From assembly GCF_002211765.1 (NCBI RefSeq), contig NZ_CP022133.1, forward strand, positions 372,001 to 436,000: a DNA stretch of 64,000 nt. Direction: 5' to 3'. The stretch comes from Idiomarina piscisalsi (lineage in GTDB: Bacteria > Pseudomonadota > Gammaproteobacteria > Enterobacterales > Alteromonadaceae). A program made the position numbers and the translations under genes. The notes under the pieces were generated by a model that had not been told where the DNA came from, made no database searches, and saw nothing but the letters and a program-made list of their open reading frames with translations. How positions within the stretch are numbered: position 1 is the stretch's first letter; every line of letters begins with the position of its first letter. Of this stretch, positions 1 to 64,000 are shown piece by piece.

Positions 1-806
<806 letters not shown>

Positions 807-912
807 ACAACACCGAAGTTGTTTGAGACGTTACGCACAAGCGAGCGACTCTGCTAAGCGGCAAGAGAGTGGCAAATTAGTTAGAATCAGTTTTTTATGT
901 TGTGACAGTTTA

Positions 913-1031
913 TGTCTGGCGGCCATAGCGGTGTGGCACCACCTGAATCCATCCCGAACTCAGAAGTGAAACACACCAGCGCCGATGGTAGTGTGGGGTC
1001 TCCCCATGTGAGAGTAGGTCACCGCCAGACT
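913..1031 (+). rRNA. rrf: 5S ribosomal RNA
   Basis: The sequence contains the conserved 5S core GAACTCAGAAGTGAAAC and GCGCCGATGGTAGTGTGGGG. The ends pair: GTCTGGCGG near 914 with CCGCCAGAC ending at 1030. Length is about 119 nt, as expected. It is the last gene of the rRNA operon and is followed within about 10 bases by a strong terminator. Confidence 0.97.
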
Positions 1032-1041
1032 TCAAATAAAT

Positions 1042-1072
1042 AACCCCGGTGCAGATGCATCGGGGTTTTTTA
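1042..1072 (+). terminator. Rho-independent terminator of the rRNA operon
   Basis: AACCCCG (1042-1048) pairs with CGGGGTT (1061-1067). The stem continues inward through GTGC/GCAT-type pairs to a short loop and is followed by a T run ending at about 1071. Its position just after 5S fits transcription termination of the rrn operon. Confidence 0.9.
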
Positions 1073-1074
1073 TT

Positions 1075-1190
1075 TCTGGTGGTGGCCTACTGAGAGTAGG
1101 GTGAAGCGGGTCCCCGGTAAAGCCAACAATTTGGCTTTACCCCGCTGAACAGGTTGAGCTCTGCGAAACCTTGTCCAGACTTCAAATCGA
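1075..1190 (+). other. Possible vestigial 5S-like sequence with hairpins
   Basis: No gene is seen here. The 3' part repeats 13 bases of the true 5S end and its flank (CCAGACTTCAAAT at 1175-1187, also near 1025-1037). The 5' part begins TCTGGTGGTGGCC, reminiscent of the 5S start, and GAGAGTAGGG resembles a 5S segment but lies in the wrong place. An 11-bp hairpin occupies 1116-1126/1131-1141. The span is close to 5S length, so I infer a decayed or rearranged second 5S copy or an rrn tail duplication; the core 5S sequence is absent. Confidence 0.3.
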
Positions 1191-1192
1191 AG

Positions 1193-1224
1193 AAGCCCTC
1201 AGCTGACGCCGGGGGCTTTTTTTA
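1193..1224 (+). terminator. Second rho-independent terminator downstream of the rRNA operon
   Basis: AAGCCC (1193-1198) pairs with GGGCTT (1213-1218), extended by two further pairs including a wobble, with a ten-base loop and seven T residues ending at 1223. It gives the rRNA operon tandem terminators and insulates the TonB receptor gene downstream. Confidence 0.8.
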
Positions 1225-1388
1225 TGCCTGCTATCCGCTTTCTCGCTGCTGAAATTATGAGTCCTTACCGAGTGCAATCGCACCAGGCTACTTATAACAA
1301 ATGTTTATATATCATCGCTAACCGAACTGAACTAAATTGCTCTTTCGCTGCTATATTTAGAGGACATATAAACGGGGAGAGCAGCAGT

Positions 1389-3818
1389 ATGAAACGTATA
1401 AATCCTATAACATTAGCTTTGGCTAGTAGCTTTTTTATCACTCCTGTGGCATTCGCACAAAGTACCGACACAAATGAAAGCGCGGAAGTTGAAGAAGTTA
1501 TCCAGGTTGTCGGTTCGCGTTTATCTATGAGAACAGCGACAGATGGTGCAGCACCGGTAGACATTATTAGCGGAGAGGATCTAGCTGCCACAGGGATGAC
1601 GGATACTGCAAAAGCACTTCAATATGCCGTGCCGAGTTTTAATTTCCCATCATCCTCTATTACGGATGGCAGTGACGCTGTAAGACCAGCATCGCTTAGA
1701 GGTCTATCGCCTGATCATACGCTTGTTCTTATTAATGGAAAGCGTCGTCATAGCTCTGCTTTGGTTCACCTTAATGGAACAACAGGTCGAGGCAGCTCTA
1801 ACGTTGATCTGAATGCGATACCAATGTCAGCGATAAAACGTATTGAAGTATTAAGAGATGGTGCTGCTGCACTGTATGGTTCTGACGCTATCGCCGGTGT
1901 GATTAATGTTGTTTTGAAAGACAACTCAGACGGAGGCAGTGCTAATTTACAGCTTGGTCAAACTCACAAAGGTGACGGTGAACAATGGCGAGCATCTGCG
2001 AGTACTGGCTTTGCTGTGGGTGAAGATGGCGCATTAACGATATCTGGAGAACTGCACCATAAAAATCGTACCAATAGAGCGGGTCCTGATACCCGACAGC
2101 AGTACCCGTTGCTTGAAAACGGCGACCCGGATCCTCGAGAAGCAACCTTTGACAGACAGAGTTTTCATATAGGCCAAGCTGAATATGAAAACGCCTCTTT
2201 ATTTGCTAATTTCGACATGACTTTAGGTGACGGTCGACTTTATGCTTTTGGCGGTGTGAGTGATCGCAAGTCCGAATCAGGCGCTTTTTATCGACGCGCG
2301 ATTCAAAGTAACACGCTCACGGAAATCTATCCTGATGGCTTCCTGCCTATTTTAGCGCCGGACGTGAAAGACTACTCTGCGTATGCTGGCTATGAGTGGT
2401 ACTTGGGTGAGTGGACGCTGGATTTTAGTGGCGGTTATGGGGTTAGTGAGTTTCAATATAATGTCGAAAATTCGCTCAATGCCTCTTTAGGACCGGAGTT
2501 AACACCGACATCTTTTGATGCGGGCACACTAACAAATGAAGAAACGAACATGACATTCGATGCTCAGCGTTTCGTTCCTTTCGTAAACAACTCTGATCTA
2601 TCAATAGCTTTCGGTGTAAGTTACAGAGACAACACTTACCAGATTGAAGCCGGTGAGGAGGCGTCCTATATAGACGGTGGCTACGACGGAAGACCTGCTG
2701 GCAGTCAAGGATACACGGGCTTCAGACCTGACGCAGAAGTTAATCAGAGCCGTGACAATATTGGCGTTTACTTCGAAACCGAAAACCAGCTAACTACAGA
2801 CTTTATGTGGGGCGCCGCTGTACGCTACGAAGATTATTCTGACTTTGGAGAGAATACCAGTTGGAAACTGTCTGGACGCTACGATATTACTGATAGAATA
2901 GCGGTACGCGGGGCGGTTAATACAGGCTTCAGAGCGCCAAGTGCCCAGCAGCTTTACTTCAGTAACATTTCGACTCTGGCTGTGGATGTCAACGGTGAGA
3001 CGGTTCTACAGCGTTCTGGCACGTTTAACTCCCTAAGTCCGGTGACGGAAGCACTGAGTATTCCAGACCTTCAACCAGAAGAATCGGACAGCATTAGTGC
3101 GGGAATAGTCTGGAATGGTTATGACGGTTTGGCGATTACGCTCGACTACTTCCGTATCAATATTGATGATCGCATTATTCTATCGAACCAAGTATTTCCA
3201 AGTGATTCTCCTGCGGTCGCGGATGCGTTAAGTACCGTTTCGGCAGAAAACGCGCGCTTCTTTATCAATGCCGTTGATACGAAAACAGAAGGGCTGGATA
3301 TTGTTGCGAGCAAGACATTTAATTTCAATGACTTTGGCGAACTTAAAGCACAACTTGCTTATGGTTTCAATAATACGGAAATAGAGTCTGTTAATTTACC
3401 GCCGCTTTTCGATGGCCTTGAATCGGTCTTATTCGATTACGATGAAAAAATCCGTATGACGGATTCAACCCCCGACCATAGCGGCTCTCTAGGATTTACT
3501 CATTCCTTAGGAGACTGGAAAACAGACGTACGTTTCAATTACTTTGGAACCTATATTATTGGTGACTACGACGCCGGCGAAACAGCAGAAGAAGCCAATG
3601 ATACGTACGGACCAAACTGGGTAACGGATATTTCGGTAAGATACGCGTTTTCTGATGCGTTAAGTCTGGTTGTTGGTGGCCAGAACGTATTTAGCGAGTA
3701 TCCAGAAGAGCAGCCGGTAGAAAGTGTGTTTGATACGATATTTAAATACCCAAATACAAATTCGCCTATTGGTTTCAACGGTGCTTATTTCTACTCTGAA
3801 GTAGAATATAAATTTTAA
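1389..3818 (+). CDS. TonB-dependent outer membrane receptor
   Basis: An 809-residue protein predicted to be a gated 22-strand barrel importing a siderophore, vitamin or other large substrate with TonB/ExbBD energy. Residues 1-24 form a signal peptide ending AFAQ. A plug domain follows (about 50-165, with GLSPDHTLVLINGKRRH and the typical RIEVLRDGAAALYGSDAIAG), then the barrel, ending in a C-terminal Phe as expected for BAM recognition. The frame is open upstream to 1224, but the ATG at 1389 is preferred: it is preceded by GGGGAG at 1374-1379 and opens a signal peptide. It is monocistronic between two terminators. The substrate cannot be assigned from sequence; I see no clear Fur box. Confidence 0.93.
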   Translation: MKRINPITLALASSFFITPVAFAQSTDTNESAEVEEVIQVVGSRLSMRTATDGAAPVDIISGEDLAATGMTDTAKALQYAVPSFNFPSSSITDGSDAVRPASLRGLSPDHTLVLINGKRRHSSALVHLNGTTGRGSSNVDLNAIPMSAIKRIEVLRDGAAALYGSDAIAGVINVVLKDNSDGGSANLQLGQTHKGDGEQWRASASTGFAVGEDGALTISGELHHKNRTNRAGPDTRQQYPLLENGDPDPREATFDRQSFHIGQAEYENASLFANFDMTLGDGRLYAFGGVSDRKSESGAFYRRAIQSNTLTEIYPDGFLPILAPDVKDYSAYAGYEWYLGEWTLDFSGGYGVSEFQYNVENSLNASLGPELTPTSFDAGTLTNEETNMTFDAQRFVPFVNNSDLSIAFGVSYRDNTYQIEAGEEASYIDGGYDGRPAGSQGYTGFRPDAEVNQSRDNIGVYFETENQLTTDFMWGAAVRYEDYSDFGENTSWKLSGRYDITDRIAVRGAVNTGFRAPSAQQLYFSNISTLAVDVNGETVLQRSGTFNSLSPVTEALSIPDLQPEESDSISAGIVWNGYDGLAITLDYFRINIDDRIILSNQVFPSDSPAVADALSTVSAENARFFINAVDTKTEGLDIVASKTFNFNDFGELKAQLAYGFNNTEIESVNLPPLFDGLESVLFDYDEKIRMTDSTPDHSGSLGFTHSLGDWKTDVRFNYFGTYIIGDYDAGETAEEANDTYGPNWVTDISVRYAFSDALSLVVGGQNVFSEYPEEQPVESVFDTIFKYPNTNSPIGFNGAYFYSEVEYKF

Positions 3819-3836
3819 ACAACCAATAACTTAGTA

Positions 3837-3864
3837 AAAACCGCCACTATTTGGCGGTTTTTTT
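3837..3864 (+). terminator. Rho-independent terminator after the TonB receptor
   Basis: AACCGCCA (3839-3846) pairs with TGGCGGTT (3852-3859) around a five-base loop. It is flanked by A residues upstream and T residues downstream, so it could act on both strands. It lies about 20 bases after the receptor stop codon. Confidence 0.85.
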
Positions 3865-3973
3865 ATTTTTAATACCAGAGCTTCTGTAAAAACCATTTAA
3901 AAACATGAGGTTATTTTTGGCACGATTCGTGAAGGCAATACAATAAACGTCATTAACAAGCGTGGATAAAATT

Positions 3974-4291
3974 ATGTCAGATAAGAAAACACTTTGGTTC
4001 ATTGTCATTGCCGTCATCGCATTTCTACTCTTTGGTGACGAGATTATTGCGTTAACGGCTTCAATTCTCGGGGCGGCAGTTGAGCTTTCAGTCTCTCTTA
4101 TTGTTTGGTTGCTGGTTGTTGGTGGTGTGTTCTTCATTGTCACGACAGTATTTGGCAGCACATTACTCGGGTTCTGTGCCGCCTTTATCGCTCTGGTGCT
4201 AAGTGGAATTAGCTTTTTCTGGCCACTTTTACTCTGTCTTTTCGTTCTTTACCTAGTGTTTCGCAAGCCCAGGGTTTCTAGGGCGCCTTAA
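3974..4291 (+). CDS. Small hydrophobic membrane protein of unknown function
   Basis: A 105-residue protein that I do not recognise. Nearly the whole chain is hydrophobic, with about four predicted membrane segments starting TLWFIVIAVIAFLLF and ending FVLYLVFRKP; the C-terminus is basic (RKPRVSRAP), suggesting a cytoplasmic end. An in-frame GTG lies at 3962, but the ATG at 3974 is the simpler start; neither has a strong Shine-Dalgarno. It stands between a terminator and the PCuAC gene with 44 bases to the latter. It is probably real given the coherent membrane topology, but no function is inferred. Confidence 0.65.
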   Translation: MSDKKTLWFIVIAVIAFLLFGDEIIALTASILGAAVELSVSLIVWLLVVGGVFFIVTTVFGSTLLGFCAAFIALVLSGISFFWPLLLCLFVLYLVFRKPRVSRAP

Positions 4292-4335
4292 TAAGGTGTA
4301 ATATAGCGCATTATTAACTCATTACTGGAGTAGCA

Positions 4336-4749
4336 ATGCGCGTATTATTCAGTTGTATTTTGTTGTTATTAACGACCTCGATAGCTTATGCCGAGGTCGT
4401 TAATTTTTCTGACGGGTGGGCTCGAGAAAGTATACCCGGTGCGGCAAATGGAGCAGCGTACGGAACGTTAATCAACACTTCTAAAGATACGCTAACGCTA
4501 GAACGTGTAAGCTCGTCTGTGGCAAAAAGTGTTGAAATTCATACCCATGTGATGGACGAAGGTATGATGTCCATGCGGCAGGTAAAGACTCTTCAGATTT
4601 CTCCCAATGAGCAGGTGACTTTTGAACCCGGAAGTTATCATTTTATGCTATTTGGACTCTCGTCATTGCTGCAAAGTGGGCAATCGTTTGACTTGCAATT
4701 ACACTTCAGCAATGGCGAAACACAGCAAATTTCCATTCGTGTTAAATAA
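4336..4749 (+). CDS. PCuAC-family periplasmic copper chaperone
   Basis: A 137-residue secreted protein with an N-terminal signal peptide (about 1-19, ending AYA). The PCuAC (DUF461) copper-binding pattern H..M...MxxM... with a later HxM is visible: HTHVMDEGMMSMRQV and then YHFMLFGL. Family members bind Cu(I) in the periplasm and help metallate the CuA centre of cytochrome c oxidase, often with a Sco protein; no oxidase gene is in this window. GGAG at about 4326-4329 gives a Shine-Dalgarno. The TIGR04219 protein gene follows 21 bases later and may be cotranscribed. Confidence 0.88.
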   Translation: MRVLFSCILLLLTTSIAYAEVVNFSDGWARESIPGAANGAAYGTLINTSKDTLTLERVSSSVAKSVEIHTHVMDEGMMSMRQVKTLQISPNEQVTFEPGSYHFMLFGLSSLLQSGQSFDLQLHFSNGETQQISIRVK

Positions 4750-4770
4750 AACGTTGTATTAAGGATGAAC

Positions 4771-5460
4771 ATGTACAAGAAAAGTATTATGGCCGCAGCC
4801 GCGTTGGCATTGACCCCGGCGCTTGCGAGCGCAGACACTGTTTTAGGCCTTTATGTTGGCGGGCAATACTGGGACACCGATGCCAGTGGTGAGTACGGAG
4901 TTGGCTCTGAAATTTTTACTCCGGGCTTTGAAGACAAAGGACAAACAAGCTATTACGCCGCATTAGAGCATCCTGTTCCATTGATTCCGAATGTGAAAAT
5001 TCGGGAGAACGCCCTTGAATTTGATGGTGGCTACGGGCGTAACGACTTTAGTCATCGAGATTACATTTTCTATTACGAGTTTTTCGATAATGACATTATT
5101 TCTTTTGATGCGGGCATCAACGCAATGGACTTTGACGGCACAGTTCGTACACCGGTGAGCACGACGTTTGGTCGACAAGACTTTTCGGTGACCGTGCCAA
5201 CGGCCTATTTAGCGACTCGCGTGGGCATACCGATGACCGAGCTGACGATGTTTGCGGAAGTGAGTGCGTTAAGTGTCAAAGACTCAAAAGTGCAGGATGC
5301 TCAAATCGGTGTTGAATATCGATTGGTTGAGAACTTGGCAGTGGATTTGAACTTGCATGCAGGCTACCGCCACTCAGTCATTGAGCTAGACGATGTTGAT
5401 GATATCTATTCTGATGTCACCTTCAAAGGTCCATTTGTTGGCCTGGAAGTTCACTTCTAA
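4771..5460 (+). CDS. TIGR04219-family outer membrane beta-barrel protein
   Basis: A 229-residue protein with a signal peptide (cleavage near ALASA-DT) followed by alternating strands and a C-terminal aromatic residue (GPFVGLEVHF), as in small outer membrane barrels. The beginning VLGLYVGGQYWDTDASGEYG matches the TIGR04219 (OMP_w_GlyGly) pattern as I remember it. The ATG at 4765 overlaps the Shine-Dalgarno AAGGA (4761-4765), so the ATG at 4771 is the better start. No molecular role is established for the family. Confidence 0.8.
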   Translation: MYKKSIMAAAALALTPALASADTVLGLYVGGQYWDTDASGEYGVGSEIFTPGFEDKGQTSYYAALEHPVPLIPNVKIRENALEFDGGYGRNDFSHRDYIFYYEFFDNDIISFDAGINAMDFDGTVRTPVSTTFGRQDFSVTVPTAYLATRVGIPMTELTMFAEVSALSVKDSKVQDAQIGVEYRLVENLAVDLNLHAGYRHSVIELDDVDDIYSDVTFKGPFVGLEVHF

Positions 5461-5548
5461 AGAAAACGAATACTGCTTATTCGCTTGCAGTTGCACAACT
5501 TTATAAGCTAAATTGTTAGATGTTTGTAACGATTTAAGCGGAAGGCGA

Positions 5549-7789
5549 ATGAGCAGTACCACTGATGAGCCGCTGTTCCTTCATGACGATGATGAAGAGA
5601 TCAAGGTAGATAAGCCAAAAGGTTTTTGGAAAATCCTGATTGTCGACGATGATCAGGAGATTCACGCTGTTACAAAAATGGCACTCGCCGATGTCGTAAT
5701 TTCTGAGAAACCCCTCCAGTTTTTGCATGCCTATAGTGGGAGTGAAGCGCTTGATCGCCTAAGTGAGCACGATGATGTTGCTATGATTCTCCTCGATGTG
5801 GTCATGGAAACGGACGATGCTGGCTTAAGAGTCGCACAAGACATTCGTGAAAAGCTCGGTAATGATGAAATACGCATTGTTCTGCGAACGGGACAGCCCG
5901 GGTATGCTCCTGAAGAAAACGTTGTCAAAGCGTATGACATTAATGACTATAAAACCAAAACCGAACTGACTCGCAGCCGCTTATTAACCACTGTATTCTC
6001 CGCCGTGCGTTCTTATCAGCAATTAAAGACCATTAATGAAAACCGTCGGGGCTTAAGAAAAATCATTCATTCTGCTTCGAACTTGATGGAGCGGCACTCC
6101 ATAGTTAACTTTTCAGAAGGTGTCGTCACTCAAATTGCTTCATTACTTGGCCTTAATGCGGAAGGTATTGTCGGAGCGCGAGCACCTCATAAAGACAACG
6201 ACATCTTAGTACTTGGTGCTGCTGGTCACTTTGCTAACAGTATCCACAAAAGCTTGTCGACGCTGAATTCAGAAGACATAGAAAGCTCTGTACGGCAATG
6301 TTTGAATGAAAAACGCCATATTCAGAAGGAACATGCGACGGTATTTTTTATTGATGGGCAAGAGCATCAGGCAGCTGCTTACATTGAAACTGACCAAAAG
6401 GTGGCAGAATATGACCAGGAACTGCTGGAGGTGTTTTTAGCCAATATTGCTGTGGGCTTTGAAAATGCTAATTTATTCGAAGAACTTCGTACTGCCGCTT
6501 ATCTTGATCCGTTAACGGGCATTCCAAATAGAGCAGAATTTACGCGACAGTTGCAGAATATTTCTGAGAAGCCATGTCAGGAAACCGCCATAGCAGTTGT
6601 GGATATTGACCATTTTTCAGACGTTAATGACGGCCTGGGTCAAGATATTGGTAACTTACTGCTGCGCTCCGTAGCGCTCAGGCTTACTGAGCAGCTCGGT
6701 AACAACGTATTTGTTTCCAGAATTTCGGCGGATGTTTTTGGCATTACGGGTCCGAAGAATATCGTTACGCCTGACAACCTGAGTCAATTGTTTATTCTGC
6801 CGTTTAGGGCTGGTGAACATTACATACCGTTACAAGTGACTTGTGGTTTCACGTCAGCTGAAAATACAGAGCAAGTAAATGGTAAGGGGCTTCTCAAGCA
6901 AGTCTATATCGCTTTAAAAAGTGCCAAAACTCACTCATTCGAGCGTTTTGACTTTTATGAGCCGATTATGGAGCAAGAGACGCAGCGGCGCCTGGAGCTG
7001 GTCAGAAAGCTGCGCTCTGACTTTGCCGATCGAAAACTTGAAGTGTGGTACCAGCCGCAAGTTGAGCTAGAGAGCGAGCGTATTATTGGTGTGGAAGCGT
7101 TACTGCGCTGGCCACAGAGCGATGGAAGCTTTATTTCGCCCGCCGAATTCATTCCACTAGCGGAATATTCAGGGCTCATTGTTGATATTGGATCTTGGGT
7201 TATTGAAGAGTCTTGCCGACAAATTCAGACATTTGACGAACAGGGTCTCCCTAATTTGCGTATTGCGATTAATGTGTCGGTTCCTCAATTTAGAAAACGA
7301 GACTTTCCGGAATTGGTTGAAAAGCAAATTGAACAGTCTGGTATATCGCCGGAACGAGTTGAGCTTGAAATTACAGAAAGCATCTTAATGGAAGAGCCTG
7401 AATTAGTGGCAGACATTCTTAAGCGGCTGAAACTTCAGGGAGTTAAAGTGGCCATTGATGACTTCGGTGTCGGCTTTTCTTCACTGAGCTACTTGCAGAA
7501 ACTACCACTTAACCGTATAAAAATTGATAAAACCTTCGTGAACAACTCTGCGCATAAGAGCGGTCAAATCATTATTGAAACCATTGTCGATATGGCACAT
7601 CGGTTGGGGTTAGAGATTTTGGCTGAAGGTATCGAAGAGCCGGAACAGCGTGATTACTTTATTGGGTTGGACTGCAGCGAAGGGCAAGGCTTTTATTTTG
7701 CCAAGCCCATGCCTGCAATTGAGCTAATCAAACTGCTAAAGGAACAGAAAGAACTTACTGGTACACTTCGACAGAGTCAGCGTTCATAG
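5549..7789 (+). CDS. Response regulator with DUF3369, degenerate GGDEF and EAL domains (c-di-GMP phosphodiesterase)
   Basis: A 746-residue cytoplasmic signalling protein. A receiver domain (about 29-150) carries the phospho-acceptor Asp83 in LLDVVMET. A DUF3369 region (about 165-325) follows, then a GGDEF-like domain (about 330-480) with SADVF at 393-397 in place of GGDEF, so diguanylate cyclase activity is unlikely. The EAL domain (about 490-735) keeps EALLRW (Glu516), NVS, EITES, IDDFGVG (Asp637-Asp638), EGIE and a terminal GFYFAKP motif, so c-di-GMP hydrolysis is expected. The frame is open to 5513, but GGAAGG at 5540-5545 supports the ATG at 5549. No partner kinase is adjacent. Its end overlaps the convergent DUF3299 gene by 35 bases. 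Confidence 0.93.
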   Translation: MSSTTDEPLFLHDDDEEIKVDKPKGFWKILIVDDDQEIHAVTKMALADVVISEKPLQFLHAYSGSEALDRLSEHDDVAMILLDVVMETDDAGLRVAQDIREKLGNDEIRIVLRTGQPGYAPEENVVKAYDINDYKTKTELTRSRLLTTVFSAVRSYQQLKTINENRRGLRKIIHSASNLMERHSIVNFSEGVVTQIASLLGLNAEGIVGARAPHKDNDILVLGAAGHFANSIHKSLSTLNSEDIESSVRQCLNEKRHIQKEHATVFFIDGQEHQAAAYIETDQKVAEYDQELLEVFLANIAVGFENANLFEELRTAAYLDPLTGIPNRAEFTRQLQNISEKPCQETAIAVVDIDHFSDVNDGLGQDIGNLLLRSVALRLTEQLGNNVFVSRISADVFGITGPKNIVTPDNLSQLFILPFRAGEHYIPLQVTCGFTSAENTEQVNGKGLLKQVYIALKSAKTHSFERFDFYEPIMEQETQRRLELVRKLRSDFADRKLEVWYQPQVELESERIIGVEALLRWPQSDGSFISPAEFIPLAEYSGLIVDIGSWVIEESCRQIQTFDEQGLPNLRIAINVSVPQFRKRDFPELVEKQIEQSGISPERVELEITESILMEEPELVADILKRLKLQGVKVAIDDFGVGFSSLSYLQKLPLNRIKIDKTFVNNSAHKSGQIIIETIVDMAHRLGLEILAEGIEEPEQRDYFIGLDCSEGQGFYFAKPMPAIELIKLLKEQKELTGTLRQSQRS

Positions 7790-8225
7790 TGTAACCAACA
7801 ACGGCTAAGTCACCTTCTTTGCGTTCTACCTTAATGGTTCCTTCAATCCATACGGCATCATAAGTGTTCTCGTAAGGAACCCCCTCTTCGTACTCAACGT
7901 GAATAATTTGATTGGGAGGCGGTGGGGGAACGTGGATACAAGCGCCAAAGTACGGCACTAATAAAAACTCAGTGACATTGTCAGCATTACCTTCCAGTTG
8001 AACAACATAACCTGGTATGCGGACTTTTTTGCCGTCCAACGACTCAACCACCGGTGCGTCCAGGTTCGTTTGTCTATCTTCTTCAGGGTTAGCGTCGTAG
8101 TAAGATTGAGGTTTAACCGGAGGAGGGGTGAACCCTTCAGGAATTAAGTCTTTCCAGCCGATTTTTTCCGCTGCAAACGTCGGCATCGCAACGACTAAAA
8201 ACACTAATGCTAATAACTGCTTCAT
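7755..8225 (-). CDS. DUF3299 periplasmic protein
   Basis: A 156-residue protein with a signal peptide (MKQLLALVFLVVAMPTFAA). The body contains the DUF3299 pattern RIPGYVVQLE...EFLLVPYFGACIHVPPPPPNQ, with a conserved Cys-x-His in the ACIHVPPPPPN loop. It is the last gene of an operon with an FtsX-like permease and an ATPase, overlapping the permease stop by 4 bases (ATGA). Longer in-frame extension upstream lies inside the permease and is rejected. It probably serves as the periplasmic partner of the transporter; Cys and His suggest, but do not prove, metal handling. Confidence 0.85.
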   Translation of the reverse strand: MKQLLALVFLVVAMPTFAAEKIGWKDLIPEGFTPPPVKPQSYYDANPEEDRQTNLDAPVVESLDGKKVRIPGYVVQLEGNADNVTEFLLVPYFGACIHVPPPPPNQIIHVEYEEGVPYENTYDAVWIEGTIKVERKEGDLAVVGYTMNADSVEVYQ

Positions 8226-9454
8226 ACTTTCACCGTAAGTCCGTCTGCTAAAGACTGGCGATAGGCACGCCAGGCTGGAATTAAACTTAACACAAAACCT
8301 GTCGTTACCACGAGCCCTAAACGCCACCACTCAGCCACTGTTGGCCATGCAAAGCTAAGAACAATGCCGGTCTGCGACTGAATAACGCCGGCCAGCGACC
8401 ATTCAAGCAAGTACAAAAGAGCCAACCCGCTTGCGGCGCCTACCACCGTCAGTAATAAAGCTTCACTGACTAACAAACCGAAGACGGTACCCGGCCCTGC
8501 TCCTACTGCTCTTAAGACCGCCATTTCGCGACGGCGTTCCCGTAAACTGGCAAGCATAATCGTCAGCATACCCAGTAACCCAATAAGCACGACCATCGAG
8601 GAAATAACGGTTAACGCTTGCTCGAATACGCGCAGCGTCTTCCACAACTCTTGCAGTGTCATACCGGGTAATAATGCTGTGAGTGGCTCTGGTTTGTAGG
8701 TGTTAATTTGTCGTTGAAGCCTTAACGCCAGCGGTTTGGCTTTAAGCCCCAGTAATGCAGCGCTAATGCTCTCGGCAGGAGGATGAGCGTGACTGTCACC
8801 GTGGTCATGTTCGCCATGGCTTTCGCCACCATGAATCACTTCAAGGCTCGTTAAGCTGGTTAAAATAGTTTGGTCAACGGGTGTCCCCGTGCGTTTTAAG
8901 ATACCTACGACAGTTAATGGATGATCGTCGTGTTCGCTAAAGCTAATGCCGCCACTGCCATGCGCAATAGTAATGTCGTCCTCGACTTTCTTATTCAATT
9001 TAGACGCAGCTTCAGCGCCCAGTACCACCTGTTTTTCACCGTGAAAAGCGTTGCCTTCTGCAAAAGTGAGTGACTGCTTACTACCGTATTTAAAGTATTG
9101 AAAGTAGGCTTCTGTGGTGGCAACAACGGGTAAACCTCCGACGCTGTCACCTAACGAAATGGGGACTGCCCAATCCACTTCAGGGCGCGAGCGAATATCA
9201 TCAAAGGCATCCCAGCTCATATTATTGGTCATGCTGCCAATATGGAACACGGACGACAGCAATAACTGTATTTGACTGGTTCTGGCGCCAATAATTAAGT
9301 CAGTGCCTGACACCGTATTGGCGAAGTTGGTTTGTACCTGTTCTCGGGTGCGCTCGACAGCCAGTAGTAAGGTGACGCTGACGGCAATGGCAATAACAGT
9401 GAGTAGAACACTCGCACGGCGGTTCAACAAACTTTTAATGGCCAACTTCATCAT
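8222..9454 (-). CDS. FtsX/MacB-like ABC transporter permease with His-rich loop
   Basis: A 410-residue inner membrane protein. One membrane segment lies near 17-33, then a large periplasmic MacB_PCD-like domain, then three C-terminal segments of the FtsX type with the cytoplasmic motif ASLRERRREMAVLRAVGA. A His/Asp-rich stretch at about 207-226 (HGGESHGEHDHGDSHAH) sits in the periplasmic domain and suggests binding of Zn or another transition metal. It overlaps the ATPase gene upstream and the DUF3299 gene downstream by 4 bases each. The set recalls the FtsX-type zinc uptake system reported for Vibrio cholerae (Zrg); that link is from memory, and a DUF2796/ZrgA gene is not seen here. Confidence 0.88.
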   Translation of the reverse strand: MMKLAIKSLLNRRASVLLTVIAIAVSVTLLLAVERTREQVQTNFANTVSGTDLIIGARTSQIQLLLSSVFHIGSMTNNMSWDAFDDIRSRPEVDWAVPISLGDSVGGLPVVATTEAYFQYFKYGSKQSLTFAEGNAFHGEKQVVLGAEAASKLNKKVEDDITIAHGSGGISFSEHDDHPLTVVGILKRTGTPVDQTILTSLTSLEVIHGGESHGEHDHGDSHAHPPAESISAALLGLKAKPLALRLQRQINTYKPEPLTALLPGMTLQELWKTLRVFEQALTVISSMVVLIGLLGMLTIMLASLRERRREMAVLRAVGAGPGTVFGLLVSEALLLTVVGAASGLALLYLLEWSLAGVIQSQTGIVLSFAWPTVAEWWRLGLVVTTGFVLSLIPAWRAYRQSLADGLTVKV

Positions 9455-10149
9455 ACGGCAACCCCCGCTTTATTGAGGTTATTCAATTCAACGTGCGAGT
9501 TAAAGTAGCGAGCTAAAGCGGCGTCATGCGTGACGAATATTACCGTTGTGTCGTTTTTCGCCGATAGATCCAGTAATAACTGAATAAAAGTGTCACGGTG
9601 CTCAGCGTCGAGTGCTGACGTCGGTTCGTCCGCGATTAAAAGCGGAGGAGCTCCGAGTAAAGCCCGAGCAGCAGCAACACGCTGCTGCTGACCAACACTC
9701 AGTGAGTGTGCGGGTTGTTGAATTTGGCTCTCGCTCAATCCTAAACGTTTCAGCATACCGTGAGCTGAGTTCTCCGGCGTGTCACCGGCTTTTGCTATGC
9801 GTTCTTTACGAACGGTTGAAAACTGACAAGCTAATAAGGCGTTGTCCAATGCAGATAAATAGGGCAAAAGATTAAACTGCTGAAAGATATAGCCGATGTT
9901 ATCGGCCCGGAACCGATCTCGCTGGCGTCCGGAAAGCTTAGAAAGCGGTGTGTCGAAAAGGCTGAGCTCGCCTTTTTGAGGTGTGTTAATGCCAGCCAAC
10001 AGCGATAGCAACGTTGATTTTCCGCTACCGCTGGGACCGCGTAAAAGCAGCGTGTCGCCGTTCTGTACTTGCCACTCAGGTATTTCTAATGTGGCGGGTT
10101 CATTGCGCTTCCAGGCGAAGCTTAAATCACGAACAGAAACGGCGGTCAT
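9451..10149 (-). CDS. ABC transporter ATP-binding protein, LolD/MacB type
   Basis: A 232-residue ATPase with Walker A GPSGSGKST (about 39-47), Q-loop YIFQQFNLLP, signature SVGQQQRVAAARAL, Walker B LLIADEPTSALD and H-loop VTHD. It energises the FtsX-like permease encoded immediately downstream with a 4-base ATGA overlap. In this family the ATPase drives periplasmic conformational changes (lipoprotein extraction, tripartite efflux or related work) rather than a classical channel. The gene begins the three-gene operon, 26 bases after ppa ends on the same strand. Confidence 0.92.
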   Translation of the reverse strand: MTAVSVRDLSFAWKRNEPATLEIPEWQVQNGDTLLLRGPSGSGKSTLLSLLAGINTPQKGELSLFDTPLSKLSGRQRDRFRADNIGYIFQQFNLLPYLSALDNALLACQFSTVRKERIAKAGDTPENSAHGMLKRLGLSESQIQQPAHSLSVGQQQRVAAARALLGAPPLLIADEPTSALDAEHRDTFIQLLLDLSAKNDTTVIFVTHDAALARYFNSHVELNNLNKAGVAV

Positions 10150-10175
10150 AGATACTGCCTTCTTACGTTAAGAAT

Positions 10176-10706
10176 TTACGACTTTTGAGCGCGCTCAAAT
10201 GACGTTTTAATTTCTTCTTTAGCTGACGCTGCGTCTTCCCAACCATCAACTTTAACCCACTTGCCTTTTTCCAGCTCTTTATAGCGCTCGAAGAAGTGAG
10301 TGATTTGTGCTTTCAAAAGTTCTGGCAAGTCGTTCACATCGTTAATATGGTCATATTCTTTGGTCAACTTGCTGACAGGGACGGCAATAACTTTTGCGTC
10401 TTCACCAGACTCGTCGGTCATTTTTAATACGCCAACTGGACGGCATTTGATCACGCAACCCGCTTGAAGTGGATAAGGAGTTGGTACCAAAACGTCAACC
10501 GGATCACCGTCAAGTGACAACGTTTCATTAACGAAGCCATAATTAGCTGGGTAGAACATTGGCGTTGCCATGAAACGGTCAACCACTAATGCACCTGTGT
10601 CTTTGTCGACTTCATATTTAATGGGATCAGCGTTTGCCGGAATTTCGATGATAACGTTAACTTCTTCTGGCAGGTTTTTGCCTGCTGGTACGTTTCCTAA
10701 GCTCAT
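10176..10706 (-). CDS. ppa: Inorganic pyrophosphatase
   Basis: A family I soluble pyrophosphatase of 176 residues, the E. coli length. It hydrolyses pyrophosphate to phosphate in the cytoplasm, pulling biosynthetic reactions forward. Visible hallmarks are the PANYGFV segment and the metal-binding DGDPVDVLV. An in-frame ATG six codons upstream exists, but AGGAAG just before the ATG at 10706 sets the start at [10 protein letters not shown]. It lies between fbp and the ABC operon, all on the minus strand. Confidence 0.97.
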
Positions 10707-10789
10707 AATACTTCCTGTTCTCAATGTAAAAGTGATACCGATTGCGCGATTATAGCGGTTCGGCTTTATCGTGCAATATCGCTAAAGGT

Positions 10790-11773
10790 CTAATAAGGTT
10801 TTGGGTATTGCTTATGGTACTTCAAACAAGCGTCCACTTCGTTTGCTGAACCGAGTACCACGGCAACGCGTTGGTGAATGTGTTCAGGCACAATATCCAG
10901 AATACGTTGATAGCCGTCGGACGCTTTGCCCCCGGCTTTTTCAACCAACATTGCCATGGGGGCAGCTTCGTACATTAAGCGAAGCTTGAATGGCTTCTTA
11001 GGTTTGCGAGCGTCCCACGGGTAAGTAAACAATCCGCCTCGAGAAAGCACCCGGTGTACGTCAGACACCATGGCTGCGTTCCAACGCATATTAAAGTTCT
11101 TGCCGCGCGGCCCTTCTTTGCCTTCGAGTAAGTCGTTGATATAGGCTTTAATTGGGTCCGCCCAGTGGCGGCGGTTTGACATGTTGATAGCAAATTCTGT
11201 CGTGTCTTTTGGAATTTCTGCTTTTTCTTGCGTTAACAAAAACTCGCCAACGGTTTGGTCCAGTGTGTAAATCCGTACCGATTTACCGGTAGTGAGCACC
11301 ATCATGGTAGCCGGACCATATAATACATAACCTGCGGCAACTTGGGCCTTACCCGGTTGCAGGAACATCGACTCGCTGGTTTCTTCACCTTCCGGCTTTC
11401 TTAGTATCGAAAAGATGGTGCCTACGCCGCCGTTAATATCGATATTAGAGCTGCCATCGAGTGGATCAAAAGCGACCAGGTAATGACCGGAGTTCGGGCT
11501 GTCGACAACGGAGTCTTCTTCTTCAGAGGCGACCGCATGGACATTGGGTGATTCCAGCAATAGACTTTTCAACAGTTGGTTGGCTACCACATCAAGCTTC
11601 TTCTGGGTTTCGCCCTGAATGTTTTCATCCAGCGTTGAGCCCAGTACGCCGGCTAGCGCGCCCTGATGAAGTCGGAAAGAAATTTCCTTGGCTGCAATTT
11701 GAATGGTGTTAATAACGGATATGAGCGACTCGCTGGTCTGGTCGGCTCTCAATGTAGGCAATAAGCGTTTCAT
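10790..11773 (-). CDS. fbp: Fructose-1,6-bisphosphatase, class I
   Basis: A 327-residue gluconeogenic enzyme converting fructose 1,6-bisphosphate to fructose 6-phosphate. The class I metal and substrate motif [19 protein letters not shown] is present near residues 105-124, as are the preceding acidic SEEED and the C-terminal sugar-phosphate region [16 protein letters not shown]. Length and order fit the family. It is divergent from mpl across a 150-base gap that must hold both promoters; a TTGACG hexamer at 11872-11877 could serve mpl, but I find no convincing partner. Confidence 0.97.
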
Positions 11774-11923
11774 AACAGTTCCTGCAGCTTAAAATGTTGG
11801 TGCGTTAAACGACATGTTTTTGAGGGCGCAAATGATACCTTATTTTTTAGTAAAAATCCTGTTTGGCGTTTTTGACGTGGTACACTTTCGCTTCAGTAAC
11901 AAATAGATGAATTGGATTGACGC

Positions 11924-13273
11924 ATGCATATTCATATCGTCGGTATTTGCGGCACCTTCATGGGGGGCGTGGCTGCCATTGCTCAACAACTTGGGCACAA
12001 GGTAACCGGCTCCGATGCCAGTGTGTACCCGCCAATGAGCACACAGCTGGAAAACTTGGGTATAGAGTTGATGGAGGGTTATGCCGAAGCGAACCTAAAC
12101 CCTGTGCCGGATCTGGTGGTTATTGGCAACGCATTGAGCCGGGGGAATGAAGAAGTGGAAGCGGTACTGCGTGAGCGGCTTCCTTATGTCTCTGGTGCGC
12201 AATGGCTGCATGACAATATATTGACCCAACGCTGGGTACTGGCGGTTGCGGGTACTCACGGCAAAACCACAACGGCCAGTATGCTGGCGTGGATCCTGGA
12301 GGATAACGGTTATAACCCTGGGTTTATGATTGGTGGTGTGCCGGGAAACTTCTCCGTCAGTGCAAGGTTGACTGACTCCGATTTTTTCGTCATTGAAGCC
12401 GATGAATATGACACCGCGTTTTTCGATAAGCGTTCGAAGTTCGTGCACTATGCTCCCGACACGCTGGTATTGAATAACCTTGAGTTTGATCATGCCGATA
12501 TCTTTGATGATCTTGCCGCCATTAAACGACAGTTTTCGCACTTGCTGCGTGTTGTGCCAGACTCCGGTCAGGTTATTTATCCAACGGAAGACACGGCGTT
12601 AAACGAAGTGGTTGACGGTGGCTGTTGGAGCGATAAAGTCCAACTGGGTAAAGAATGGTCAACAAAGCTCAACAATGAGGATGGCACGTCCTTCGAGGTG
12701 ATGCATGAAGGCGACGGGGTCGCAACCGTTGAATGGTCGTTATTAGGTGAGCACAACGTTAATAACGCCATGATGGCTATTATTGCTGCTCGTCATGTGG
12801 GTATTCCGGCAGAGCAAAGTGCTGACTCCTTAAGTCGTTTTCAAAGTCCGAAACGACGTATGGAACTGATTGGCGAGCATAACCGTATAAAAGTCTACGA
12901 CGACTTTGCGCACCATCCCAGTGCAATTAAAACAACGCTGAGTGGCTTGCGTTCTCACTTGCCGCGTTCGCGCATTATTGCGGTGCTGGAGCCACGCTCA
13001 AACACCATGAAAATGGGGGTTCACGCTAATGCTATGGAAGAAGCTTTAAGAGCGGCCGATGACGTGTTTGTACTGCAGCCTGACGGCTTAAAGTGGGAGC
13101 TGGCGCGGGTGTTACCGAATGCTCACGTTTTCACTAGCACCGAGCAGTTGCTCGAGGGGCTGCTGCATGAAGTTCAGCCGGAAGATTCCGTTGTTATCAT
13201 GAGTAACGGCAGTTTTGACGGGCTGCATCGCCGTTTTCTCAGTGCGCTCCAACAAAGCCAGGAGGCCCAATGA
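11924..13273 (+). CDS. mpl: UDP-N-acetylmuramate:L-alanyl-gamma-D-glutamyl-meso-diaminopimelate ligase (murein tripeptide ligase)
   Basis: A 449-residue Mur-ligase family enzyme that attaches recycled murein tripeptide to UDP-MurNAc. It has the N-terminal dinucleotide-like fold ([21 protein letters not shown]), the ATP loop [11 protein letters not shown] (about 110), the central [16 protein letters not shown] and the C-terminal domain containing [12 protein letters not shown]. It is first in a same-strand run with ubiX, to which it is coupled by a 4-base ATGA overlap. anmK elsewhere in the window also belongs to cell-wall recycling. Confidence 0.97.
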
Positions 13274-13890
13274 AACAGGATAACCGAGTCACTGTTGCTA
13301 TCACCGGTGCATCAGGTGCACCTTATGCGCTGCGTTTGATACAATGTCTGCTTGATCAAGATCAACAGGTGTTTTTGCTGATATCCAGCGCAGCCAGAGT
13401 GGTGCTGGCAACTGAGCATGGTATGCAATTGCCGGCAGCGCCCGACAAAGCGGCTGAGCAATTACGCCAATACTTTTCAGCGAGCGACGATAGCCTTCAG
13501 GTGTTCGGCAAAGAAGAGTGGTTCTCGCCGGTAGCGTCAGGTTCGTCTGCACCAAAGAAAATGGTGGTTTGTCCGTGTTCAACCAGCACCTTGTCGGCAG
13601 TCGCTTGTGGTAGCAGTAACACGCTTATAGAACGGGCCGCTGATGTTGTTATGAAAGAGCGGGGACAGCTTATTTTGGTTCCGCGAGAGTCACCGTTATC
13701 GACCATACATTTACAAAATATGCTGCAGTTAAGTCAGCAGGGCGTCACGATAATGCCGGCAGCGCCCGGCTTTTATCATAAGCCAGAGAGTATAGACGAC
13801 TTAATCGATTTTATGGTTGCCCGAGTGCTTGATCATTTGGGACTGGAACAGAAGCTGGTCGCGCGTTGGGGCTACTCAAAGGAGTCATAG
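13270..13890 (+). CDS. ubiX: Flavin prenyltransferase UbiX
   Basis: A 206-residue flavoprotein that makes prenylated FMN, the cofactor of the UbiD decarboxylase in ubiquinone synthesis. The N-terminal [18 protein letters not shown]-binding motif, [14 protein letters not shown] and [16 protein letters not shown] are all typical. Start overlaps the mpl stop by 4 bases. No ubiD is in this window. The pairing of mpl with ubiX occurs in many gammaproteobacteria. Confidence 0.96.
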
Positions 13891-13898
13891 TACAGAGT

Positions 13899-14828
13899 AT
13901 GAAAGCGCTAGAAATTAAAGGGTTAAGAAAGGTCTACCGGGGCGGTTTTGAAGCGCTCAAAGGTATCGACCTGTCAGTAGAAGAAGGTGATTTTTACGCA
14001 TTGCTTGGGCCCAATGGTGCCGGTAAGTCGACCACTATTGGCATTATTGCTTCACTGGTGAATAAAACGTCAGGCAAGGTCAGCGTGTTTGGCTACGATC
14101 TGGATACTCAGCTAGCTGATTTGAAACGCCAAATTGGTTTAGTGCCGCAAGAGTTTAATTTCAACCAGTTCGAAACGGTTCAGCAAATAGTGGTTAACCA
14201 AGCTGGCTATTATGGTGTGCCCAGACAACTTGCCAAAGAGCGTTCAGAAAAATACCTGAAACAGTTAGGTTTATGGGACAAGCGAAATGAACCTGCGCGT
14301 TCTTTGTCAGGCGGTATGAAGCGCCGTTTAATGATAGCCCGGGCATTACTGCACGAGCCGAAGCTATTGATTTTGGATGAACCTACTGCTGGTGTTGATA
14401 TTGAGTTGCGCCGCTCAATGTGGGATTACCTGACCAAAATTAACGAGCAGGGCATTACCATTATTTTGACGACGCATTACCTTGAAGAGGCGGAAATGCT
14501 GTGTCGTAACATTGGCATTATTGATGCGGGGCAAATTGTTGAAGACACCTCTATTAAGCGATTACTGGCAACCTTAAGCCGGGAAACGTTTATTCTGGAT
14601 GTTGAGCCGGGACATAATGGTGCAACCATTGACGGCTTTAATCACCGTTGGACAGACGACCATACGGTTGAAGTCGAGGTCGATAAGGACGCCGGTCTTA
14701 ACCGCGTTTTTGAGCAATTGAGTGAGCAACAGGTAAAAGTATTATCTATGCGAAATAAAGCTAACCGACTGGAAGAACTCTTTGTCTCAATGGTTGAAAA
14801 GGGGCGTCAGAAGGAGACTGTGCAATGA
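13899..14828 (+). CDS. yadG: ABC transporter ATP-binding protein, YadG-like
   Basis: A 309-residue ABC-2 type ATPase: Walker A LGPNGAGKSTT (about 40), signature SLSGGMKRRLMIARALL, Walker B LLILDEPTAGVD, H-loop TTHYLEEAE and a C-terminal extension. It pairs with the membrane protein encoded next (4-base ATGA overlap). In E. coli yadG-yadH lie next to panD, matching the pan neighbourhood here; the substrate is unknown. The ATG at 13899 lies 8 bases after the ubiX stop. The closest good Shine-Dalgarno (AAAGGAG, 13878-13884) is 14 bases away, so coupling to ubiX translation may matter. Confidence 0.93.
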   Translation: MKALEIKGLRKVYRGGFEALKGIDLSVEEGDFYALLGPNGAGKSTTIGIIASLVNKTSGKVSVFGYDLDTQLADLKRQIGLVPQEFNFNQFETVQQIVVNQAGYYGVPRQLAKERSEKYLKQLGLWDKRNEPARSLSGGMKRRLMIARALLHEPKLLILDEPTAGVDIELRRSMWDYLTKINEQGITIILTTHYLEEAEMLCRNIGIIDAGQIVEDTSIKRLLATLSRETFILDVEPGHNGATIDGFNHRWTDDHTVEVEVDKDAGLNRVFEQLSEQQVKVLSMRNKANRLEELFVSMVEKGRQKETVQ

Positions 14829-15601
14829 GTCACTCAGCATCGAACTTTATCGCATTGAAGACCATTTGGATAAAAGAGTGCACCCGCTTTTTAAGAATTT
14901 GGGTACAAACCCTGGTGCCGCCAGCCATTACCATGACGCTATACTTTGTTATTTTCGGCAGCATTGTTGGTGAGCGTATTGGTGAAATGAGTGGTGTGGG
15001 CTACATGGAGTTTATTGTACCGGGTCTTATTATGATGTCGGTCATTACTAACTCCTACTCAAACGTTGCCTCCTCTTTTTTTAGTGCAAAATTTCAACGC
15101 AACATAGAAGAAATGTTGGTGTCGCCTGTACCGACCTCGGTTATTATTGCCGGTTACGTTGGCGGCGGCATGGCACGCGCGATGATAGTGGCGGTTATTG
15201 TCACTTGTGTGTCGTTTTTATTCGCCGATATTCAAATAGCGCACGTGGGCTACGTTGTCTTAACGGTGGTACTAACCTCGACATTATTCTGCTTAGGCGG
15301 TTTGATTAATGCTGTTTATGGTAAAACGTTTGACGATATATCCATAGTGCCGACCTTTGTACTGACGCCACTGACTTACTTAGGCGGGGTCTTCTATTCT
15401 GTTAGTTTACTGCCCGAGTTTTGGCAAAAAGTGTCTATGGCGAACCCTGTTCTCTACATGGTGAACGGTTTCCGCTATGGCTTTTTAGGCCAGTCGGATG
15501 TGGGCATTGGGGTTGCCGTGTCAGTGCTGGTTGGCTTTAACGTGCTGTTTTTCGGCGTTGCTTACTACATCCTTGAAAAAGGCATAGGAATTCGCTCGTA
15601 A
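14825..15601 (+). CDS. yadH: ABC-2 type transporter permease, YadH-like
   Basis: A 258-residue inner membrane protein with six predicted membrane segments and the ABC-2 signature region PLTYLGGVFYSVSLLPEFW near its C-terminal third. It forms the exporter with the preceding ATPase. The gene begins in the ATGA overlap with yadG and ends in a TAATG overlap with the methyltransferase gene, so the genes are translationally coupled. The exported substrate is not known from sequence. Confidence 0.93.
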   Translation: MSHSASNFIALKTIWIKECTRFLRIWVQTLVPPAITMTLYFVIFGSIVGERIGEMSGVGYMEFIVPGLIMMSVITNSYSNVASSFFSAKFQRNIEEMLVSPVPTSVIIAGYVGGGMARAMIVAVIVTCVSFLFADIQIAHVGYVVLTVVLTSTLFCLGGLINAVYGKTFDDISIVPTFVLTPLTYLGGVFYSVSLLPEFWQKVSMANPVLYMVNGFRYGFLGQSDVGIGVAVSVLVGFNVLFFGVAYYILEKGIGIRS

Positions 15602-16275
15602 TGAATGAAGCAAGACCGGTTAGTAGTAACCAACATGGGCCGCACGAAGACACCGTAGCCGTGGTTGAGCGTCATTTAGGCAGTGCGTTCAAAAAGCCAT
15701 TTCAGGAGCATAACCTCAGGGCATTTGAAGATATTAATGCGCAAGTTGAGGATTGGAATGGGCCGGTTATTTTAGACTCTTGCTGCGGTGTCGGAGAGAG
15801 CACGGCGAAACTGGCTGAGCAGCATCCCGAAGCCATGGTTATTGGTATTGATAAGTCAGCACACCGGCTGGCGCGTCATAGTCATTACCAGAATAATGAA
15901 AAAGGCCAGCGCTACTGGGTCGTTCGGGCTGATCTTATCGACTTTTGGCGTCTGGCCAACCAGGCCAATTGGACGCTTGAAAAACATTGTATTTTATACC
16001 CAAACCCCTGGCCCAAGGCATCACACTTGTCTCGACGCTGGCATGGCAGCCCGGTATGGAAAGACGTGGTTGAACTTGGTGGGCACTTACATATGCGCTC
16101 CAACTGGAGCCTTTACTTGCTGGAAGTAACGCAAGCGCTTATGGTGAGTGGTTGTCAGGCACAGGTGTCACTTGTTAAAGACGACGAAGAGATTATGACG
16201 CCGTTTGAGCGCAAGTATAAAACCAGTGGCCAGCCGTTGTGGCAACTCGACGCAGATTTATCGAAGGAGACGTAA
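15601..16275 (+). CDS. TrmB-like SAM-dependent methyltransferase paralogue
   Basis: A 224-residue protein related to TrmB, the tRNA guanine-46 N7-methyltransferase. The SAM site is seen as LDSCCGVGESTAKLA (about 59-73) and VIGIDKS. The TrmB landmarks are present but altered: PNPWPK with Asn135 where TrmB has PDPW, and SNW with Asn168 where TrmB has TDW; the SHLSRR segment and TPFE (Thr200, Glu203) are kept. Because both Asp positions are important in E. coli TrmB, this is probably not the canonical enzyme and may modify another RNA or have lost activity. It starts on the last base of the yadH stop (TAATG) and is immediately followed by panP. Confidence 0.82.
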   Translation: MNEARPVSSNQHGPHEDTVAVVERHLGSAFKKPFQEHNLRAFEDINAQVEDWNGPVILDSCCGVGESTAKLAEQHPEAMVIGIDKSAHRLARHSHYQNNEKGQRYWVVRADLIDFWRLANQANWTLEKHCILYPNPWPKASHLSRRWHGSPVWKDVVELGGHLHMRSNWSLYLLEVTQALMVSGCQAQVSLVKDDEEIMTPFERKYKTSGQPLWQLDADLSKET

Positions 16276-17925
16276 TTGAGCTCTAAAACCGAAGTGGCTG
16301 AGGTTAGTGAAGAATCGCTTTATCGCATTTTCACCATTCCGGAAGCGCCCGACTCGACATTGAGTAAAATCGAAAAGCATTTATCTGAGAACCTCATGGG
16401 GTTTTTGGGTGATCATATCGTTGCGCGCGAGAAGCCTCTGCAGGAAATTGAGCGAGACTTTGACCGGTCACAAATCCCCGAAGAGCCGCAATTCGTTTCT
16501 GACCATACGGAGTTTTTGCTCGATAAATTAGTGGCTCACTCAGTACATACCGCTTCGCCGCGTTTTATTGGGCACATGACATCAGCGTTACCCTATTTTT
16601 TATTGCCGCTGGCGAAGCTGATGGTCGGCTTGAACCAGAACCTGGTGAAAATAGAAACTTCAAAAGCATTTACGCCATTGGAGCGTAACGTCATTGGCAT
16701 GCTGCACCATCTGGTTTACCGCGAAGAGGCGACGTTTTATAACCGTTGGATGCACAGTGCCCAACACTCATTGGGCGCCTTCTGCTCAGGCGGGACTATC
16801 GCCAATATGACGGCGTTATGGGTAGCACGAAACCGACTATTACAAGCTGATGGTAATTTCGGGGGCATTGCTGCGGACGGTATTGCTGCTGGCTTGCAAC
16901 ATTATGGCTACTCACGATTGACGGTGGTGGTTTCGGAGCGCGGGCACTACTCGTTGAGCAAAGCCGCCGATGTTCTGGGTATTGGTCGGCGTAATTTAGT
17001 GGCAGTGCCCACAGACAGCAACAACCGCATTCGTATCGATAAGCTGCGTGAAACCTGTGAAGCAATATCTGCAGAGGGCGGCAAAGTACTGGCACTGGTT
17101 GGTGTGGCGGGTACCACAGAGACCGGACACATTGACCCGCTAGACGAGATGGCCGATGTCGCCGAAGATATTGGCGCGCATTTTCATATTGATGCTGCAT
17201 GGGGTGGCGCAACCCTGTTATCAGAGCAGCACCGGTCACTATTGCATGGTGTTGAGCGTGCCGACAGCATTACCATTGATGCCCACAAGCAAATGTACGT
17301 GCCGATGGGGGCCGGTCTGGTATTGTTTAAGAACCCGTCATTGGTGAAGTCGATAGAACATCATGCCGAGTATATTATTCGACAAGGCTCTAAAGACCTC
17401 GGCTCGCATACCATGGAGGGCTCCCGGGCGGGCATGGCCATGATGGTGTTTTCCGCTATGCACGTGATAGGGCGCCGGGGTTATGAGCTGCTAATTAACA
17501 ACAGTATTGATAAAGCGCGTTACTTTTCGAAACTTATTAGTGAGCAAGATGACTTCGAGGTCATTACCGAGCCGGAGCTTTGCATACTGACCTATCGCTT
17601 TGTACCGGAAAGAGTTAAAAAGGCGCTTGAAAACGCAACGTCTGAGCAGTTGGCGCGTTTAACCCCGCACTTAAATGCGTTAACGCGTTATATTCAAAAA
17701 CGTCAGCGTGAAACCGGGCGCTCATTTGTATCGCGGACCAAATTGACACCAGCACAGTATCATCATGAACCCACTGTGGTGTTTCGTGTTGTGTTGGCGA
17801 ACCCGCTAACAACGCACGACATGCTGGAAGAAGTACTGGAAGAGCAGCGCGAAATCGCTTCCAAAGCCACCAGTCTGCGAGGCGCTTTGCATACCGAGAT
17901 GCGTGAACTCGGTATGCTGAATTAA
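16276..17925 (+). CDS. panP: PLP-dependent aspartate 1-decarboxylase, PanP type
   Basis: A 549-residue group II PLP-dependent decarboxylase. Landmarks are SPRFIGHMTSALPYF, FCSGGTIANMTALWVARN, the HIDAAWGGA Asp/Ala pocket and the PLP lysine Lys338 in TIDAHKQMYVP. The match is to the PanP family (TIGR03799), which supplies beta-alanine for pantothenate in Vibrio and relatives lacking PanD. panC and panB lie convergently just downstream, strengthening the call over glutamate decarboxylase. The start is TTG at 16276, directly after the preceding stop; AAGGAG at 16264-16269, six bases before, supports it. It is the last gene of the mpl-to-panP run. Confidence 0.9.
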   Translation: MSSKTEVAEVSEESLYRIFTIPEAPDSTLSKIEKHLSENLMGFLGDHIVAREKPLQEIERDFDRSQIPEEPQFVSDHTEFLLDKLVAHSVHTASPRFIGHMTSALPYFLLPLAKLMVGLNQNLVKIETSKAFTPLERNVIGMLHHLVYREEATFYNRWMHSAQHSLGAFCSGGTIANMTALWVARNRLLQADGNFGGIAADGIAAGLQHYGYSRLTVVVSERGHYSLSKAADVLGIGRRNLVAVPTDSNNRIRIDKLRETCEAISAEGGKVLALVGVAGTTETGHIDPLDEMADVAEDIGAHFHIDAAWGGATLLSEQHRSLLHGVERADSITIDAHKQMYVPMGAGLVLFKNPSLVKSIEHHAEYIIRQGSKDLGSHTMEGSRAGMAMMVFSAMHVIGRRGYELLINNSIDKARYFSKLISEQDDFEVITEPELCILTYRFVPERVKKALENATSEQLARLTPHLNALTRYIQKRQRETGRSFVSRTKLTPAQYHHEPTVVFRVVLANPLTTHDMLEEVLEEQREIASKATSLRGALHTEMRELGMLN

Positions 17926-17938
17926 AGCGAAAAGTGCG

Positions 17939-18784
17939 TTAAGTGGTCGCTGGATTATCGACCTGAAGGTTGTCTATCAGGCGGGTTTTTCCCAAAAAAG
18001 CAGCGGCCAATATGACCCACTTCTCATCTTTTTCTGAGGGGGGTTGTAAGTCATCAGCGTTGCGGATGCTAAAGTAGTCCACTTTAAAGCCCGCTTTTCC
18101 TAATTGTTGCACCGCCTGAGACTCTACTTGTTCAAAGTCTTCCTCGCGTTCAAGCCCCACCTTCGCATCTTGAAGGCTTTTGTAAAGAGCGGTTGCTTGA
18201 GTTTTCTCTTCCGCTGTTAAATAACCGTTGCGGGAGCTTAAAGCTAAACCGCTGGCTTCTCGCTGTGTTGGCACACCGACAACGTCTACCGGCAAGCTTA
18301 AGTCCTGAGTCATAAGGCGAATAACTTGCAGCTGTTGGTAGTCTTTCTCACCAAAAACAGCGACGTGTGGTTGCACCATATTGAATAGCTTGCAGACAAT
18401 AGTCGCCACACCGTCAAAATGGCCTGGGCGGCTGGCGCCACAGAGAATATTGCTGATGCCGGGCACGCTAACTTTCGTTTGTTGTTCCAGTCCGCGCGGG
18501 TAAACATCGCTGACTGTTGGAGTAAACACGGCACTAACGCCTAACGTTTCTAAAGCGCTGCAGTCGGCGTCTAAGGTTCTGGGGTAGCTGTCGAGATCTT
18601 CGTTAGGGCCAAACTGCATTGGGTTTACAAAAATACTCACCACGACAGTGTCGCAATGTTGTAGCGCATTTTTTACCAGCTGTAAGTGCCCGTCATGTAA
18701 ATTGCCCATGGTCGGAACGAGTGCAACCTCCTGCTGCGCACGACGCCACTCACGGAGCGCCTGTAAGTTTTTTAGTACCTTCAT
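17939..18784 (-). CDS. panC: Pantothenate synthetase
   Basis: A 281-residue enzyme condensing pantoate with beta-alanine using ATP to make pantothenate. Visible motifs are [15 protein letters not shown] (about 24-38, with the HxGH-like site), [33 protein letters not shown] and LALSSRN. It overlaps panB by 4 bases at 18781-18784, and converges with panP, whose product should supply its beta-alanine, with only 13 bases between the stops. Confidence 0.97.
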
Positions 18785-19575
18785 TTATAGCAGTGCTCCG
18801 GAGCCGGGAATTCTCCCGAGCGCACTTGCTCGGTGTATAATCGAAACGCATCAGCGAGAGAGCCGCCCTGTGCCAGAAAGTCTTTGGCAAATTTGGGCAA
18901 ATAGTCACTGTTCATACCCAGCATGTCGTGCATTACCAATATCTGGCCGTCGGTATCAGGGCCTGCGCCAATACCAATAGTCGGAATGTTTAAGGCATCG
19001 GTAATACGCTTGCCTAAACTGGATGGAATACACTCCAGCACCAACAGTTGAGCACCCGCGGCTTCAAGCGCTTTTGCCTGACGTAGCGTATTTTCTGCCT
19101 GTTGCTCTTCTTTGCCCTGTACTTTGTAGCCGCCTAAAACGTTGACGGACTGTGGCAGCAAACCAAGGTGTGCACAGACCGGAATACCACGGGTATGTAG
19201 ACCTTTAATGGTGTCTTCCAGCCACTCACCGCCCTCCAGCTTCACCATATTGGCGCCGGCTTGCATTAATACAGCGGCATTGTCGTAGGTTTGTTCCGGT
19301 GTTGAGTAGGTCATGAAGGACATATCGCTAATCACGAAGGCATCGGGTGCACCGCGACGCACGCACTCTGTATGGTAGACCATATCACCGAGTGTGACAG
19401 GCACGGTCGAATTGCGACCCTGAACAACATTACCTAAAGAGTCGCCGACAAGCATAAAGTCGACACCTTGTTCGGTCATTAATTTTGCGAAGCTGGAGTC
19501 GTAGGCGGTTAACGAACTAATTTTAACGCCTTCGCGCTTCATTTTTTGCAATGTAGCAATGCTGGTTGTAGCCAT
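18781..19575 (-). CDS. panB: 3-methyl-2-oxobutanoate hydroxymethyltransferase
   Basis: A 264-residue enzyme making ketopantoate from 2-oxoisovalerate and methylenetetrahydrofolate, the first committed step to pantothenate. Hallmarks are [41 protein letters not shown] and [20 protein letters not shown]. It is translationally coupled to panC. It follows folK by 19 bases on the same strand; folate and pantothenate genes are linked likewise in E. coli. Confidence 0.97.
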
Positions 19576-19594
19576 TATGCGACCTTTAGCAACA

Positions 19595-20101
19595 TTATAA
19601 AGAAATAGATGACTGGTAGACTAGCACGTCAAGACCGCTTTCGGTAAGTGCCTTGGCTTGTTCAGCCACTGTTTTTCCATTGGGCAAGACAAGTGACGGT
19701 GCTATTTCAAGAAGAGGATACAAGACAAAGCTGCGCTCATACAGGCCCGGGTGAGGCACCGTCAGATCTGAGTTTTGGTGTGTCTCGTCATCGAATAATA
19801 GCAAGTCGAGATCTAATGTCCGCTCACCCCAGTGACGAACGCGTTTGCGGCCGAATTCATCTTCAATAGCATGCAGTGACCGCAGTAAATCGTAGGCGGG
19901 CAGGTTTGTGCTTAACTGACAGACTGCATTAACGTAGTCTGGCTGGTCTTGCGGTCCCATGGGCTTACTGCCGTACAGCGACGAATAGCTGACAAGTCGC
20001 CAGCTATTGGACCGGTTTAATCGTGACAGCGCACTGAGTAAGTTATTGAGCGGGTCGTTTAAATTGCTCCCCAGTGCGACATAGGCATTATGCTGAGCCA
20101 T
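19595..20101 (-). CDS. folK: 2-amino-4-hydroxy-6-hydroxymethyldihydropteridine pyrophosphokinase
   Basis: A 168-residue folate-pathway kinase transferring pyrophosphate from ATP to the pterin. It shows AYVALGSNLNDPLNNL at the start, the pterin-binding NAVCQLST region, and WGERTLDLDLLLFDD with the metal-binding Asp pair, followed by VPHPGLYERSFVL. It overlaps the end of pcnB by 14 bases. The 20.8-kb repeat begins inside this gene at 19822, so only its 5' 280 bases recur at 40612-40891. Confidence 0.97.
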   Translation of the reverse strand: MAQHNAYVALGSNLNDPLNNLLSALSRLNRSNSWRLVSYSSLYGSKPMGPQDQPDYVNAVCQLSTNLPAYDLLRSLHAIEDEFGRKRVRHWGERTLDLDLLLFDDETHQNSDLTVPHPGLYERSFVLYPLLEIAPSLVLPNGKTVAEQAKALTESGLDVLVYQSSISL

Positions 20102-21497
20102 TATCTGAGTTGCTTTGTGGCTTCTTTTTACGCGGCCCGCGACGACGGCGTCTGGGTTTACCGGTAGGTGCGCCGGACTTACCAGTTTTCAGCTTCGCTG
20201 GATTATTCTGAGCTTCTGTCCAGAACTGTGCCAGTTCAGCCAGCTTTTTCTCTTCTGGCTGGGCGTGTGCTCGCAGCAGCATAAAGTCATAAGCGGCACG
20301 GAAACGTTTGTGCTCAAGCGCCTTCATGGCACGACCGCCTTTTGTGACCTGCAAACGTCGTTGCAGCTGCCAAATTTCACGAGCGGGTAAACTAAACCGT
20401 TTAGGAATCGAAACGCGCTGAGACTGCCTGTGTACCACATCGGCAGCGGCAATGTTTATTGCGTCCATCGGTGGCAGGCCGCCTTCATTTTCCAGCTGCT
20501 CTTTGCGAGCCAGAAGCGGCCACCATAACAGGACCGCAATGAGGTATGCCGGTGTTACGCGTTTGTCTTCAGCAATGCGTTTGTCGGTGTCTTTAAAAGC
20601 TTTTAGCAGCATTTGATAGGCGGGTGACTGGGCGTCACTTAAATGCCCTTTAAGCATTGGGAATAGCTGTTGGAAGAGCCCCAGCTCCATCATCAGTGAA
20701 AAGTTTGCCGTAGCTTTACCCGACATAAACATTTTCAAAAATTCATCAAACAGACGCGCAGGTGGAATGTTCGCGAGCAACGGAGCCAACTCGTTAATCG
20801 GTTCGCGGACGGCGTTATCCATTTGCATGTTGAGTTTGGTCGCAAAACGCACTGCGCGCAGCATTCTAACCGGATCTTCTCGGTAGCGTGTCTCCGCATC
20901 ACCAATTAACCGCAAAATACCCTTATTGATGTCGTCGACGCCGTTAGCAAAGTCATAAATGGCAAAGTCGGCAATGTTGTAATACAGCGCATTCGCAGTG
21001 AAATCCCGGCGCTCGGCATCTTCTTCTATGGTGCCATAGACGTTATCGCGTACTAACTGGCCATGCTCATCACTGTGTGCGTGCTGGTTTTTCTTCGCCG
21101 TTTTTGCGTCAGGTTCGTCCGCGTGGTGTCCGCGGAACGTAGCGACTTCAATAATCTCTTTGCCAAACACGACATGCGCCAGGCGAAAGCGACGACCAAT
21201 AAGACGGCAGTTTCGAAACAGCGACTTCACCTGCTCGGGCGTTGCGTTGGTGGTTACATCAAAGTCTTTCGGTTGAATACCGAGTAAAATGTCACGCACA
21301 CAGCCGCCCACTAAATAAGCGTCAAAGCCGCTGTTATGTAAGCGGTACAAGACTTTAAGTGCGTTTTTGCTAATGTCGTTCCGGGATACAGGGTGTTTAT
21401 CTCTTGGGATAACTTTCAACGCCGGTAAACGACTGTTGCTGGGGGTATCCTTGCTGGAGAAAGCGCGTTTTGCTAACTCTTTTATTCGCTTAATAAT
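20088..21497 (-). CDS. pcnB: Poly(A) polymerase I, probable AUU start
   Basis: A nucleotidyltransferase adding poly(A) tails that promote RNA decay. [12 protein letters not shown] and the metal-binding DFDV (Asp78, Asp80) mark the active site; the tail is very basic (GKPRRRRRGPRKKK). No ATG, GTG or TTG with a ribosome site opens the frame; the in-frame ATG at 21656 lies inside gluQ. GGGAGAG (21504-21510) stands six bases before ATT at 21497 (ATTATTAAG), giving 469 residues. E. coli pcnB is known to start at AUU, which limits its expression through IF3 discrimination, so I infer the same here. The stop overlaps folK by 14 bases. This copy is intact; the second is frameshifted. Confidence 0.92.
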   Translation of the reverse strand: MIKRIKELAKRAFSSKDTPSNSRLPALKVIPRDKHPVSRNDISKNALKVLYRLHNSGFDAYLVGGCVRDILLGIQPKDFDVTTNATPEQVKSLFRNCRLIGRRFRLAHVVFGKEIIEVATFRGHHADEPDAKTAKKNQHAHSDEHGQLVRDNVYGTIEEDAERRDFTANALYYNIADFAIYDFANGVDDINKGILRLIGDAETRYREDPVRMLRAVRFATKLNMQMDNAVREPINELAPLLANIPPARLFDEFLKMFMSGKATANFSLMMELGLFQQLFPMLKGHLSDAQSPAYQMLLKAFKDTDKRIAEDKRVTPAYLIAVLLWWPLLARKEQLENEGGLPPMDAINIAAADVVHRQSQRVSIPKRFSLPAREIWQLQRRLQVTKGGRAMKALEHKRFRAAYDFMLLRAHAQPEEKKLAELAQFWTEAQNNPAKLKTGKSGAPTGKPRRRRRGPRKKKPQSNSDNGSA

Positions 21498-21558
21498 GGT
21501 GGTCTCTCCCTTACCATTGTCATTGTTGTTTATTGTCAATTGGTCGCATATTGTACCG

Positions 21559-22410
21559 TCAAGCGGCCGTAATGTGCCACTTTTTGCGCCACTTTTGCAC
21601 CGCAAAGGCCAGTATCTCATCGATTTTTCGCGTTTCACTGAGTTCATGGGCATCAATACCCAGATAATTCAGCGCTATTAACAGGTTATCTGGTGCGTTT
21701 TGGCTGTTGATTGCTGGTGCGTGATTTTGTTTACTGAGCTTGCGGCCATCGTCGGATGTGACTAACGGTAAATGCATCATTCTGGGCTGGGCGCTAGTAA
21801 TATGCTGCCATAAAGTAAGCTGCCAAAAGCTTGGTACAACCAGGTCGCTGCCGCGCACAATATCGGTAATGTCTTGCTCAATATCATCAACCACCACCGC
21901 TAGCTGGTATGCGTATAAGCTATCACGACGTTTGACGACAAAATCTTCTGCGCAGGTATTTGTATCGCCGTGCTGTACCCCAAGTGCGCGGTCATTGAAT
22001 TGATTAACAGGGGCGCTGTTAATGTAACGAAGTGCGTAGGGGGTAGGACGTGGCTGGCGAGTGCGGCAATAGCCTTCATAAATACCACCGCGCTCACGAA
22101 TGGCCTTACGTGAACAGTCGCACTGGTAGATGAAACCTGCAGAGGTTAATGAGTCGATGTAGCTTTGATAAACCTTGTCACGTTCGCTTTGGAAAATAAC
22201 GTCGCCGTCCCAGGTGAGTCCGTGGGCTTCAAGTTGACCGAGGATAATATCGGCCGCACCGGGAACGGCGCGAGGTTTGTCGACATCCTCAATACGAACA
22301 AGCCACTGGCCGCGGTGTGCATGAGCGTCCAGGTAGCTACCAACAGCAGCTACTAACGAGCCCAAATGTAAAGGCCCCGACGGAGTCGGGGCAAATCGGC
22401 CTCGGTACAT
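21559..22410 (-). CDS. gluQ: Glutamyl-Q tRNA(Asp) synthetase
   Basis: A 283-residue truncated GluRS-like enzyme that glutamylates queuosine in the tRNA(Asp) anticodon rather than charging tRNA. It has the class I signature [13 protein letters not shown] (about 8-20), RIEDVD, the zinc-ligand region CDCSRK...YC, and KLSKQ. It lacks an anticodon-binding domain, as the family does. It lies 6 bases after dksA, an arrangement conserved in many gammaproteobacteria. This is the intact copy; the one at 42339-43191 has an extra A. Confidence 0.96.
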   Translation of the reverse strand: MYRGRFAPTPSGPLHLGSLVAAVGSYLDAHAHRGQWLVRIEDVDKPRAVPGAADIILGQLEAHGLTWDGDVIFQSERDKVYQSYIDSLTSAGFIYQCDCSRKAIRERGGIYEGYCRTRQPRPTPYALRYINSAPVNQFNDRALGVQHGDTNTCAEDFVVKRRDSLYAYQLAVVVDDIEQDITDIVRGSDLVVPSFWQLTLWQHITSAQPRMMHLPLVTSDDGRKLSKQNHAPAINSQNAPDNLLIALNYLGIDAHELSETRKIDEILAFAVQKWRKKWHITAA

Positions 22411-22416
22411 GAGCCC

Positions 22417-22869
22417 TTAGGCTCCTGTCATCTGCTTCTCTTTCATTTCTGCGAGAGTTTTGCAGTCAACGCAGAGATCCGCTGTTGGACGTGCTTCTAA
22501 GCGGCGAATACCAATTTCTATGCCGCATGAATCGCAAAAACCGAAGTCGTCGTCTTCAATTTTTTGCAGCGTTTTCTCTATTTTCTTAATCAGTTTACGC
22601 TCGCGGTCACGAGTGCGCAGTTCAATGCTGAACTCTTCTTCCTGTGCCGCGCGATCAACAGGATCAGGAAAGTTCGCCGCTTCATCTTTCATATGATGCA
22701 CGGTGCGGTCAACTTCCTGACGTAACTGACGACGCCACTCTTCCAGAATACGACGAAAATGCGCACGCTGCGCGTCATTCATGTACTCTTCGCCCTGCTT
22801 CTCCTGATAAGGCTCCAGGCCGGCTAGTGCCAGAATGCCATGGGTTTTCTTTTCCTTGCCTTGAGGCAT
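22417..22869 (-). CDS. dksA: RNA polymerase-binding transcription factor DksA
   Basis: A 150-residue regulator that enters the RNA polymerase secondary channel and, with ppGpp, adjusts rRNA and amino-acid promoters. The coiled coil (about 35-105) has the tip residues Asp69 and Asp72 (DPVDRA), and the zinc finger has Cys112, Cys115, Cys133 and Cys136. AGGAGATC lies just before the start. The leader upstream (22870-22920) has short CTCTAAAA-type repeats and a small CTCTA/TAGAG hairpin. It is followed by gluQ. Confidence 0.97.
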
Positions 22870-23010
22870 TTTGGATCTCCTAATTCTCTAAAACTAGAGT
22901 GCTCTAAAAGCGTGCGTTTAAAAAAGGACGCTACATATACCAGAAAGGGATCAGGTTGGCAACGCTATTCCAACGACTCTTTTGCTTAAAATTTAACTCA
23001 AAACCTCGCG

Positions 23011-23715
23011 CTATAAGCGCACCGGAACTGGTCTCTCCAGTCGAATTTCTTTTTCATTTATGGCGCATTTCACCGCGTAAAATTCGACGCCGTGTTCCGC
23101 CGCTTTAATACAGAGTTCTGCGTATTTTGGATCGATATGTTTCGCTGGGCTGACCGATTCAATACCGGTGTGCATCACCATATAGAGCTGGATGGCTCGA
23201 TGCCCTTGTTCGACAACGTGCATGAGCTCATTCAAATGCTTATGGGCACGCTGACTGACGGCATCCGGGAAATAGCCGCTTTCTTTCTCGGCAAGTGTCA
23301 CACTTTTTACCTCGACAAAGCACTCTTTGCCATTAGGGTCTACGCCCCACCAGTCGATGCGGCTATTTTCCTGCCCGTACTTCTTTTCAGACCTCAGTTC
23401 GGACCAGCCGCTAAGTTCTGGTATAAGTTCGCTGTTTAACAGCTCTCCGGCGAGTGTATTCGCACAGCCGGTATTCACCGCAATAAACTCGCCTTCCTTG
23501 GTTCGTGATAACTCCCAGGTATGTGAATACTTACGTTTTTTGTTGTCAGAAAGACTGCAATATGCGTCGAACCCAGGCTCAGCACAGCCCGTCATTGCGC
23601 CTGTGTTCGGGCAATGAACCGTTGTTATTTGTCCATCGCCAAAATCAATATCGGCCAGAAAGCGTTTATAGCGTTTTTCTAAAACTCCCCGGCGAAGGGG
23701 CTTGTTAAATTGCAT
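23011..23715 (-). CDS. sfsA: Sugar fermentation stimulation protein SfsA
   Basis: A 234-residue SfsA family protein, the same length as in E. coli. Motifs visible are ERYKRF-like LEKRYKRFLADI, HCPNTGAMTG, VNTGCANTLAGELL, RIDWWGV and FVEVKSVTL, a nuclease-like core. The biochemical role is unsettled; it was named for maltose effects and binds DNA in E. coli. An ATG four codons upstream is open, but GAGG lies seven bases before the ATG at 23715, which I choose. It is divergent from pepB over 55 bases. Confidence 0.94.
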   Translation of the reverse strand: MQFNKPLRRGVLEKRYKRFLADIDFGDGQITTVHCPNTGAMTGCAEPGFDAYCSLSDNKKRKYSHTWELSRTKEGEFIAVNTGCANTLAGELLNSELIPELSGWSELRSEKKYGQENSRIDWWGVDPNGKECFVEVKSVTLAEKESGYFPDAVSQRAHKHLNELMHVVEQGHRAIQLYMVMHTGIESVSPAKHIDPKYAELCIKAAEHGVEFYAVKCAINEKEIRLERPVPVRL

Positions 23716-23770
23716 CAGAGACCTCATAACTCTAAAGTAACTGAAAGCAAATTATCGAGAGAGGTTGAGA

Positions 23771-25069
23771 ATGTCCAGCGCACTAGCGGTTTACTTAACG
23801 AATGAAGCACCAGCAGCTCATTGGAACCCGAAGTCAAATGTCGTCTTTGACGGCGATGCCGCCAAAATAGTTTTGGTGGACGACGAGTCTGAGAATTTGC
23901 GGCGTATTCAAAAAGCCGGGCGAACCCTCGACAACAACGGCGTCATAAAAGTAGCAGTATCTGGTGACGGCTGGGATATGGAGCGTCAATGGGCGCTTTA
24001 TCAGGGCTTTACGTCAACATTGTCGAAAAATGATGTGGTATGGCACGCAGACGACAAGGAAGCGGCGAAGCACCTCGATGCGATGCGTGATGCAACACGA
24101 TTTAGCCGTGAGCTCACCAACTTACCGGCCGAAGATATCTATCCTGAAAGTCTGGCAGAACGTGTCATTGAGCACTTCAAAGGGTTAGCACCCGATGCAA
24201 TCAGCGCAGAGTTTATTAAAGGTGAAGCGCTGAAAGACGCAGGCTGGATGGGAATTTATACTGTGGGTCGTGCGAGCCAGCATGCACCGGGCATGTTGGT
24301 ACTTGACTACAACCCAACCGGCGATAAAAACGCGCTTGTTGATACAGCGCTTATCGGTAAAGGTATTACCTATGACAGCGGTGGCTACAGTATTAAGCCA
24401 AGTGAAGGCATGCTGTCAATGAAGTGTGACATGGGCGGTGCAGCAACGGTCACTGGTGCATTGTCGTTAGCGATTCGTCGTGGTTTGAATAAACGCGTGA
24501 AGCTGATTCTCTGCTGCGCAGAAAATATGATTGATGGCCGAGCGTACAAGTTAGGCGACATTATCCGTTATAAGAACGGTTTGACCGTAGAAGTGGTGAA
24601 TACTGACGCTGAAGGTCGCTTGGTGTTAGCTGACGGGTTGCAGGCCGCTGGCGAATTCGGCGCGAAAAATATTATTGATGCCGCTACCTTAACGGGTGCC
24701 GCTCAAATGGCCGTCGGTAATGAATACAATGCGCTGTTCAGTGTTGATAACAGTGCCGCCGAGCGCGCATTGAAAAACGCCGATAAAGAACACGAATTGC
24801 TGTGGCGTTTGCCGTTAGCCCCTTGGCACTCAGAGAATTGCCCGTCAGCCTTTGCCGATACAGCGAACAGTCGTCCGCAAAAAGGTGGCGGTGCTGGCGG
24901 CGCCAGTAACGCGGCCGGTTTCCTGTTACGGTTTGCGCCTGAGCAAGGTAAAGGCTGGCTTCACTTTGATCTGGCCGGTGCTTACCAGAAGTCAGCGACA
25001 GGTATGTGGGCAACAGGTGCGACAGCATTAGGCGTAAGAACCATTGCCGCCACCGTTCAAGGTGACTGA
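23771..25069 (+). CDS. pepB: Aminopeptidase B (M17 leucyl aminopeptidase family)
   Basis: A 432-residue two-zinc/manganese aminopeptidase acting on intracellular peptides. The catalytic core includes GKGITYDSGGYSIKP, SMKCDMGGAATV and the M17 signature NTDAEGRLVLADGL, followed by DAATLTGAA. GAGAGG six bases upstream fixes the ATG at 23771. Its length and N-terminus resemble PepB more than PepA. Its stop codon is followed at once by hrpB, with which it is probably cotranscribed. Confidence 0.94.
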   Translation: MSSALAVYLTNEAPAAHWNPKSNVVFDGDAAKIVLVDDESENLRRIQKAGRTLDNNGVIKVAVSGDGWDMERQWALYQGFTSTLSKNDVVWHADDKEAAKHLDAMRDATRFSRELTNLPAEDIYPESLAERVIEHFKGLAPDAISAEFIKGEALKDAGWMGIYTVGRASQHAPGMLVLDYNPTGDKNALVDTALIGKGITYDSGGYSIKPSEGMLSMKCDMGGAATVTGALSLAIRRGLNKRVKLILCCAENMIDGRAYKLGDIIRYKNGLTVEVVNTDAEGRLVLADGLQAAGEFGAKNIIDAATLTGAAQMAVGNEYNALFSVDNSAAERALKNADKEHELLWRLPLAPWHSENCPSAFADTANSRPQKGGGAGGASNAAGFLLRFAPEQGKGWLHFDLAGAYQKSATGMWATGATALGVRTIAATVQGD

Positions 25070-25075
25070 TTGGGT

Positions 25076-27547
25076 ATGACCTTGCCCGTTGAAAACGTGC
25101 TGCCGGCATTAGCGCAATGCTTCCCGGCAGCACGTGTGGTTTTAGAGGCACCGCCTGGTGCCGGTAAGTCCACCTATTTACCCCTTTATTTGCTTCGAGA
25201 ACAGTTGGGCACGAGCGGTATTACCGTTATGTTGCAGCCGCGGCGTGTTGCTGCTGTCAATGTGGCCAGTTACCTGGCCAGGCAGTTAGATGAGCCCGTT
25301 GGTGAAACCGTTGGCTATATTGTTCGCGGTGAAACGAAACGCACGAAGAACACCAAGCTTCTTGTCGTCACTGAAGGCGTATTAGTACGCTGGTTACAGG
25401 AAGACCCTGAGCTTAGTGATATTTCGACACTGATATTCGATGAGTTTCATGAGCGCAATTTACACAGTGATTTAAGCCTGGCGTTAGTGATTGACGCATT
25501 GCCGTTGCGTGAGGACTTAAATCTATTGATCATGTCTGCAACATTGCCGGCAAAAGACATTTCCGAATGGTTGTCTGCATATTGCGACGGCGTCACGACA
25601 CTGAGTAGCGAAGGACGCAGCTTTCCAATAGATATTCAATACCGAGCCCCGAAACAGCGAAGTGAGTGGTTACTGCATTTGCCCAGTGTCATTGTCGAGG
25701 CTTTAGGAAATGCCGACAAAGGCGTGCTGGTGTTTCTGCCGGGTATCTACGAAATTGAACGGGTGCAACACGCATTGAGCTCTCTGGTGGCAACTGATGT
25801 CGGTGTTTATACCCTGCATAGCCGGCTGTCACTTAAAGCGCAGCAGCACGCGTTAAAAGCCAGTGATGGTAGGCGAATTATCCTTGCGACAAACATAGCT
25901 GAAACCAGTTTAACCATAGAAGGCATTGATGTGGTAGTGGACAGCGGACGTGAACGTCGAGCGAACTTTTTGCCGGGTTATGGCATGAACCAGCTGACCA
26001 CGCACTTTGTATCCCGAGCGTCAGCAACGCAGCGAGCCGGTCGGGCCGGGCGCTTACAACCCGGAACCTGCTATCGGGTTTGGTCTAAAGCAGATGAGCA
26101 TGGTCAACCTGAGTATGCGAGGGCTGACATAGAGACACAGGACGTAACGTCGGTGGTATTGGAAGCCCTGAAGTGGGGGAGCTCAGTGAGTGAACTTGCC
26201 TGGTTTACTCCACCTAATCCGGTGCACTGTCGTGTTGCTGAACAATTTTTATCGTTAACCGGACTTTTGCACGACAAGCAACTGACGGGTAAGGCGATGT
26301 CATTGGATACGGGGGCTGATGTACGTCTTGCCCTCATCTGTGCCGCCGCAAACGAGACTGGTGATAAGGAGGCCAATAATAATGTGAAGGCGGCTTGTGC
26401 CCGTGCTCTGGCGACGTTAGAAGAGCCGTCACCACACATTAAAACGGTCAACATTCTTGAAAGTACTAAGCAACATTATCAGCAGCGCCAGTCATTGAGC
26501 CGATGGCGAAGACGCTGGCAGTACTGGCTGCAACGTTTGCGGGTGACGGAAAATACGGAAGCGAATGAGAAAGGCGCAGAGCCAATGCTAATAGCGGGCT
26601 TTCCAGACAGGTTGGCAAAGTACAGTGAGACGAAAAGAAGCTTTCAGCTGGTGACCGGTGGGCGTCTGGCTCCCGTTGCCGAGTTATTGAGCCAGCCTCA
26701 ATGGGCGATTATTTTCGAGGCCACCTTTCAAGAAGGGAATAGCACAGGAAAAGTGCGACGTTATGTTGAAGTATCCGATATTTCTGACGCGATAGACGCT
26801 GCTGGGTTACCAGTATCTGAAACTCACTCAGCTGACTGGCTCGGTACTCAACAGACTCTGACTCGAGTTAGGCGCCAGGTCATCGGTGCATTGACACTCT
26901 CTGAAGAAAAGCTAGACGGAAGCGTGAGTCATGAAGAGCGTTGTCAGGCATTTGCGGAGTATCTCAATAAAAAAGGCCTTGAGACACTACATTGGTCCCG
27001 AAAGGCAAATCAACTGTTGGCACGCATGCGGTTGTTACAGTCAGTGACCGGCGAGTTAAGTGACTACCCACTATCGCCTGAGGGCTTGCTGTCTAATTTG
27101 AAGGTCTGGGCTTACCCTTACTGGCATTCGTTAAAATCATTGTCGCAGTTGGAAGCCTGGGAACCTTGTGAGGCGCTAACCTATTGGCTTAACTATGACG
27201 AGAAAGAACGACTGGACAACGCCTGCCCTGAGCACTGGCAAACACCGACACAACGTAAAATCTTTATAAATTATCTGGACGGAACCCCGCGAGTTGAGGT
27301 GAAATTGCAGGAAATGTTTGGCGTAAAAGACTCGCCACGAATTATTGATGGCCAGCAGGTGGTAGCGGTGGATTTACTCTCTCCGGCAGGCAGACTGCTG
27401 CAACGAACCAATGACTTGAACGGCTTTTGGGGTAATGCGTATCAGGAGGTCCGCAAAGAAATGCGAGGGCGTTATCCGAAACACCCGTGGCCGGAAGATC
27501 CAATAAACGCCGAGGCAACTTATAAAACCAAAAGGCAAATGCAGTGA
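25076..27547 (+). CDS. hrpB: ATP-dependent RNA helicase HrpB
   Basis: An 823-residue DEAH-like helicase. Motifs: APPGAGKST (I), QPRRVAAVN (Ia), TEGVLVRWL, DEFHER (II), SATLPA (III), VFLPGIYEIERV (IV), ATNIAETSLTIEG (V) and SATQRAGRAGR (VI), then an HrpB-type C-terminal domain. A TTG at 25070 is in frame, but AAGGTGA upstream is better spaced for the ATG at 25076. The physiological RNA substrate is unknown. It overlaps mrcB by 4 bases; hrpB-mrcB adjacency is also seen in E. coli. Confidence 0.95.
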   Translation: MTLPVENVLPALAQCFPAARVVLEAPPGAGKSTYLPLYLLREQLGTSGITVMLQPRRVAAVNVASYLARQLDEPVGETVGYIVRGETKRTKNTKLLVVTEGVLVRWLQEDPELSDISTLIFDEFHERNLHSDLSLALVIDALPLREDLNLLIMSATLPAKDISEWLSAYCDGVTTLSSEGRSFPIDIQYRAPKQRSEWLLHLPSVIVEALGNADKGVLVFLPGIYEIERVQHALSSLVATDVGVYTLHSRLSLKAQQHALKASDGRRIILATNIAETSLTIEGIDVVVDSGRERRANFLPGYGMNQLTTHFVSRASATQRAGRAGRLQPGTCYRVWSKADEHGQPEYARADIETQDVTSVVLEALKWGSSVSELAWFTPPNPVHCRVAEQFLSLTGLLHDKQLTGKAMSLDTGADVRLALICAAANETGDKEANNNVKAACARALATLEEPSPHIKTVNILESTKQHYQQRQSLSRWRRRWQYWLQRLRVTENTEANEKGAEPMLIAGFPDRLAKYSETKRSFQLVTGGRLAPVAELLSQPQWAIIFEATFQEGNSTGKVRRYVEVSDISDAIDAAGLPVSETHSADWLGTQQTLTRVRRQVIGALTLSEEKLDGSVSHEERCQAFAEYLNKKGLETLHWSRKANQLLARMRLLQSVTGELSDYPLSPEGLLSNLKVWAYPYWHSLKSLSQLEAWEPCEALTYWLNYDEKERLDNACPEHWQTPTQRKIFINYLDGTPRVEVKLQEMFGVKDSPRIIDGQQVVAVDLLSPAGRLLQRTNDLNGFWGNAYQEVRKEMRGRYPKHPWPEDPINAEATYKTKRQMQ

Positions 27548-29805
27548 TAAAACGTCAATGGTTAAGCTACTTATTTTGGACCGGCGTCAAGGTTGGCGTC
27601 GCGGTCGCTGCGGTCGTTGCTGTGTATGCGATATACCTTGACGCTAGCCTGTCTAAGCACTTTAAAACGGAGCGCTATCAAGCTCCGGCGCTTGTCTATG
27701 CTGGTGAGCTGCGTTTATACCCTGGTTACCCAATACCGCAGTCGACGTTGATAAAAACACTCGAGCGTATTGGCTATAACCGCAGTAACGATACCGAGCA
27801 ATCTGGCTATTATTCGGTGGGTAATAGCAGTGTTATGGTTCATCGTCGGCCTTTTGATTTCTCAGACGGCCCACAAATGTCTAAGCGGGTTCAGATTAAT
27901 TTTTTAAATAATCGTGTGGCGTCTATTACTTCCTGGCCCAGTGGGAGAGAGCTGGAGAGCTTTCGTTTGGAGCCTGAGCTCATCGGTCGAATTAGTACGT
28001 TAAGCAAAGAAGACCGATTATTGGTCGGTTTGGAAGTGGTACCTAATCTACTTATTGAAACGTTGCTTCAGGTGGAAGATCGCAACTTCTATCATCATCA
28101 AGGCGTTTCTCCTTGGGCAATTTTACGTGCGTTGGTCGCCAATCTAAAAGCCGGGCGCACCGTTCAGGGCGGCTCAACCTTAACGCAGCAGTTGGTCAAA
28201 AACCTATACCTCACTCGTGAACAAACGTTATGGCGGAAATTCCATGAGGCCATGATGTCGCTGGTTATTGATTACCGCTTTGATAAAAACACCATATTAG
28301 AAACCTATTTAAATGAAGTGTATTTCGGTCAGGACGGTCGCAATGCGATTCATGGCATTGGGCTGGCCAGTCAGTTCTATTTTGGTAAGCAAGTTCAGGA
28401 GCTGTCGGTCTACGAAGTGGCTTTGCTAATTGGCATGATAAAAGGACCGTCATATTACGACCCAAGACGTTTTCCTGAGCGTGCTCAGGAGCGTCGGGAC
28501 ACCGTGTTAAAGGTGATGTTTGATCAGGACCTTATCGCTAAATCCACTTATGTCGCTGCGGTACAACGACAATTGGATGTTAGAGAAAGCCGACGTTTAG
28601 TGGAGCATCCGTACCCTCATTACATGGATATTATTAAGCGTGAAATGAAAACGCTGGCGCTGCCAGATGACTGGCAGGATACGGGCTTAAAGATATATAC
28701 CCATATGGATGTGAACGCTCAGGAAGCGGTACAAAAGTCGTTGGCGGGCAAGCTTAAAGAGGATGACAGTGCGCTGGAAGGGGCGATGGTGGTTGCTAAT
28801 TACCGTCAAGGGACGGTAACCGCGTTAGCGGGCGGACGTTTAAGTCAAACCGTTGGGTATAACCGCGCAATAATGGCACTGAGGCCCATTGGTTCTCTTA
28901 TCAAACCAGTGATATACGCGACTGCAATGCAGGAATCCGGTGTCGGTTTGCATACCCCGGTGGTTGATGAAGCTATTACACTTGAGGACAAGCAAAGTAA
29001 ACAGTGGCAGCCGCAAAACTACGACAAGGAATTTAAAGGTAGCTTGTTGCTTTATGAAGCGTTGGTTAAGTCACGCAATATTCCGGCGGTGAGAGTGGGC
29101 GTGGAAGTCGGTGTGGATACCGTCGTTGACTACATGAGACGACTAGGTGTTGTCACGCCTTTGGAAGTATATCCATCGTTGACATTGGGCTCTGCGTCGC
29201 TGACGCCGTATGCAGTCACACGAATGTACAGTGCACTGATGAACGATGGCCGATTTCAGCCGCTCTCAGCGATTTCGTCTATTACTACGCATCAGGGCGA
29301 TGTTTTATATCGGGCCTCTGAGAAAAATGGGGAGCAGGTGTTTGACACCAAAGTCGCTTATCTGACGAAGTTTGGTTTGCACGGTGTCGTTGCCGAGGGC
29401 ACAGCGAGCGCCTTACAACGAGTGCTTGCTGGACAGAAAGTTGGCGGAAAAACCGGTACGACGAATGATTACCGGGACAGTTGGTTTGTCGCTGTTGACG
29501 GTGAACAGGTCGTGACTGCCTGGCTGGGACGGGATGATAACCAACCGACAGGCCTGACAGGTAGCAGCGGCGCCTTAAGAGTCGTTGCTGATTACTACGA
29601 ACGTAAACCGCCGTTAAGTATGGCGTTGAATGTACCCGAGCCGCTGAAGATGCAGCGATTTCATGAACGGACAGGGCAGCGCATACCGAATGATTGTGGA
29701 AATGGCGAATTGTTGCCTGCAGAAGAAATACGCTTGCCGGATAACATAACCTGTGAGGGCAATATCGAGGAGAAGAGTTGGTGGGACCGCCTGTTTGGAG
29801 GCTAG
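27544..29805 (+). CDS. mrcB: Penicillin-binding protein 1B (bifunctional transglycosylase/transpeptidase)
   Basis: A 753-residue class A PBP. A short cytoplasmic tail and one membrane segment (about 8-28) are followed by a UB2H-like region (about 55-135, the LpoB-docking domain in E. coli), the GT51 domain with Glu178 in VEDRNFYHHQG and GGSTLTQQLVKN, and the transpeptidase domain with Ser451-x-x-Lys454 (GSLIKP), SRN and KTGTT. It starts at GTG (27544), overlapping the hrpB stop by 4 bases. It polymerises and crosslinks peptidoglycan in the periplasm. Confidence 0.96.
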   Translation: MIKRQWLSYLFWTGVKVGVAVAAVVAVYAIYLDASLSKHFKTERYQAPALVYAGELRLYPGYPIPQSTLIKTLERIGYNRSNDTEQSGYYSVGNSSVMVHRRPFDFSDGPQMSKRVQINFLNNRVASITSWPSGRELESFRLEPELIGRISTLSKEDRLLVGLEVVPNLLIETLLQVEDRNFYHHQGVSPWAILRALVANLKAGRTVQGGSTLTQQLVKNLYLTREQTLWRKFHEAMMSLVIDYRFDKNTILETYLNEVYFGQDGRNAIHGIGLASQFYFGKQVQELSVYEVALLIGMIKGPSYYDPRRFPERAQERRDTVLKVMFDQDLIAKSTYVAAVQRQLDVRESRRLVEHPYPHYMDIIKREMKTLALPDDWQDTGLKIYTHMDVNAQEAVQKSLAGKLKEDDSALEGAMVVANYRQGTVTALAGGRLSQTVGYNRAIMALRPIGSLIKPVIYATAMQESGVGLHTPVVDEAITLEDKQSKQWQPQNYDKEFKGSLLLYEALVKSRNIPAVRVGVEVGVDTVVDYMRRLGVVTPLEVYPSLTLGSASLTPYAVTRMYSALMNDGRFQPLSAISSITTHQGDVLYRASEKNGEQVFDTKVAYLTKFGLHGVVAEGTASALQRVLAGQKVGGKTGTTNDYRDSWFVAVDGEQVVTAWLGRDDNQPTGLTGSSGALRVVADYYERKPPLSMALNVPEPLKMQRFHERTGQRIPNDCGNGELLPAEEIRLPDNITCEGNIEEKSWWDRLFGG

Positions 29806-29811
29806 TCCCAC
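29781..29811 (+). terminator. Hairpin across the mrcB stop codon, possible terminator
   Basis: GTGGGAC (29781-29787) pairs with GTCCCAC (29805-29811), with an inner GCCT/AGGC stem. It spans the last codons and stop of mrcB in the 34-base gap before the convergent hemL. There is no clear T run, so it may be a weak terminator or an mRNA 3'-end stabiliser. Confidence 0.4.
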
Positions 29812-29839
29812 CGGGTTATTCGTTATGAGTGCTGTAGGT

Positions 29840-31123
29840 TTACTTCAGTTGGGTAAAGGCTTTTTCCGCCGCTTGTAAGGTTTTCTCAATGTCGTCTTCA
29901 GTGTGTGCCGCTGACATGAAACCGCCTTCAAACGCGGAAGGTGCAAGGTATACCCCTTCATTCAGCATAGCGTGGTAGAAGGCTTTGAAATGCTCCATAT
30001 TGCATTGTGTTGCCTGCGCATACGACGTCACTTCCGGCTCTTCAGTAAAGAAGAAACCAAACATAGAGCCGGCACGATTCGTTGTCATTGGCACGCCCGC
30101 TCTGTTGGCGCGCTCTTGTAGACCATCCACTAACGCATCGACGCGCCGGTACAACTGGTCATAAAGGCCCGGAGTCGACAGCTGCTGCAATGCAGCTAAG
30201 CCTGCGGACATTGCGACAGGGTTCCCTGATAGTGTACCGGCCTGATAGACAGGCCCTACCGGCGCGATGTAGTCCATGACTTCTTTTTTACCGCCAAAGG
30301 CACCCACCGGCATACCACCACCAATCACTTTTCCTAAGGTGGTTAAGTCGGGAGTAATGCCATAGCGCTCCTGAGCGCCTCCCGGAGCAACACGGAACCC
30401 AGTCATGACTTCGTCAAAAATCAGAACCGAACCGTACTCGTCGCAAACGTCACGCAGGCCTTCTAAAAAGCCGGGAACAGGCGGGATACAGTTCATATTG
30501 CCGGCAACTGGCTCAACGATAATACAAGCAATATCGTCGCCGAACTCTTTAAATGCGTCTTTAACTGAATCGATGTCGTTGTAGTTCACGGTCAGCGTAT
30601 GTTTCGCCAGGTCTTCCGGAATACCCGGCGAGTTAGGAACTCCTAAGGTCAACGCGCCCGAGCCTGCTTTGACCAGCAGTGAGTCAGCGTGACCGTGGTA
30701 GTTACCTTCAAACTTCAGAATTTTGTCACGGCCGGTGTAGCCACGCGCTAGGCGGATAGCCGTCATGGTGGCTTCGGTGCCGGAGTTCACCATACGGACT
30801 TTTTCAATCGACGGTACGATTTTGCGAATGGTTTCCGCCATAGTGATTTCAATTTCCGTTGGCGTACCAAAGCTTAAACCACGTTTTGCGGCCGCTAAGG
30901 TTGCTTCTAAAACGGCAGGGTGGTTGTGCCCGAGAATCATTGGCCCCCATGAGCCAACGTAGTCAATGTAACGTTTACCGTCGGCATCAATCATATAAGC
31001 GCCTTCTGCGCTTTCAAAAAATATCGGTGTGCCACCAACGCCGCTAAAGGCTCGAACCGGCGAGTTAACGCCGCCGGGAATGCTAACTTGTGCTTGCTTG
31101 AATAAATCTTCTGAACGACTCAT
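29840..31123 (-). CDS. hemL: Glutamate-1-semialdehyde 2,1-aminomutase
   Basis: A 427-residue PLP enzyme converting glutamate-1-semialdehyde to 5-aminolevulinate in the C5 haem pathway. Landmarks are [49 protein letters not shown] and the PLP-lysine site [26 protein letters not shown] precedes the ATG. It lies 15 bases downstream of pyrB and is probably cotranscribed; hemJ, another haem gene, is nearby on the same strand. Confidence 0.97.
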
Positions 31124-31138
31124 GCCGCAGTTACCTCT

Positions 31139-32155
31139 TTATAGTTGGCTTTTTTCGCTGTACCAGATGACATCACATTCGTGTTTGTCGACCTGGTCAA
31201 CTACGCCTAATGTCAGTGCAAATAGCGCCATACGAATGAGCACTCCGTTGTCCGCCTGTCTGAAAATAGCCAGGTTTGGGTTCTGGTTGAGATCATTGTC
31301 GAGCTCGTTCGCTTCTGCTCGTGAATCTCTTGGCAACGGGTGCATAATGACGGTATTGGGCTTGTAATGCTTAGTGTAAATGTCCTGATTTAAACGGAAT
31401 TTACCGCGATATTGATCAGCGTCTTCGGGACTGGCGAAACGCTCTTGCTGGATGCGAGTCTGGTACACAATGTCGGCATCAACAATGCCGTCGACTTTTT
31501 CCGTGATAGTCACCTGATGACCGGCGCTATCCAGGGTGGCTAATACCGACTCAGGCATCGACAGTTCACGCGGAGAAATCAGCGTGAACTTAATGTTTTT
31601 ATACATGGACAGCAGTGTCGATAATGAGTGAACCGTACGTCCGTACTTTAAGTCACCAATCATGCAGATGTGCATGTTATCAATGCTCTGTTGGTGATAA
31701 GCCAGTTCTTTTTCGATGGTGTACAGGTCGAGAAGTGCCTGAGTCGGATGCTCATTAGCGCCGTCACCACCATTAATGACCGGTACCCGGCTACCACTGG
31801 CAAACTCTTTCACCGAACCCGATTTCGGGTGGCGCATAGCGATAACGTCGCTATAGCTGCTGAGCACGCGGGCGGTGTCGTAGAGAGACTCGCCTTTGGC
31901 AATCGCTGAGCTTTCCATGCCGGTCGTTTCACGAACTTCGCCGCCGAGCAAATTAAAAGCGGTGCCGAAGCTTACCCGGGTACGTGTTGAAGGCTCGAAG
32001 AATAAGTTGCCGAGAATAGCACCGTCCAATACTCGGGTTCGTTTTTTACGACGAGCATAGGGTTGCATTTTATCAGCAACGGAAAAGATATAATCGATAC
32101 TGTCTCGGTCGAACTGGTTGACTGAGAGAATGTTGGAACCGGTGAAATTCATCAA
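31139..32155 (-). CDS. pyrB: Aspartate carbamoyltransferase catalytic chain
   Basis: A 338-residue transcarbamoylase for the second step of pyrimidine synthesis. The carbamoyl phosphate site FFEPSTRTRVSFGTA, GDGANEHPTQALLDLYT, MIGDLKYGRTVHSL and MHPLPRDSRA are present. It is longer than the roughly 310-residue E. coli chain. No pyrI regulatory-subunit gene lies beside it, so it may act without the classical regulatory partner or pyrI may be elsewhere. I see no pyrBI-like leader peptide or attenuator in the 67 bases upstream. Confidence 0.96.
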   Translation of the reverse strand: MMNFTGSNILSVNQFDRDSIDYIFSVADKMQPYARRKKRTRVLDGAILGNLFFEPSTRTRVSFGTAFNLLGGEVRETTGMESSAIAKGESLYDTARVLSSYSDVIAMRHPKSGSVKEFASGSRVPVINGGDGANEHPTQALLDLYTIEKELAYHQQSIDNMHICMIGDLKYGRTVHSLSTLLSMYKNIKFTLISPRELSMPESVLATLDSAGHQVTITEKVDGIVDADIVYQTRIQQERFASPEDADQYRGKFRLNQDIYTKHYKPNTVIMHPLPRDSRAEANELDNDLNQNPNLAIFRQADNGVLIRMALFALTLGVVDQVDKHECDVIWYSEKSQL

Positions 32156-32222
32156 TAGGTGCGCCTCTGCCGCCGAATGTCACTGGACGCACACTATAGC
32201 AAAGTCAGCACCGTTTTAGAAT

Positions 32223-32654
32223 CTAATACGGCTTCACCACGGCTAAAATAATAATCGCGAAAAGCGCCAGAACCGGCAGTTCATTAAAGACTCGATAAAA
32301 GCGATGACTTTTCGTATTTTTACCGTTCTTAAAGTCCCTCAATAATTTGAAGCAGTAGCCGTGGTACGCGTATAAAAGCGTGACTAAAACCAATTTGGTA
32401 TGCATCCAGCCACTGGCGGCAAACCAAGCAGAACCGTAGGCAAAAATGAGCACCAGTCCAAAAACCAGAGTTAAAATTGCAAATGGTGTGACAAAGAACA
32501 GTAAGCGTCTTTCCATCACGCAAAACTGTTCGTGTACCGCGGGTTTAGCATTCATGGCGTGATACACAAACAGCCGGGGTAAGTAAAAAATACCCGCAAA
32601 CCAGGCCACCATAAAGGCAATATGCAATGCTTTAACCCATAAAATCCACGTCAT
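32223..32654 (-). CDS. hemJ: Protoporphyrinogen oxidase HemJ
   Basis: A 143-residue inner membrane protein of the HemJ (UPF0093/TIGR00701) family, which oxidises protoporphyrinogen IX. Four membrane segments are predicted; conserved residues include the early His in KALHIAFMVAWFAGIFYLPRLFVYH and the KLVLV segment. It overlaps clcA by 4 bases (32651-32654), so the two are translationally coupled. pyrB and hemL follow after 67 bases. Confidence 0.92.
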   Translation of the reverse strand: MTWILWVKALHIAFMVAWFAGIFYLPRLFVYHAMNAKPAVHEQFCVMERRLLFFVTPFAILTLVFGLVLIFAYGSAWFAASGWMHTKLVLVTLLYAYHGYCFKLLRDFKNGKNTKSHRFYRVFNELPVLALFAIIILAVVKPY

Positions 32655-34338
32655 GCTAACTCTCTTTGTAATGCTTTACGGACGGTTTCCCACGTCACTA
32701 TGCCACACGGGTGTTCACCGTTTGATTCATAAATATACACCGCACCACGGCGCTGTTGTCCAATTTCATCATACACTTCAGCCAGTGTTGAGGTGATACG
32801 CAAACCTTTAATAGGTGTATAGCTCAAACTGGGGCTGTCACCAGCGGTAATATCATAGGATACAAGACGGTACAGAGGCTGGTTGTCTTCATCCACGGAC
32901 ATGACGATAACCGTTTTTGCCTGGGCGGATTCCAGGGAGTCGACCAACTCATTCTGGGTGGGTTCGAGCAAGAGTTTAAAGTCCGTCTCCATGACGTTTT
33001 CGACGCCGGTTTTCTGCAGCGCTACGTGCACAGGAGCCAGTTGGTAGGGCAGATCTTGTAACTCCAACTGAGCGATAAAAATTGATTTTGATTTAAACAG
33101 CTGACTGGATATCAGATAAGCCGGGACAATCACCATCATTGCCGGAATAATAATTTCGACACTGCGAGATAACTCAACAATCGCCAGAAGTGCCGCCATA
33201 GGTGCGTGAATGCAAGCTGCCAAAATACCGGCCATGCCAAGTAGAATGAAACTGTCAAAAGACAAGGCTTGTTGAATACCTAATACATCCACCGCGCCCA
33301 CGAAAACTGCCGCGATGATGGCACCGATACCGAACACCGCACCAATTAAGCCGCCCGGAATGCCCATGCCAAGTGCAATAGCTGCCGCAAATAGCTTGGC
33401 AAGCAATAACGTGGTGAGCAAGGACATTTCGCCCTGGTGATTAAGCACCTGCTCAATAGCGGTTAGTCCGGGACCTAAACTGGTTGGAATAATAACTGCC
33501 AGAGAAGCGGTAATAATGCCTGCGAACAGAAGCCGGGTTAGTAAGGACATGTCTTTGACTGTATCCATAACATCCAGCATGAGCTTTTTAAAAATCACAC
33601 CGACGACGCCCAGCACTACGCCAAGAATGACGACCCAGGGCAATTGAGTGGTGGGAATATCCTGTGCCGACAACATGGCAAGTTCAGAAGCGACGCCAAA
33701 GATTTCTTCTGTTATTAATGAGCCCGCTACCGCTGACAGCATGACCGGGATGAACACGTGAACTTTGTATTCGCGCAAAACCACTTCCATGACCAGCACC
33801 ATGGCGGCGAGAGGTGTATTAAATGAGGCTGCAATAGCGGCCGCAATACCGCAGGCGGCTAGTGTTCGTAAGGCGTTCTTAGGGGCGTCAACATGAAAGC
33901 CCAGCCAAGTGGAGGCTGCGGCGCCTAAATGAACCGCGGGACCTTCGCGACCAACACTGTAGCCCGCAATAAGAGCAATAATACCGCCAAAAAACTGGTT
34001 AACGGTGCTGCGCCACGGGAGCATCCCGTAATGCTGCTTCATGCGATGGATGACATAGGGAATGCCCATACGCACGTAGCGCGAACCCGATAAACGAAAA
34101 ATACCGTAAATAAGTAACGCGGCGGCAATGGGTATGATAAAACGGAGCGTTGTTGGCAAGGGTTCCTGCCAGTAAGTGTCGTTACCAATGAGATGAGCGC
34201 CGTACTCAATGGCAAAACGGAAACCGGCAATCATTAATGCGGCGAGCACGCCCCGGCTAACCCCAACAAACAGATAGCAATTGTTGTTGTCGGCATGGCC
34301 AACTGCTTGCGTAATTGCTGTCTTAATAAAGGCGCCAT
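32651..34338 (-). pseudogene. clcA: ClC-family chloride channel/antiporter, copy 1, apparent frameshift near start
   Basis: This copy differs from the intact gene at 53432-55120 by one missing C in a run (CCCC at 34251-34254 versus five C). That shifts the first about 29 codons out of frame; the remainder (from about 34249) stays open for 532 residues including the GREGPAVHLG selectivity motif and the C-terminal CBS region. The original ATG would be at 34336-34338. It is the most distant from the junction of the copy-1 indels. I judge it a sequencing or assembly error, not a true pseudogene. Confidence 0.85.
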
Positions 34339-34432
34339 TTAATGTTGTTCCTTACACTAAACCAAGGCTCAAGGCTTGCATATTTATCAATAACATATCA
34401 GCATAAGCGGCTAATGGAAATGAGCGAGTATT

Positions 34433-35179
34433 ATGAAGCTGTATTTTAATCTCAAATATTGGCAAAAGCGTATCGGCAGGCTGCCAACTTTTTTGGCGGT
34501 GGCGGGTTTAGTCGTACTTTTTGCCTATTTAGCTTACCTTGCCGGCGTTTGGCATGCGAACTCGTTGAAAGAAACGGTCAGAGAGCAGTCCAATCAACTG
34601 GACGATATGTATAAACGTCTGGAGCAGATGGAATATCAGCGTCACGTAATGCAAGTGGAACTGGATATTGAGCGCTCATCGAATCAAAGCTTGCAGGACG
34701 AGCTAACGGCACTACAAAATGACAACTATGCCTTGCGCCGGGATCTCGCGTTTTACCAGAAAATAATGGCACCCGAGTTACAGCAAGGTGGGGTAACTAT
34801 CGACTCCATTACGGTGACACCGAATCAGGCCGACAAACACTTCCATTTCTCGTTGGCTGTTCTGCAGATTGAGCAACGCCGGCGCTTCGTGGAAGGGCGG
34901 GTCGCTATTGATTTAGTGGGACGAGTTAACGGTGAAAAGCGCCGCTTTGACCTGATGAAATTAGCCAATATTAGTGCCGATGAACGTCACTTCACCATGC
35001 GTTATTTCTCAGTATACGAAGGTGACTTTTTCATGCCTGAAGGACTTGTACCTGAGCGTATTGATGTGTCGGTTACATTAACCGACGGAGGACGTGGCAC
35101 GTTAAATCGTTCGTTCTTTTGGAAAGACATTCGAAAAGGTCAGCCGGCAACGAATGTCAGGACTGACGGCGATACTTGA
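34433..35179 (+). CDS. DUF6776 family membrane-anchored coiled-coil protein
   Basis: A 248-residue protein with a short basic N-terminus, one membrane segment (about 19-41), a coiled coil (about 45-115, heptad-rich VREQSNQLDDMYKRLEQM) and a C-terminal beta-rich domain. It is probably anchored in the inner membrane with the body periplasmic. It matches the DUF6776 family, commonly found near erpA. No function is known. erpA follows after 55 bases on the same strand. It is divergent from clcA. Confidence 0.78.
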   Translation: MKLYFNLKYWQKRIGRLPTFLAVAGLVVLFAYLAYLAGVWHANSLKETVREQSNQLDDMYKRLEQMEYQRHVMQVELDIERSSNQSLQDELTALQNDNYALRRDLAFYQKIMAPELQQGGVTIDSITVTPNQADKHFHFSLAVLQIEQRRRFVEGRVAIDLVGRVNGEKRRFDLMKLANISADERHFTMRYFSVYEGDFFMPEGLVPERIDVSVTLTDGGRGTLNRSFFWKDIRKGQPATNVRTDGDT

Positions 35180-35234
35180 CCAAAATAGTCAGGTAAGAGA
35201 AAATGCCCACAGAGTTCAACGAGGGTGAGACACT

Positions 35235-35585
35235 ATGAGCAGTTCTGCGGAAACAGCGGTACCTATTGAGTTTACCGAACAAGCCGCAAAAAAAGTGAGC
35301 CAGCTGATTGCGGAAGAAGAAAATCCGAACTTGAAGCTGCGCGTCTATGTGACGGGCGGTGGTTGCTCAGGTTTTCAATATGGCTTTACCTTTGATGAAA
35401 CCCCTAATCCGGGCGATATGCAGGTTGAAAAAGAAGGGGTGACTTTACTGGTTGATCCAATGAGTCTCCAGTACCTCATGGGCGGCATTGTTAGCTATGA
35501 AGAAGGCTTACAGGGTTCGCGTTTTTTCGTTGACAACCCGAATGCCACTACCACTTGTGGTTGTGGTTCAAGTTTCTCTATCTAA
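35235..35585 (+). CDS. erpA: Iron-sulfur cluster insertion protein ErpA
   Basis: A 116-residue A-type carrier that delivers Fe-S clusters to apoproteins such as IspG. The three cluster-binding cysteines are Cys44 ([11 protein letters not shown]), Cys108 and Cys110 (CGCGSSFSI). The length is as in E. coli. GAGGGTGAG lies shortly before the ATG. In E. coli erpA also lies near hemL and clcA, as here. Confidence 0.97.
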
Positions 35586-35637
35586 GCCCTCCAAAACACT
35601 CGCTTAAGCTGAAACCAGCACGCATTTGCGCTAAAAT

Positions 35638-35666
35638 AACCTCACCATTTGTTGTGAGGTTTTTTT
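35638..35666 (+). terminator. Rho-independent terminator after erpA that overlaps the pepQ ribosome-binding site
   Basis: AACCTCAC (35638-35645) pairs with GTGAGGTT (35654-35661) around an eight-base loop, followed by T residues to 35666. The pepQ ATG begins at 35667. GAGG at 35656-35659 in the 3' arm is the only Shine-Dalgarno for pepQ, seven bases before its ATG. The hairpin may thus both end erpA transcripts and mask pepQ translation on read-through RNA. Confidence 0.75.
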
Positions 35667-36986
35667 ATGAGTGCATACGCTGAACACATTAAAACCGTTT
35701 GTGAGCGCTTCGATAAGGCACTGGCAGATACAGGTTTTGACTCAACTCTGATTTATTCAGGTCAACCACGCGTTGATTTCCTTGATGACAACGCACCTCC
35801 GTACCGAGTCAACCCATTGTTTAAATACTGGGTACCCGTCACAGAAAGCCCGAAAAGTGCGATTTTTTATCGCAAAGGTAGTCAGCGTCCAACGGTGTAT
35901 CTATTTCAGGCAAAAGACTTTTGGCACGCACCGGTCAATGTACCGGAAGAAGAATGGCAGCAGTATGTCGATTTAAAAATTATCGATGACCTTAGTGTTA
36001 TGACTGACGATATCGGTAGCGCTCTTGCCAATGCAGCTTTTATCGGTGAAGACTTCGCAGAGCCTGTTCACAGCTGGAATGTAAAAGCTCGTAACCCACA
36101 GAACTTAATTGATCACTTGCACTTTCACAGAGCCGTAAAAACGGAGTGGGAAGTCGAGAATTTGCGCGAAGCCAATAAGCTGGCCGCGAAAGCGCATGTC
36201 GCTGCGAAAGAAGCCTTCTATGCTGAGAAAAGTGAGTTGGAAATTCATCATGCCTACTTAGCGGCAATTGATTTTCGTGAGTCACAAGTCCCTTATAACA
36301 GCATTGTGGCTCTGAATAGCCACTCAGCAATTTTGCATTACGATGTGTATGATACCGAGCCACCTAAGCAGTTTCGCTCTTTCCTGATTGATGCTGGCGC
36401 ACGTTATCGTGGCTACTGCGCTGACATCACGCGTTCTTATGCGTATGAAGAAGGCTTTTATGCGGACTTAGTGGAGGCGATGGATAACGCTCAAAGAGAC
36501 TTACTGAGTGAAATTAAGCCTGGTGTTAACTATTACGATTTACACGTCTCGATGCACTTGAAAGTGGCTCAGATTTTGAGTGACTTTGGCTTTATCAGTG
36601 GCGATGCACAAAGTATTTACGACAAAGGTTACACCAGTGCTTTTATGCCTCACGGCTTGGGTCACTTTATTGGTTTGCAGGTTCATGACGTTGGTGGCTT
36701 CCTGAAGTCTGATGATGGCAGCAGTTACGAGCGTAGTGAGCGTCATCCATTCTTGCGTTTGCTTCGTGATATTGAAGAAGGTCAGGTGTTTACCATTGAG
36801 CCGGGTCTCTATGTTGTTGACCAGTTGCTCGAAGAACACAAAGACAGCGGCGACATTAACTGGGATAAGGTTGACGAGTTACGGCCGTATGGCGGTGTTC
36901 GTATTGAAGACAGCATTGTTGTCGGTAAAGACGGAAACAACGAGAACTTGACTCGTGATGCTTTTAAAGCGCTGGGCGCAGAGTAA
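35667..36986 (+). CDS. pepQ: Xaa-Pro dipeptidase
   Basis: A 439-residue M24 metallopeptidase (prolidase) cleaving dipeptides with C-terminal proline. Metal ligands are visible as the two Asp in IDAGARYRGYCADITRSY, the His in HGLGHFIGLQVHDVGG, and the Glu in IEPGLYVV and GGVRIEDSIVV. Length is close to the 443 residues of E. coli PepQ. It has almost no leader after the erpA terminator. It ends three bases from the convergent anmK stop. Confidence 0.96.
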   Translation: MSAYAEHIKTVCERFDKALADTGFDSTLIYSGQPRVDFLDDNAPPYRVNPLFKYWVPVTESPKSAIFYRKGSQRPTVYLFQAKDFWHAPVNVPEEEWQQYVDLKIIDDLSVMTDDIGSALANAAFIGEDFAEPVHSWNVKARNPQNLIDHLHFHRAVKTEWEVENLREANKLAAKAHVAAKEAFYAEKSELEIHHAYLAAIDFRESQVPYNSIVALNSHSAILHYDVYDTEPPKQFRSFLIDAGARYRGYCADITRSYAYEEGFYADLVEAMDNAQRDLLSEIKPGVNYYDLHVSMHLKVAQILSDFGFISGDAQSIYDKGYTSAFMPHGLGHFIGLQVHDVGGFLKSDDGSSYERSERHPFLRLLRDIEEGQVFTIEPGLYVVDQLLEEHKDSGDINWDKVDELRPYGGVRIEDSIVVGKDGNNENLTRDAFKALGAE

Positions 36987-36989
36987 AGT

Positions 36990-38096
36990 TTAAGCAAATA
37001 ACGTTTTAGAACCGAGTACAACCGGGGCCGCTGCACCTGTGACTGCAGGGTGGTTCCCCGGTCTTTTATGCTCATAGCACCAACCTAACCAGGCAAATGC
37101 CATTGCCTCAACCCATTGAGGGTCAACTCCAAGCTCTTGCGTCGTTCCACATATCGTCGAACCGAGGCGCTGGGTGATTTCTGTTATGAGCAGCTCATTG
37201 TTGGTACCGCCTCCGCAGAAGTAAACCTGTTCAGGCTTCGTGGGTAAACCGTTAATTTCGTTACTTAGCGTTTCGGCAGTGAGTGCGAGCAAGGTTCTTT
37301 GAACATCTTCAGGTGTGTAGTTCGCTTTGAGAAGCGGCTCTAAATACGCCAGGTTAAACTCTTCACGGCCAGTACTCTTTGGCGCTTTGCGAGAAAAGAA
37401 TGGATGTTGTAGTAACACATTTAACAGCTCTTCTATAACCTTGCCCTGACTCGCTAAGTGGCCATTCTCATCGTAGCTTTTGTTTGCATTGCAGTGTTGT
37501 ATCCATTGGTCCATCAAGGTATTGGCCGGGCCTGTATCAAAGCCGAGCAGTTGTTGCTGAGGACCTAACCAAGTGATGTTGGCAATGCCACCTAAGTTAA
37601 CAATAGCGACACTTTTCTCCCGTTGCGCGAAAATGTGCCTGTGAAACGCCGGGACTAATGGAGCGCCCTGACCGCCGGCAGCAACGTCTTTGCGGCGAAA
37701 GTCATGTATGACGTCTATTTGGGTGTTAAATGCCAGCCTGGAAGGGTCACCTAACTGTAGCGTGTAAGGCGAACGATGACCGGGTTTGTGACGAACGGTT
37801 TGACCATGACTGGCTATGGCGGTGACATTCCCAGCCGGCACTTGAGCCTTGCTCAGTAACTCGTTTACCGCAACAGCAGAGTGCTCAGAAAAAAGTACAT
37901 CCAACTCAGCGAACTCATCGGCACGCCATTGGTCACTCACGCTAAGCTGTAAGAGCCGATTACGCAGCTCAATTGGAATAGGGAAGCTAAGGGATGTATG
38001 TAGAGCAGGCTTTCCGTCAGCGTCTATCTGAACCAGCACGGCGTCAGTCGCGTCCATGCTGGTTCCTGACATTAAGCCAACATAAAGCTCGGACAT
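36990..38096 (-). CDS. anmK: Anhydro-N-acetylmuramic acid kinase
   Basis: A 368-residue cell-wall recycling kinase that converts anhydro-MurNAc to MurNAc-6-phosphate. The N-terminal GLMSGTSMDATDAVLV phosphate loop, SHGQTVRHKPG, VNLGGIANITWL, GFDTGPANTLMDQW and GGGTNNELL are typical. Its ATG overlaps the stop of the upstream M23 peptidase by one base (TAATG). With mpl in this window, it indicates peptidoglycan recycling. Confidence 0.96.
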   Translation of the reverse strand: MSELYVGLMSGTSMDATDAVLVQIDADGKPALHTSLSFPIPIELRNRLLQLSVSDQWRADEFAELDVLFSEHSAVAVNELLSKAQVPAGNVTAIASHGQTVRHKPGHRSPYTLQLGDPSRLAFNTQIDVIHDFRRKDVAAGGQGAPLVPAFHRHIFAQREKSVAIVNLGGIANITWLGPQQQLLGFDTGPANTLMDQWIQHCNANKSYDENGHLASQGKVIEELLNVLLQHPFFSRKAPKSTGREEFNLAYLEPLLKANYTPEDVQRTLLALTAETLSNEINGLPTKPEQVYFCGGGTNNELLITEITQRLGSTICGTTQELGVDPQWVEAMAFAWLGWCYEHKRPGNHPAVTGAAAPVVLGSKTLFA

Positions 38097-39411
38097 TATC
38101 TCATTGCCAAATAAACACGTTTATTGTCGTTCAATACTGCAATAATTTGGTCGGCTTGCTGGCGGAATGCCGGTAGTTCTGACTCGGCTAGAGACTTCGC
38201 CTGTGGCAGCTCCACTGTGCGAGGGTTTCTGTGAACGCCATCAACCAGGAATTCGTAATGTAAGTGAGCACCTGTTACCCGGCCTGTTGCGCCGACACGG
38301 CCAATTACCTGGCCTTGTTTAACGCGATCGCCTGTTCTGACATGCTTGCGACTTAAATGTAAGTATTTCGTCGTGTAGCGTTCGCCGTGCTGCACAAAAA
38401 TGTAATTACCATTTAAATGGTTATAGCCAGCCTGAACGACTTTACCGTCACCAGAAGACATAACCGGTGTGCCCGTTGATGCTGCGTAGTCAATGCCGTT
38501 GTGCGGGCGCACACGGCCGGTCACCGGATGCAGGCGACGCGGGTTAAAACTTGAGCTTATATAAGTAAAGTTAACCGGCGAGCGTAAAAATGTTTTACGC
38601 ATTGCACGCCCATTTGGCGTGTAATACTGGCCATTGTCATGCAATATGGCCTGGAAGTGTTCGCCCCGGTTGACGAACTCGGCGGCCAGTATTTTCCGTA
38701 GCCAACAAACTCTCCGTCGACGTAATGCGTTTCAAATAACACACTGAACTCATCGTTTTTGCGTAAGTCGAGGGCGAAGTCGATATCCCAACCGAAGATG
38801 TTGGCGATACGCATAATTTGGTTATCGGTCAGTCCGGAGCTAATACCGGCATTCCAAAAACTAGAGTCAATTACCGCGTGTGCAAACTCGGTTCGTACTT
38901 CAACGTCTTTAACTTCAACTTCCGCGACGAAACTGTCTTTTTGGCGCGTGATAATGAGTGTGTCGGTACCGTTAATGTCGTGCGTTAATTGAACTAGCTT
39001 CTCATTTGAGTCTGTCGCGAAGCGCAGCAGGTCGCCAGGGTGTACCTTGCGCAGCAGCTTGGCTTCTTCACCCGACTCCGTGACGCGGTAAAGCTCTTGT
39101 GCGCTAAAACCTAACTTACTGAAAATGTCGGCCAGATTATCGCCAGACTTTATTTGATAAGTTTGCCAGTACAGTTCTTGTGTGGTGCTTTCTTCATTGT
39201 TGGTGTTGTTATCAAAGGCCAGTTCCAGCTGGTAGCGCTTACCCGGAACAAGTTGGTCAACGGAGGTTGTATTTTTAGATGCCGTTGCTGGCTCTGAAGG
39301 AATCACCAACAAAATTAATAGAGCAACACTAATCGCGCTGATTAGTATTTTATGAGAATGCGGAAGTTGCAGGAACATCCGCTTCATTTGAGAAACTACT
39401 TTCAATGTCAT
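38096..39411 (-). pseudogene. M23 murein endopeptidase, copy 1, apparent frameshift
   Basis: This copy differs from the intact gene at 58878-60194 by one missing T in a run (TTTT at 38692-38695 versus five). The N-terminal part with membrane anchor and LysM-like segment stays open for about 240 codons, then continues out of frame; the M23 catalytic half (38096-38644) is open in another frame. I attribute it to low sequence quality near the duplication junction. Confidence 0.85.
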
Positions 39412-39614
39412 ATTTAGCGCACTTTAGAACAAACTTTCTTTATTATGGTTACCTATGTAAGCGATACAACAGGGTGTCTCGTTTACGACTCAGAATAACC
39501 TTATGGTTTCGAGGATAATACGAAAAAACGCAGAATACCAGTTTCTGAGCTTAAAACAGTGTTAAGAATGACGTAAAATAATGGGTTTGACCGGGTAATC
39601 GATGGAGAGGTTTG

Positions 39615-40611
<997 letters not shown>

Positions 40612-40614
<3 letters not shown>

Positions 40615-40891
40615 CACCCCAGTGACGAACGCGTTTGCGGCCGAATTCATCTTCAATAGCATGCAGTGACCGCAGTAAATCGTAGGCGGGCAGGTTTGTG
40701 CTTAACTGACAGACTGCATTAACGTAGTCTGGCTGGTCTTGCGGTCCCATGGGCTTACTGCCGTACAGCGACGAATAGCTGACAAGTCGCCAGCTATTGG
40801 ACCGGTTTAATCGTGACAGCGCACTGAGTAAGTTATTGAGCGGGTCGTTTAAATTGCTCCCCAGTGCGACATAGGCATTATGCTGAGCCAT
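40612..40891 (-). pseudogene. folK: folK, copy 2, truncated by the duplication junction
   Basis: Only the first 93 codons or so (from the ATG at 40891 to WGE at the junction) are present. Beyond 40612 the frame enters antisense tyrS sequence, giving a chimeric open frame of 112 codons with a meaningless tail. The essential DLDLLLFDD metal site is lost. The intact gene is at 19595-20101. Confidence 0.92.
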
Positions 40892-42277
40892 TATCTGAGT
40901 TGCTTTGTGGCTTCTTTTTACGCGGCCCGCGACGACGGCGTCTGGGTTTACCGGTAGGTGCGCCGGACTTACCAGTTTTCAGCTTCGCTGGATTATTCTG
41001 AGCTTCTGTCCAGAACTGTGCCAGTTCAGCCAGCTTTTTCTCTTCTGGCTGGGCGTGTGCTCGCAGCATAAAGTCATAAGCGGCACGGAAACGTTTGTGC
41101 TCAAGCGCCTTCATGGCACGACCGCCTTTTGTGACCTGCAAACGTCGTTGCAGCTGCCAAATTTCACGAGCGGGTAAACTAAACCGTTTAGGAATCGAAA
41201 CGCGCTGAGACTGCCTGTGTACCACATCGGCAGCGGCAATGTTTATTGCGTCCATCGGTGGCAGGCCGCCTTCATTTTCCAGCTGCTCTTTGCGAGCCAG
41301 AAGCGGCCACCATAACAGGACCGCAATGAGGTATGCCGGTGTTACGCGTTTGTCTTCAGCAATGCGTTTGTCGGTGTCTTTAAAAGCTTTTAGCAGCATT
41401 TGATAGGCGGGTGACTGGGCGTCACTTAAATGCCCTTTAAGCATTGGGAATAGCTGTTGGAAGAGCCCAGCTCCATCATCAGTGAAAAGTTTGCCGTAGC
41501 TTTACCCGACATAAACATTTTCAAAAATTCATCAAACAGACGCGCAGGTGGAATGTTCGCGAGCAACGGAGCCAACTCGTTAATCGGTTCGCGGACGGCG
41601 TTATCCATTTGCATGTTGAGTTTGGTCGCAAAACGCACTGCGCGCAGCATTCTAACCGGATCTTCTCGGTAGCGTGTCTCCGCATCACCAATTAACCGCA
41701 AATACCCTTATTGATGTCGTCGACGCCGTTAGCAAAGTCATAATGGCAAAGTCGGCAATGTTGTAATACAGCGCATTCGCAGTGAAATCCCGGCGCTCGG
41801 CATCTTCTTCTATGGTGCCATAGACGTTATCGCGTACTAACTGGCCATGCTCATCACTGTGTGCGTGCTGGTTTTTCTTCGCCGTTTTTGCGTCAGGTTC
41901 GTCCGCGTGGTGTCCGCGGAACGTAGCGACTTCAATAATCTCTTTGCCAAACACGACATGCGCCAGGCGAAAGCGACGACCAATAAGACGGCAGTTTCGA
42001 AACAGCGACTTCACCTGCTCGGGCGTTGCGTTGGTGGTTACATCAAAGTCTTTCGGTTGAATACCGAGTAAAATGTCACGCACACAGCCGCCCACTAAAT
42101 AAGCGTCAAAGCCGCTGTTATGTAAGCGGTACAAGACTTTAAGTGCGTTTTTGCTAATGTCGTTCCGGGATACAGGGTGTTTATCTCTTGGGAACTTTCA
42201 ACGCCGGTAAACGACTGTTGCTGGGGGTATCCTTGCTGGAGAAAGCGCGTTTTGCTAACTCTTTTTCGCTTAATAAT
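40878..42277 (-). pseudogene. pcnB: Poly(A) polymerase I, copy 2, multiply frameshifted
   Basis: This matches pcnB at 20088-21497 but has one-base losses near 41466, 41700 and 41742, two-base losses near 42192 and 42263, and an in-frame CAG loss near 41063 that drops one Leu in FMLLRAHA. The AUU start context is retained at 42275-42277. The intact copy shows the gene is functional, so these lesions are probably errors. Confidence 0.9.
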
Positions 42278-42338
42278 GGTGGTCTCTCCCTTACCATTGT
42301 CATTGTTGTTTATTGTCAATTGGTCGCATATTGTACCG

Positions 42339-43191
42339 TCAAGCGGCCGTAATGTGCCACTTTTTGCGCCACTTTTGCACCGCAAAGGCCAGTATCTCAT
42401 CGATTTTTCGCGTTTCACTGAGTTCATGGGCATCAATACCCAGATAATTCAGCGCTATTAACAGGTTATCTGGTGCGTTTTGGCTGTTGATTGCTGGTGC
42501 GTGATTTTGTTTACTGAGCTTGCGGCCATCGTCGGATGTGACTAACGGTAAATGCATCATTCTGGGCTGGGCGCTAGTAATATGCTGCCATAAAGTAAGC
42601 TGCCAAAAGCTTGGTACAACCAGGTCGCTGCCGCGCACAATATCGGTAATGTCTTGCTCAATATCATCAACCACCACCGCTAGCTGGTATGCGTATAAGC
42701 TATCACGACGTTTGACGACAAAATCTTCTGCGCAGGTATTTGTATCGCCGTGCTGTACCCCAAGTGCGCGGTCATTGAATTGATTAACAGGGGCGCTGTT
42801 AATGTAACGAAGTGCGTAGGGGGTAGGACGTGGCTGGCGAGTGCGGCAATAGCCTTCATAAATACCACCGCGCTCACGAATGGCCTTACGTGAACAGTCG
42901 CACTGGTAGATGAAACCTGCAGAGGTTAATGAGTCGATGTAGCTTTGATAAACCTTGTCACGTTCGCTTTGGAAAATAACGTCGCCGTCCCAGGTGAGTC
43001 CGTGGGCTTCAAAGTTGACCGAGGATAATATCGGCCGCACCGGGAACGGCGCGAGGTTTGTCGACATCCTCAATACGAACAAGCCACTGGCCGCGGTGTG
43101 CATGAGCGTCCAGGTAGCTACCAACAGCAGCTACTAACGAGCCCAAATGTAAAGGCCCCGACGGAGTCGGGGCAAATCGGCCTCGGTACAT
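42339..43191 (-). pseudogene. gluQ: Glutamyl-Q tRNA(Asp) synthetase, copy 2, apparent frameshift
   Basis: This is identical to gluQ at 21559-22410 except for one extra A in a run at 43011-43013, about 60 codons after the start, which shifts the frame before the zinc-ligand region. The rest reads open. It is the last difference between the copies going rightward from the junction. Confidence 0.9.
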
Positions 43192-43197
43192 GAGCCC

Positions 43198-43650
43198 TTA
43201 GGCTCCTGTCATCTGCTTCTCTTTCATTTCTGCGAGAGTTTTGCAGTCAACGCAGAGATCCGCTGTTGGACGTGCTTCTAAGCGGCGAATACCAATTTCT
43301 ATGCCGCATGAATCGCAAAAACCGAAGTCGTCGTCTTCAATTTTTTGCAGCGTTTTCTCTATTTTCTTAATCAGTTTACGCTCGCGGTCACGAGTGCGCA
43401 GTTCAATGCTGAACTCTTCTTCCTGTGCCGCGCGATCAACAGGATCAGGAAAGTTCGCCGCTTCATCTTTCATATGATGCACGGTGCGGTCAACTTCCTG
43501 ACGTAACTGACGACGCCACTCTTCCAGAATACGACGAAAATGCGCACGCTGCGCGTCATTCATGTACTCTTCGCCCTGCTTCTCCTGATAAGGCTCCAGG
43601 CCGGCTAGTGCCAGAATGCCATGGGTTTTCTTTTCCTTGCCTTGAGGCAT
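43198..43650 (-). CDS. dksA: DksA, copy 2
   Basis: Its 150-residue product is identical to that at 22417-22869, including the Asp69/Asp72 tip and the four zinc cysteines, and the leader matches too. The constant offset of 20,781 bases starts here. If the duplication is real, DksA dosage would be doubled; more likely it is the same locus assembled twice. Confidence 0.95.
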
Positions 43651-43791
43651 TTTGGATCTCCTAATTCTCTAAAACTAGAGTGCTCTAAAAGCGTGCGTTT
43701 AAAAAAGGACGCTACATATACCAGAAAGGGATCAGGTTGGCAACGCTATTCCAACGACTCTTTTGCTTAAAATTTAACTCAAAACCTCGCG

Positions 43792-44496
43792 CTATAAGCG
43801 CACCGGAACTGGTCTCTCCAGTCGAATTTCTTTTTCATTTATGGCGCATTTCACCGCGTAAAATTCGACGCCGTGTTCCGCCGCTTTAATACAGAGTTCT
43901 GCGTATTTTGGATCGATATGTTTCGCTGGGCTGACCGATTCAATACCGGTGTGCATCACCATATAGAGCTGGATGGCTCGATGCCCTTGTTCGACAACGT
44001 GCATGAGCTCATTCAAATGCTTATGGGCACGCTGACTGACGGCATCCGGGAAATAGCCGCTTTCTTTCTCGGCAAGTGTCACACTTTTTACCTCGACAAA
44101 GCACTCTTTGCCATTAGGGTCTACGCCCCACCAGTCGATGCGGCTATTTTCCTGCCCGTACTTCTTTTCAGACCTCAGTTCGGACCAGCCGCTAAGTTCT
44201 GGTATAAGTTCGCTGTTTAACAGCTCTCCGGCGAGTGTATTCGCACAGCCGGTATTCACCGCAATAAACTCGCCTTCCTTGGTTCGTGATAACTCCCAGG
44301 TATGTGAATACTTACGTTTTTTGTTGTCAGAAAGACTGCAATATGCGTCGAACCCAGGCTCAGCACAGCCCGTCATTGCGCCTGTGTTCGGGCAATGAAC
44401 CGTTGTTATTTGTCCATCGCCAAAATCAATATCGGCCAGAAAGCGTTTATAGCGTTTTTCTAAAACTCCCCGGCGAAGGGGCTTGTTAAATTGCAT
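43792..44496 (-). CDS. sfsA: SfsA, copy 2
   Basis: This encodes the same 234-residue protein as 23011-23715, with the same GAGG-ATG start context and the same divergent 55-base gap to pepB. No difference from copy 1 was seen. Confidence 0.93.
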   Translation of the reverse strand: MQFNKPLRRGVLEKRYKRFLADIDFGDGQITTVHCPNTGAMTGCAEPGFDAYCSLSDNKKRKYSHTWELSRTKEGEFIAVNTGCANTLAGELLNSELIPELSGWSELRSEKKYGQENSRIDWWGVDPNGKECFVEVKSVTLAEKESGYFPDAVSQRAHKHLNELMHVVEQGHRAIQLYMVMHTGIESVSPAKHIDPKYAELCIKAAEHGVEFYAVKCAINEKEIRLERPVPVRL

Positions 44497-44551
44497 CAGA
44501 GACCTCATAACTCTAAAGTAACTGAAAGCAAATTATCGAGAGAGGTTGAGA

Positions 44552-45850
44552 ATGTCCAGCGCACTAGCGGTTTACTTAACGAATGAAGCACCAGCAGCTC
44601 ATTGGAACCCGAAGTCAAATGTCGTCTTTGACGGCGATGCCGCCAAAATAGTTTTGGTGGACGACGAGTCTGAGAATTTGCGGCGTATTCAAAAAGCCGG
44701 GCGAACCCTCGACAACAACGGCGTCATAAAAGTAGCAGTATCTGGTGACGGCTGGGATATGGAGCGTCAATGGGCGCTTTATCAGGGCTTTACGTCAACA
44801 TTGTCGAAAAATGATGTGGTATGGCACGCAGACGACAAGGAAGCGGCGAAGCACCTCGATGCGATGCGTGATGCAACACGATTTAGCCGTGAGCTCACCA
44901 ACTTACCGGCCGAAGATATCTATCCTGAAAGTCTGGCAGAACGTGTCATTGAGCACTTCAAAGGGTTAGCACCCGATGCAATCAGCGCAGAGTTTATTAA
45001 AGGTGAAGCGCTGAAAGACGCAGGCTGGATGGGAATTTATACTGTGGGTCGTGCGAGCCAGCATGCACCGGGCATGTTGGTACTTGACTACAACCCAACC
45101 GGCGATAAAAACGCGCTTGTTGATACAGCGCTTATCGGTAAAGGTATTACCTATGACAGCGGTGGCTACAGTATTAAGCCAAGTGAAGGCATGCTGTCAA
45201 TGAAGTGTGACATGGGCGGTGCAGCAACGGTCACTGGTGCATTGTCGTTAGCGATTCGTCGTGGTTTGAATAAACGCGTGAAGCTGATTCTCTGCTGCGC
45301 AGAAAATATGATTGATGGCCGAGCGTACAAGTTAGGCGACATTATCCGTTATAAGAACGGTTTGACCGTAGAAGTGGTGAATACTGACGCTGAAGGTCGC
45401 TTGGTGTTAGCTGACGGGTTGCAGGCCGCTGGCGAATTCGGCGCGAAAAATATTATTGATGCCGCTACCTTAACGGGTGCCGCTCAAATGGCCGTCGGTA
45501 ATGAATACAATGCGCTGTTCAGTGTTGATAACAGTGCCGCCGAGCGCGCATTGAAAAACGCCGATAAAGAACACGAATTGCTGTGGCGTTTGCCGTTAGC
45601 CCCTTGGCACTCAGAGAATTGCCCGTCAGCCTTTGCCGATACAGCGAACAGTCGTCCGCAAAAAGGTGGCGGTGCTGGCGGCGCCAGTAACGCGGCCGGT
45701 TTCCTGTTACGGTTTGCGCCTGAGCAAGGTAAAGGCTGGCTTCACTTTGATCTGGCCGGTGCTTACCAGAAGTCAGCGACAGGTATGTGGGCAACAGGTG
45801 CGACAGCATTAGGCGTAAGAACCATTGCCGCCACCGTTCAAGGTGACTGA
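44552..45850 (+). CDS. pepB: Aminopeptidase B, copy 2
   Basis: This encodes the same 432-residue M17 aminopeptidase as 23771-25069, with NTDAEGRLVLADGL intact and the same GAGAGG ribosome site. It leads the second pepB-hrpB-mrcB run. Confidence 0.93.
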   Translation: MSSALAVYLTNEAPAAHWNPKSNVVFDGDAAKIVLVDDESENLRRIQKAGRTLDNNGVIKVAVSGDGWDMERQWALYQGFTSTLSKNDVVWHADDKEAAKHLDAMRDATRFSRELTNLPAEDIYPESLAERVIEHFKGLAPDAISAEFIKGEALKDAGWMGIYTVGRASQHAPGMLVLDYNPTGDKNALVDTALIGKGITYDSGGYSIKPSEGMLSMKCDMGGAATVTGALSLAIRRGLNKRVKLILCCAENMIDGRAYKLGDIIRYKNGLTVEVVNTDAEGRLVLADGLQAAGEFGAKNIIDAATLTGAAQMAVGNEYNALFSVDNSAAERALKNADKEHELLWRLPLAPWHSENCPSAFADTANSRPQKGGGAGGASNAAGFLLRFAPEQGKGWLHFDLAGAYQKSATGMWATGATALGVRTIAATVQGD

Positions 45851-45856
45851 TTGGGT

Positions 45857-48328
45857 ATGACCTTGCCCGTTGAAAACGTGCTGCCGGCATTAGCGCAATG
45901 CTTCCCGGCAGCACGTGTGGTTTTAGAGGCACCGCCTGGTGCCGGTAAGTCCACCTATTTACCCCTTTATTTGCTTCGAGAACAGTTGGGCACGAGCGGT
46001 ATTACCGTTATGTTGCAGCCGCGGCGTGTTGCTGCTGTCAATGTGGCCAGTTACCTGGCCAGGCAGTTAGATGAGCCCGTTGGTGAAACCGTTGGCTATA
46101 TTGTTCGCGGTGAAACGAAACGCACGAAGAACACCAAGCTTCTTGTCGTCACTGAAGGCGTATTAGTACGCTGGTTACAGGAAGACCCTGAGCTTAGTGA
46201 TATTTCGACACTGATATTCGATGAGTTTCATGAGCGCAATTTACACAGTGATTTAAGCCTGGCGTTAGTGATTGACGCATTGCCGTTGCGTGAGGACTTA
46301 AATCTATTGATCATGTCTGCAACATTGCCGGCAAAAGACATTTCCGAATGGTTGTCTGCATATTGCGACGGCGTCACGACACTGAGTAGCGAAGGACGCA
46401 GCTTTCCAATAGATATTCAATACCGAGCCCCGAAACAGCGAAGTGAGTGGTTACTGCATTTGCCCAGTGTCATTGTCGAGGCTTTAGGAAATGCCGACAA
46501 AGGCGTGCTGGTGTTTCTGCCGGGTATCTACGAAATTGAACGGGTGCAACACGCATTGAGCTCTCTGGTGGCAACTGATGTCGGTGTTTATACCCTGCAT
46601 AGCCGGCTGTCACTTAAAGCGCAGCAGCACGCGTTAAAAGCCAGTGATGGTAGGCGAATTATCCTTGCGACAAACATAGCTGAAACCAGTTTAACCATAG
46701 AAGGCATTGATGTGGTAGTGGACAGCGGACGTGAACGTCGAGCGAACTTTTTGCCGGGTTATGGCATGAACCAGCTGACCACGCACTTTGTATCCCGAGC
46801 GTCAGCAACGCAGCGAGCCGGTCGGGCCGGGCGCTTACAACCCGGAACCTGCTATCGGGTTTGGTCTAAAGCAGATGAGCATGGTCAACCTGAGTATGCG
46901 AGGGCTGACATAGAGACACAGGACGTAACGTCGGTGGTATTGGAAGCCCTGAAGTGGGGGAGCTCAGTGAGTGAACTTGCCTGGTTTACTCCACCTAATC
47001 CGGTGCACTGTCGTGTTGCTGAACAATTTTTATCGTTAACCGGACTTTTGCACGACAAGCAACTGACGGGTAAGGCGATGTCATTGGATACGGGGGCTGA
47101 TGTACGTCTTGCCCTCATCTGTGCCGCCGCAAACGAGACTGGTGATAAGGAGGCCAATAATAATGTGAAGGCGGCTTGTGCCCGTGCTCTGGCGACGTTA
47201 GAAGAGCCGTCACCACACATTAAAACGGTCAACATTCTTGAAAGTACTAAGCAACATTATCAGCAGCGCCAGTCATTGAGCCGATGGCGAAGACGCTGGC
47301 AGTACTGGCTGCAACGTTTGCGGGTGACGGAAAATACGGAAGCGAATGAGAAAGGCGCAGAGCCAATGCTAATAGCGGGCTTTCCAGACAGGTTGGCAAA
47401 GTACAGTGAGACGAAAAGAAGCTTTCAGCTGGTGACCGGTGGGCGTCTGGCTCCCGTTGCCGAGTTATTGAGCCAGCCTCAATGGGCGATTATTTTCGAG
47501 GCCACCTTTCAAGAAGGGAATAGCACAGGAAAAGTGCGACGTTATGTTGAAGTATCCGATATTTCTGACGCGATAGACGCTGCTGGGTTACCAGTATCTG
47601 AAACTCACTCAGCTGACTGGCTCGGTACTCAACAGACTCTGACTCGAGTTAGGCGCCAGGTCATCGGTGCATTGACACTCTCTGAAGAAAAGCTAGACGG
47701 AAGCGTGAGTCATGAAGAGCGTTGTCAGGCATTTGCGGAGTATCTCAATAAAAAAGGCCTTGAGACACTACATTGGTCCCGAAAGGCAAATCAACTGTTG
47801 GCACGCATGCGGTTGTTACAGTCAGTGACCGGCGAGTTAAGTGACTACCCACTATCGCCTGAGGGCTTGCTGTCTAATTTGAAGGTCTGGGCTTACCCTT
47901 ACTGGCATTCGTTAAAATCATTGTCGCAGTTGGAAGCCTGGGAACCTTGTGAGGCGCTAACCTATTGGCTTAACTATGACGAGAAAGAACGACTGGACAA
48001 CGCCTGCCCTGAGCACTGGCAAACACCGACACAACGTAAAATCTTTATAAATTATCTGGACGGAACCCCGCGAGTTGAGGTGAAATTGCAGGAAATGTTT
48101 GGCGTAAAAGACTCGCCACGAATTATTGATGGCCAGCAGGTGGTAGCGGTGGATTTACTCTCTCCGGCAGGCAGACTGCTGCAACGAACCAATGACTTGA
48201 ACGGCTTTTGGGGTAATGCGTATCAGGAGGTCCGCAAAGAAATGCGAGGGCGTTATCCGAAACACCCGTGGCCGGAAGATCCAATAAACGCCGAGGCAAC
48301 TTATAAAACCAAAAGGCAAATGCAGTGA
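45857..48328 (+). CDS. hrpB: ATP-dependent helicase HrpB, copy 2
   Basis: This encodes the same 823-residue helicase as 25076-27547, with all helicase motifs intact, including DEFHER and SATQRAGRAGR. The 4-base overlap with mrcB is kept. Identity across such a long gene argues that the two copies separated very recently or not at all. Confidence 0.94.
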   Translation: MTLPVENVLPALAQCFPAARVVLEAPPGAGKSTYLPLYLLREQLGTSGITVMLQPRRVAAVNVASYLARQLDEPVGETVGYIVRGETKRTKNTKLLVVTEGVLVRWLQEDPELSDISTLIFDEFHERNLHSDLSLALVIDALPLREDLNLLIMSATLPAKDISEWLSAYCDGVTTLSSEGRSFPIDIQYRAPKQRSEWLLHLPSVIVEALGNADKGVLVFLPGIYEIERVQHALSSLVATDVGVYTLHSRLSLKAQQHALKASDGRRIILATNIAETSLTIEGIDVVVDSGRERRANFLPGYGMNQLTTHFVSRASATQRAGRAGRLQPGTCYRVWSKADEHGQPEYARADIETQDVTSVVLEALKWGSSVSELAWFTPPNPVHCRVAEQFLSLTGLLHDKQLTGKAMSLDTGADVRLALICAAANETGDKEANNNVKAACARALATLEEPSPHIKTVNILESTKQHYQQRQSLSRWRRRWQYWLQRLRVTENTEANEKGAEPMLIAGFPDRLAKYSETKRSFQLVTGGRLAPVAELLSQPQWAIIFEATFQEGNSTGKVRRYVEVSDISDAIDAAGLPVSETHSADWLGTQQTLTRVRRQVIGALTLSEEKLDGSVSHEERCQAFAEYLNKKGLETLHWSRKANQLLARMRLLQSVTGELSDYPLSPEGLLSNLKVWAYPYWHSLKSLSQLEAWEPCEALTYWLNYDEKERLDNACPEHWQTPTQRKIFINYLDGTPRVEVKLQEMFGVKDSPRIIDGQQVVAVDLLSPAGRLLQRTNDLNGFWGNAYQEVRKEMRGRYPKHPWPEDPINAEATYKTKRQMQ

Positions 48329-50586
48329 TAAAACGTCAATGGTTAAGCTACTTATTTTGGACCGGCGTCAAGGTTGGCGTCGCGGTCGCTGCGGTCGTTG
48401 CTGTGTATGCGATATACCTTGACGCTAGCCTGTCTAAGCACTTTAAAACGGAGCGCTATCAAGCTCCGGCGCTTGTCTATGCTGGTGAGCTGCGTTTATA
48501 CCCTGGTTACCCAATACCGCAGTCGACGTTGATAAAAACACTCGAGCGTATTGGCTATAACCGCAGTAACGATACCGAGCAATCTGGCTATTATTCGGTG
48601 GGTAATAGCAGTGTTATGGTTCATCGTCGGCCTTTTGATTTCTCAGACGGCCCACAAATGTCTAAGCGGGTTCAGATTAATTTTTTAAATAATCGTGTGG
48701 CGTCTATTACTTCCTGGCCCAGTGGGAGAGAGCTGGAGAGCTTTCGTTTGGAGCCTGAGCTCATCGGTCGAATTAGTACGTTAAGCAAAGAAGACCGATT
48801 ATTGGTCGGTTTGGAAGTGGTACCTAATCTACTTATTGAAACGTTGCTTCAGGTGGAAGATCGCAACTTCTATCATCATCAAGGCGTTTCTCCTTGGGCA
48901 ATTTTACGTGCGTTGGTCGCCAATCTAAAAGCCGGGCGCACCGTTCAGGGCGGCTCAACCTTAACGCAGCAGTTGGTCAAAAACCTATACCTCACTCGTG
49001 AACAAACGTTATGGCGGAAATTCCATGAGGCCATGATGTCGCTGGTTATTGATTACCGCTTTGATAAAAACACCATATTAGAAACCTATTTAAATGAAGT
49101 GTATTTCGGTCAGGACGGTCGCAATGCGATTCATGGCATTGGGCTGGCCAGTCAGTTCTATTTTGGTAAGCAAGTTCAGGAGCTGTCGGTCTACGAAGTG
49201 GCTTTGCTAATTGGCATGATAAAAGGACCGTCATATTACGACCCAAGACGTTTTCCTGAGCGTGCTCAGGAGCGTCGGGACACCGTGTTAAAGGTGATGT
49301 TTGATCAGGACCTTATCGCTAAATCCACTTATGTCGCTGCGGTACAACGACAATTGGATGTTAGAGAAAGCCGACGTTTAGTGGAGCATCCGTACCCTCA
49401 TTACATGGATATTATTAAGCGTGAAATGAAAACGCTGGCGCTGCCAGATGACTGGCAGGATACGGGCTTAAAGATATATACCCATATGGATGTGAACGCT
49501 CAGGAAGCGGTACAAAAGTCGTTGGCGGGCAAGCTTAAAGAGGATGACAGTGCGCTGGAAGGGGCGATGGTGGTTGCTAATTACCGTCAAGGGACGGTAA
49601 CCGCGTTAGCGGGCGGACGTTTAAGTCAAACCGTTGGGTATAACCGCGCAATAATGGCACTGAGGCCCATTGGTTCTCTTATCAAACCAGTGATATACGC
49701 GACTGCAATGCAGGAATCCGGTGTCGGTTTGCATACCCCGGTGGTTGATGAAGCTATTACACTTGAGGACAAGCAAAGTAAACAGTGGCAGCCGCAAAAC
49801 TACGACAAGGAATTTAAAGGTAGCTTGTTGCTTTATGAAGCGTTGGTTAAGTCACGCAATATTCCGGCGGTGAGAGTGGGCGTGGAAGTCGGTGTGGATA
49901 CCGTCGTTGACTACATGAGACGACTAGGTGTTGTCACGCCTTTGGAAGTATATCCATCGTTGACATTGGGCTCTGCGTCGCTGACGCCGTATGCAGTCAC
50001 ACGAATGTACAGTGCACTGATGAACGATGGCCGATTTCAGCCGCTCTCAGCGATTTCGTCTATTACTACGCATCAGGGCGATGTTTTATATCGGGCCTCT
50101 GAGAAAAATGGGGAGCAGGTGTTTGACACCAAAGTCGCTTATCTGACGAAGTTTGGTTTGCACGGTGTCGTTGCCGAGGGCACAGCGAGCGCCTTACAAC
50201 GAGTGCTTGCTGGACAGAAAGTTGGCGGAAAAACCGGTACGACGAATGATTACCGGGACAGTTGGTTTGTCGCTGTTGACGGTGAACAGGTCGTGACTGC
50301 CTGGCTGGGACGGGATGATAACCAACCGACAGGCCTGACAGGTAGCAGCGGCGCCTTAAGAGTCGTTGCTGATTACTACGAACGTAAACCGCCGTTAAGT
50401 ATGGCGTTGAATGTACCCGAGCCGCTGAAGATGCAGCGATTTCATGAACGGACAGGGCAGCGCATACCGAATGATTGTGGAAATGGCGAATTGTTGCCTG
50501 CAGAAGAAATACGCTTGCCGGATAACATAACCTGTGAGGGCAATATCGAGGAGAAGAGTTGGTGGGACCGCCTGTTTGGAGGCTAG
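48325..50586 (+). CDS. mrcB: Penicillin-binding protein 1B, copy 2
   Basis: This encodes the same 753-residue bifunctional PBP as 27544-29805, with GTG start, GT51 glutamate, GSLIKP and KTGTT sites. The hairpin over the stop codon recurs at 50562-50592. Confidence 0.95.
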   Translation: MIKRQWLSYLFWTGVKVGVAVAAVVAVYAIYLDASLSKHFKTERYQAPALVYAGELRLYPGYPIPQSTLIKTLERIGYNRSNDTEQSGYYSVGNSSVMVHRRPFDFSDGPQMSKRVQINFLNNRVASITSWPSGRELESFRLEPELIGRISTLSKEDRLLVGLEVVPNLLIETLLQVEDRNFYHHQGVSPWAILRALVANLKAGRTVQGGSTLTQQLVKNLYLTREQTLWRKFHEAMMSLVIDYRFDKNTILETYLNEVYFGQDGRNAIHGIGLASQFYFGKQVQELSVYEVALLIGMIKGPSYYDPRRFPERAQERRDTVLKVMFDQDLIAKSTYVAAVQRQLDVRESRRLVEHPYPHYMDIIKREMKTLALPDDWQDTGLKIYTHMDVNAQEAVQKSLAGKLKEDDSALEGAMVVANYRQGTVTALAGGRLSQTVGYNRAIMALRPIGSLIKPVIYATAMQESGVGLHTPVVDEAITLEDKQSKQWQPQNYDKEFKGSLLLYEALVKSRNIPAVRVGVEVGVDTVVDYMRRLGVVTPLEVYPSLTLGSASLTPYAVTRMYSALMNDGRFQPLSAISSITTHQGDVLYRASEKNGEQVFDTKVAYLTKFGLHGVVAEGTASALQRVLAGQKVGGKTGTTNDYRDSWFVAVDGEQVVTAWLGRDDNQPTGLTGSSGALRVVADYYERKPPLSMALNVPEPLKMQRFHERTGQRIPNDCGNGELLPAEEIRLPDNITCEGNIEEKSWWDRLFGG

Positions 50587-50592
50587 TCCCAC
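50562..50592 (+). terminator. Hairpin across the mrcB stop codon, copy 2
   Basis: The same GTGGGAC/GTCCCAC stem as at 29781-29811, in the gap between convergent mrcB and hemL. It has no strong T run. Confidence 0.4.
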
Positions 50593-50620
50593 CGGGTTAT
50601 TCGTTATGAGTGCTGTAGGT

Positions 50621-51904
50621 TTACTTCAGTTGGGTAAAGGCTTTTTCCGCCGCTTGTAAGGTTTTCTCAATGTCGTCTTCAGTGTGTGCCGCTGACATGA
50701 AACCGCCTTCAAACGCGGAAGGTGCAAGGTATACCCCTTCATTCAGCATAGCGTGGTAGAAGGCTTTGAAATGCTCCATATTGCATTGTGTTGCCTGCGC
50801 ATACGACGTCACTTCCGGCTCTTCAGTAAAGAAGAAACCAAACATAGAGCCGGCACGATTCGTTGTCATTGGCACGCCCGCTCTGTTGGCGCGCTCTTGT
50901 AGACCATCCACTAACGCATCGACGCGCCGGTACAACTGGTCATAAAGGCCCGGAGTCGACAGCTGCTGCAATGCAGCTAAGCCTGCGGACATTGCGACAG
51001 GGTTCCCTGATAGTGTACCGGCCTGATAGACAGGCCCTACCGGCGCGATGTAGTCCATGACTTCTTTTTTACCGCCAAAGGCACCCACCGGCATACCACC
51101 ACCAATCACTTTTCCTAAGGTGGTTAAGTCGGGAGTAATGCCATAGCGCTCCTGAGCGCCTCCCGGAGCAACACGGAACCCAGTCATGACTTCGTCAAAA
51201 ATCAGAACCGAACCGTACTCGTCGCAAACGTCACGCAGGCCTTCTAAAAAGCCGGGAACAGGCGGGATACAGTTCATATTGCCGGCAACTGGCTCAACGA
51301 TAATACAAGCAATATCGTCGCCGAACTCTTTAAATGCGTCTTTAACTGAATCGATGTCGTTGTAGTTCACGGTCAGCGTATGTTTCGCCAGGTCTTCCGG
51401 AATACCCGGCGAGTTAGGAACTCCTAAGGTCAACGCGCCCGAGCCTGCTTTGACCAGCAGTGAGTCAGCGTGACCGTGGTAGTTACCTTCAAACTTCAGA
51501 ATTTTGTCACGGCCGGTGTAGCCACGCGCTAGGCGGATAGCCGTCATGGTGGCTTCGGTGCCGGAGTTCACCATACGGACTTTTTCAATCGACGGTACGA
51601 TTTTGCGAATGGTTTCCGCCATAGTGATTTCAATTTCCGTTGGCGTACCAAAGCTTAAACCACGTTTTGCGGCCGCTAAGGTTGCTTCTAAAACGGCAGG
51701 GTGGTTGTGCCCGAGAATCATTGGCCCCCATGAGCCAACGTAGTCAATGTAACGTTTACCGTCGGCATCAATCATATAAGCGCCTTCTGCGCTTTCAAAA
51801 AATATCGGTGTGCCACCAACGCCGCTAAAGGCTCGAACCGGCGAGTTAACGCCGCCGGGAATGCTAACTTGTGCTTGCTTGAATAAATCTTCTGAACGAC
51901 TCAT
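50621..51904 (-). CDS. hemL: Glutamate-1-semialdehyde aminomutase, copy 2
   Basis: This encodes the same 427-residue PLP enzyme as 29840-31123, with the [10 protein letters not shown] lysine site intact. It lies 15 bases after pyrB copy 2. Confidence 0.95.
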
Positions 51905-51919
51905 GCCGCAGTTACCTCT

Positions 51920-52936
51920 TTATAGTTGGCTTTTTTCGCTGTACCAGATGACATCACATTCGTGTTTGTCGACCTGGTCAACTACGCCTAATGTCAGTGC
52001 AAATAGCGCCATACGAATGAGCACTCCGTTGTCCGCCTGTCTGAAAATAGCCAGGTTTGGGTTCTGGTTGAGATCATTGTCGAGCTCGTTCGCTTCTGCT
52101 CGTGAATCTCTTGGCAACGGGTGCATAATGACGGTATTGGGCTTGTAATGCTTAGTGTAAATGTCCTGATTTAAACGGAATTTACCGCGATATTGATCAG
52201 CGTCTTCGGGACTGGCGAAACGCTCTTGCTGGATGCGAGTCTGGTACACAATGTCGGCATCAACAATGCCGTCGACTTTTTCCGTGATAGTCACCTGATG
52301 ACCGGCGCTATCCAGGGTGGCTAATACCGACTCAGGCATCGACAGTTCACGCGGAGAAATCAGCGTGAACTTAATGTTTTTATACATGGACAGCAGTGTC
52401 GATAATGAGTGAACCGTACGTCCGTACTTTAAGTCACCAATCATGCAGATGTGCATGTTATCAATGCTCTGTTGGTGATAAGCCAGTTCTTTTTCGATGG
52501 TGTACAGGTCGAGAAGTGCCTGAGTCGGATGCTCATTAGCGCCGTCACCACCATTAATGACCGGTACCCGGCTACCACTGGCAAACTCTTTCACCGAACC
52601 CGATTTCGGGTGGCGCATAGCGATAACGTCGCTATAGCTGCTGAGCACGCGGGCGGTGTCGTAGAGAGACTCGCCTTTGGCAATCGCTGAGCTTTCCATG
52701 CCGGTCGTTTCACGAACTTCGCCGCCGAGCAAATTAAAAGCGGTGCCGAAGCTTACCCGGGTACGTGTTGAAGGCTCGAAGAATAAGTTGCCGAGAATAG
52801 CACCGTCCAATACTCGGGTTCGTTTTTTACGACGAGCATAGGGTTGCATTTTATCAGCAACGGAAAAGATATAATCGATACTGTCTCGGTCGAACTGGTT
52901 GACTGAGAGAATGTTGGAACCGGTGAAATTCATCAA
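51920..52936 (-). CDS. pyrB: Aspartate carbamoyltransferase, copy 2
   Basis: This encodes the same 338-residue protein as 31139-32155, with FFEPSTRTRVSF and HPLPRDSRA present. Again there is no pyrI neighbour. Confidence 0.95.
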   Translation of the reverse strand: MMNFTGSNILSVNQFDRDSIDYIFSVADKMQPYARRKKRTRVLDGAILGNLFFEPSTRTRVSFGTAFNLLGGEVRETTGMESSAIAKGESLYDTARVLSSYSDVIAMRHPKSGSVKEFASGSRVPVINGGDGANEHPTQALLDLYTIEKELAYHQQSIDNMHICMIGDLKYGRTVHSLSTLLSMYKNIKFTLISPRELSMPESVLATLDSAGHQVTITEKVDGIVDADIVYQTRIQQERFASPEDADQYRGKFRLNQDIYTKHYKPNTVIMHPLPRDSRAEANELDNDLNQNPNLAIFRQADNGVLIRMALFALTLGVVDQVDKHECDVIWYSEKSQL

Positions 52937-53003
52937 TAGGTGCGCCTCTGCCGCCGAATGTCACTGGACGCACACTATAGCAAAGTCAGCACCGTTTTAG
53001 AAT

Positions 53004-53435
53004 CTAATACGGCTTCACCACGGCTAAAATAATAATCGCGAAAAGCGCCAGAACCGGCAGTTCATTAAAGACTCGATAAAAGCGATGACTTTTCGTATTT
53101 TTACCGTTCTTAAAGTCCCTCAATAATTTGAAGCAGTAGCCGTGGTACGCGTATAAAAGCGTGACTAAAACCAATTTGGTATGCATCCAGCCACTGGCGG
53201 CAAACCAAGCAGAACCGTAGGCAAAAATGAGCACCAGTCCAAAAACCAGAGTTAAAATTGCAAATGGTGTGACAAAGAACAGTAAGCGTCTTTCCATCAC
53301 GCAAAACTGTTCGTGTACCGCGGGTTTAGCATTCATGGCGTGATACACAAACAGCCGGGGTAAGTAAAAAATACCCGCAAACCAGGCCACCATAAAGGCA
53401 ATATGCAATGCTTTAACCCATAAAATCCACGTCAT
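53004..53435 (-). CDS. hemJ: Protoporphyrinogen oxidase HemJ, copy 2
   Basis: This encodes the same 143-residue four-helix membrane protein as 32223-32654, overlapping the stop of clcA by 4 bases. Here the upstream clcA is intact, so this copy shows the true operon. Confidence 0.92.
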   Translation of the reverse strand: MTWILWVKALHIAFMVAWFAGIFYLPRLFVYHAMNAKPAVHEQFCVMERRLLFFVTPFAILTLVFGLVLIFAYGSAWFAASGWMHTKLVLVTLLYAYHGYCFKLLRDFKNGKNTKSHRFYRVFNELPVLALFAIIILAVVKPY

Positions 53436-55120
53436 GCTAACTCTCTTTGTAATGCTTTACGGACGGTTTCCCACGTCACTATGCCACACGGGTGTTCACC
53501 GTTTGATTCATAAATATACACCGCACCACGGCGCTGTTGTCCAATTTCATCATACACTTCAGCCAGTGTTGAGGTGATACGCAAACCTTTAATAGGTGTA
53601 TAGCTCAAACTGGGGCTGTCACCAGCGGTAATATCATAGGATACAAGACGGTACAGAGGCTGGTTGTCTTCATCCACGGACATGACGATAACCGTTTTTG
53701 CCTGGGCGGATTCCAGGGAGTCGACCAACTCATTCTGGGTGGGTTCGAGCAAGAGTTTAAAGTCCGTCTCCATGACGTTTTCGACGCCGGTTTTCTGCAG
53801 CGCTACGTGCACAGGAGCCAGTTGGTAGGGCAGATCTTGTAACTCCAACTGAGCGATAAAAATTGATTTTGATTTAAACAGCTGACTGGATATCAGATAA
53901 GCCGGGACAATCACCATCATTGCCGGAATAATAATTTCGACACTGCGAGATAACTCAACAATCGCCAGAAGTGCCGCCATAGGTGCGTGAATGCAAGCTG
54001 CCAAAATACCGGCCATGCCAAGTAGAATGAAACTGTCAAAAGACAAGGCTTGTTGAATACCTAATACATCCACCGCGCCCACGAAAACTGCCGCGATGAT
54101 GGCACCGATACCGAACACCGCACCAATTAAGCCGCCCGGAATGCCCATGCCAAGTGCAATAGCTGCCGCAAATAGCTTGGCAAGCAATAACGTGGTGAGC
54201 AAGGACATTTCGCCCTGGTGATTAAGCACCTGCTCAATAGCGGTTAGTCCGGGACCTAAACTGGTTGGAATAATAACTGCCAGAGAAGCGGTAATAATGC
54301 CTGCGAACAGAAGCCGGGTTAGTAAGGACATGTCTTTGACTGTATCCATAACATCCAGCATGAGCTTTTTAAAAATCACACCGACGACGCCCAGCACTAC
54401 GCCAAGAATGACGACCCAGGGCAATTGAGTGGTGGGAATATCCTGTGCCGACAACATGGCAAGTTCAGAAGCGACGCCAAAGATTTCTTCTGTTATTAAT
54501 GAGCCCGCTACCGCTGACAGCATGACCGGGATGAACACGTGAACTTTGTATTCGCGCAAAACCACTTCCATGACCAGCACCATGGCGGCGAGAGGTGTAT
54601 TAAATGAGGCTGCAATAGCGGCCGCAATACCGCAGGCGGCTAGTGTTCGTAAGGCGTTCTTAGGGGCGTCAACATGAAAGCCCAGCCAAGTGGAGGCTGC
54701 GGCGCCTAAATGAACCGCGGGACCTTCGCGACCAACACTGTAGCCCGCAATAAGAGCAATAATACCGCCAAAAAACTGGTTAACGGTGCTGCGCCACGGG
54801 AGCATCCCGTAATGCTGCTTCATGCGATGGATGACATAGGGAATGCCCATACGCACGTAGCGCGAACCCGATAAACGAAAAATACCGTAAATAAGTAACG
54901 CGGCGGCAATGGGTATGATAAAACGGAGCGTTGTTGGCAAGGGTTCCTGCCAGTAAGTGTCGTTACCAATGAGATGAGCGCCGTACTCAATGGCAAAACG
55001 GAAACCGGCAATCATTAATGCGGCGAGCACGCCCCCGGCTAACCCCAACAAACAGATAGCAATTGTTGTTGTCGGCATGGCCAACTGCTTGCGTAATTGC
55101 TGTCTTAATAAAGGCGCCAT
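53432..55120 (-). CDS. clcA: ClC-family chloride channel/antiporter with C-terminal CBS region (intact copy)
   Basis: A 562-residue inner membrane protein, the intact form of the gene. About 420 residues form the ClC membrane domain: the GREGPAVHLG motif holds the external gating glutamate, and GMGIPGGLIGAVFGIGA corresponds to the later anion-pathway loop. A cytoplasmic C-terminal region (about 440-560) resembles CBS domains. Proteins of this type move chloride, often in exchange for protons. An Asn-rich or Ser-type GSGIP motif is not evident, so transport stoichiometry is uncertain. It is coupled to hemJ by a 4-base overlap and divergent from the DUF6776 gene. Confidence 0.92.
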   Translation of the reverse strand: MAPLLRQQLRKQLAMPTTTIAICLLGLAGGVLAALMIAGFRFAIEYGAHLIGNDTYWQEPLPTTLRFIIPIAAALLIYGIFRLSGSRYVRMGIPYVIHRMKQHYGMLPWRSTVNQFFGGIIALIAGYSVGREGPAVHLGAAASTWLGFHVDAPKNALRTLAACGIAAAIAASFNTPLAAMVLVMEVVLREYKVHVFIPVMLSAVAGSLITEEIFGVASELAMLSAQDIPTTQLPWVVILGVVLGVVGVIFKKLMLDVMDTVKDMSLLTRLLFAGIITASLAVIIPTSLGPGLTAIEQVLNHQGEMSLLTTLLLAKLFAAAIALGMGIPGGLIGAVFGIGAIIAAVFVGAVDVLGIQQALSFDSFILLGMAGILAACIHAPMAALLAIVELSRSVEIIIPAMMVIVPAYLISSQLFKSKSIFIAQLELQDLPYQLAPVHVALQKTGVENVMETDFKLLLEPTQNELVDSLESAQAKTVIVMSVDEDNQPLYRLVSYDITAGDSPSLSYTPIKGLRITSTLAEVYDEIGQQRRGAVYIYESNGEHPCGIVTWETVRKALQRELA

Positions 55121-55214
55121 TTAATGTTGTTCCTTACACTAAACCAAGGCTCAAGGCTTGCATATTTATCAATAACATATCAGCATAAGCGGCTAATGGA
55201 AATGAGCGAGTATT

Positions 55215-55961
55215 ATGAAGCTGTATTTTAATCTCAAATATTGGCAAAAGCGTATCGGCAGGCTGCCAACTTTTTTGGCGGTGGCGGGTTTAGTCGTACT
55301 TTTTGCCTATTTAGCTTACCTTGCCGGCGTTTGGCATGCGAACTCGTTGAAAGAAACGGTCAGAGAGCAGTCCAATCAACTGGACGATATGTATAAACGT
55401 CTGGAGCAGATGGAATATCAGCGTCACGTAATGCAAGTGGAACTGGATATTGAGCGCTCATCGAATCAAAGCTTGCAGGACGAGCTAACGGCACTACAAA
55501 ATGACAACTATGCCTTGCGCCGGGATCTCGCGTTTTACCAGAAAATAATGGCACCCGAGTTACAGCAAGGTGGGGTAACTATCGACTCCATTACGGTGAC
55601 ACCGAATCAGGCCGACAAACACTTCCATTTCTCGTTGGCTGTTCTGCAGATTGAGCAACGCCGGCGCTTCGTGGAAGGGCGGGTCGCTATTGATTTAGTG
55701 GGACGAGTTAACGGTGAAAAGCGCCGCTTTGACCTGATGAAATTAGCCAATATTAGTGCCGATGAACGTCACTTCACCATGCGTTATTTCTCAGTATACG
55801 AAGGTGACTTTTTCATGCCTGAAGGACTTGTACCTGAGCGTATTGATGTGTCGGTTACATTAACCGACGGAGGACGTGGCACGTTAAATCGTTCGTTCTT
55901 TTGGAAAGACATTCGAAAAGGTCAGCCGGCAACGAATGTCAGGACTGACGGCGATACTTGA
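55215..55961 (+). CDS. DUF6776 family coiled-coil membrane protein, copy 2
   Basis: This encodes the same 248-residue product as 34433-35179. The offset between copies becomes 20,782 here, reflecting the one-base loss in clcA of copy 1. Confidence 0.78.
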   Translation: MKLYFNLKYWQKRIGRLPTFLAVAGLVVLFAYLAYLAGVWHANSLKETVREQSNQLDDMYKRLEQMEYQRHVMQVELDIERSSNQSLQDELTALQNDNYALRRDLAFYQKIMAPELQQGGVTIDSITVTPNQADKHFHFSLAVLQIEQRRRFVEGRVAIDLVGRVNGEKRRFDLMKLANISADERHFTMRYFSVYEGDFFMPEGLVPERIDVSVTLTDGGRGTLNRSFFWKDIRKGQPATNVRTDGDT

Positions 55962-56016
55962 CCAAAATAGTCAGGTAAGAGAAAATGCCCACAGAGTTCA
56001 ACGAGGGTGAGACACT

Positions 56017-56367
56017 ATGAGCAGTTCTGCGGAAACAGCGGTACCTATTGAGTTTACCGAACAAGCCGCAAAAAAAGTGAGCCAGCTGATTGCGGAAGAA
56101 GAAAATCCGAACTTGAAGCTGCGCGTCTATGTGACGGGCGGTGGTTGCTCAGGTTTTCAATATGGCTTTACCTTTGATGAAACCCCTAATCCGGGCGATA
56201 TGCAGGTTGAAAAAGAAGGGGTGACTTTACTGGTTGATCCAATGAGTCTCCAGTACCTCATGGGCGGCATTGTTAGCTATGAAGAAGGCTTACAGGGTTC
56301 GCGTTTTTTCGTTGACAACCCGAATGCCACTACCACTTGTGGTTGTGGTTCAAGTTTCTCTATCTAA
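56017..56367 (+). CDS. erpA: Iron-sulfur cluster insertion protein ErpA, copy 2
   Basis: This encodes the same 116-residue protein as 35235-35585, with Cys44, Cys108 and Cys110 conserved. It is followed by the same hairpin and T run. Confidence 0.95.
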
Positions 56368-56419
56368 GCCCTCCAAAACACTCGCTTAAGCTGAAACCAG
56401 CACGCATTTGCGCTAAAAT

Positions 56420-56448
56420 AACCTCACCATTTGTTGTGAGGTTTTTTT
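56420..56448 (+). terminator. erpA terminator / pepQ ribosome-site hairpin, copy 2
   Basis: The same AACCTCAC/GTGAGGTT stem and T run as at 35638-35666. The pepQ ATG follows directly at 56449, with its GAGG in the 3' arm of the stem. Confidence 0.75.
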
Positions 56449-57768
56449 ATGAGTGCATACGCTGAACACATTAAAACCGTTTGTGAGCGCTTCGATAAGG
56501 CACTGGCAGATACAGGTTTTGACTCAACTCTGATTTATTCAGGTCAACCACGCGTTGATTTCCTTGATGACAACGCACCTCCGTACCGAGTCAACCCATT
56601 GTTTAAATACTGGGTACCCGTCACAGAAAGCCCGAAAAGTGCGATTTTTTATCGCAAAGGTAGTCAGCGTCCAACGGTGTATCTATTTCAGGCAAAAGAC
56701 TTTTGGCACGCACCGGTCAATGTACCGGAAGAAGAATGGCAGCAGTATGTCGATTTAAAAATTATCGATGACCTTAGTGTTATGACTGACGATATCGGTA
56801 GCGCTCTTGCCAATGCAGCTTTTATCGGTGAAGACTTCGCAGAGCCTGTTCACAGCTGGAATGTAAAAGCTCGTAACCCACAGAACTTAATTGATCACTT
56901 GCACTTTCACAGAGCCGTAAAAACGGAGTGGGAAGTCGAGAATTTGCGCGAAGCCAATAAGCTGGCCGCGAAAGCGCATGTCGCTGCGAAAGAAGCCTTC
57001 TATGCTGAGAAAAGTGAGTTGGAAATTCATCATGCCTACTTAGCGGCAATTGATTTTCGTGAGTCACAAGTCCCTTATAACAGCATTGTGGCTCTGAATA
57101 GCCACTCAGCAATTTTGCATTACGATGTGTATGATACCGAGCCACCTAAGCAGTTTCGCTCTTTCCTGATTGATGCTGGCGCACGTTATCGTGGCTACTG
57201 CGCTGACATCACGCGTTCTTATGCGTATGAAGAAGGCTTTTATGCGGACTTAGTGGAGGCGATGGATAACGCTCAAAGAGACTTACTGAGTGAAATTAAG
57301 CCTGGTGTTAACTATTACGATTTACACGTCTCGATGCACTTGAAAGTGGCTCAGATTTTGAGTGACTTTGGCTTTATCAGTGGCGATGCACAAAGTATTT
57401 ACGACAAAGGTTACACCAGTGCTTTTATGCCTCACGGCTTGGGTCACTTTATTGGTTTGCAGGTTCATGACGTTGGTGGCTTCCTGAAGTCTGATGATGG
57501 CAGCAGTTACGAGCGTAGTGAGCGTCATCCATTCTTGCGTTTGCTTCGTGATATTGAAGAAGGTCAGGTGTTTACCATTGAGCCGGGTCTCTATGTTGTT
57601 GACCAGTTGCTCGAAGAACACAAAGACAGCGGCGACATTAACTGGGATAAGGTTGACGAGTTACGGCCGTATGGCGGTGTTCGTATTGAAGACAGCATTG
57701 TTGTCGGTAAAGACGGAAACAACGAGAACTTGACTCGTGATGCTTTTAAAGCGCTGGGCGCAGAGTAA
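56449..57768 (+). CDS. pepQ: Xaa-Pro dipeptidase, copy 2
   Basis: This encodes the same 439-residue prolidase as 35667-36986, with all metal ligands present. It converges with anmK at three bases. Confidence 0.95.
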   Translation: MSAYAEHIKTVCERFDKALADTGFDSTLIYSGQPRVDFLDDNAPPYRVNPLFKYWVPVTESPKSAIFYRKGSQRPTVYLFQAKDFWHAPVNVPEEEWQQYVDLKIIDDLSVMTDDIGSALANAAFIGEDFAEPVHSWNVKARNPQNLIDHLHFHRAVKTEWEVENLREANKLAAKAHVAAKEAFYAEKSELEIHHAYLAAIDFRESQVPYNSIVALNSHSAILHYDVYDTEPPKQFRSFLIDAGARYRGYCADITRSYAYEEGFYADLVEAMDNAQRDLLSEIKPGVNYYDLHVSMHLKVAQILSDFGFISGDAQSIYDKGYTSAFMPHGLGHFIGLQVHDVGGFLKSDDGSSYERSERHPFLRLLRDIEEGQVFTIEPGLYVVDQLLEEHKDSGDINWDKVDELRPYGGVRIEDSIVVGKDGNNENLTRDAFKALGAE

Positions 57769-57771
57769 AGT

Positions 57772-58878
57772 TTAAGCAAATAACGTTTTAGAACCGAGTA
57801 CAACCGGGGCCGCTGCACCTGTGACTGCAGGGTGGTTCCCCGGTCTTTTATGCTCATAGCACCAACCTAACCAGGCAAATGCCATTGCCTCAACCCATTG
57901 AGGGTCAACTCCAAGCTCTTGCGTCGTTCCACATATCGTCGAACCGAGGCGCTGGGTGATTTCTGTTATGAGCAGCTCATTGTTGGTACCGCCTCCGCAG
58001 AAGTAAACCTGTTCAGGCTTCGTGGGTAAACCGTTAATTTCGTTACTTAGCGTTTCGGCAGTGAGTGCGAGCAAGGTTCTTTGAACATCTTCAGGTGTGT
58101 AGTTCGCTTTGAGAAGCGGCTCTAAATACGCCAGGTTAAACTCTTCACGGCCAGTACTCTTTGGCGCTTTGCGAGAAAAGAATGGATGTTGTAGTAACAC
58201 ATTTAACAGCTCTTCTATAACCTTGCCCTGACTCGCTAAGTGGCCATTCTCATCGTAGCTTTTGTTTGCATTGCAGTGTTGTATCCATTGGTCCATCAAG
58301 GTATTGGCCGGGCCTGTATCAAAGCCGAGCAGTTGTTGCTGAGGACCTAACCAAGTGATGTTGGCAATGCCACCTAAGTTAACAATAGCGACACTTTTCT
58401 CCCGTTGCGCGAAAATGTGCCTGTGAAACGCCGGGACTAATGGAGCGCCCTGACCGCCGGCAGCAACGTCTTTGCGGCGAAAGTCATGTATGACGTCTAT
58501 TTGGGTGTTAAATGCCAGCCTGGAAGGGTCACCTAACTGTAGCGTGTAAGGCGAACGATGACCGGGTTTGTGACGAACGGTTTGACCATGACTGGCTATG
58601 GCGGTGACATTCCCAGCCGGCACTTGAGCCTTGCTCAGTAACTCGTTTACCGCAACAGCAGAGTGCTCAGAAAAAAGTACATCCAACTCAGCGAACTCAT
58701 CGGCACGCCATTGGTCACTCACGCTAAGCTGTAAGAGCCGATTACGCAGCTCAATTGGAATAGGGAAGCTAAGGGATGTATGTAGAGCAGGCTTTCCGTC
58801 AGCGTCTATCTGAACCAGCACGGCGTCAGTCGCGTCCATGCTGGTTCCTGACATTAAGCCAACATAAAGCTCGGACAT
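57772..58878 (-). CDS. anmK: Anhydro-N-acetylmuramic acid kinase, copy 2
   Basis: This encodes the same 368-residue kinase as 36990-38096. Its start overlaps the stop of the intact M23 peptidase gene by one base, showing the natural two-gene unit. Confidence 0.95.
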   Translation of the reverse strand: MSELYVGLMSGTSMDATDAVLVQIDADGKPALHTSLSFPIPIELRNRLLQLSVSDQWRADEFAELDVLFSEHSAVAVNELLSKAQVPAGNVTAIASHGQTVRHKPGHRSPYTLQLGDPSRLAFNTQIDVIHDFRRKDVAAGGQGAPLVPAFHRHIFAQREKSVAIVNLGGIANITWLGPQQQLLGFDTGPANTLMDQWIQHCNANKSYDENGHLASQGKVIEELLNVLLQHPFFSRKAPKSTGREEFNLAYLEPLLKANYTPEDVQRTLLALTAETLSNEINGLPTKPEQVYFCGGGTNNELLITEITQRLGSTICGTTQELGVDPQWVEAMAFAWLGWCYEHKRPGNHPAVTGAAAPVVLGSKTLFA

Positions 58879-60194
58879 TATCTCATTGCCAAATAAACAC
58901 GTTTATTGTCGTTCAATACTGCAATAATTTGGTCGGCTTGCTGGCGGAATGCCGGTAGTTCTGACTCGGCTAGAGACTTCGCCTGTGGCAGCTCCACTGT
59001 GCGAGGGTTTCTGTGAACGCCATCAACCAGGAATTCGTAATGTAAGTGAGCACCTGTTACCCGGCCTGTTGCGCCGACACGGCCAATTACCTGGCCTTGT
59101 TTAACGCGATCGCCTGTTCTGACATGCTTGCGACTTAAATGTAAGTATTTCGTCGTGTAGCGTTCGCCGTGCTGCACAAAAATGTAATTACCATTTAAAT
59201 GGTTATAGCCAGCCTGAACGACTTTACCGTCACCAGAAGACATAACCGGTGTGCCCGTTGATGCTGCGTAGTCAATGCCGTTGTGCGGGCGCACACGGCC
59301 GGTCACCGGATGCAGGCGACGCGGGTTAAAACTTGAGCTTATATAAGTAAAGTTAACCGGCGAGCGTAAAAATGTTTTACGCATTGCACGCCCATTTGGC
59401 GTGTAATACTGGCCATTGTCATGCAATATGGCCTGGAAGTGTTCGCCCCGGTTGACGAACTCGGCGGCCAGTATTTTTCCGTAGCCAACAAACTCTCCGT
59501 CGACGTAATGCGTTTCAAATAACACACTGAACTCATCGTTTTTGCGTAAGTCGAGGGCGAAGTCGATATCCCAACCGAAGATGTTGGCGATACGCATAAT
59601 TTGGTTATCGGTCAGTCCGGAGCTAATACCGGCATTCCAAAAACTAGAGTCAATTACCGCGTGTGCAAACTCGGTTCGTACTTCAACGTCTTTAACTTCA
59701 ACTTCCGCGACGAAACTGTCTTTTTGGCGCGTGATAATGAGTGTGTCGGTACCGTTAATGTCGTGCGTTAATTGAACTAGCTTCTCATTTGAGTCTGTCG
59801 CGAAGCGCAGCAGGTCGCCAGGGTGTACCTTGCGCAGCAGCTTGGCTTCTTCACCCGACTCCGTGACGCGGTAAAGCTCTTGTGCGCTAAAACCTAACTT
59901 ACTGAAAATGTCGGCCAGATTATCGCCAGACTTTATTTGATAAGTTTGCCAGTACAGTTCTTGTGTGGTGCTTTCTTCATTGTTGGTGTTGTTATCAAAG
60001 GCCAGTTCCAGCTGGTAGCGCTTACCCGGAACAAGTTGGTCAACGGAGGTTGTATTTTTAGATGCCGTTGCTGGCTCTGAAGGAATCACCAACAAAATTA
60101 ATAGAGCAACACTAATCGCGCTGATTAGTATTTTATGAGAATGCGGAAGTTGCAGGAACATCCGCTTCATTTGAGAAACTACTTTCAATGTCAT
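58878..60194 (-). CDS. M23 family murein DD-endopeptidase, MepM-like (intact copy)
   Basis: A 438-residue protein, the undamaged form. An N-terminal membrane anchor (about 21-38) precedes a LysM/OapA-like segment with YQIKSGDNLADIFSKLGFS (about 85-103), a linker domain, and a C-terminal M23 zinc peptidase with HNGIDYAA and GAHLHYEF. Such enzymes cut peptide crosslinks to let the cell wall expand. The ATG at 60194 has no clear Shine-Dalgarno; a start at the ninth codon (MKRMFLQ) is possible. It shares a unit with anmK and is divergent from tyrS; the tyrS-M23-anmK linkage is common in gammaproteobacteria. Confidence 0.93.
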   Translation of the reverse strand: MTLKVVSQMKRMFLQLPHSHKILISAISVALLILLVIPSEPATASKNTTSVDQLVPGKRYQLELAFDNNTNNEESTTQELYWQTYQIKSGDNLADIFSKLGFSAQELYRVTESGEEAKLLRKVHPGDLLRFATDSNEKLVQLTHDINGTDTLIITRQKDSFVAEVEVKDVEVRTEFAHAVIDSSFWNAGISSGLTDNQIMRIANIFGWDIDFALDLRKNDEFSVLFETHYVDGEFVGYGKILAAEFVNRGEHFQAILHDNGQYYTPNGRAMRKTFLRSPVNFTYISSSFNPRRLHPVTGRVRPHNGIDYAASTGTPVMSSGDGKVVQAGYNHLNGNYIFVQHGERYTTKYLHLSRKHVRTGDRVKQGQVIGRVGATGRVTGAHLHYEFLVDGVHRNPRTVELPQAKSLAESELPAFRQQADQIIAVLNDNKRVYLAMR

Positions 60195-60334
60195 ATTTAG
60201 CGCACTTTAGAACAAACTTTCTTTATTATGGTTACCTATGTAAGCGATACAACAGGGTGTCTCGTTTACGACCTCAGAATAACCTTATGGTTTCGAGGAT
60301 AATACGAAAAAACGCAGAATACCAGTTTCTGAGC

Positions 60335-60363
60335 TTAAAACAGTGTTAAGAATGACGTAAAAT
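60335..60363 (+). promoter_or_regulatory. Candidate tyrS promoter
   Basis: TTAAAA (60335-60340) and TAAAAT (60358-60363) are separated by 17 bases, a sigma-70-like arrangement with an imperfect -35. The implied start site near 60370 would give a leader of about 30 bases before the tyrS ATG. Predicted by eye only. Confidence 0.35.
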
Positions 60364-60398
60364 AATGGGTTTGACCGGGTAATCGATGGAGAGGTTTG

Positions 60399-61604
60399 AT
60401 GAAAACAGAAGTGGCAGAGGCTATTGCTGAAATTACACGTGGTGCCGAGGAGGTACTGCTGGAACAAGAGCTGGCAGAGAAGCTGGAAAGCGGCAAGCCC
60501 CTGGTTGTTAAGGCTGGTTTTGACCCCACTGCTCCTGATTTGCATTTAGGTCACACGGTGCTTATCAATAAATTGCGGGTGTTACAGGACTTTGGCCATA
60601 AAATTGTTTTCCTCATTGGTGACTTTACCGGCATGATTGGTGATCCAACGGGTAAAAATGTGACTCGTAAACCCCTGACACCGGAAGAAGTGGCTGCTAA
60701 CGCTGAAACCTATAAAGAGCAAGTGTTTAAGATTCTGGACTCGGAAAAGACAGAGATTCGCTTTAACTCGGAGTGGATGTCGAAAATGGGGGCTGCCGAT
60801 ATGATTAAGCTGGCTGCCCGTCAAACCGTTGCTCGTATGCTTGAGCGTGATGACTTCAAAAAGCGCTACCAAAACAACCAGTCTATTGCGATTCACGAAT
60901 TTCTGTACCCATTAGTTCAGGGCTGGGATTCTGTGGAACTGAAAGCGGATATCGAACTCGGCGGCACCGATCAGCGTTTCAATCTGCTAATGGGTCGCGA
61001 GCTGCAAAAAGAAGAAGGTTTGCGCCCCCAGACCGTCATTATGACGCCGCTGCTGGAAGGTTTAGATGGCGTGCAGAAAATGTCGAAGTCGCTGAATAAC
61101 TACATTGGTATTACTGAATCCCCCAACGATATGTTTGGCAAGATTATGTCGGTTTCTGATGAGTTGATGTGGCGTTACTTTGATCTTTTAAGTTTCCGTT
61201 CCATTGCTGAAATTGATGGTTTGAAAGCGGATGTAGCAGCGGGTAAAAACCCACGTGATGTCAAAGTACTGTTGGCGAAAGAAATTATTGCGCGCTTCCA
61301 TTCAGACGACGCGGCCGACAAAGCAGAGCAGGACTTTATTCAGCGTTTTCAGAAAAACGCCCTGCCAGATGATATTGAAGAAAAAACGATAGCCGTCGGT
61401 GCTGACGGCATGGGTATCGCTAATGTGCTAAAAGAAGCCGGGTTAGTTCAGTCCACATCGGAAGCATTGCGCATGCTCAAGCAAAATGCGGTGAAGCTGG
61501 ATGGCGAGCGTTTTACCGATAAGAACTACGTGTGCACAGACAAGGACTCGGGTGTTTATCAGGTCGGTAAACGTCGCTTTGCTAAGCTGACGCTGACAGC
61601 CTAA
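60399..61604 (+). CDS. tyrS: Tyrosyl-tRNA synthetase (intact copy)
   Basis: A 401-residue class I synthetase charging tRNA(Tyr). The HLGH signature lies near residue 49 ([13 protein letters not shown]) and KMSKS at 227-231; the C-terminal part (about 340-401, [16 protein letters not shown]) is an S4 RNA-binding domain. A TTG immediately before the ATG extends the frame by one codon, but GGAGAGG upstream suits the ATG at 60399. This is the only complete tyrS here; the copy at 39615-40614 is broken. The right end of the duplicated segment falls inside it near 61403. Confidence 0.96.
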
Positions 61605-61627
61605 GCTGACACTTCCCCGAATAAAGA

Positions 61628-61661
61628 AAACGCCGGGTACATCAGTAACCGGCGTTTTTTT
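61628..61661 (+). terminator. Rho-independent terminator after tyrS
   Basis: AAACGCCGG (61628-61636) pairs with CCGGCGTTT (61649-61657) and is followed by a T run to about 61661. It lies 24 bases after the tyrS stop and before the convergent chemoreceptor gene; flanking A residues may let it serve both directions. Confidence 0.9.
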
Positions 61662-61683
61662 ATGCTTGATGGTTGAGTGCGAA

Positions 61684-63684
61684 TTACACTCTGAAGCTCT
61701 TAATGGAGTCTTGTAATTCGTCAGCAAGTTTAGCCACTTCATTGGAAGCCTGAGCCGTTTGTTTAGAGCCTGAAGCGGTTTGCTCGGCAATAGAAACAAT
61801 CGACTCCAGTCGCTCACTGATATCGTGCGCCGTACGGCTCTGCTCTTGTGCTGCGTTAGCAATGTGGTTACTGCTGTCAGAGGCTTGATGCACCGACTCG
61901 GTAATTGATTGTAATGCCTGAGCTGCCTCGTCTGACTGCTGAACGCTCAGCTCTGCCTGTTCGCGACCCCGGTTCATTACTTCTACCGCGCGCTTCGAGT
62001 CAGTCTGTAAGTTCTCAATCATGTCCTGAATTTCTTCAGTAGACTCTTGAGTACGACTTGCCAGGGTTCTGACTTCGTCTGCAACCACCGCGAAGCCTCG
62101 GCCTTGCTCACCGGCTCGTGCGGCCTCAATAGCTGCGTTTAGAGCCAGTAAGTTGGTTTGGTCAGCAATACCGCGGATAACATCCAGAATGCCGCCGATG
62201 TTACTGCTGTTTTCAGACAGTTGATCGATAACCTGAGAGGCGCCCTGAATTTCGTGAGCCAACTGCTCAATGGTAGAGCGGTTCTTATCTGAAATTTGAC
62301 GAACACGCTTGGCCTCGTCATCAGAATGCTGAATTTCACGAAGAGCTTGATCCGCGCCGTCTGCCATTTCACTGGCGGTATTGTTCATTTCTTGAGTTGC
62401 CGTCGCAACTTGCTCAATTTGACGGCGTTGCTCATCGATGGCGTTCGTGGTTTCGTCTGACACATTTGAAGACTGCTCAGCTGCCGTTGCCAATTGCGTG
62501 GCGCGGTTTGCAATGCCTTCAATCAGCTTACGCAAGTTAACCGTCAGTTTGTTCGTATTGGTGGCAAGCTCACCGAACTCATCCTGCGCATCATAGTCAA
62601 CACGCTCAGTTAAGTTACCTTCAGCCATAATATTCAGCATATGGTTAACGCGGGACAGCGGACGACTGATGCTGCGCACAGTCAGCCAGGAAATAAGTAC
62701 GGCCAGCGCAATGGAGATAACCGTGATAATGCTGTTGATCCAACTGCTGGTAGAAATTGAATCCGCGGCTGAGTTACGACTGTCTTCGGCGATATTACGG
62801 ACGCTAGTCTGCAACTCGTCGGTTTGCGTCATTAACGTATCTGACTGCTGCTGCGCTTGTTCGAGGGCCCGACCCGCATCGACTCGGCGTTGCTGACGTA
62901 TAATAACATTGTTTGGATAAGAGCCTGGACCTTGCAGTTTATCGATAGCGTTACGAACAGTCGTTACCGCATCGTCGACCATTTGTTCTGCACTACCCGT
63001 TGACTCATTGTCTAATGCTTCGAGACGCGGGCGAATGCTGTCTATATTTATATCAATTTCGCTTTTAATAACATTAGCGGAGTCGAGGTCACCGGCTTTG
63101 TTTAAATCATACATTAAGGTAATTAAACTGGATAAAGATGACTCTATGTTGCTGGCTTCACGCGAAACCACTTCGTTATTCGACATGTCCATTGTGTCGA
63201 GCAGCATGATAGCGGCATCGTCGATGTTAAAAGCAATTTCGTCAAGCTGTTCAGAGGTGGTGCCGCGAAGCTCTAAGTATTCACGCTGATAGTTAAAGAG
63301 TTGGTCAATGAGGTCAACGTACTGAGTGACTGACGCTTCTGTACCGTTTATGAGCGCACTTTGACCTTCGCCTTTAATTAATTGCTGAAGATCATTCAGG
63401 GAGCTTACCAGTGACTCACGCGACGCATCAAATTCACCGCGATAGGAATCAATAGCTGATAAGGACTCTGCGTAATAGGCTTCAAGTTGCAGACTGGCAA
63501 GTTCGAGTGTATCGACCTTAATGGCAGCAACTTCGTTCAGCGCTGGCATGGCTTTGTCGTTAACGTTGTCGACGGATGAGCCTATACTGTTGATGTTAAA
63601 CAGTGAACTCAAACTGATGACGAGTAAGAGCAGGGTGATGATGGCAAAGCCACCAATTACTCGCATAGCAACCGTTATTTTCAT
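61684..63684 (-). CDS. Methyl-accepting chemotaxis protein
   Basis: A 666-residue transmembrane chemoreceptor. One membrane segment lies near 9-30, then a largely helical periplasmic sensor domain of about 285 residues, a second membrane segment near 318-336, a HAMP domain (about 337-390), and a cytoplasmic signalling domain. Its hairpin tip contains [18 protein letters not shown] and [15 protein letters not shown]. The ligand cannot be told from sequence. GAGGT precedes the ATG, and a TATAAT hexamer (63709-63714, minus strand) lies upstream without a clear -35 partner. No che genes are adjacent. Confidence 0.95.
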
Positions 63685-63722
63685 GAAATTTACCTCAGCA
63701 CAGCAATGATTATATTTGTCTT

Positions 63723-64000
63723 CTAAGCCTTAAACGCATTTTGATAATAAAAGTTATCACTATTAAGGTCATACAGCGTCATATATTGTCCCCAAACACA
63801 TCCGGTATCTAACGCAACAATGTCCTGGCGATGGGTTTTGCCCATTAATGCAGCCCAATGTCCGAATAATAGCCGATAGTTGTTGCTTGACCAAAAGTTA
63901 AACCACGGCTGCAAGTCATCCTGCGACGAATGTTGATTCGGATCATCCTTGCGAGTTAAATCAAGTTCACCATTTGGGTGACAATAACGCATACGCGTAA
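63723..64000 (-). CDS. apaH: Bis(5'-nucleosyl)-tetraphosphatase, symmetrical (C-terminal part)
   Basis: This frame runs off the right edge, so only about the last 92 codons are seen. It shows the ApaH C-terminal pattern [25 protein letters not shown] and [15 protein letters not shown], including the late metal-ligand His in FGHW. ApaH hydrolyses Ap4A to ADP. The Met at 63992 is internal: codons upstream (Thr-Arg) match the family. It ends 38 bases before the chemoreceptor start on the same strand. Confidence 0.9.

Follow-up and report, generated by a model that had tools for sequence, protein, structure and literature searches.

The Circlator paper (PMC4699355), where it deals with the ends of assembled contigs, describes near-identical overlaps at contig ends, ends of low quality and a start position that is reset by default to dnaA. 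As that account makes clear, an overlap that is left untrimmed is already a well-known artefact. Here we describe a 20.8-kb direct repeat in the deposited chromosome of Idiomarina piscisalsi whose second copy is almost certainly an assembly overlap of some kind and not a real gene duplication. The window analysed, a stretch of 64,000 nucleotides, covers positions 372,001-436,000 of this genome (G000), the record of which consists of one contig (2,587,498 bases).

The repeat unit, its junction and its genes

Self-comparison of the window showed that positions 19822-40614 (copy 1) are repeated head-to-tail, in direct orientation, as 40612-61403 (copy 2). A self-BLAST of the window returned one repeat only (19822-40617 versus 40612-61406, 99.9% identical, with 15 gap openings, 19 gap bases and one mismatch), and its sole mismatch, at 40615/61404, falls just outside the unit. 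The extent proposed in an earlier note on this DNA, from inside folK to inside tyrS, was found to be exact by both comparisons. The core of the unit, 22231-34254, matches 43012-55035 over 12,024 bases without any difference and at an offset of exactly 20,781; outside the core the offset creeps up, reaching 20,790 on the far left and 20,789 on the far right. The view that the copies are essentially identical held for the core but not for the edges, where indels fall in several genes.

The two copies meet at 40612-40614 (genome position about C1:412,612), where the bases GCT are common to both outer sites; this point probably marks the ends of the original contig. The self-BLAST of the window showed no other repeat and no long repeats of the IS or rRNA type at the ends of the unit, and a 122-base junction query matched, within the own genome, only the junction and the two outer ends of the unit. 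Both searches agree with the earlier observation that no IS element, rRNA copy or long homology lies at these ends. Recombination between IS or rRNA copies was considered and rejected, no such repeats having been seen there. By our own estimate, three shared bases would occur at a random join in roughly 5% of cases, and real microhomology-mediated duplications often have a few shared bases at the join.

Global alignment of the two copies revealed 15 indel events and no substitutions inside the unit. At the left edge, copy 2 differs from copy 1 by three 1-base, two 2-base and one 3-base losses and one 1-base gain, all of them within 41062-43011; at the right edge, copy 1 differs from copy 2 by eight 1-base losses within 34250-40592. 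The left and central parts of copy 1 are clean, as are the centre and the right part of copy 2. Seven events fall in the first 2.4 kb of the unit, eight in the last 6.4 kb and none between, and when 15 uniformly distributed events were simulated an equally long clean stretch arose in 76 of 2,000,000 trials. The events in copy 2 lie 450-2,399 bases away from the junction, and those in copy 1 lie 22, 56, 324, 719, 901, 1126, 1923 and 6364 bases away, seven of these eight at less than 2 kb.

Thirteen of the 15 indels were frame-changing as judged by a rough longest-open-frame method. In copy 2, pcnB has six events, of which one is in frame, and gluQ has one, whereas both genes are intact in copy 1; copy 1 is hit by five events in tyrS and by single events in a shyC-like gene, at the start of a ClC-type channel gene and in an intergenic position. 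The shyC-like and ClC-type genes, whose names derive from scores below the curated cut-offs, are intact in copy 2, and the event at the start of the latter leaves products of 532 versus 562 aa in the two copies. The intact pcnB of copy 1 occupies 20088-21656 on the minus strand, and its counterpart in copy 2 lies in pieces at about 40878-42436. Gene calls place an intact folK (19595-20101, minus strand) across the left end of copy 1 and an intact tyrS (60396-61604, plus strand) across the right end of copy 2. An open frame across the junction itself (40553-40891, minus strand) runs from the start of folK into the antisense of the tyrS fragment and was taken as a by-product of the join. The identical core carries dksA, sfsA, pepB, hrpB, the PBP1b gene, hemL, an aspartate carbamoyltransferase gene and hemJ, and is adjoined by erpA, an Xaa-Pro dipeptidase gene and anmK, all ordinary housekeeping genes. 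A 248-aa open frame at 34433-35179, between the ClC-type gene and erpA, had no NCBIfam match at E 0.001.

Comparison with related genomes

The named loci closest to the pepB protein were those of I. piscisalsi TPS4-2 (98%) and I. zobellii KMM 231 (97%). When window positions 19000-23000, which reach no more than 3.2 kb into the unit from its left end, were searched against 20 relatives and the own genome, a match was obtained in 20 of the 21. Eight of the 12 same-genus relatives gave one match and the other four gave several collinear or overlapping pieces of one place; the single-contig genomes G003 and G005 gave one match each. The 122-base junction query was matched over its full length in the own genome only (19 genomes searched, own included), so that none of the 18 other genomes of the genus spans the junction. 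In G002, G003 and G012 its halves gave separate matches at a spacing of 20.7-20.8 kb; one half only was matched in five genomes, and there was no match in ten. Comparison with related genomes, which had been put forward earlier as a check, accordingly found the region in single copy: the whole unit in G003, and its left part or its ends in the others.

The closest relative found, G003, is a single contig of 2,616,716 bases which is 94-95% identical and carries the region once, the unit and its flanks being single-copy and continuous. Alignment of the two arms of the window to G003 gave 1,371 and 1,242 substitutions and few indels. All seven left-edge events proved peculiar to copy 2 and all eight right-edge events peculiar to copy 1. 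In all 15 cases, then, the deviating copy is the one that has the affected edge towards the junction. The earlier note had claimed that damage is confined to the two edges meeting at the junction, and the polarity of all 15 events against G003 bears this out. Two further indels relative to G003 are shared by the copies, and another two fall beyond the limits of the unit; a BLAST alignment to the same genome adds a compensating pair of indels in hrpB, present in both copies, and splits those outside the unit into three with slightly different placement. The differences between the copies are not independent of distance from the junction, contrary to what would be expected of a real duplication.

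An earlier polarity test had scored the 15 sites against six references, giving 90 cells, and had used five of the 25 loci from the pepB protein comparison. For the left edge, 39 of 42 cells favoured copy 1, two were ties and one favoured copy 2 (L023 at 22230). For the right edge, 11 of 48 cells favoured copy 2, two were ties, eight favoured copy 1 and 27 had no hit, the named loci being taken to stop short of these sites. The eight contrary cells (L018-L021 at 40558 and 40592) were discounted because their queries cross the junction into folK and the loci seem not to reach tyrS. This discounting depends on the extents of the loci, and the arm alignment to G003 replaced the earlier test.

Four other stretches of G000 served as controls and were compared with G003 (80 kb retrieved, of which alignment pieces of 1 kb or more cover 72,103 bases; one piece of 132 bases with one indel was dropped by this limit). 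Of the 15 control indels, seven were intergenic or at the last bases of a gene, two were in frame, five were compensating and one was frame-changing. The last, a 1-base indel at G000:C1:505687 (L048), lies where two genes meet, the first of which encodes 202 aa in G000 and 168 aa in G003; it reflects either true divergence or a mistake in one of the two records, and with it the background of frame-changing indels is not zero. The contrast is nonetheless one of 13 frame-changing events in less than 9 kb of edges against one in 72 kb of controls. At G000:C1:476069-476133 (L047), five small, mutually compensating indels relative to G003 fall in one 473-aa frame, and this cluster is probably a diverged protein segment. 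Another control indel, of 12 bases and in frame, lies behind an apparent difference in open frames at 502952, where the G003 gene starts right at the border of the retrieved sequence and hence seems truncated; the one at 470062 lies 17 bases before a gene of 244 aa in both genomes.

Record ends and the origin of the second copy

The G000 record begins with dnaA on the minus strand, its base 1 being the final base of the dnaA stop codon. In G003, the match to the terminal 1,500 bases of this record ends at position 1,144,205 and the match to its first 1,500 bases starts at position 1,144,206, and when record end and start were joined 1,490 bases aligned to G003 without a gap. Because the two ends are directly adjacent in G003, the deposited start represents an arbitrary cut in a closed circle. 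A search for overlap between the two ends of a record was negative both for G000 (3 kb from each end) and for G003 (20 kb from each end). The record of G003 does not itself start at dnaA, which is found there at about 1.144 Mb. Given that the start of G000 is an artificial rotation, the assembler's own ends probably lie at the error-flanked junction near 412,612, which would be a natural place for them. G000 is accordingly a single circular molecule whose present ends would not be those left by the assembler.

The repeat had first been read as an unmerged overlap between contigs. An assembly overlap is indeed favoured by the polarity of all 15 events, by the single-copy state of the region in relatives and by the absence of the junction halves from any place in the genome other than the junction and the two outer ends of the unit; the part of that reading which is refined here is that two separate contigs were involved. 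We consider it highly probable that the overlap consists of the two ends of one circular contig that were joined untrimmed. Two ends of the same contig are the simplest source because the record consists of one contig that was cut at dnaA and whose ends fit together without a seam. Assembly of a circular chromosome from long reads would have given one linear contig with both ends covering the same 20.8 kb; these ends would have been joined with the overlap still in place, after which rotation would have brought dnaA to the start of the record. Few reads at each contig end would have left small indels uncorrected in the consensus, which would now face each other across the junction. Copy 1 would then be the end part of the assembler's contig and copy 2 its start part. 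In this scenario the read coverage, the type of sequencing and the succession of processing steps are inferred. Trimming by the core offset (2,587,498 - 20,781) predicts a chromosome of 2,566,717 bases.

Concatenation of two separate overlapping contigs without merging would account equally for the repeat and for the polarity of its errors. This variant, which is counted within our near-certainty of an assembly overlap, appears improbable: the record is one contig, artificially cut at dnaA and with seamless ends, and the two ends of one circular contig would explain it without any second join. A real and very recent 20.8-kb tandem duplication in the sequenced culture, joined at the GCT microhomology, is harder still to credit. 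The head-to-tail arrangement, the three shared bases at the join and the lack of substitutions between the copies all agree with it, and the single-copy state of the region in relatives is neutral for so recent an event; in draft assemblies of relatives a duplication could moreover have been collapsed, but G003 and G005, each a single contig, also give one match. A real junction would, however, be covered as deeply as any other place, yet all 15 differences face the junction, while the core and the outer edges have none. Duplication of a unit with dksA, pepB, hrpB, the PBP1b gene, hemL and erpA, coupled with unlucky consensus errors at the join, therefore seems very unlikely. An old duplication in which the second copies are turning into pseudogenes would account for the broken pcnB, gluQ and tyrS copies, but is to all intents ruled out by the absence of substitutions over 20.8 kb, as against more than 5% of sites in the nearest relative compared, and by damage that is polar and not spread over genes.

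Implications and comparison with known cases

If the second copy is indeed an assembly overlap, the deposited chromosome would be about 20.8 kb too long and would contain a block of falsely duplicated genes, together with falsely broken versions of pcnB, gluQ, tyrS and the shyC-like gene and a folK fragment. Such a record would mislead work on gene duplication, copy number and gene order in Idiomarina. Indel-only differences that are polar to a junction, combined with a record start at dnaA, would be signs by which a buried overlap could be recognised from sequence alone.

The repeat resembles a microhomology-mediated tandem duplication in its direct tandem copies and in the few shared bases at the join, but such an event would not be expected to leave small indels on those edges only that face the junction. 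As an untrimmed overlap would leave them, the two copies form an abutting, direct, head-to-tail and nearly identical repeat, and errors are found at the joined ends where the other copy agrees with relatives. In these respects the locus is like the case in Fig. 1a of the Circlator paper (PMC4699355), which has near-identical ends, low-quality ends and a dnaA start as the usual last step. Unlike the case presented in that figure, the overlap here was left in place, and it is found not at the ends of the record but 412.6 kb into the rotated sequence.
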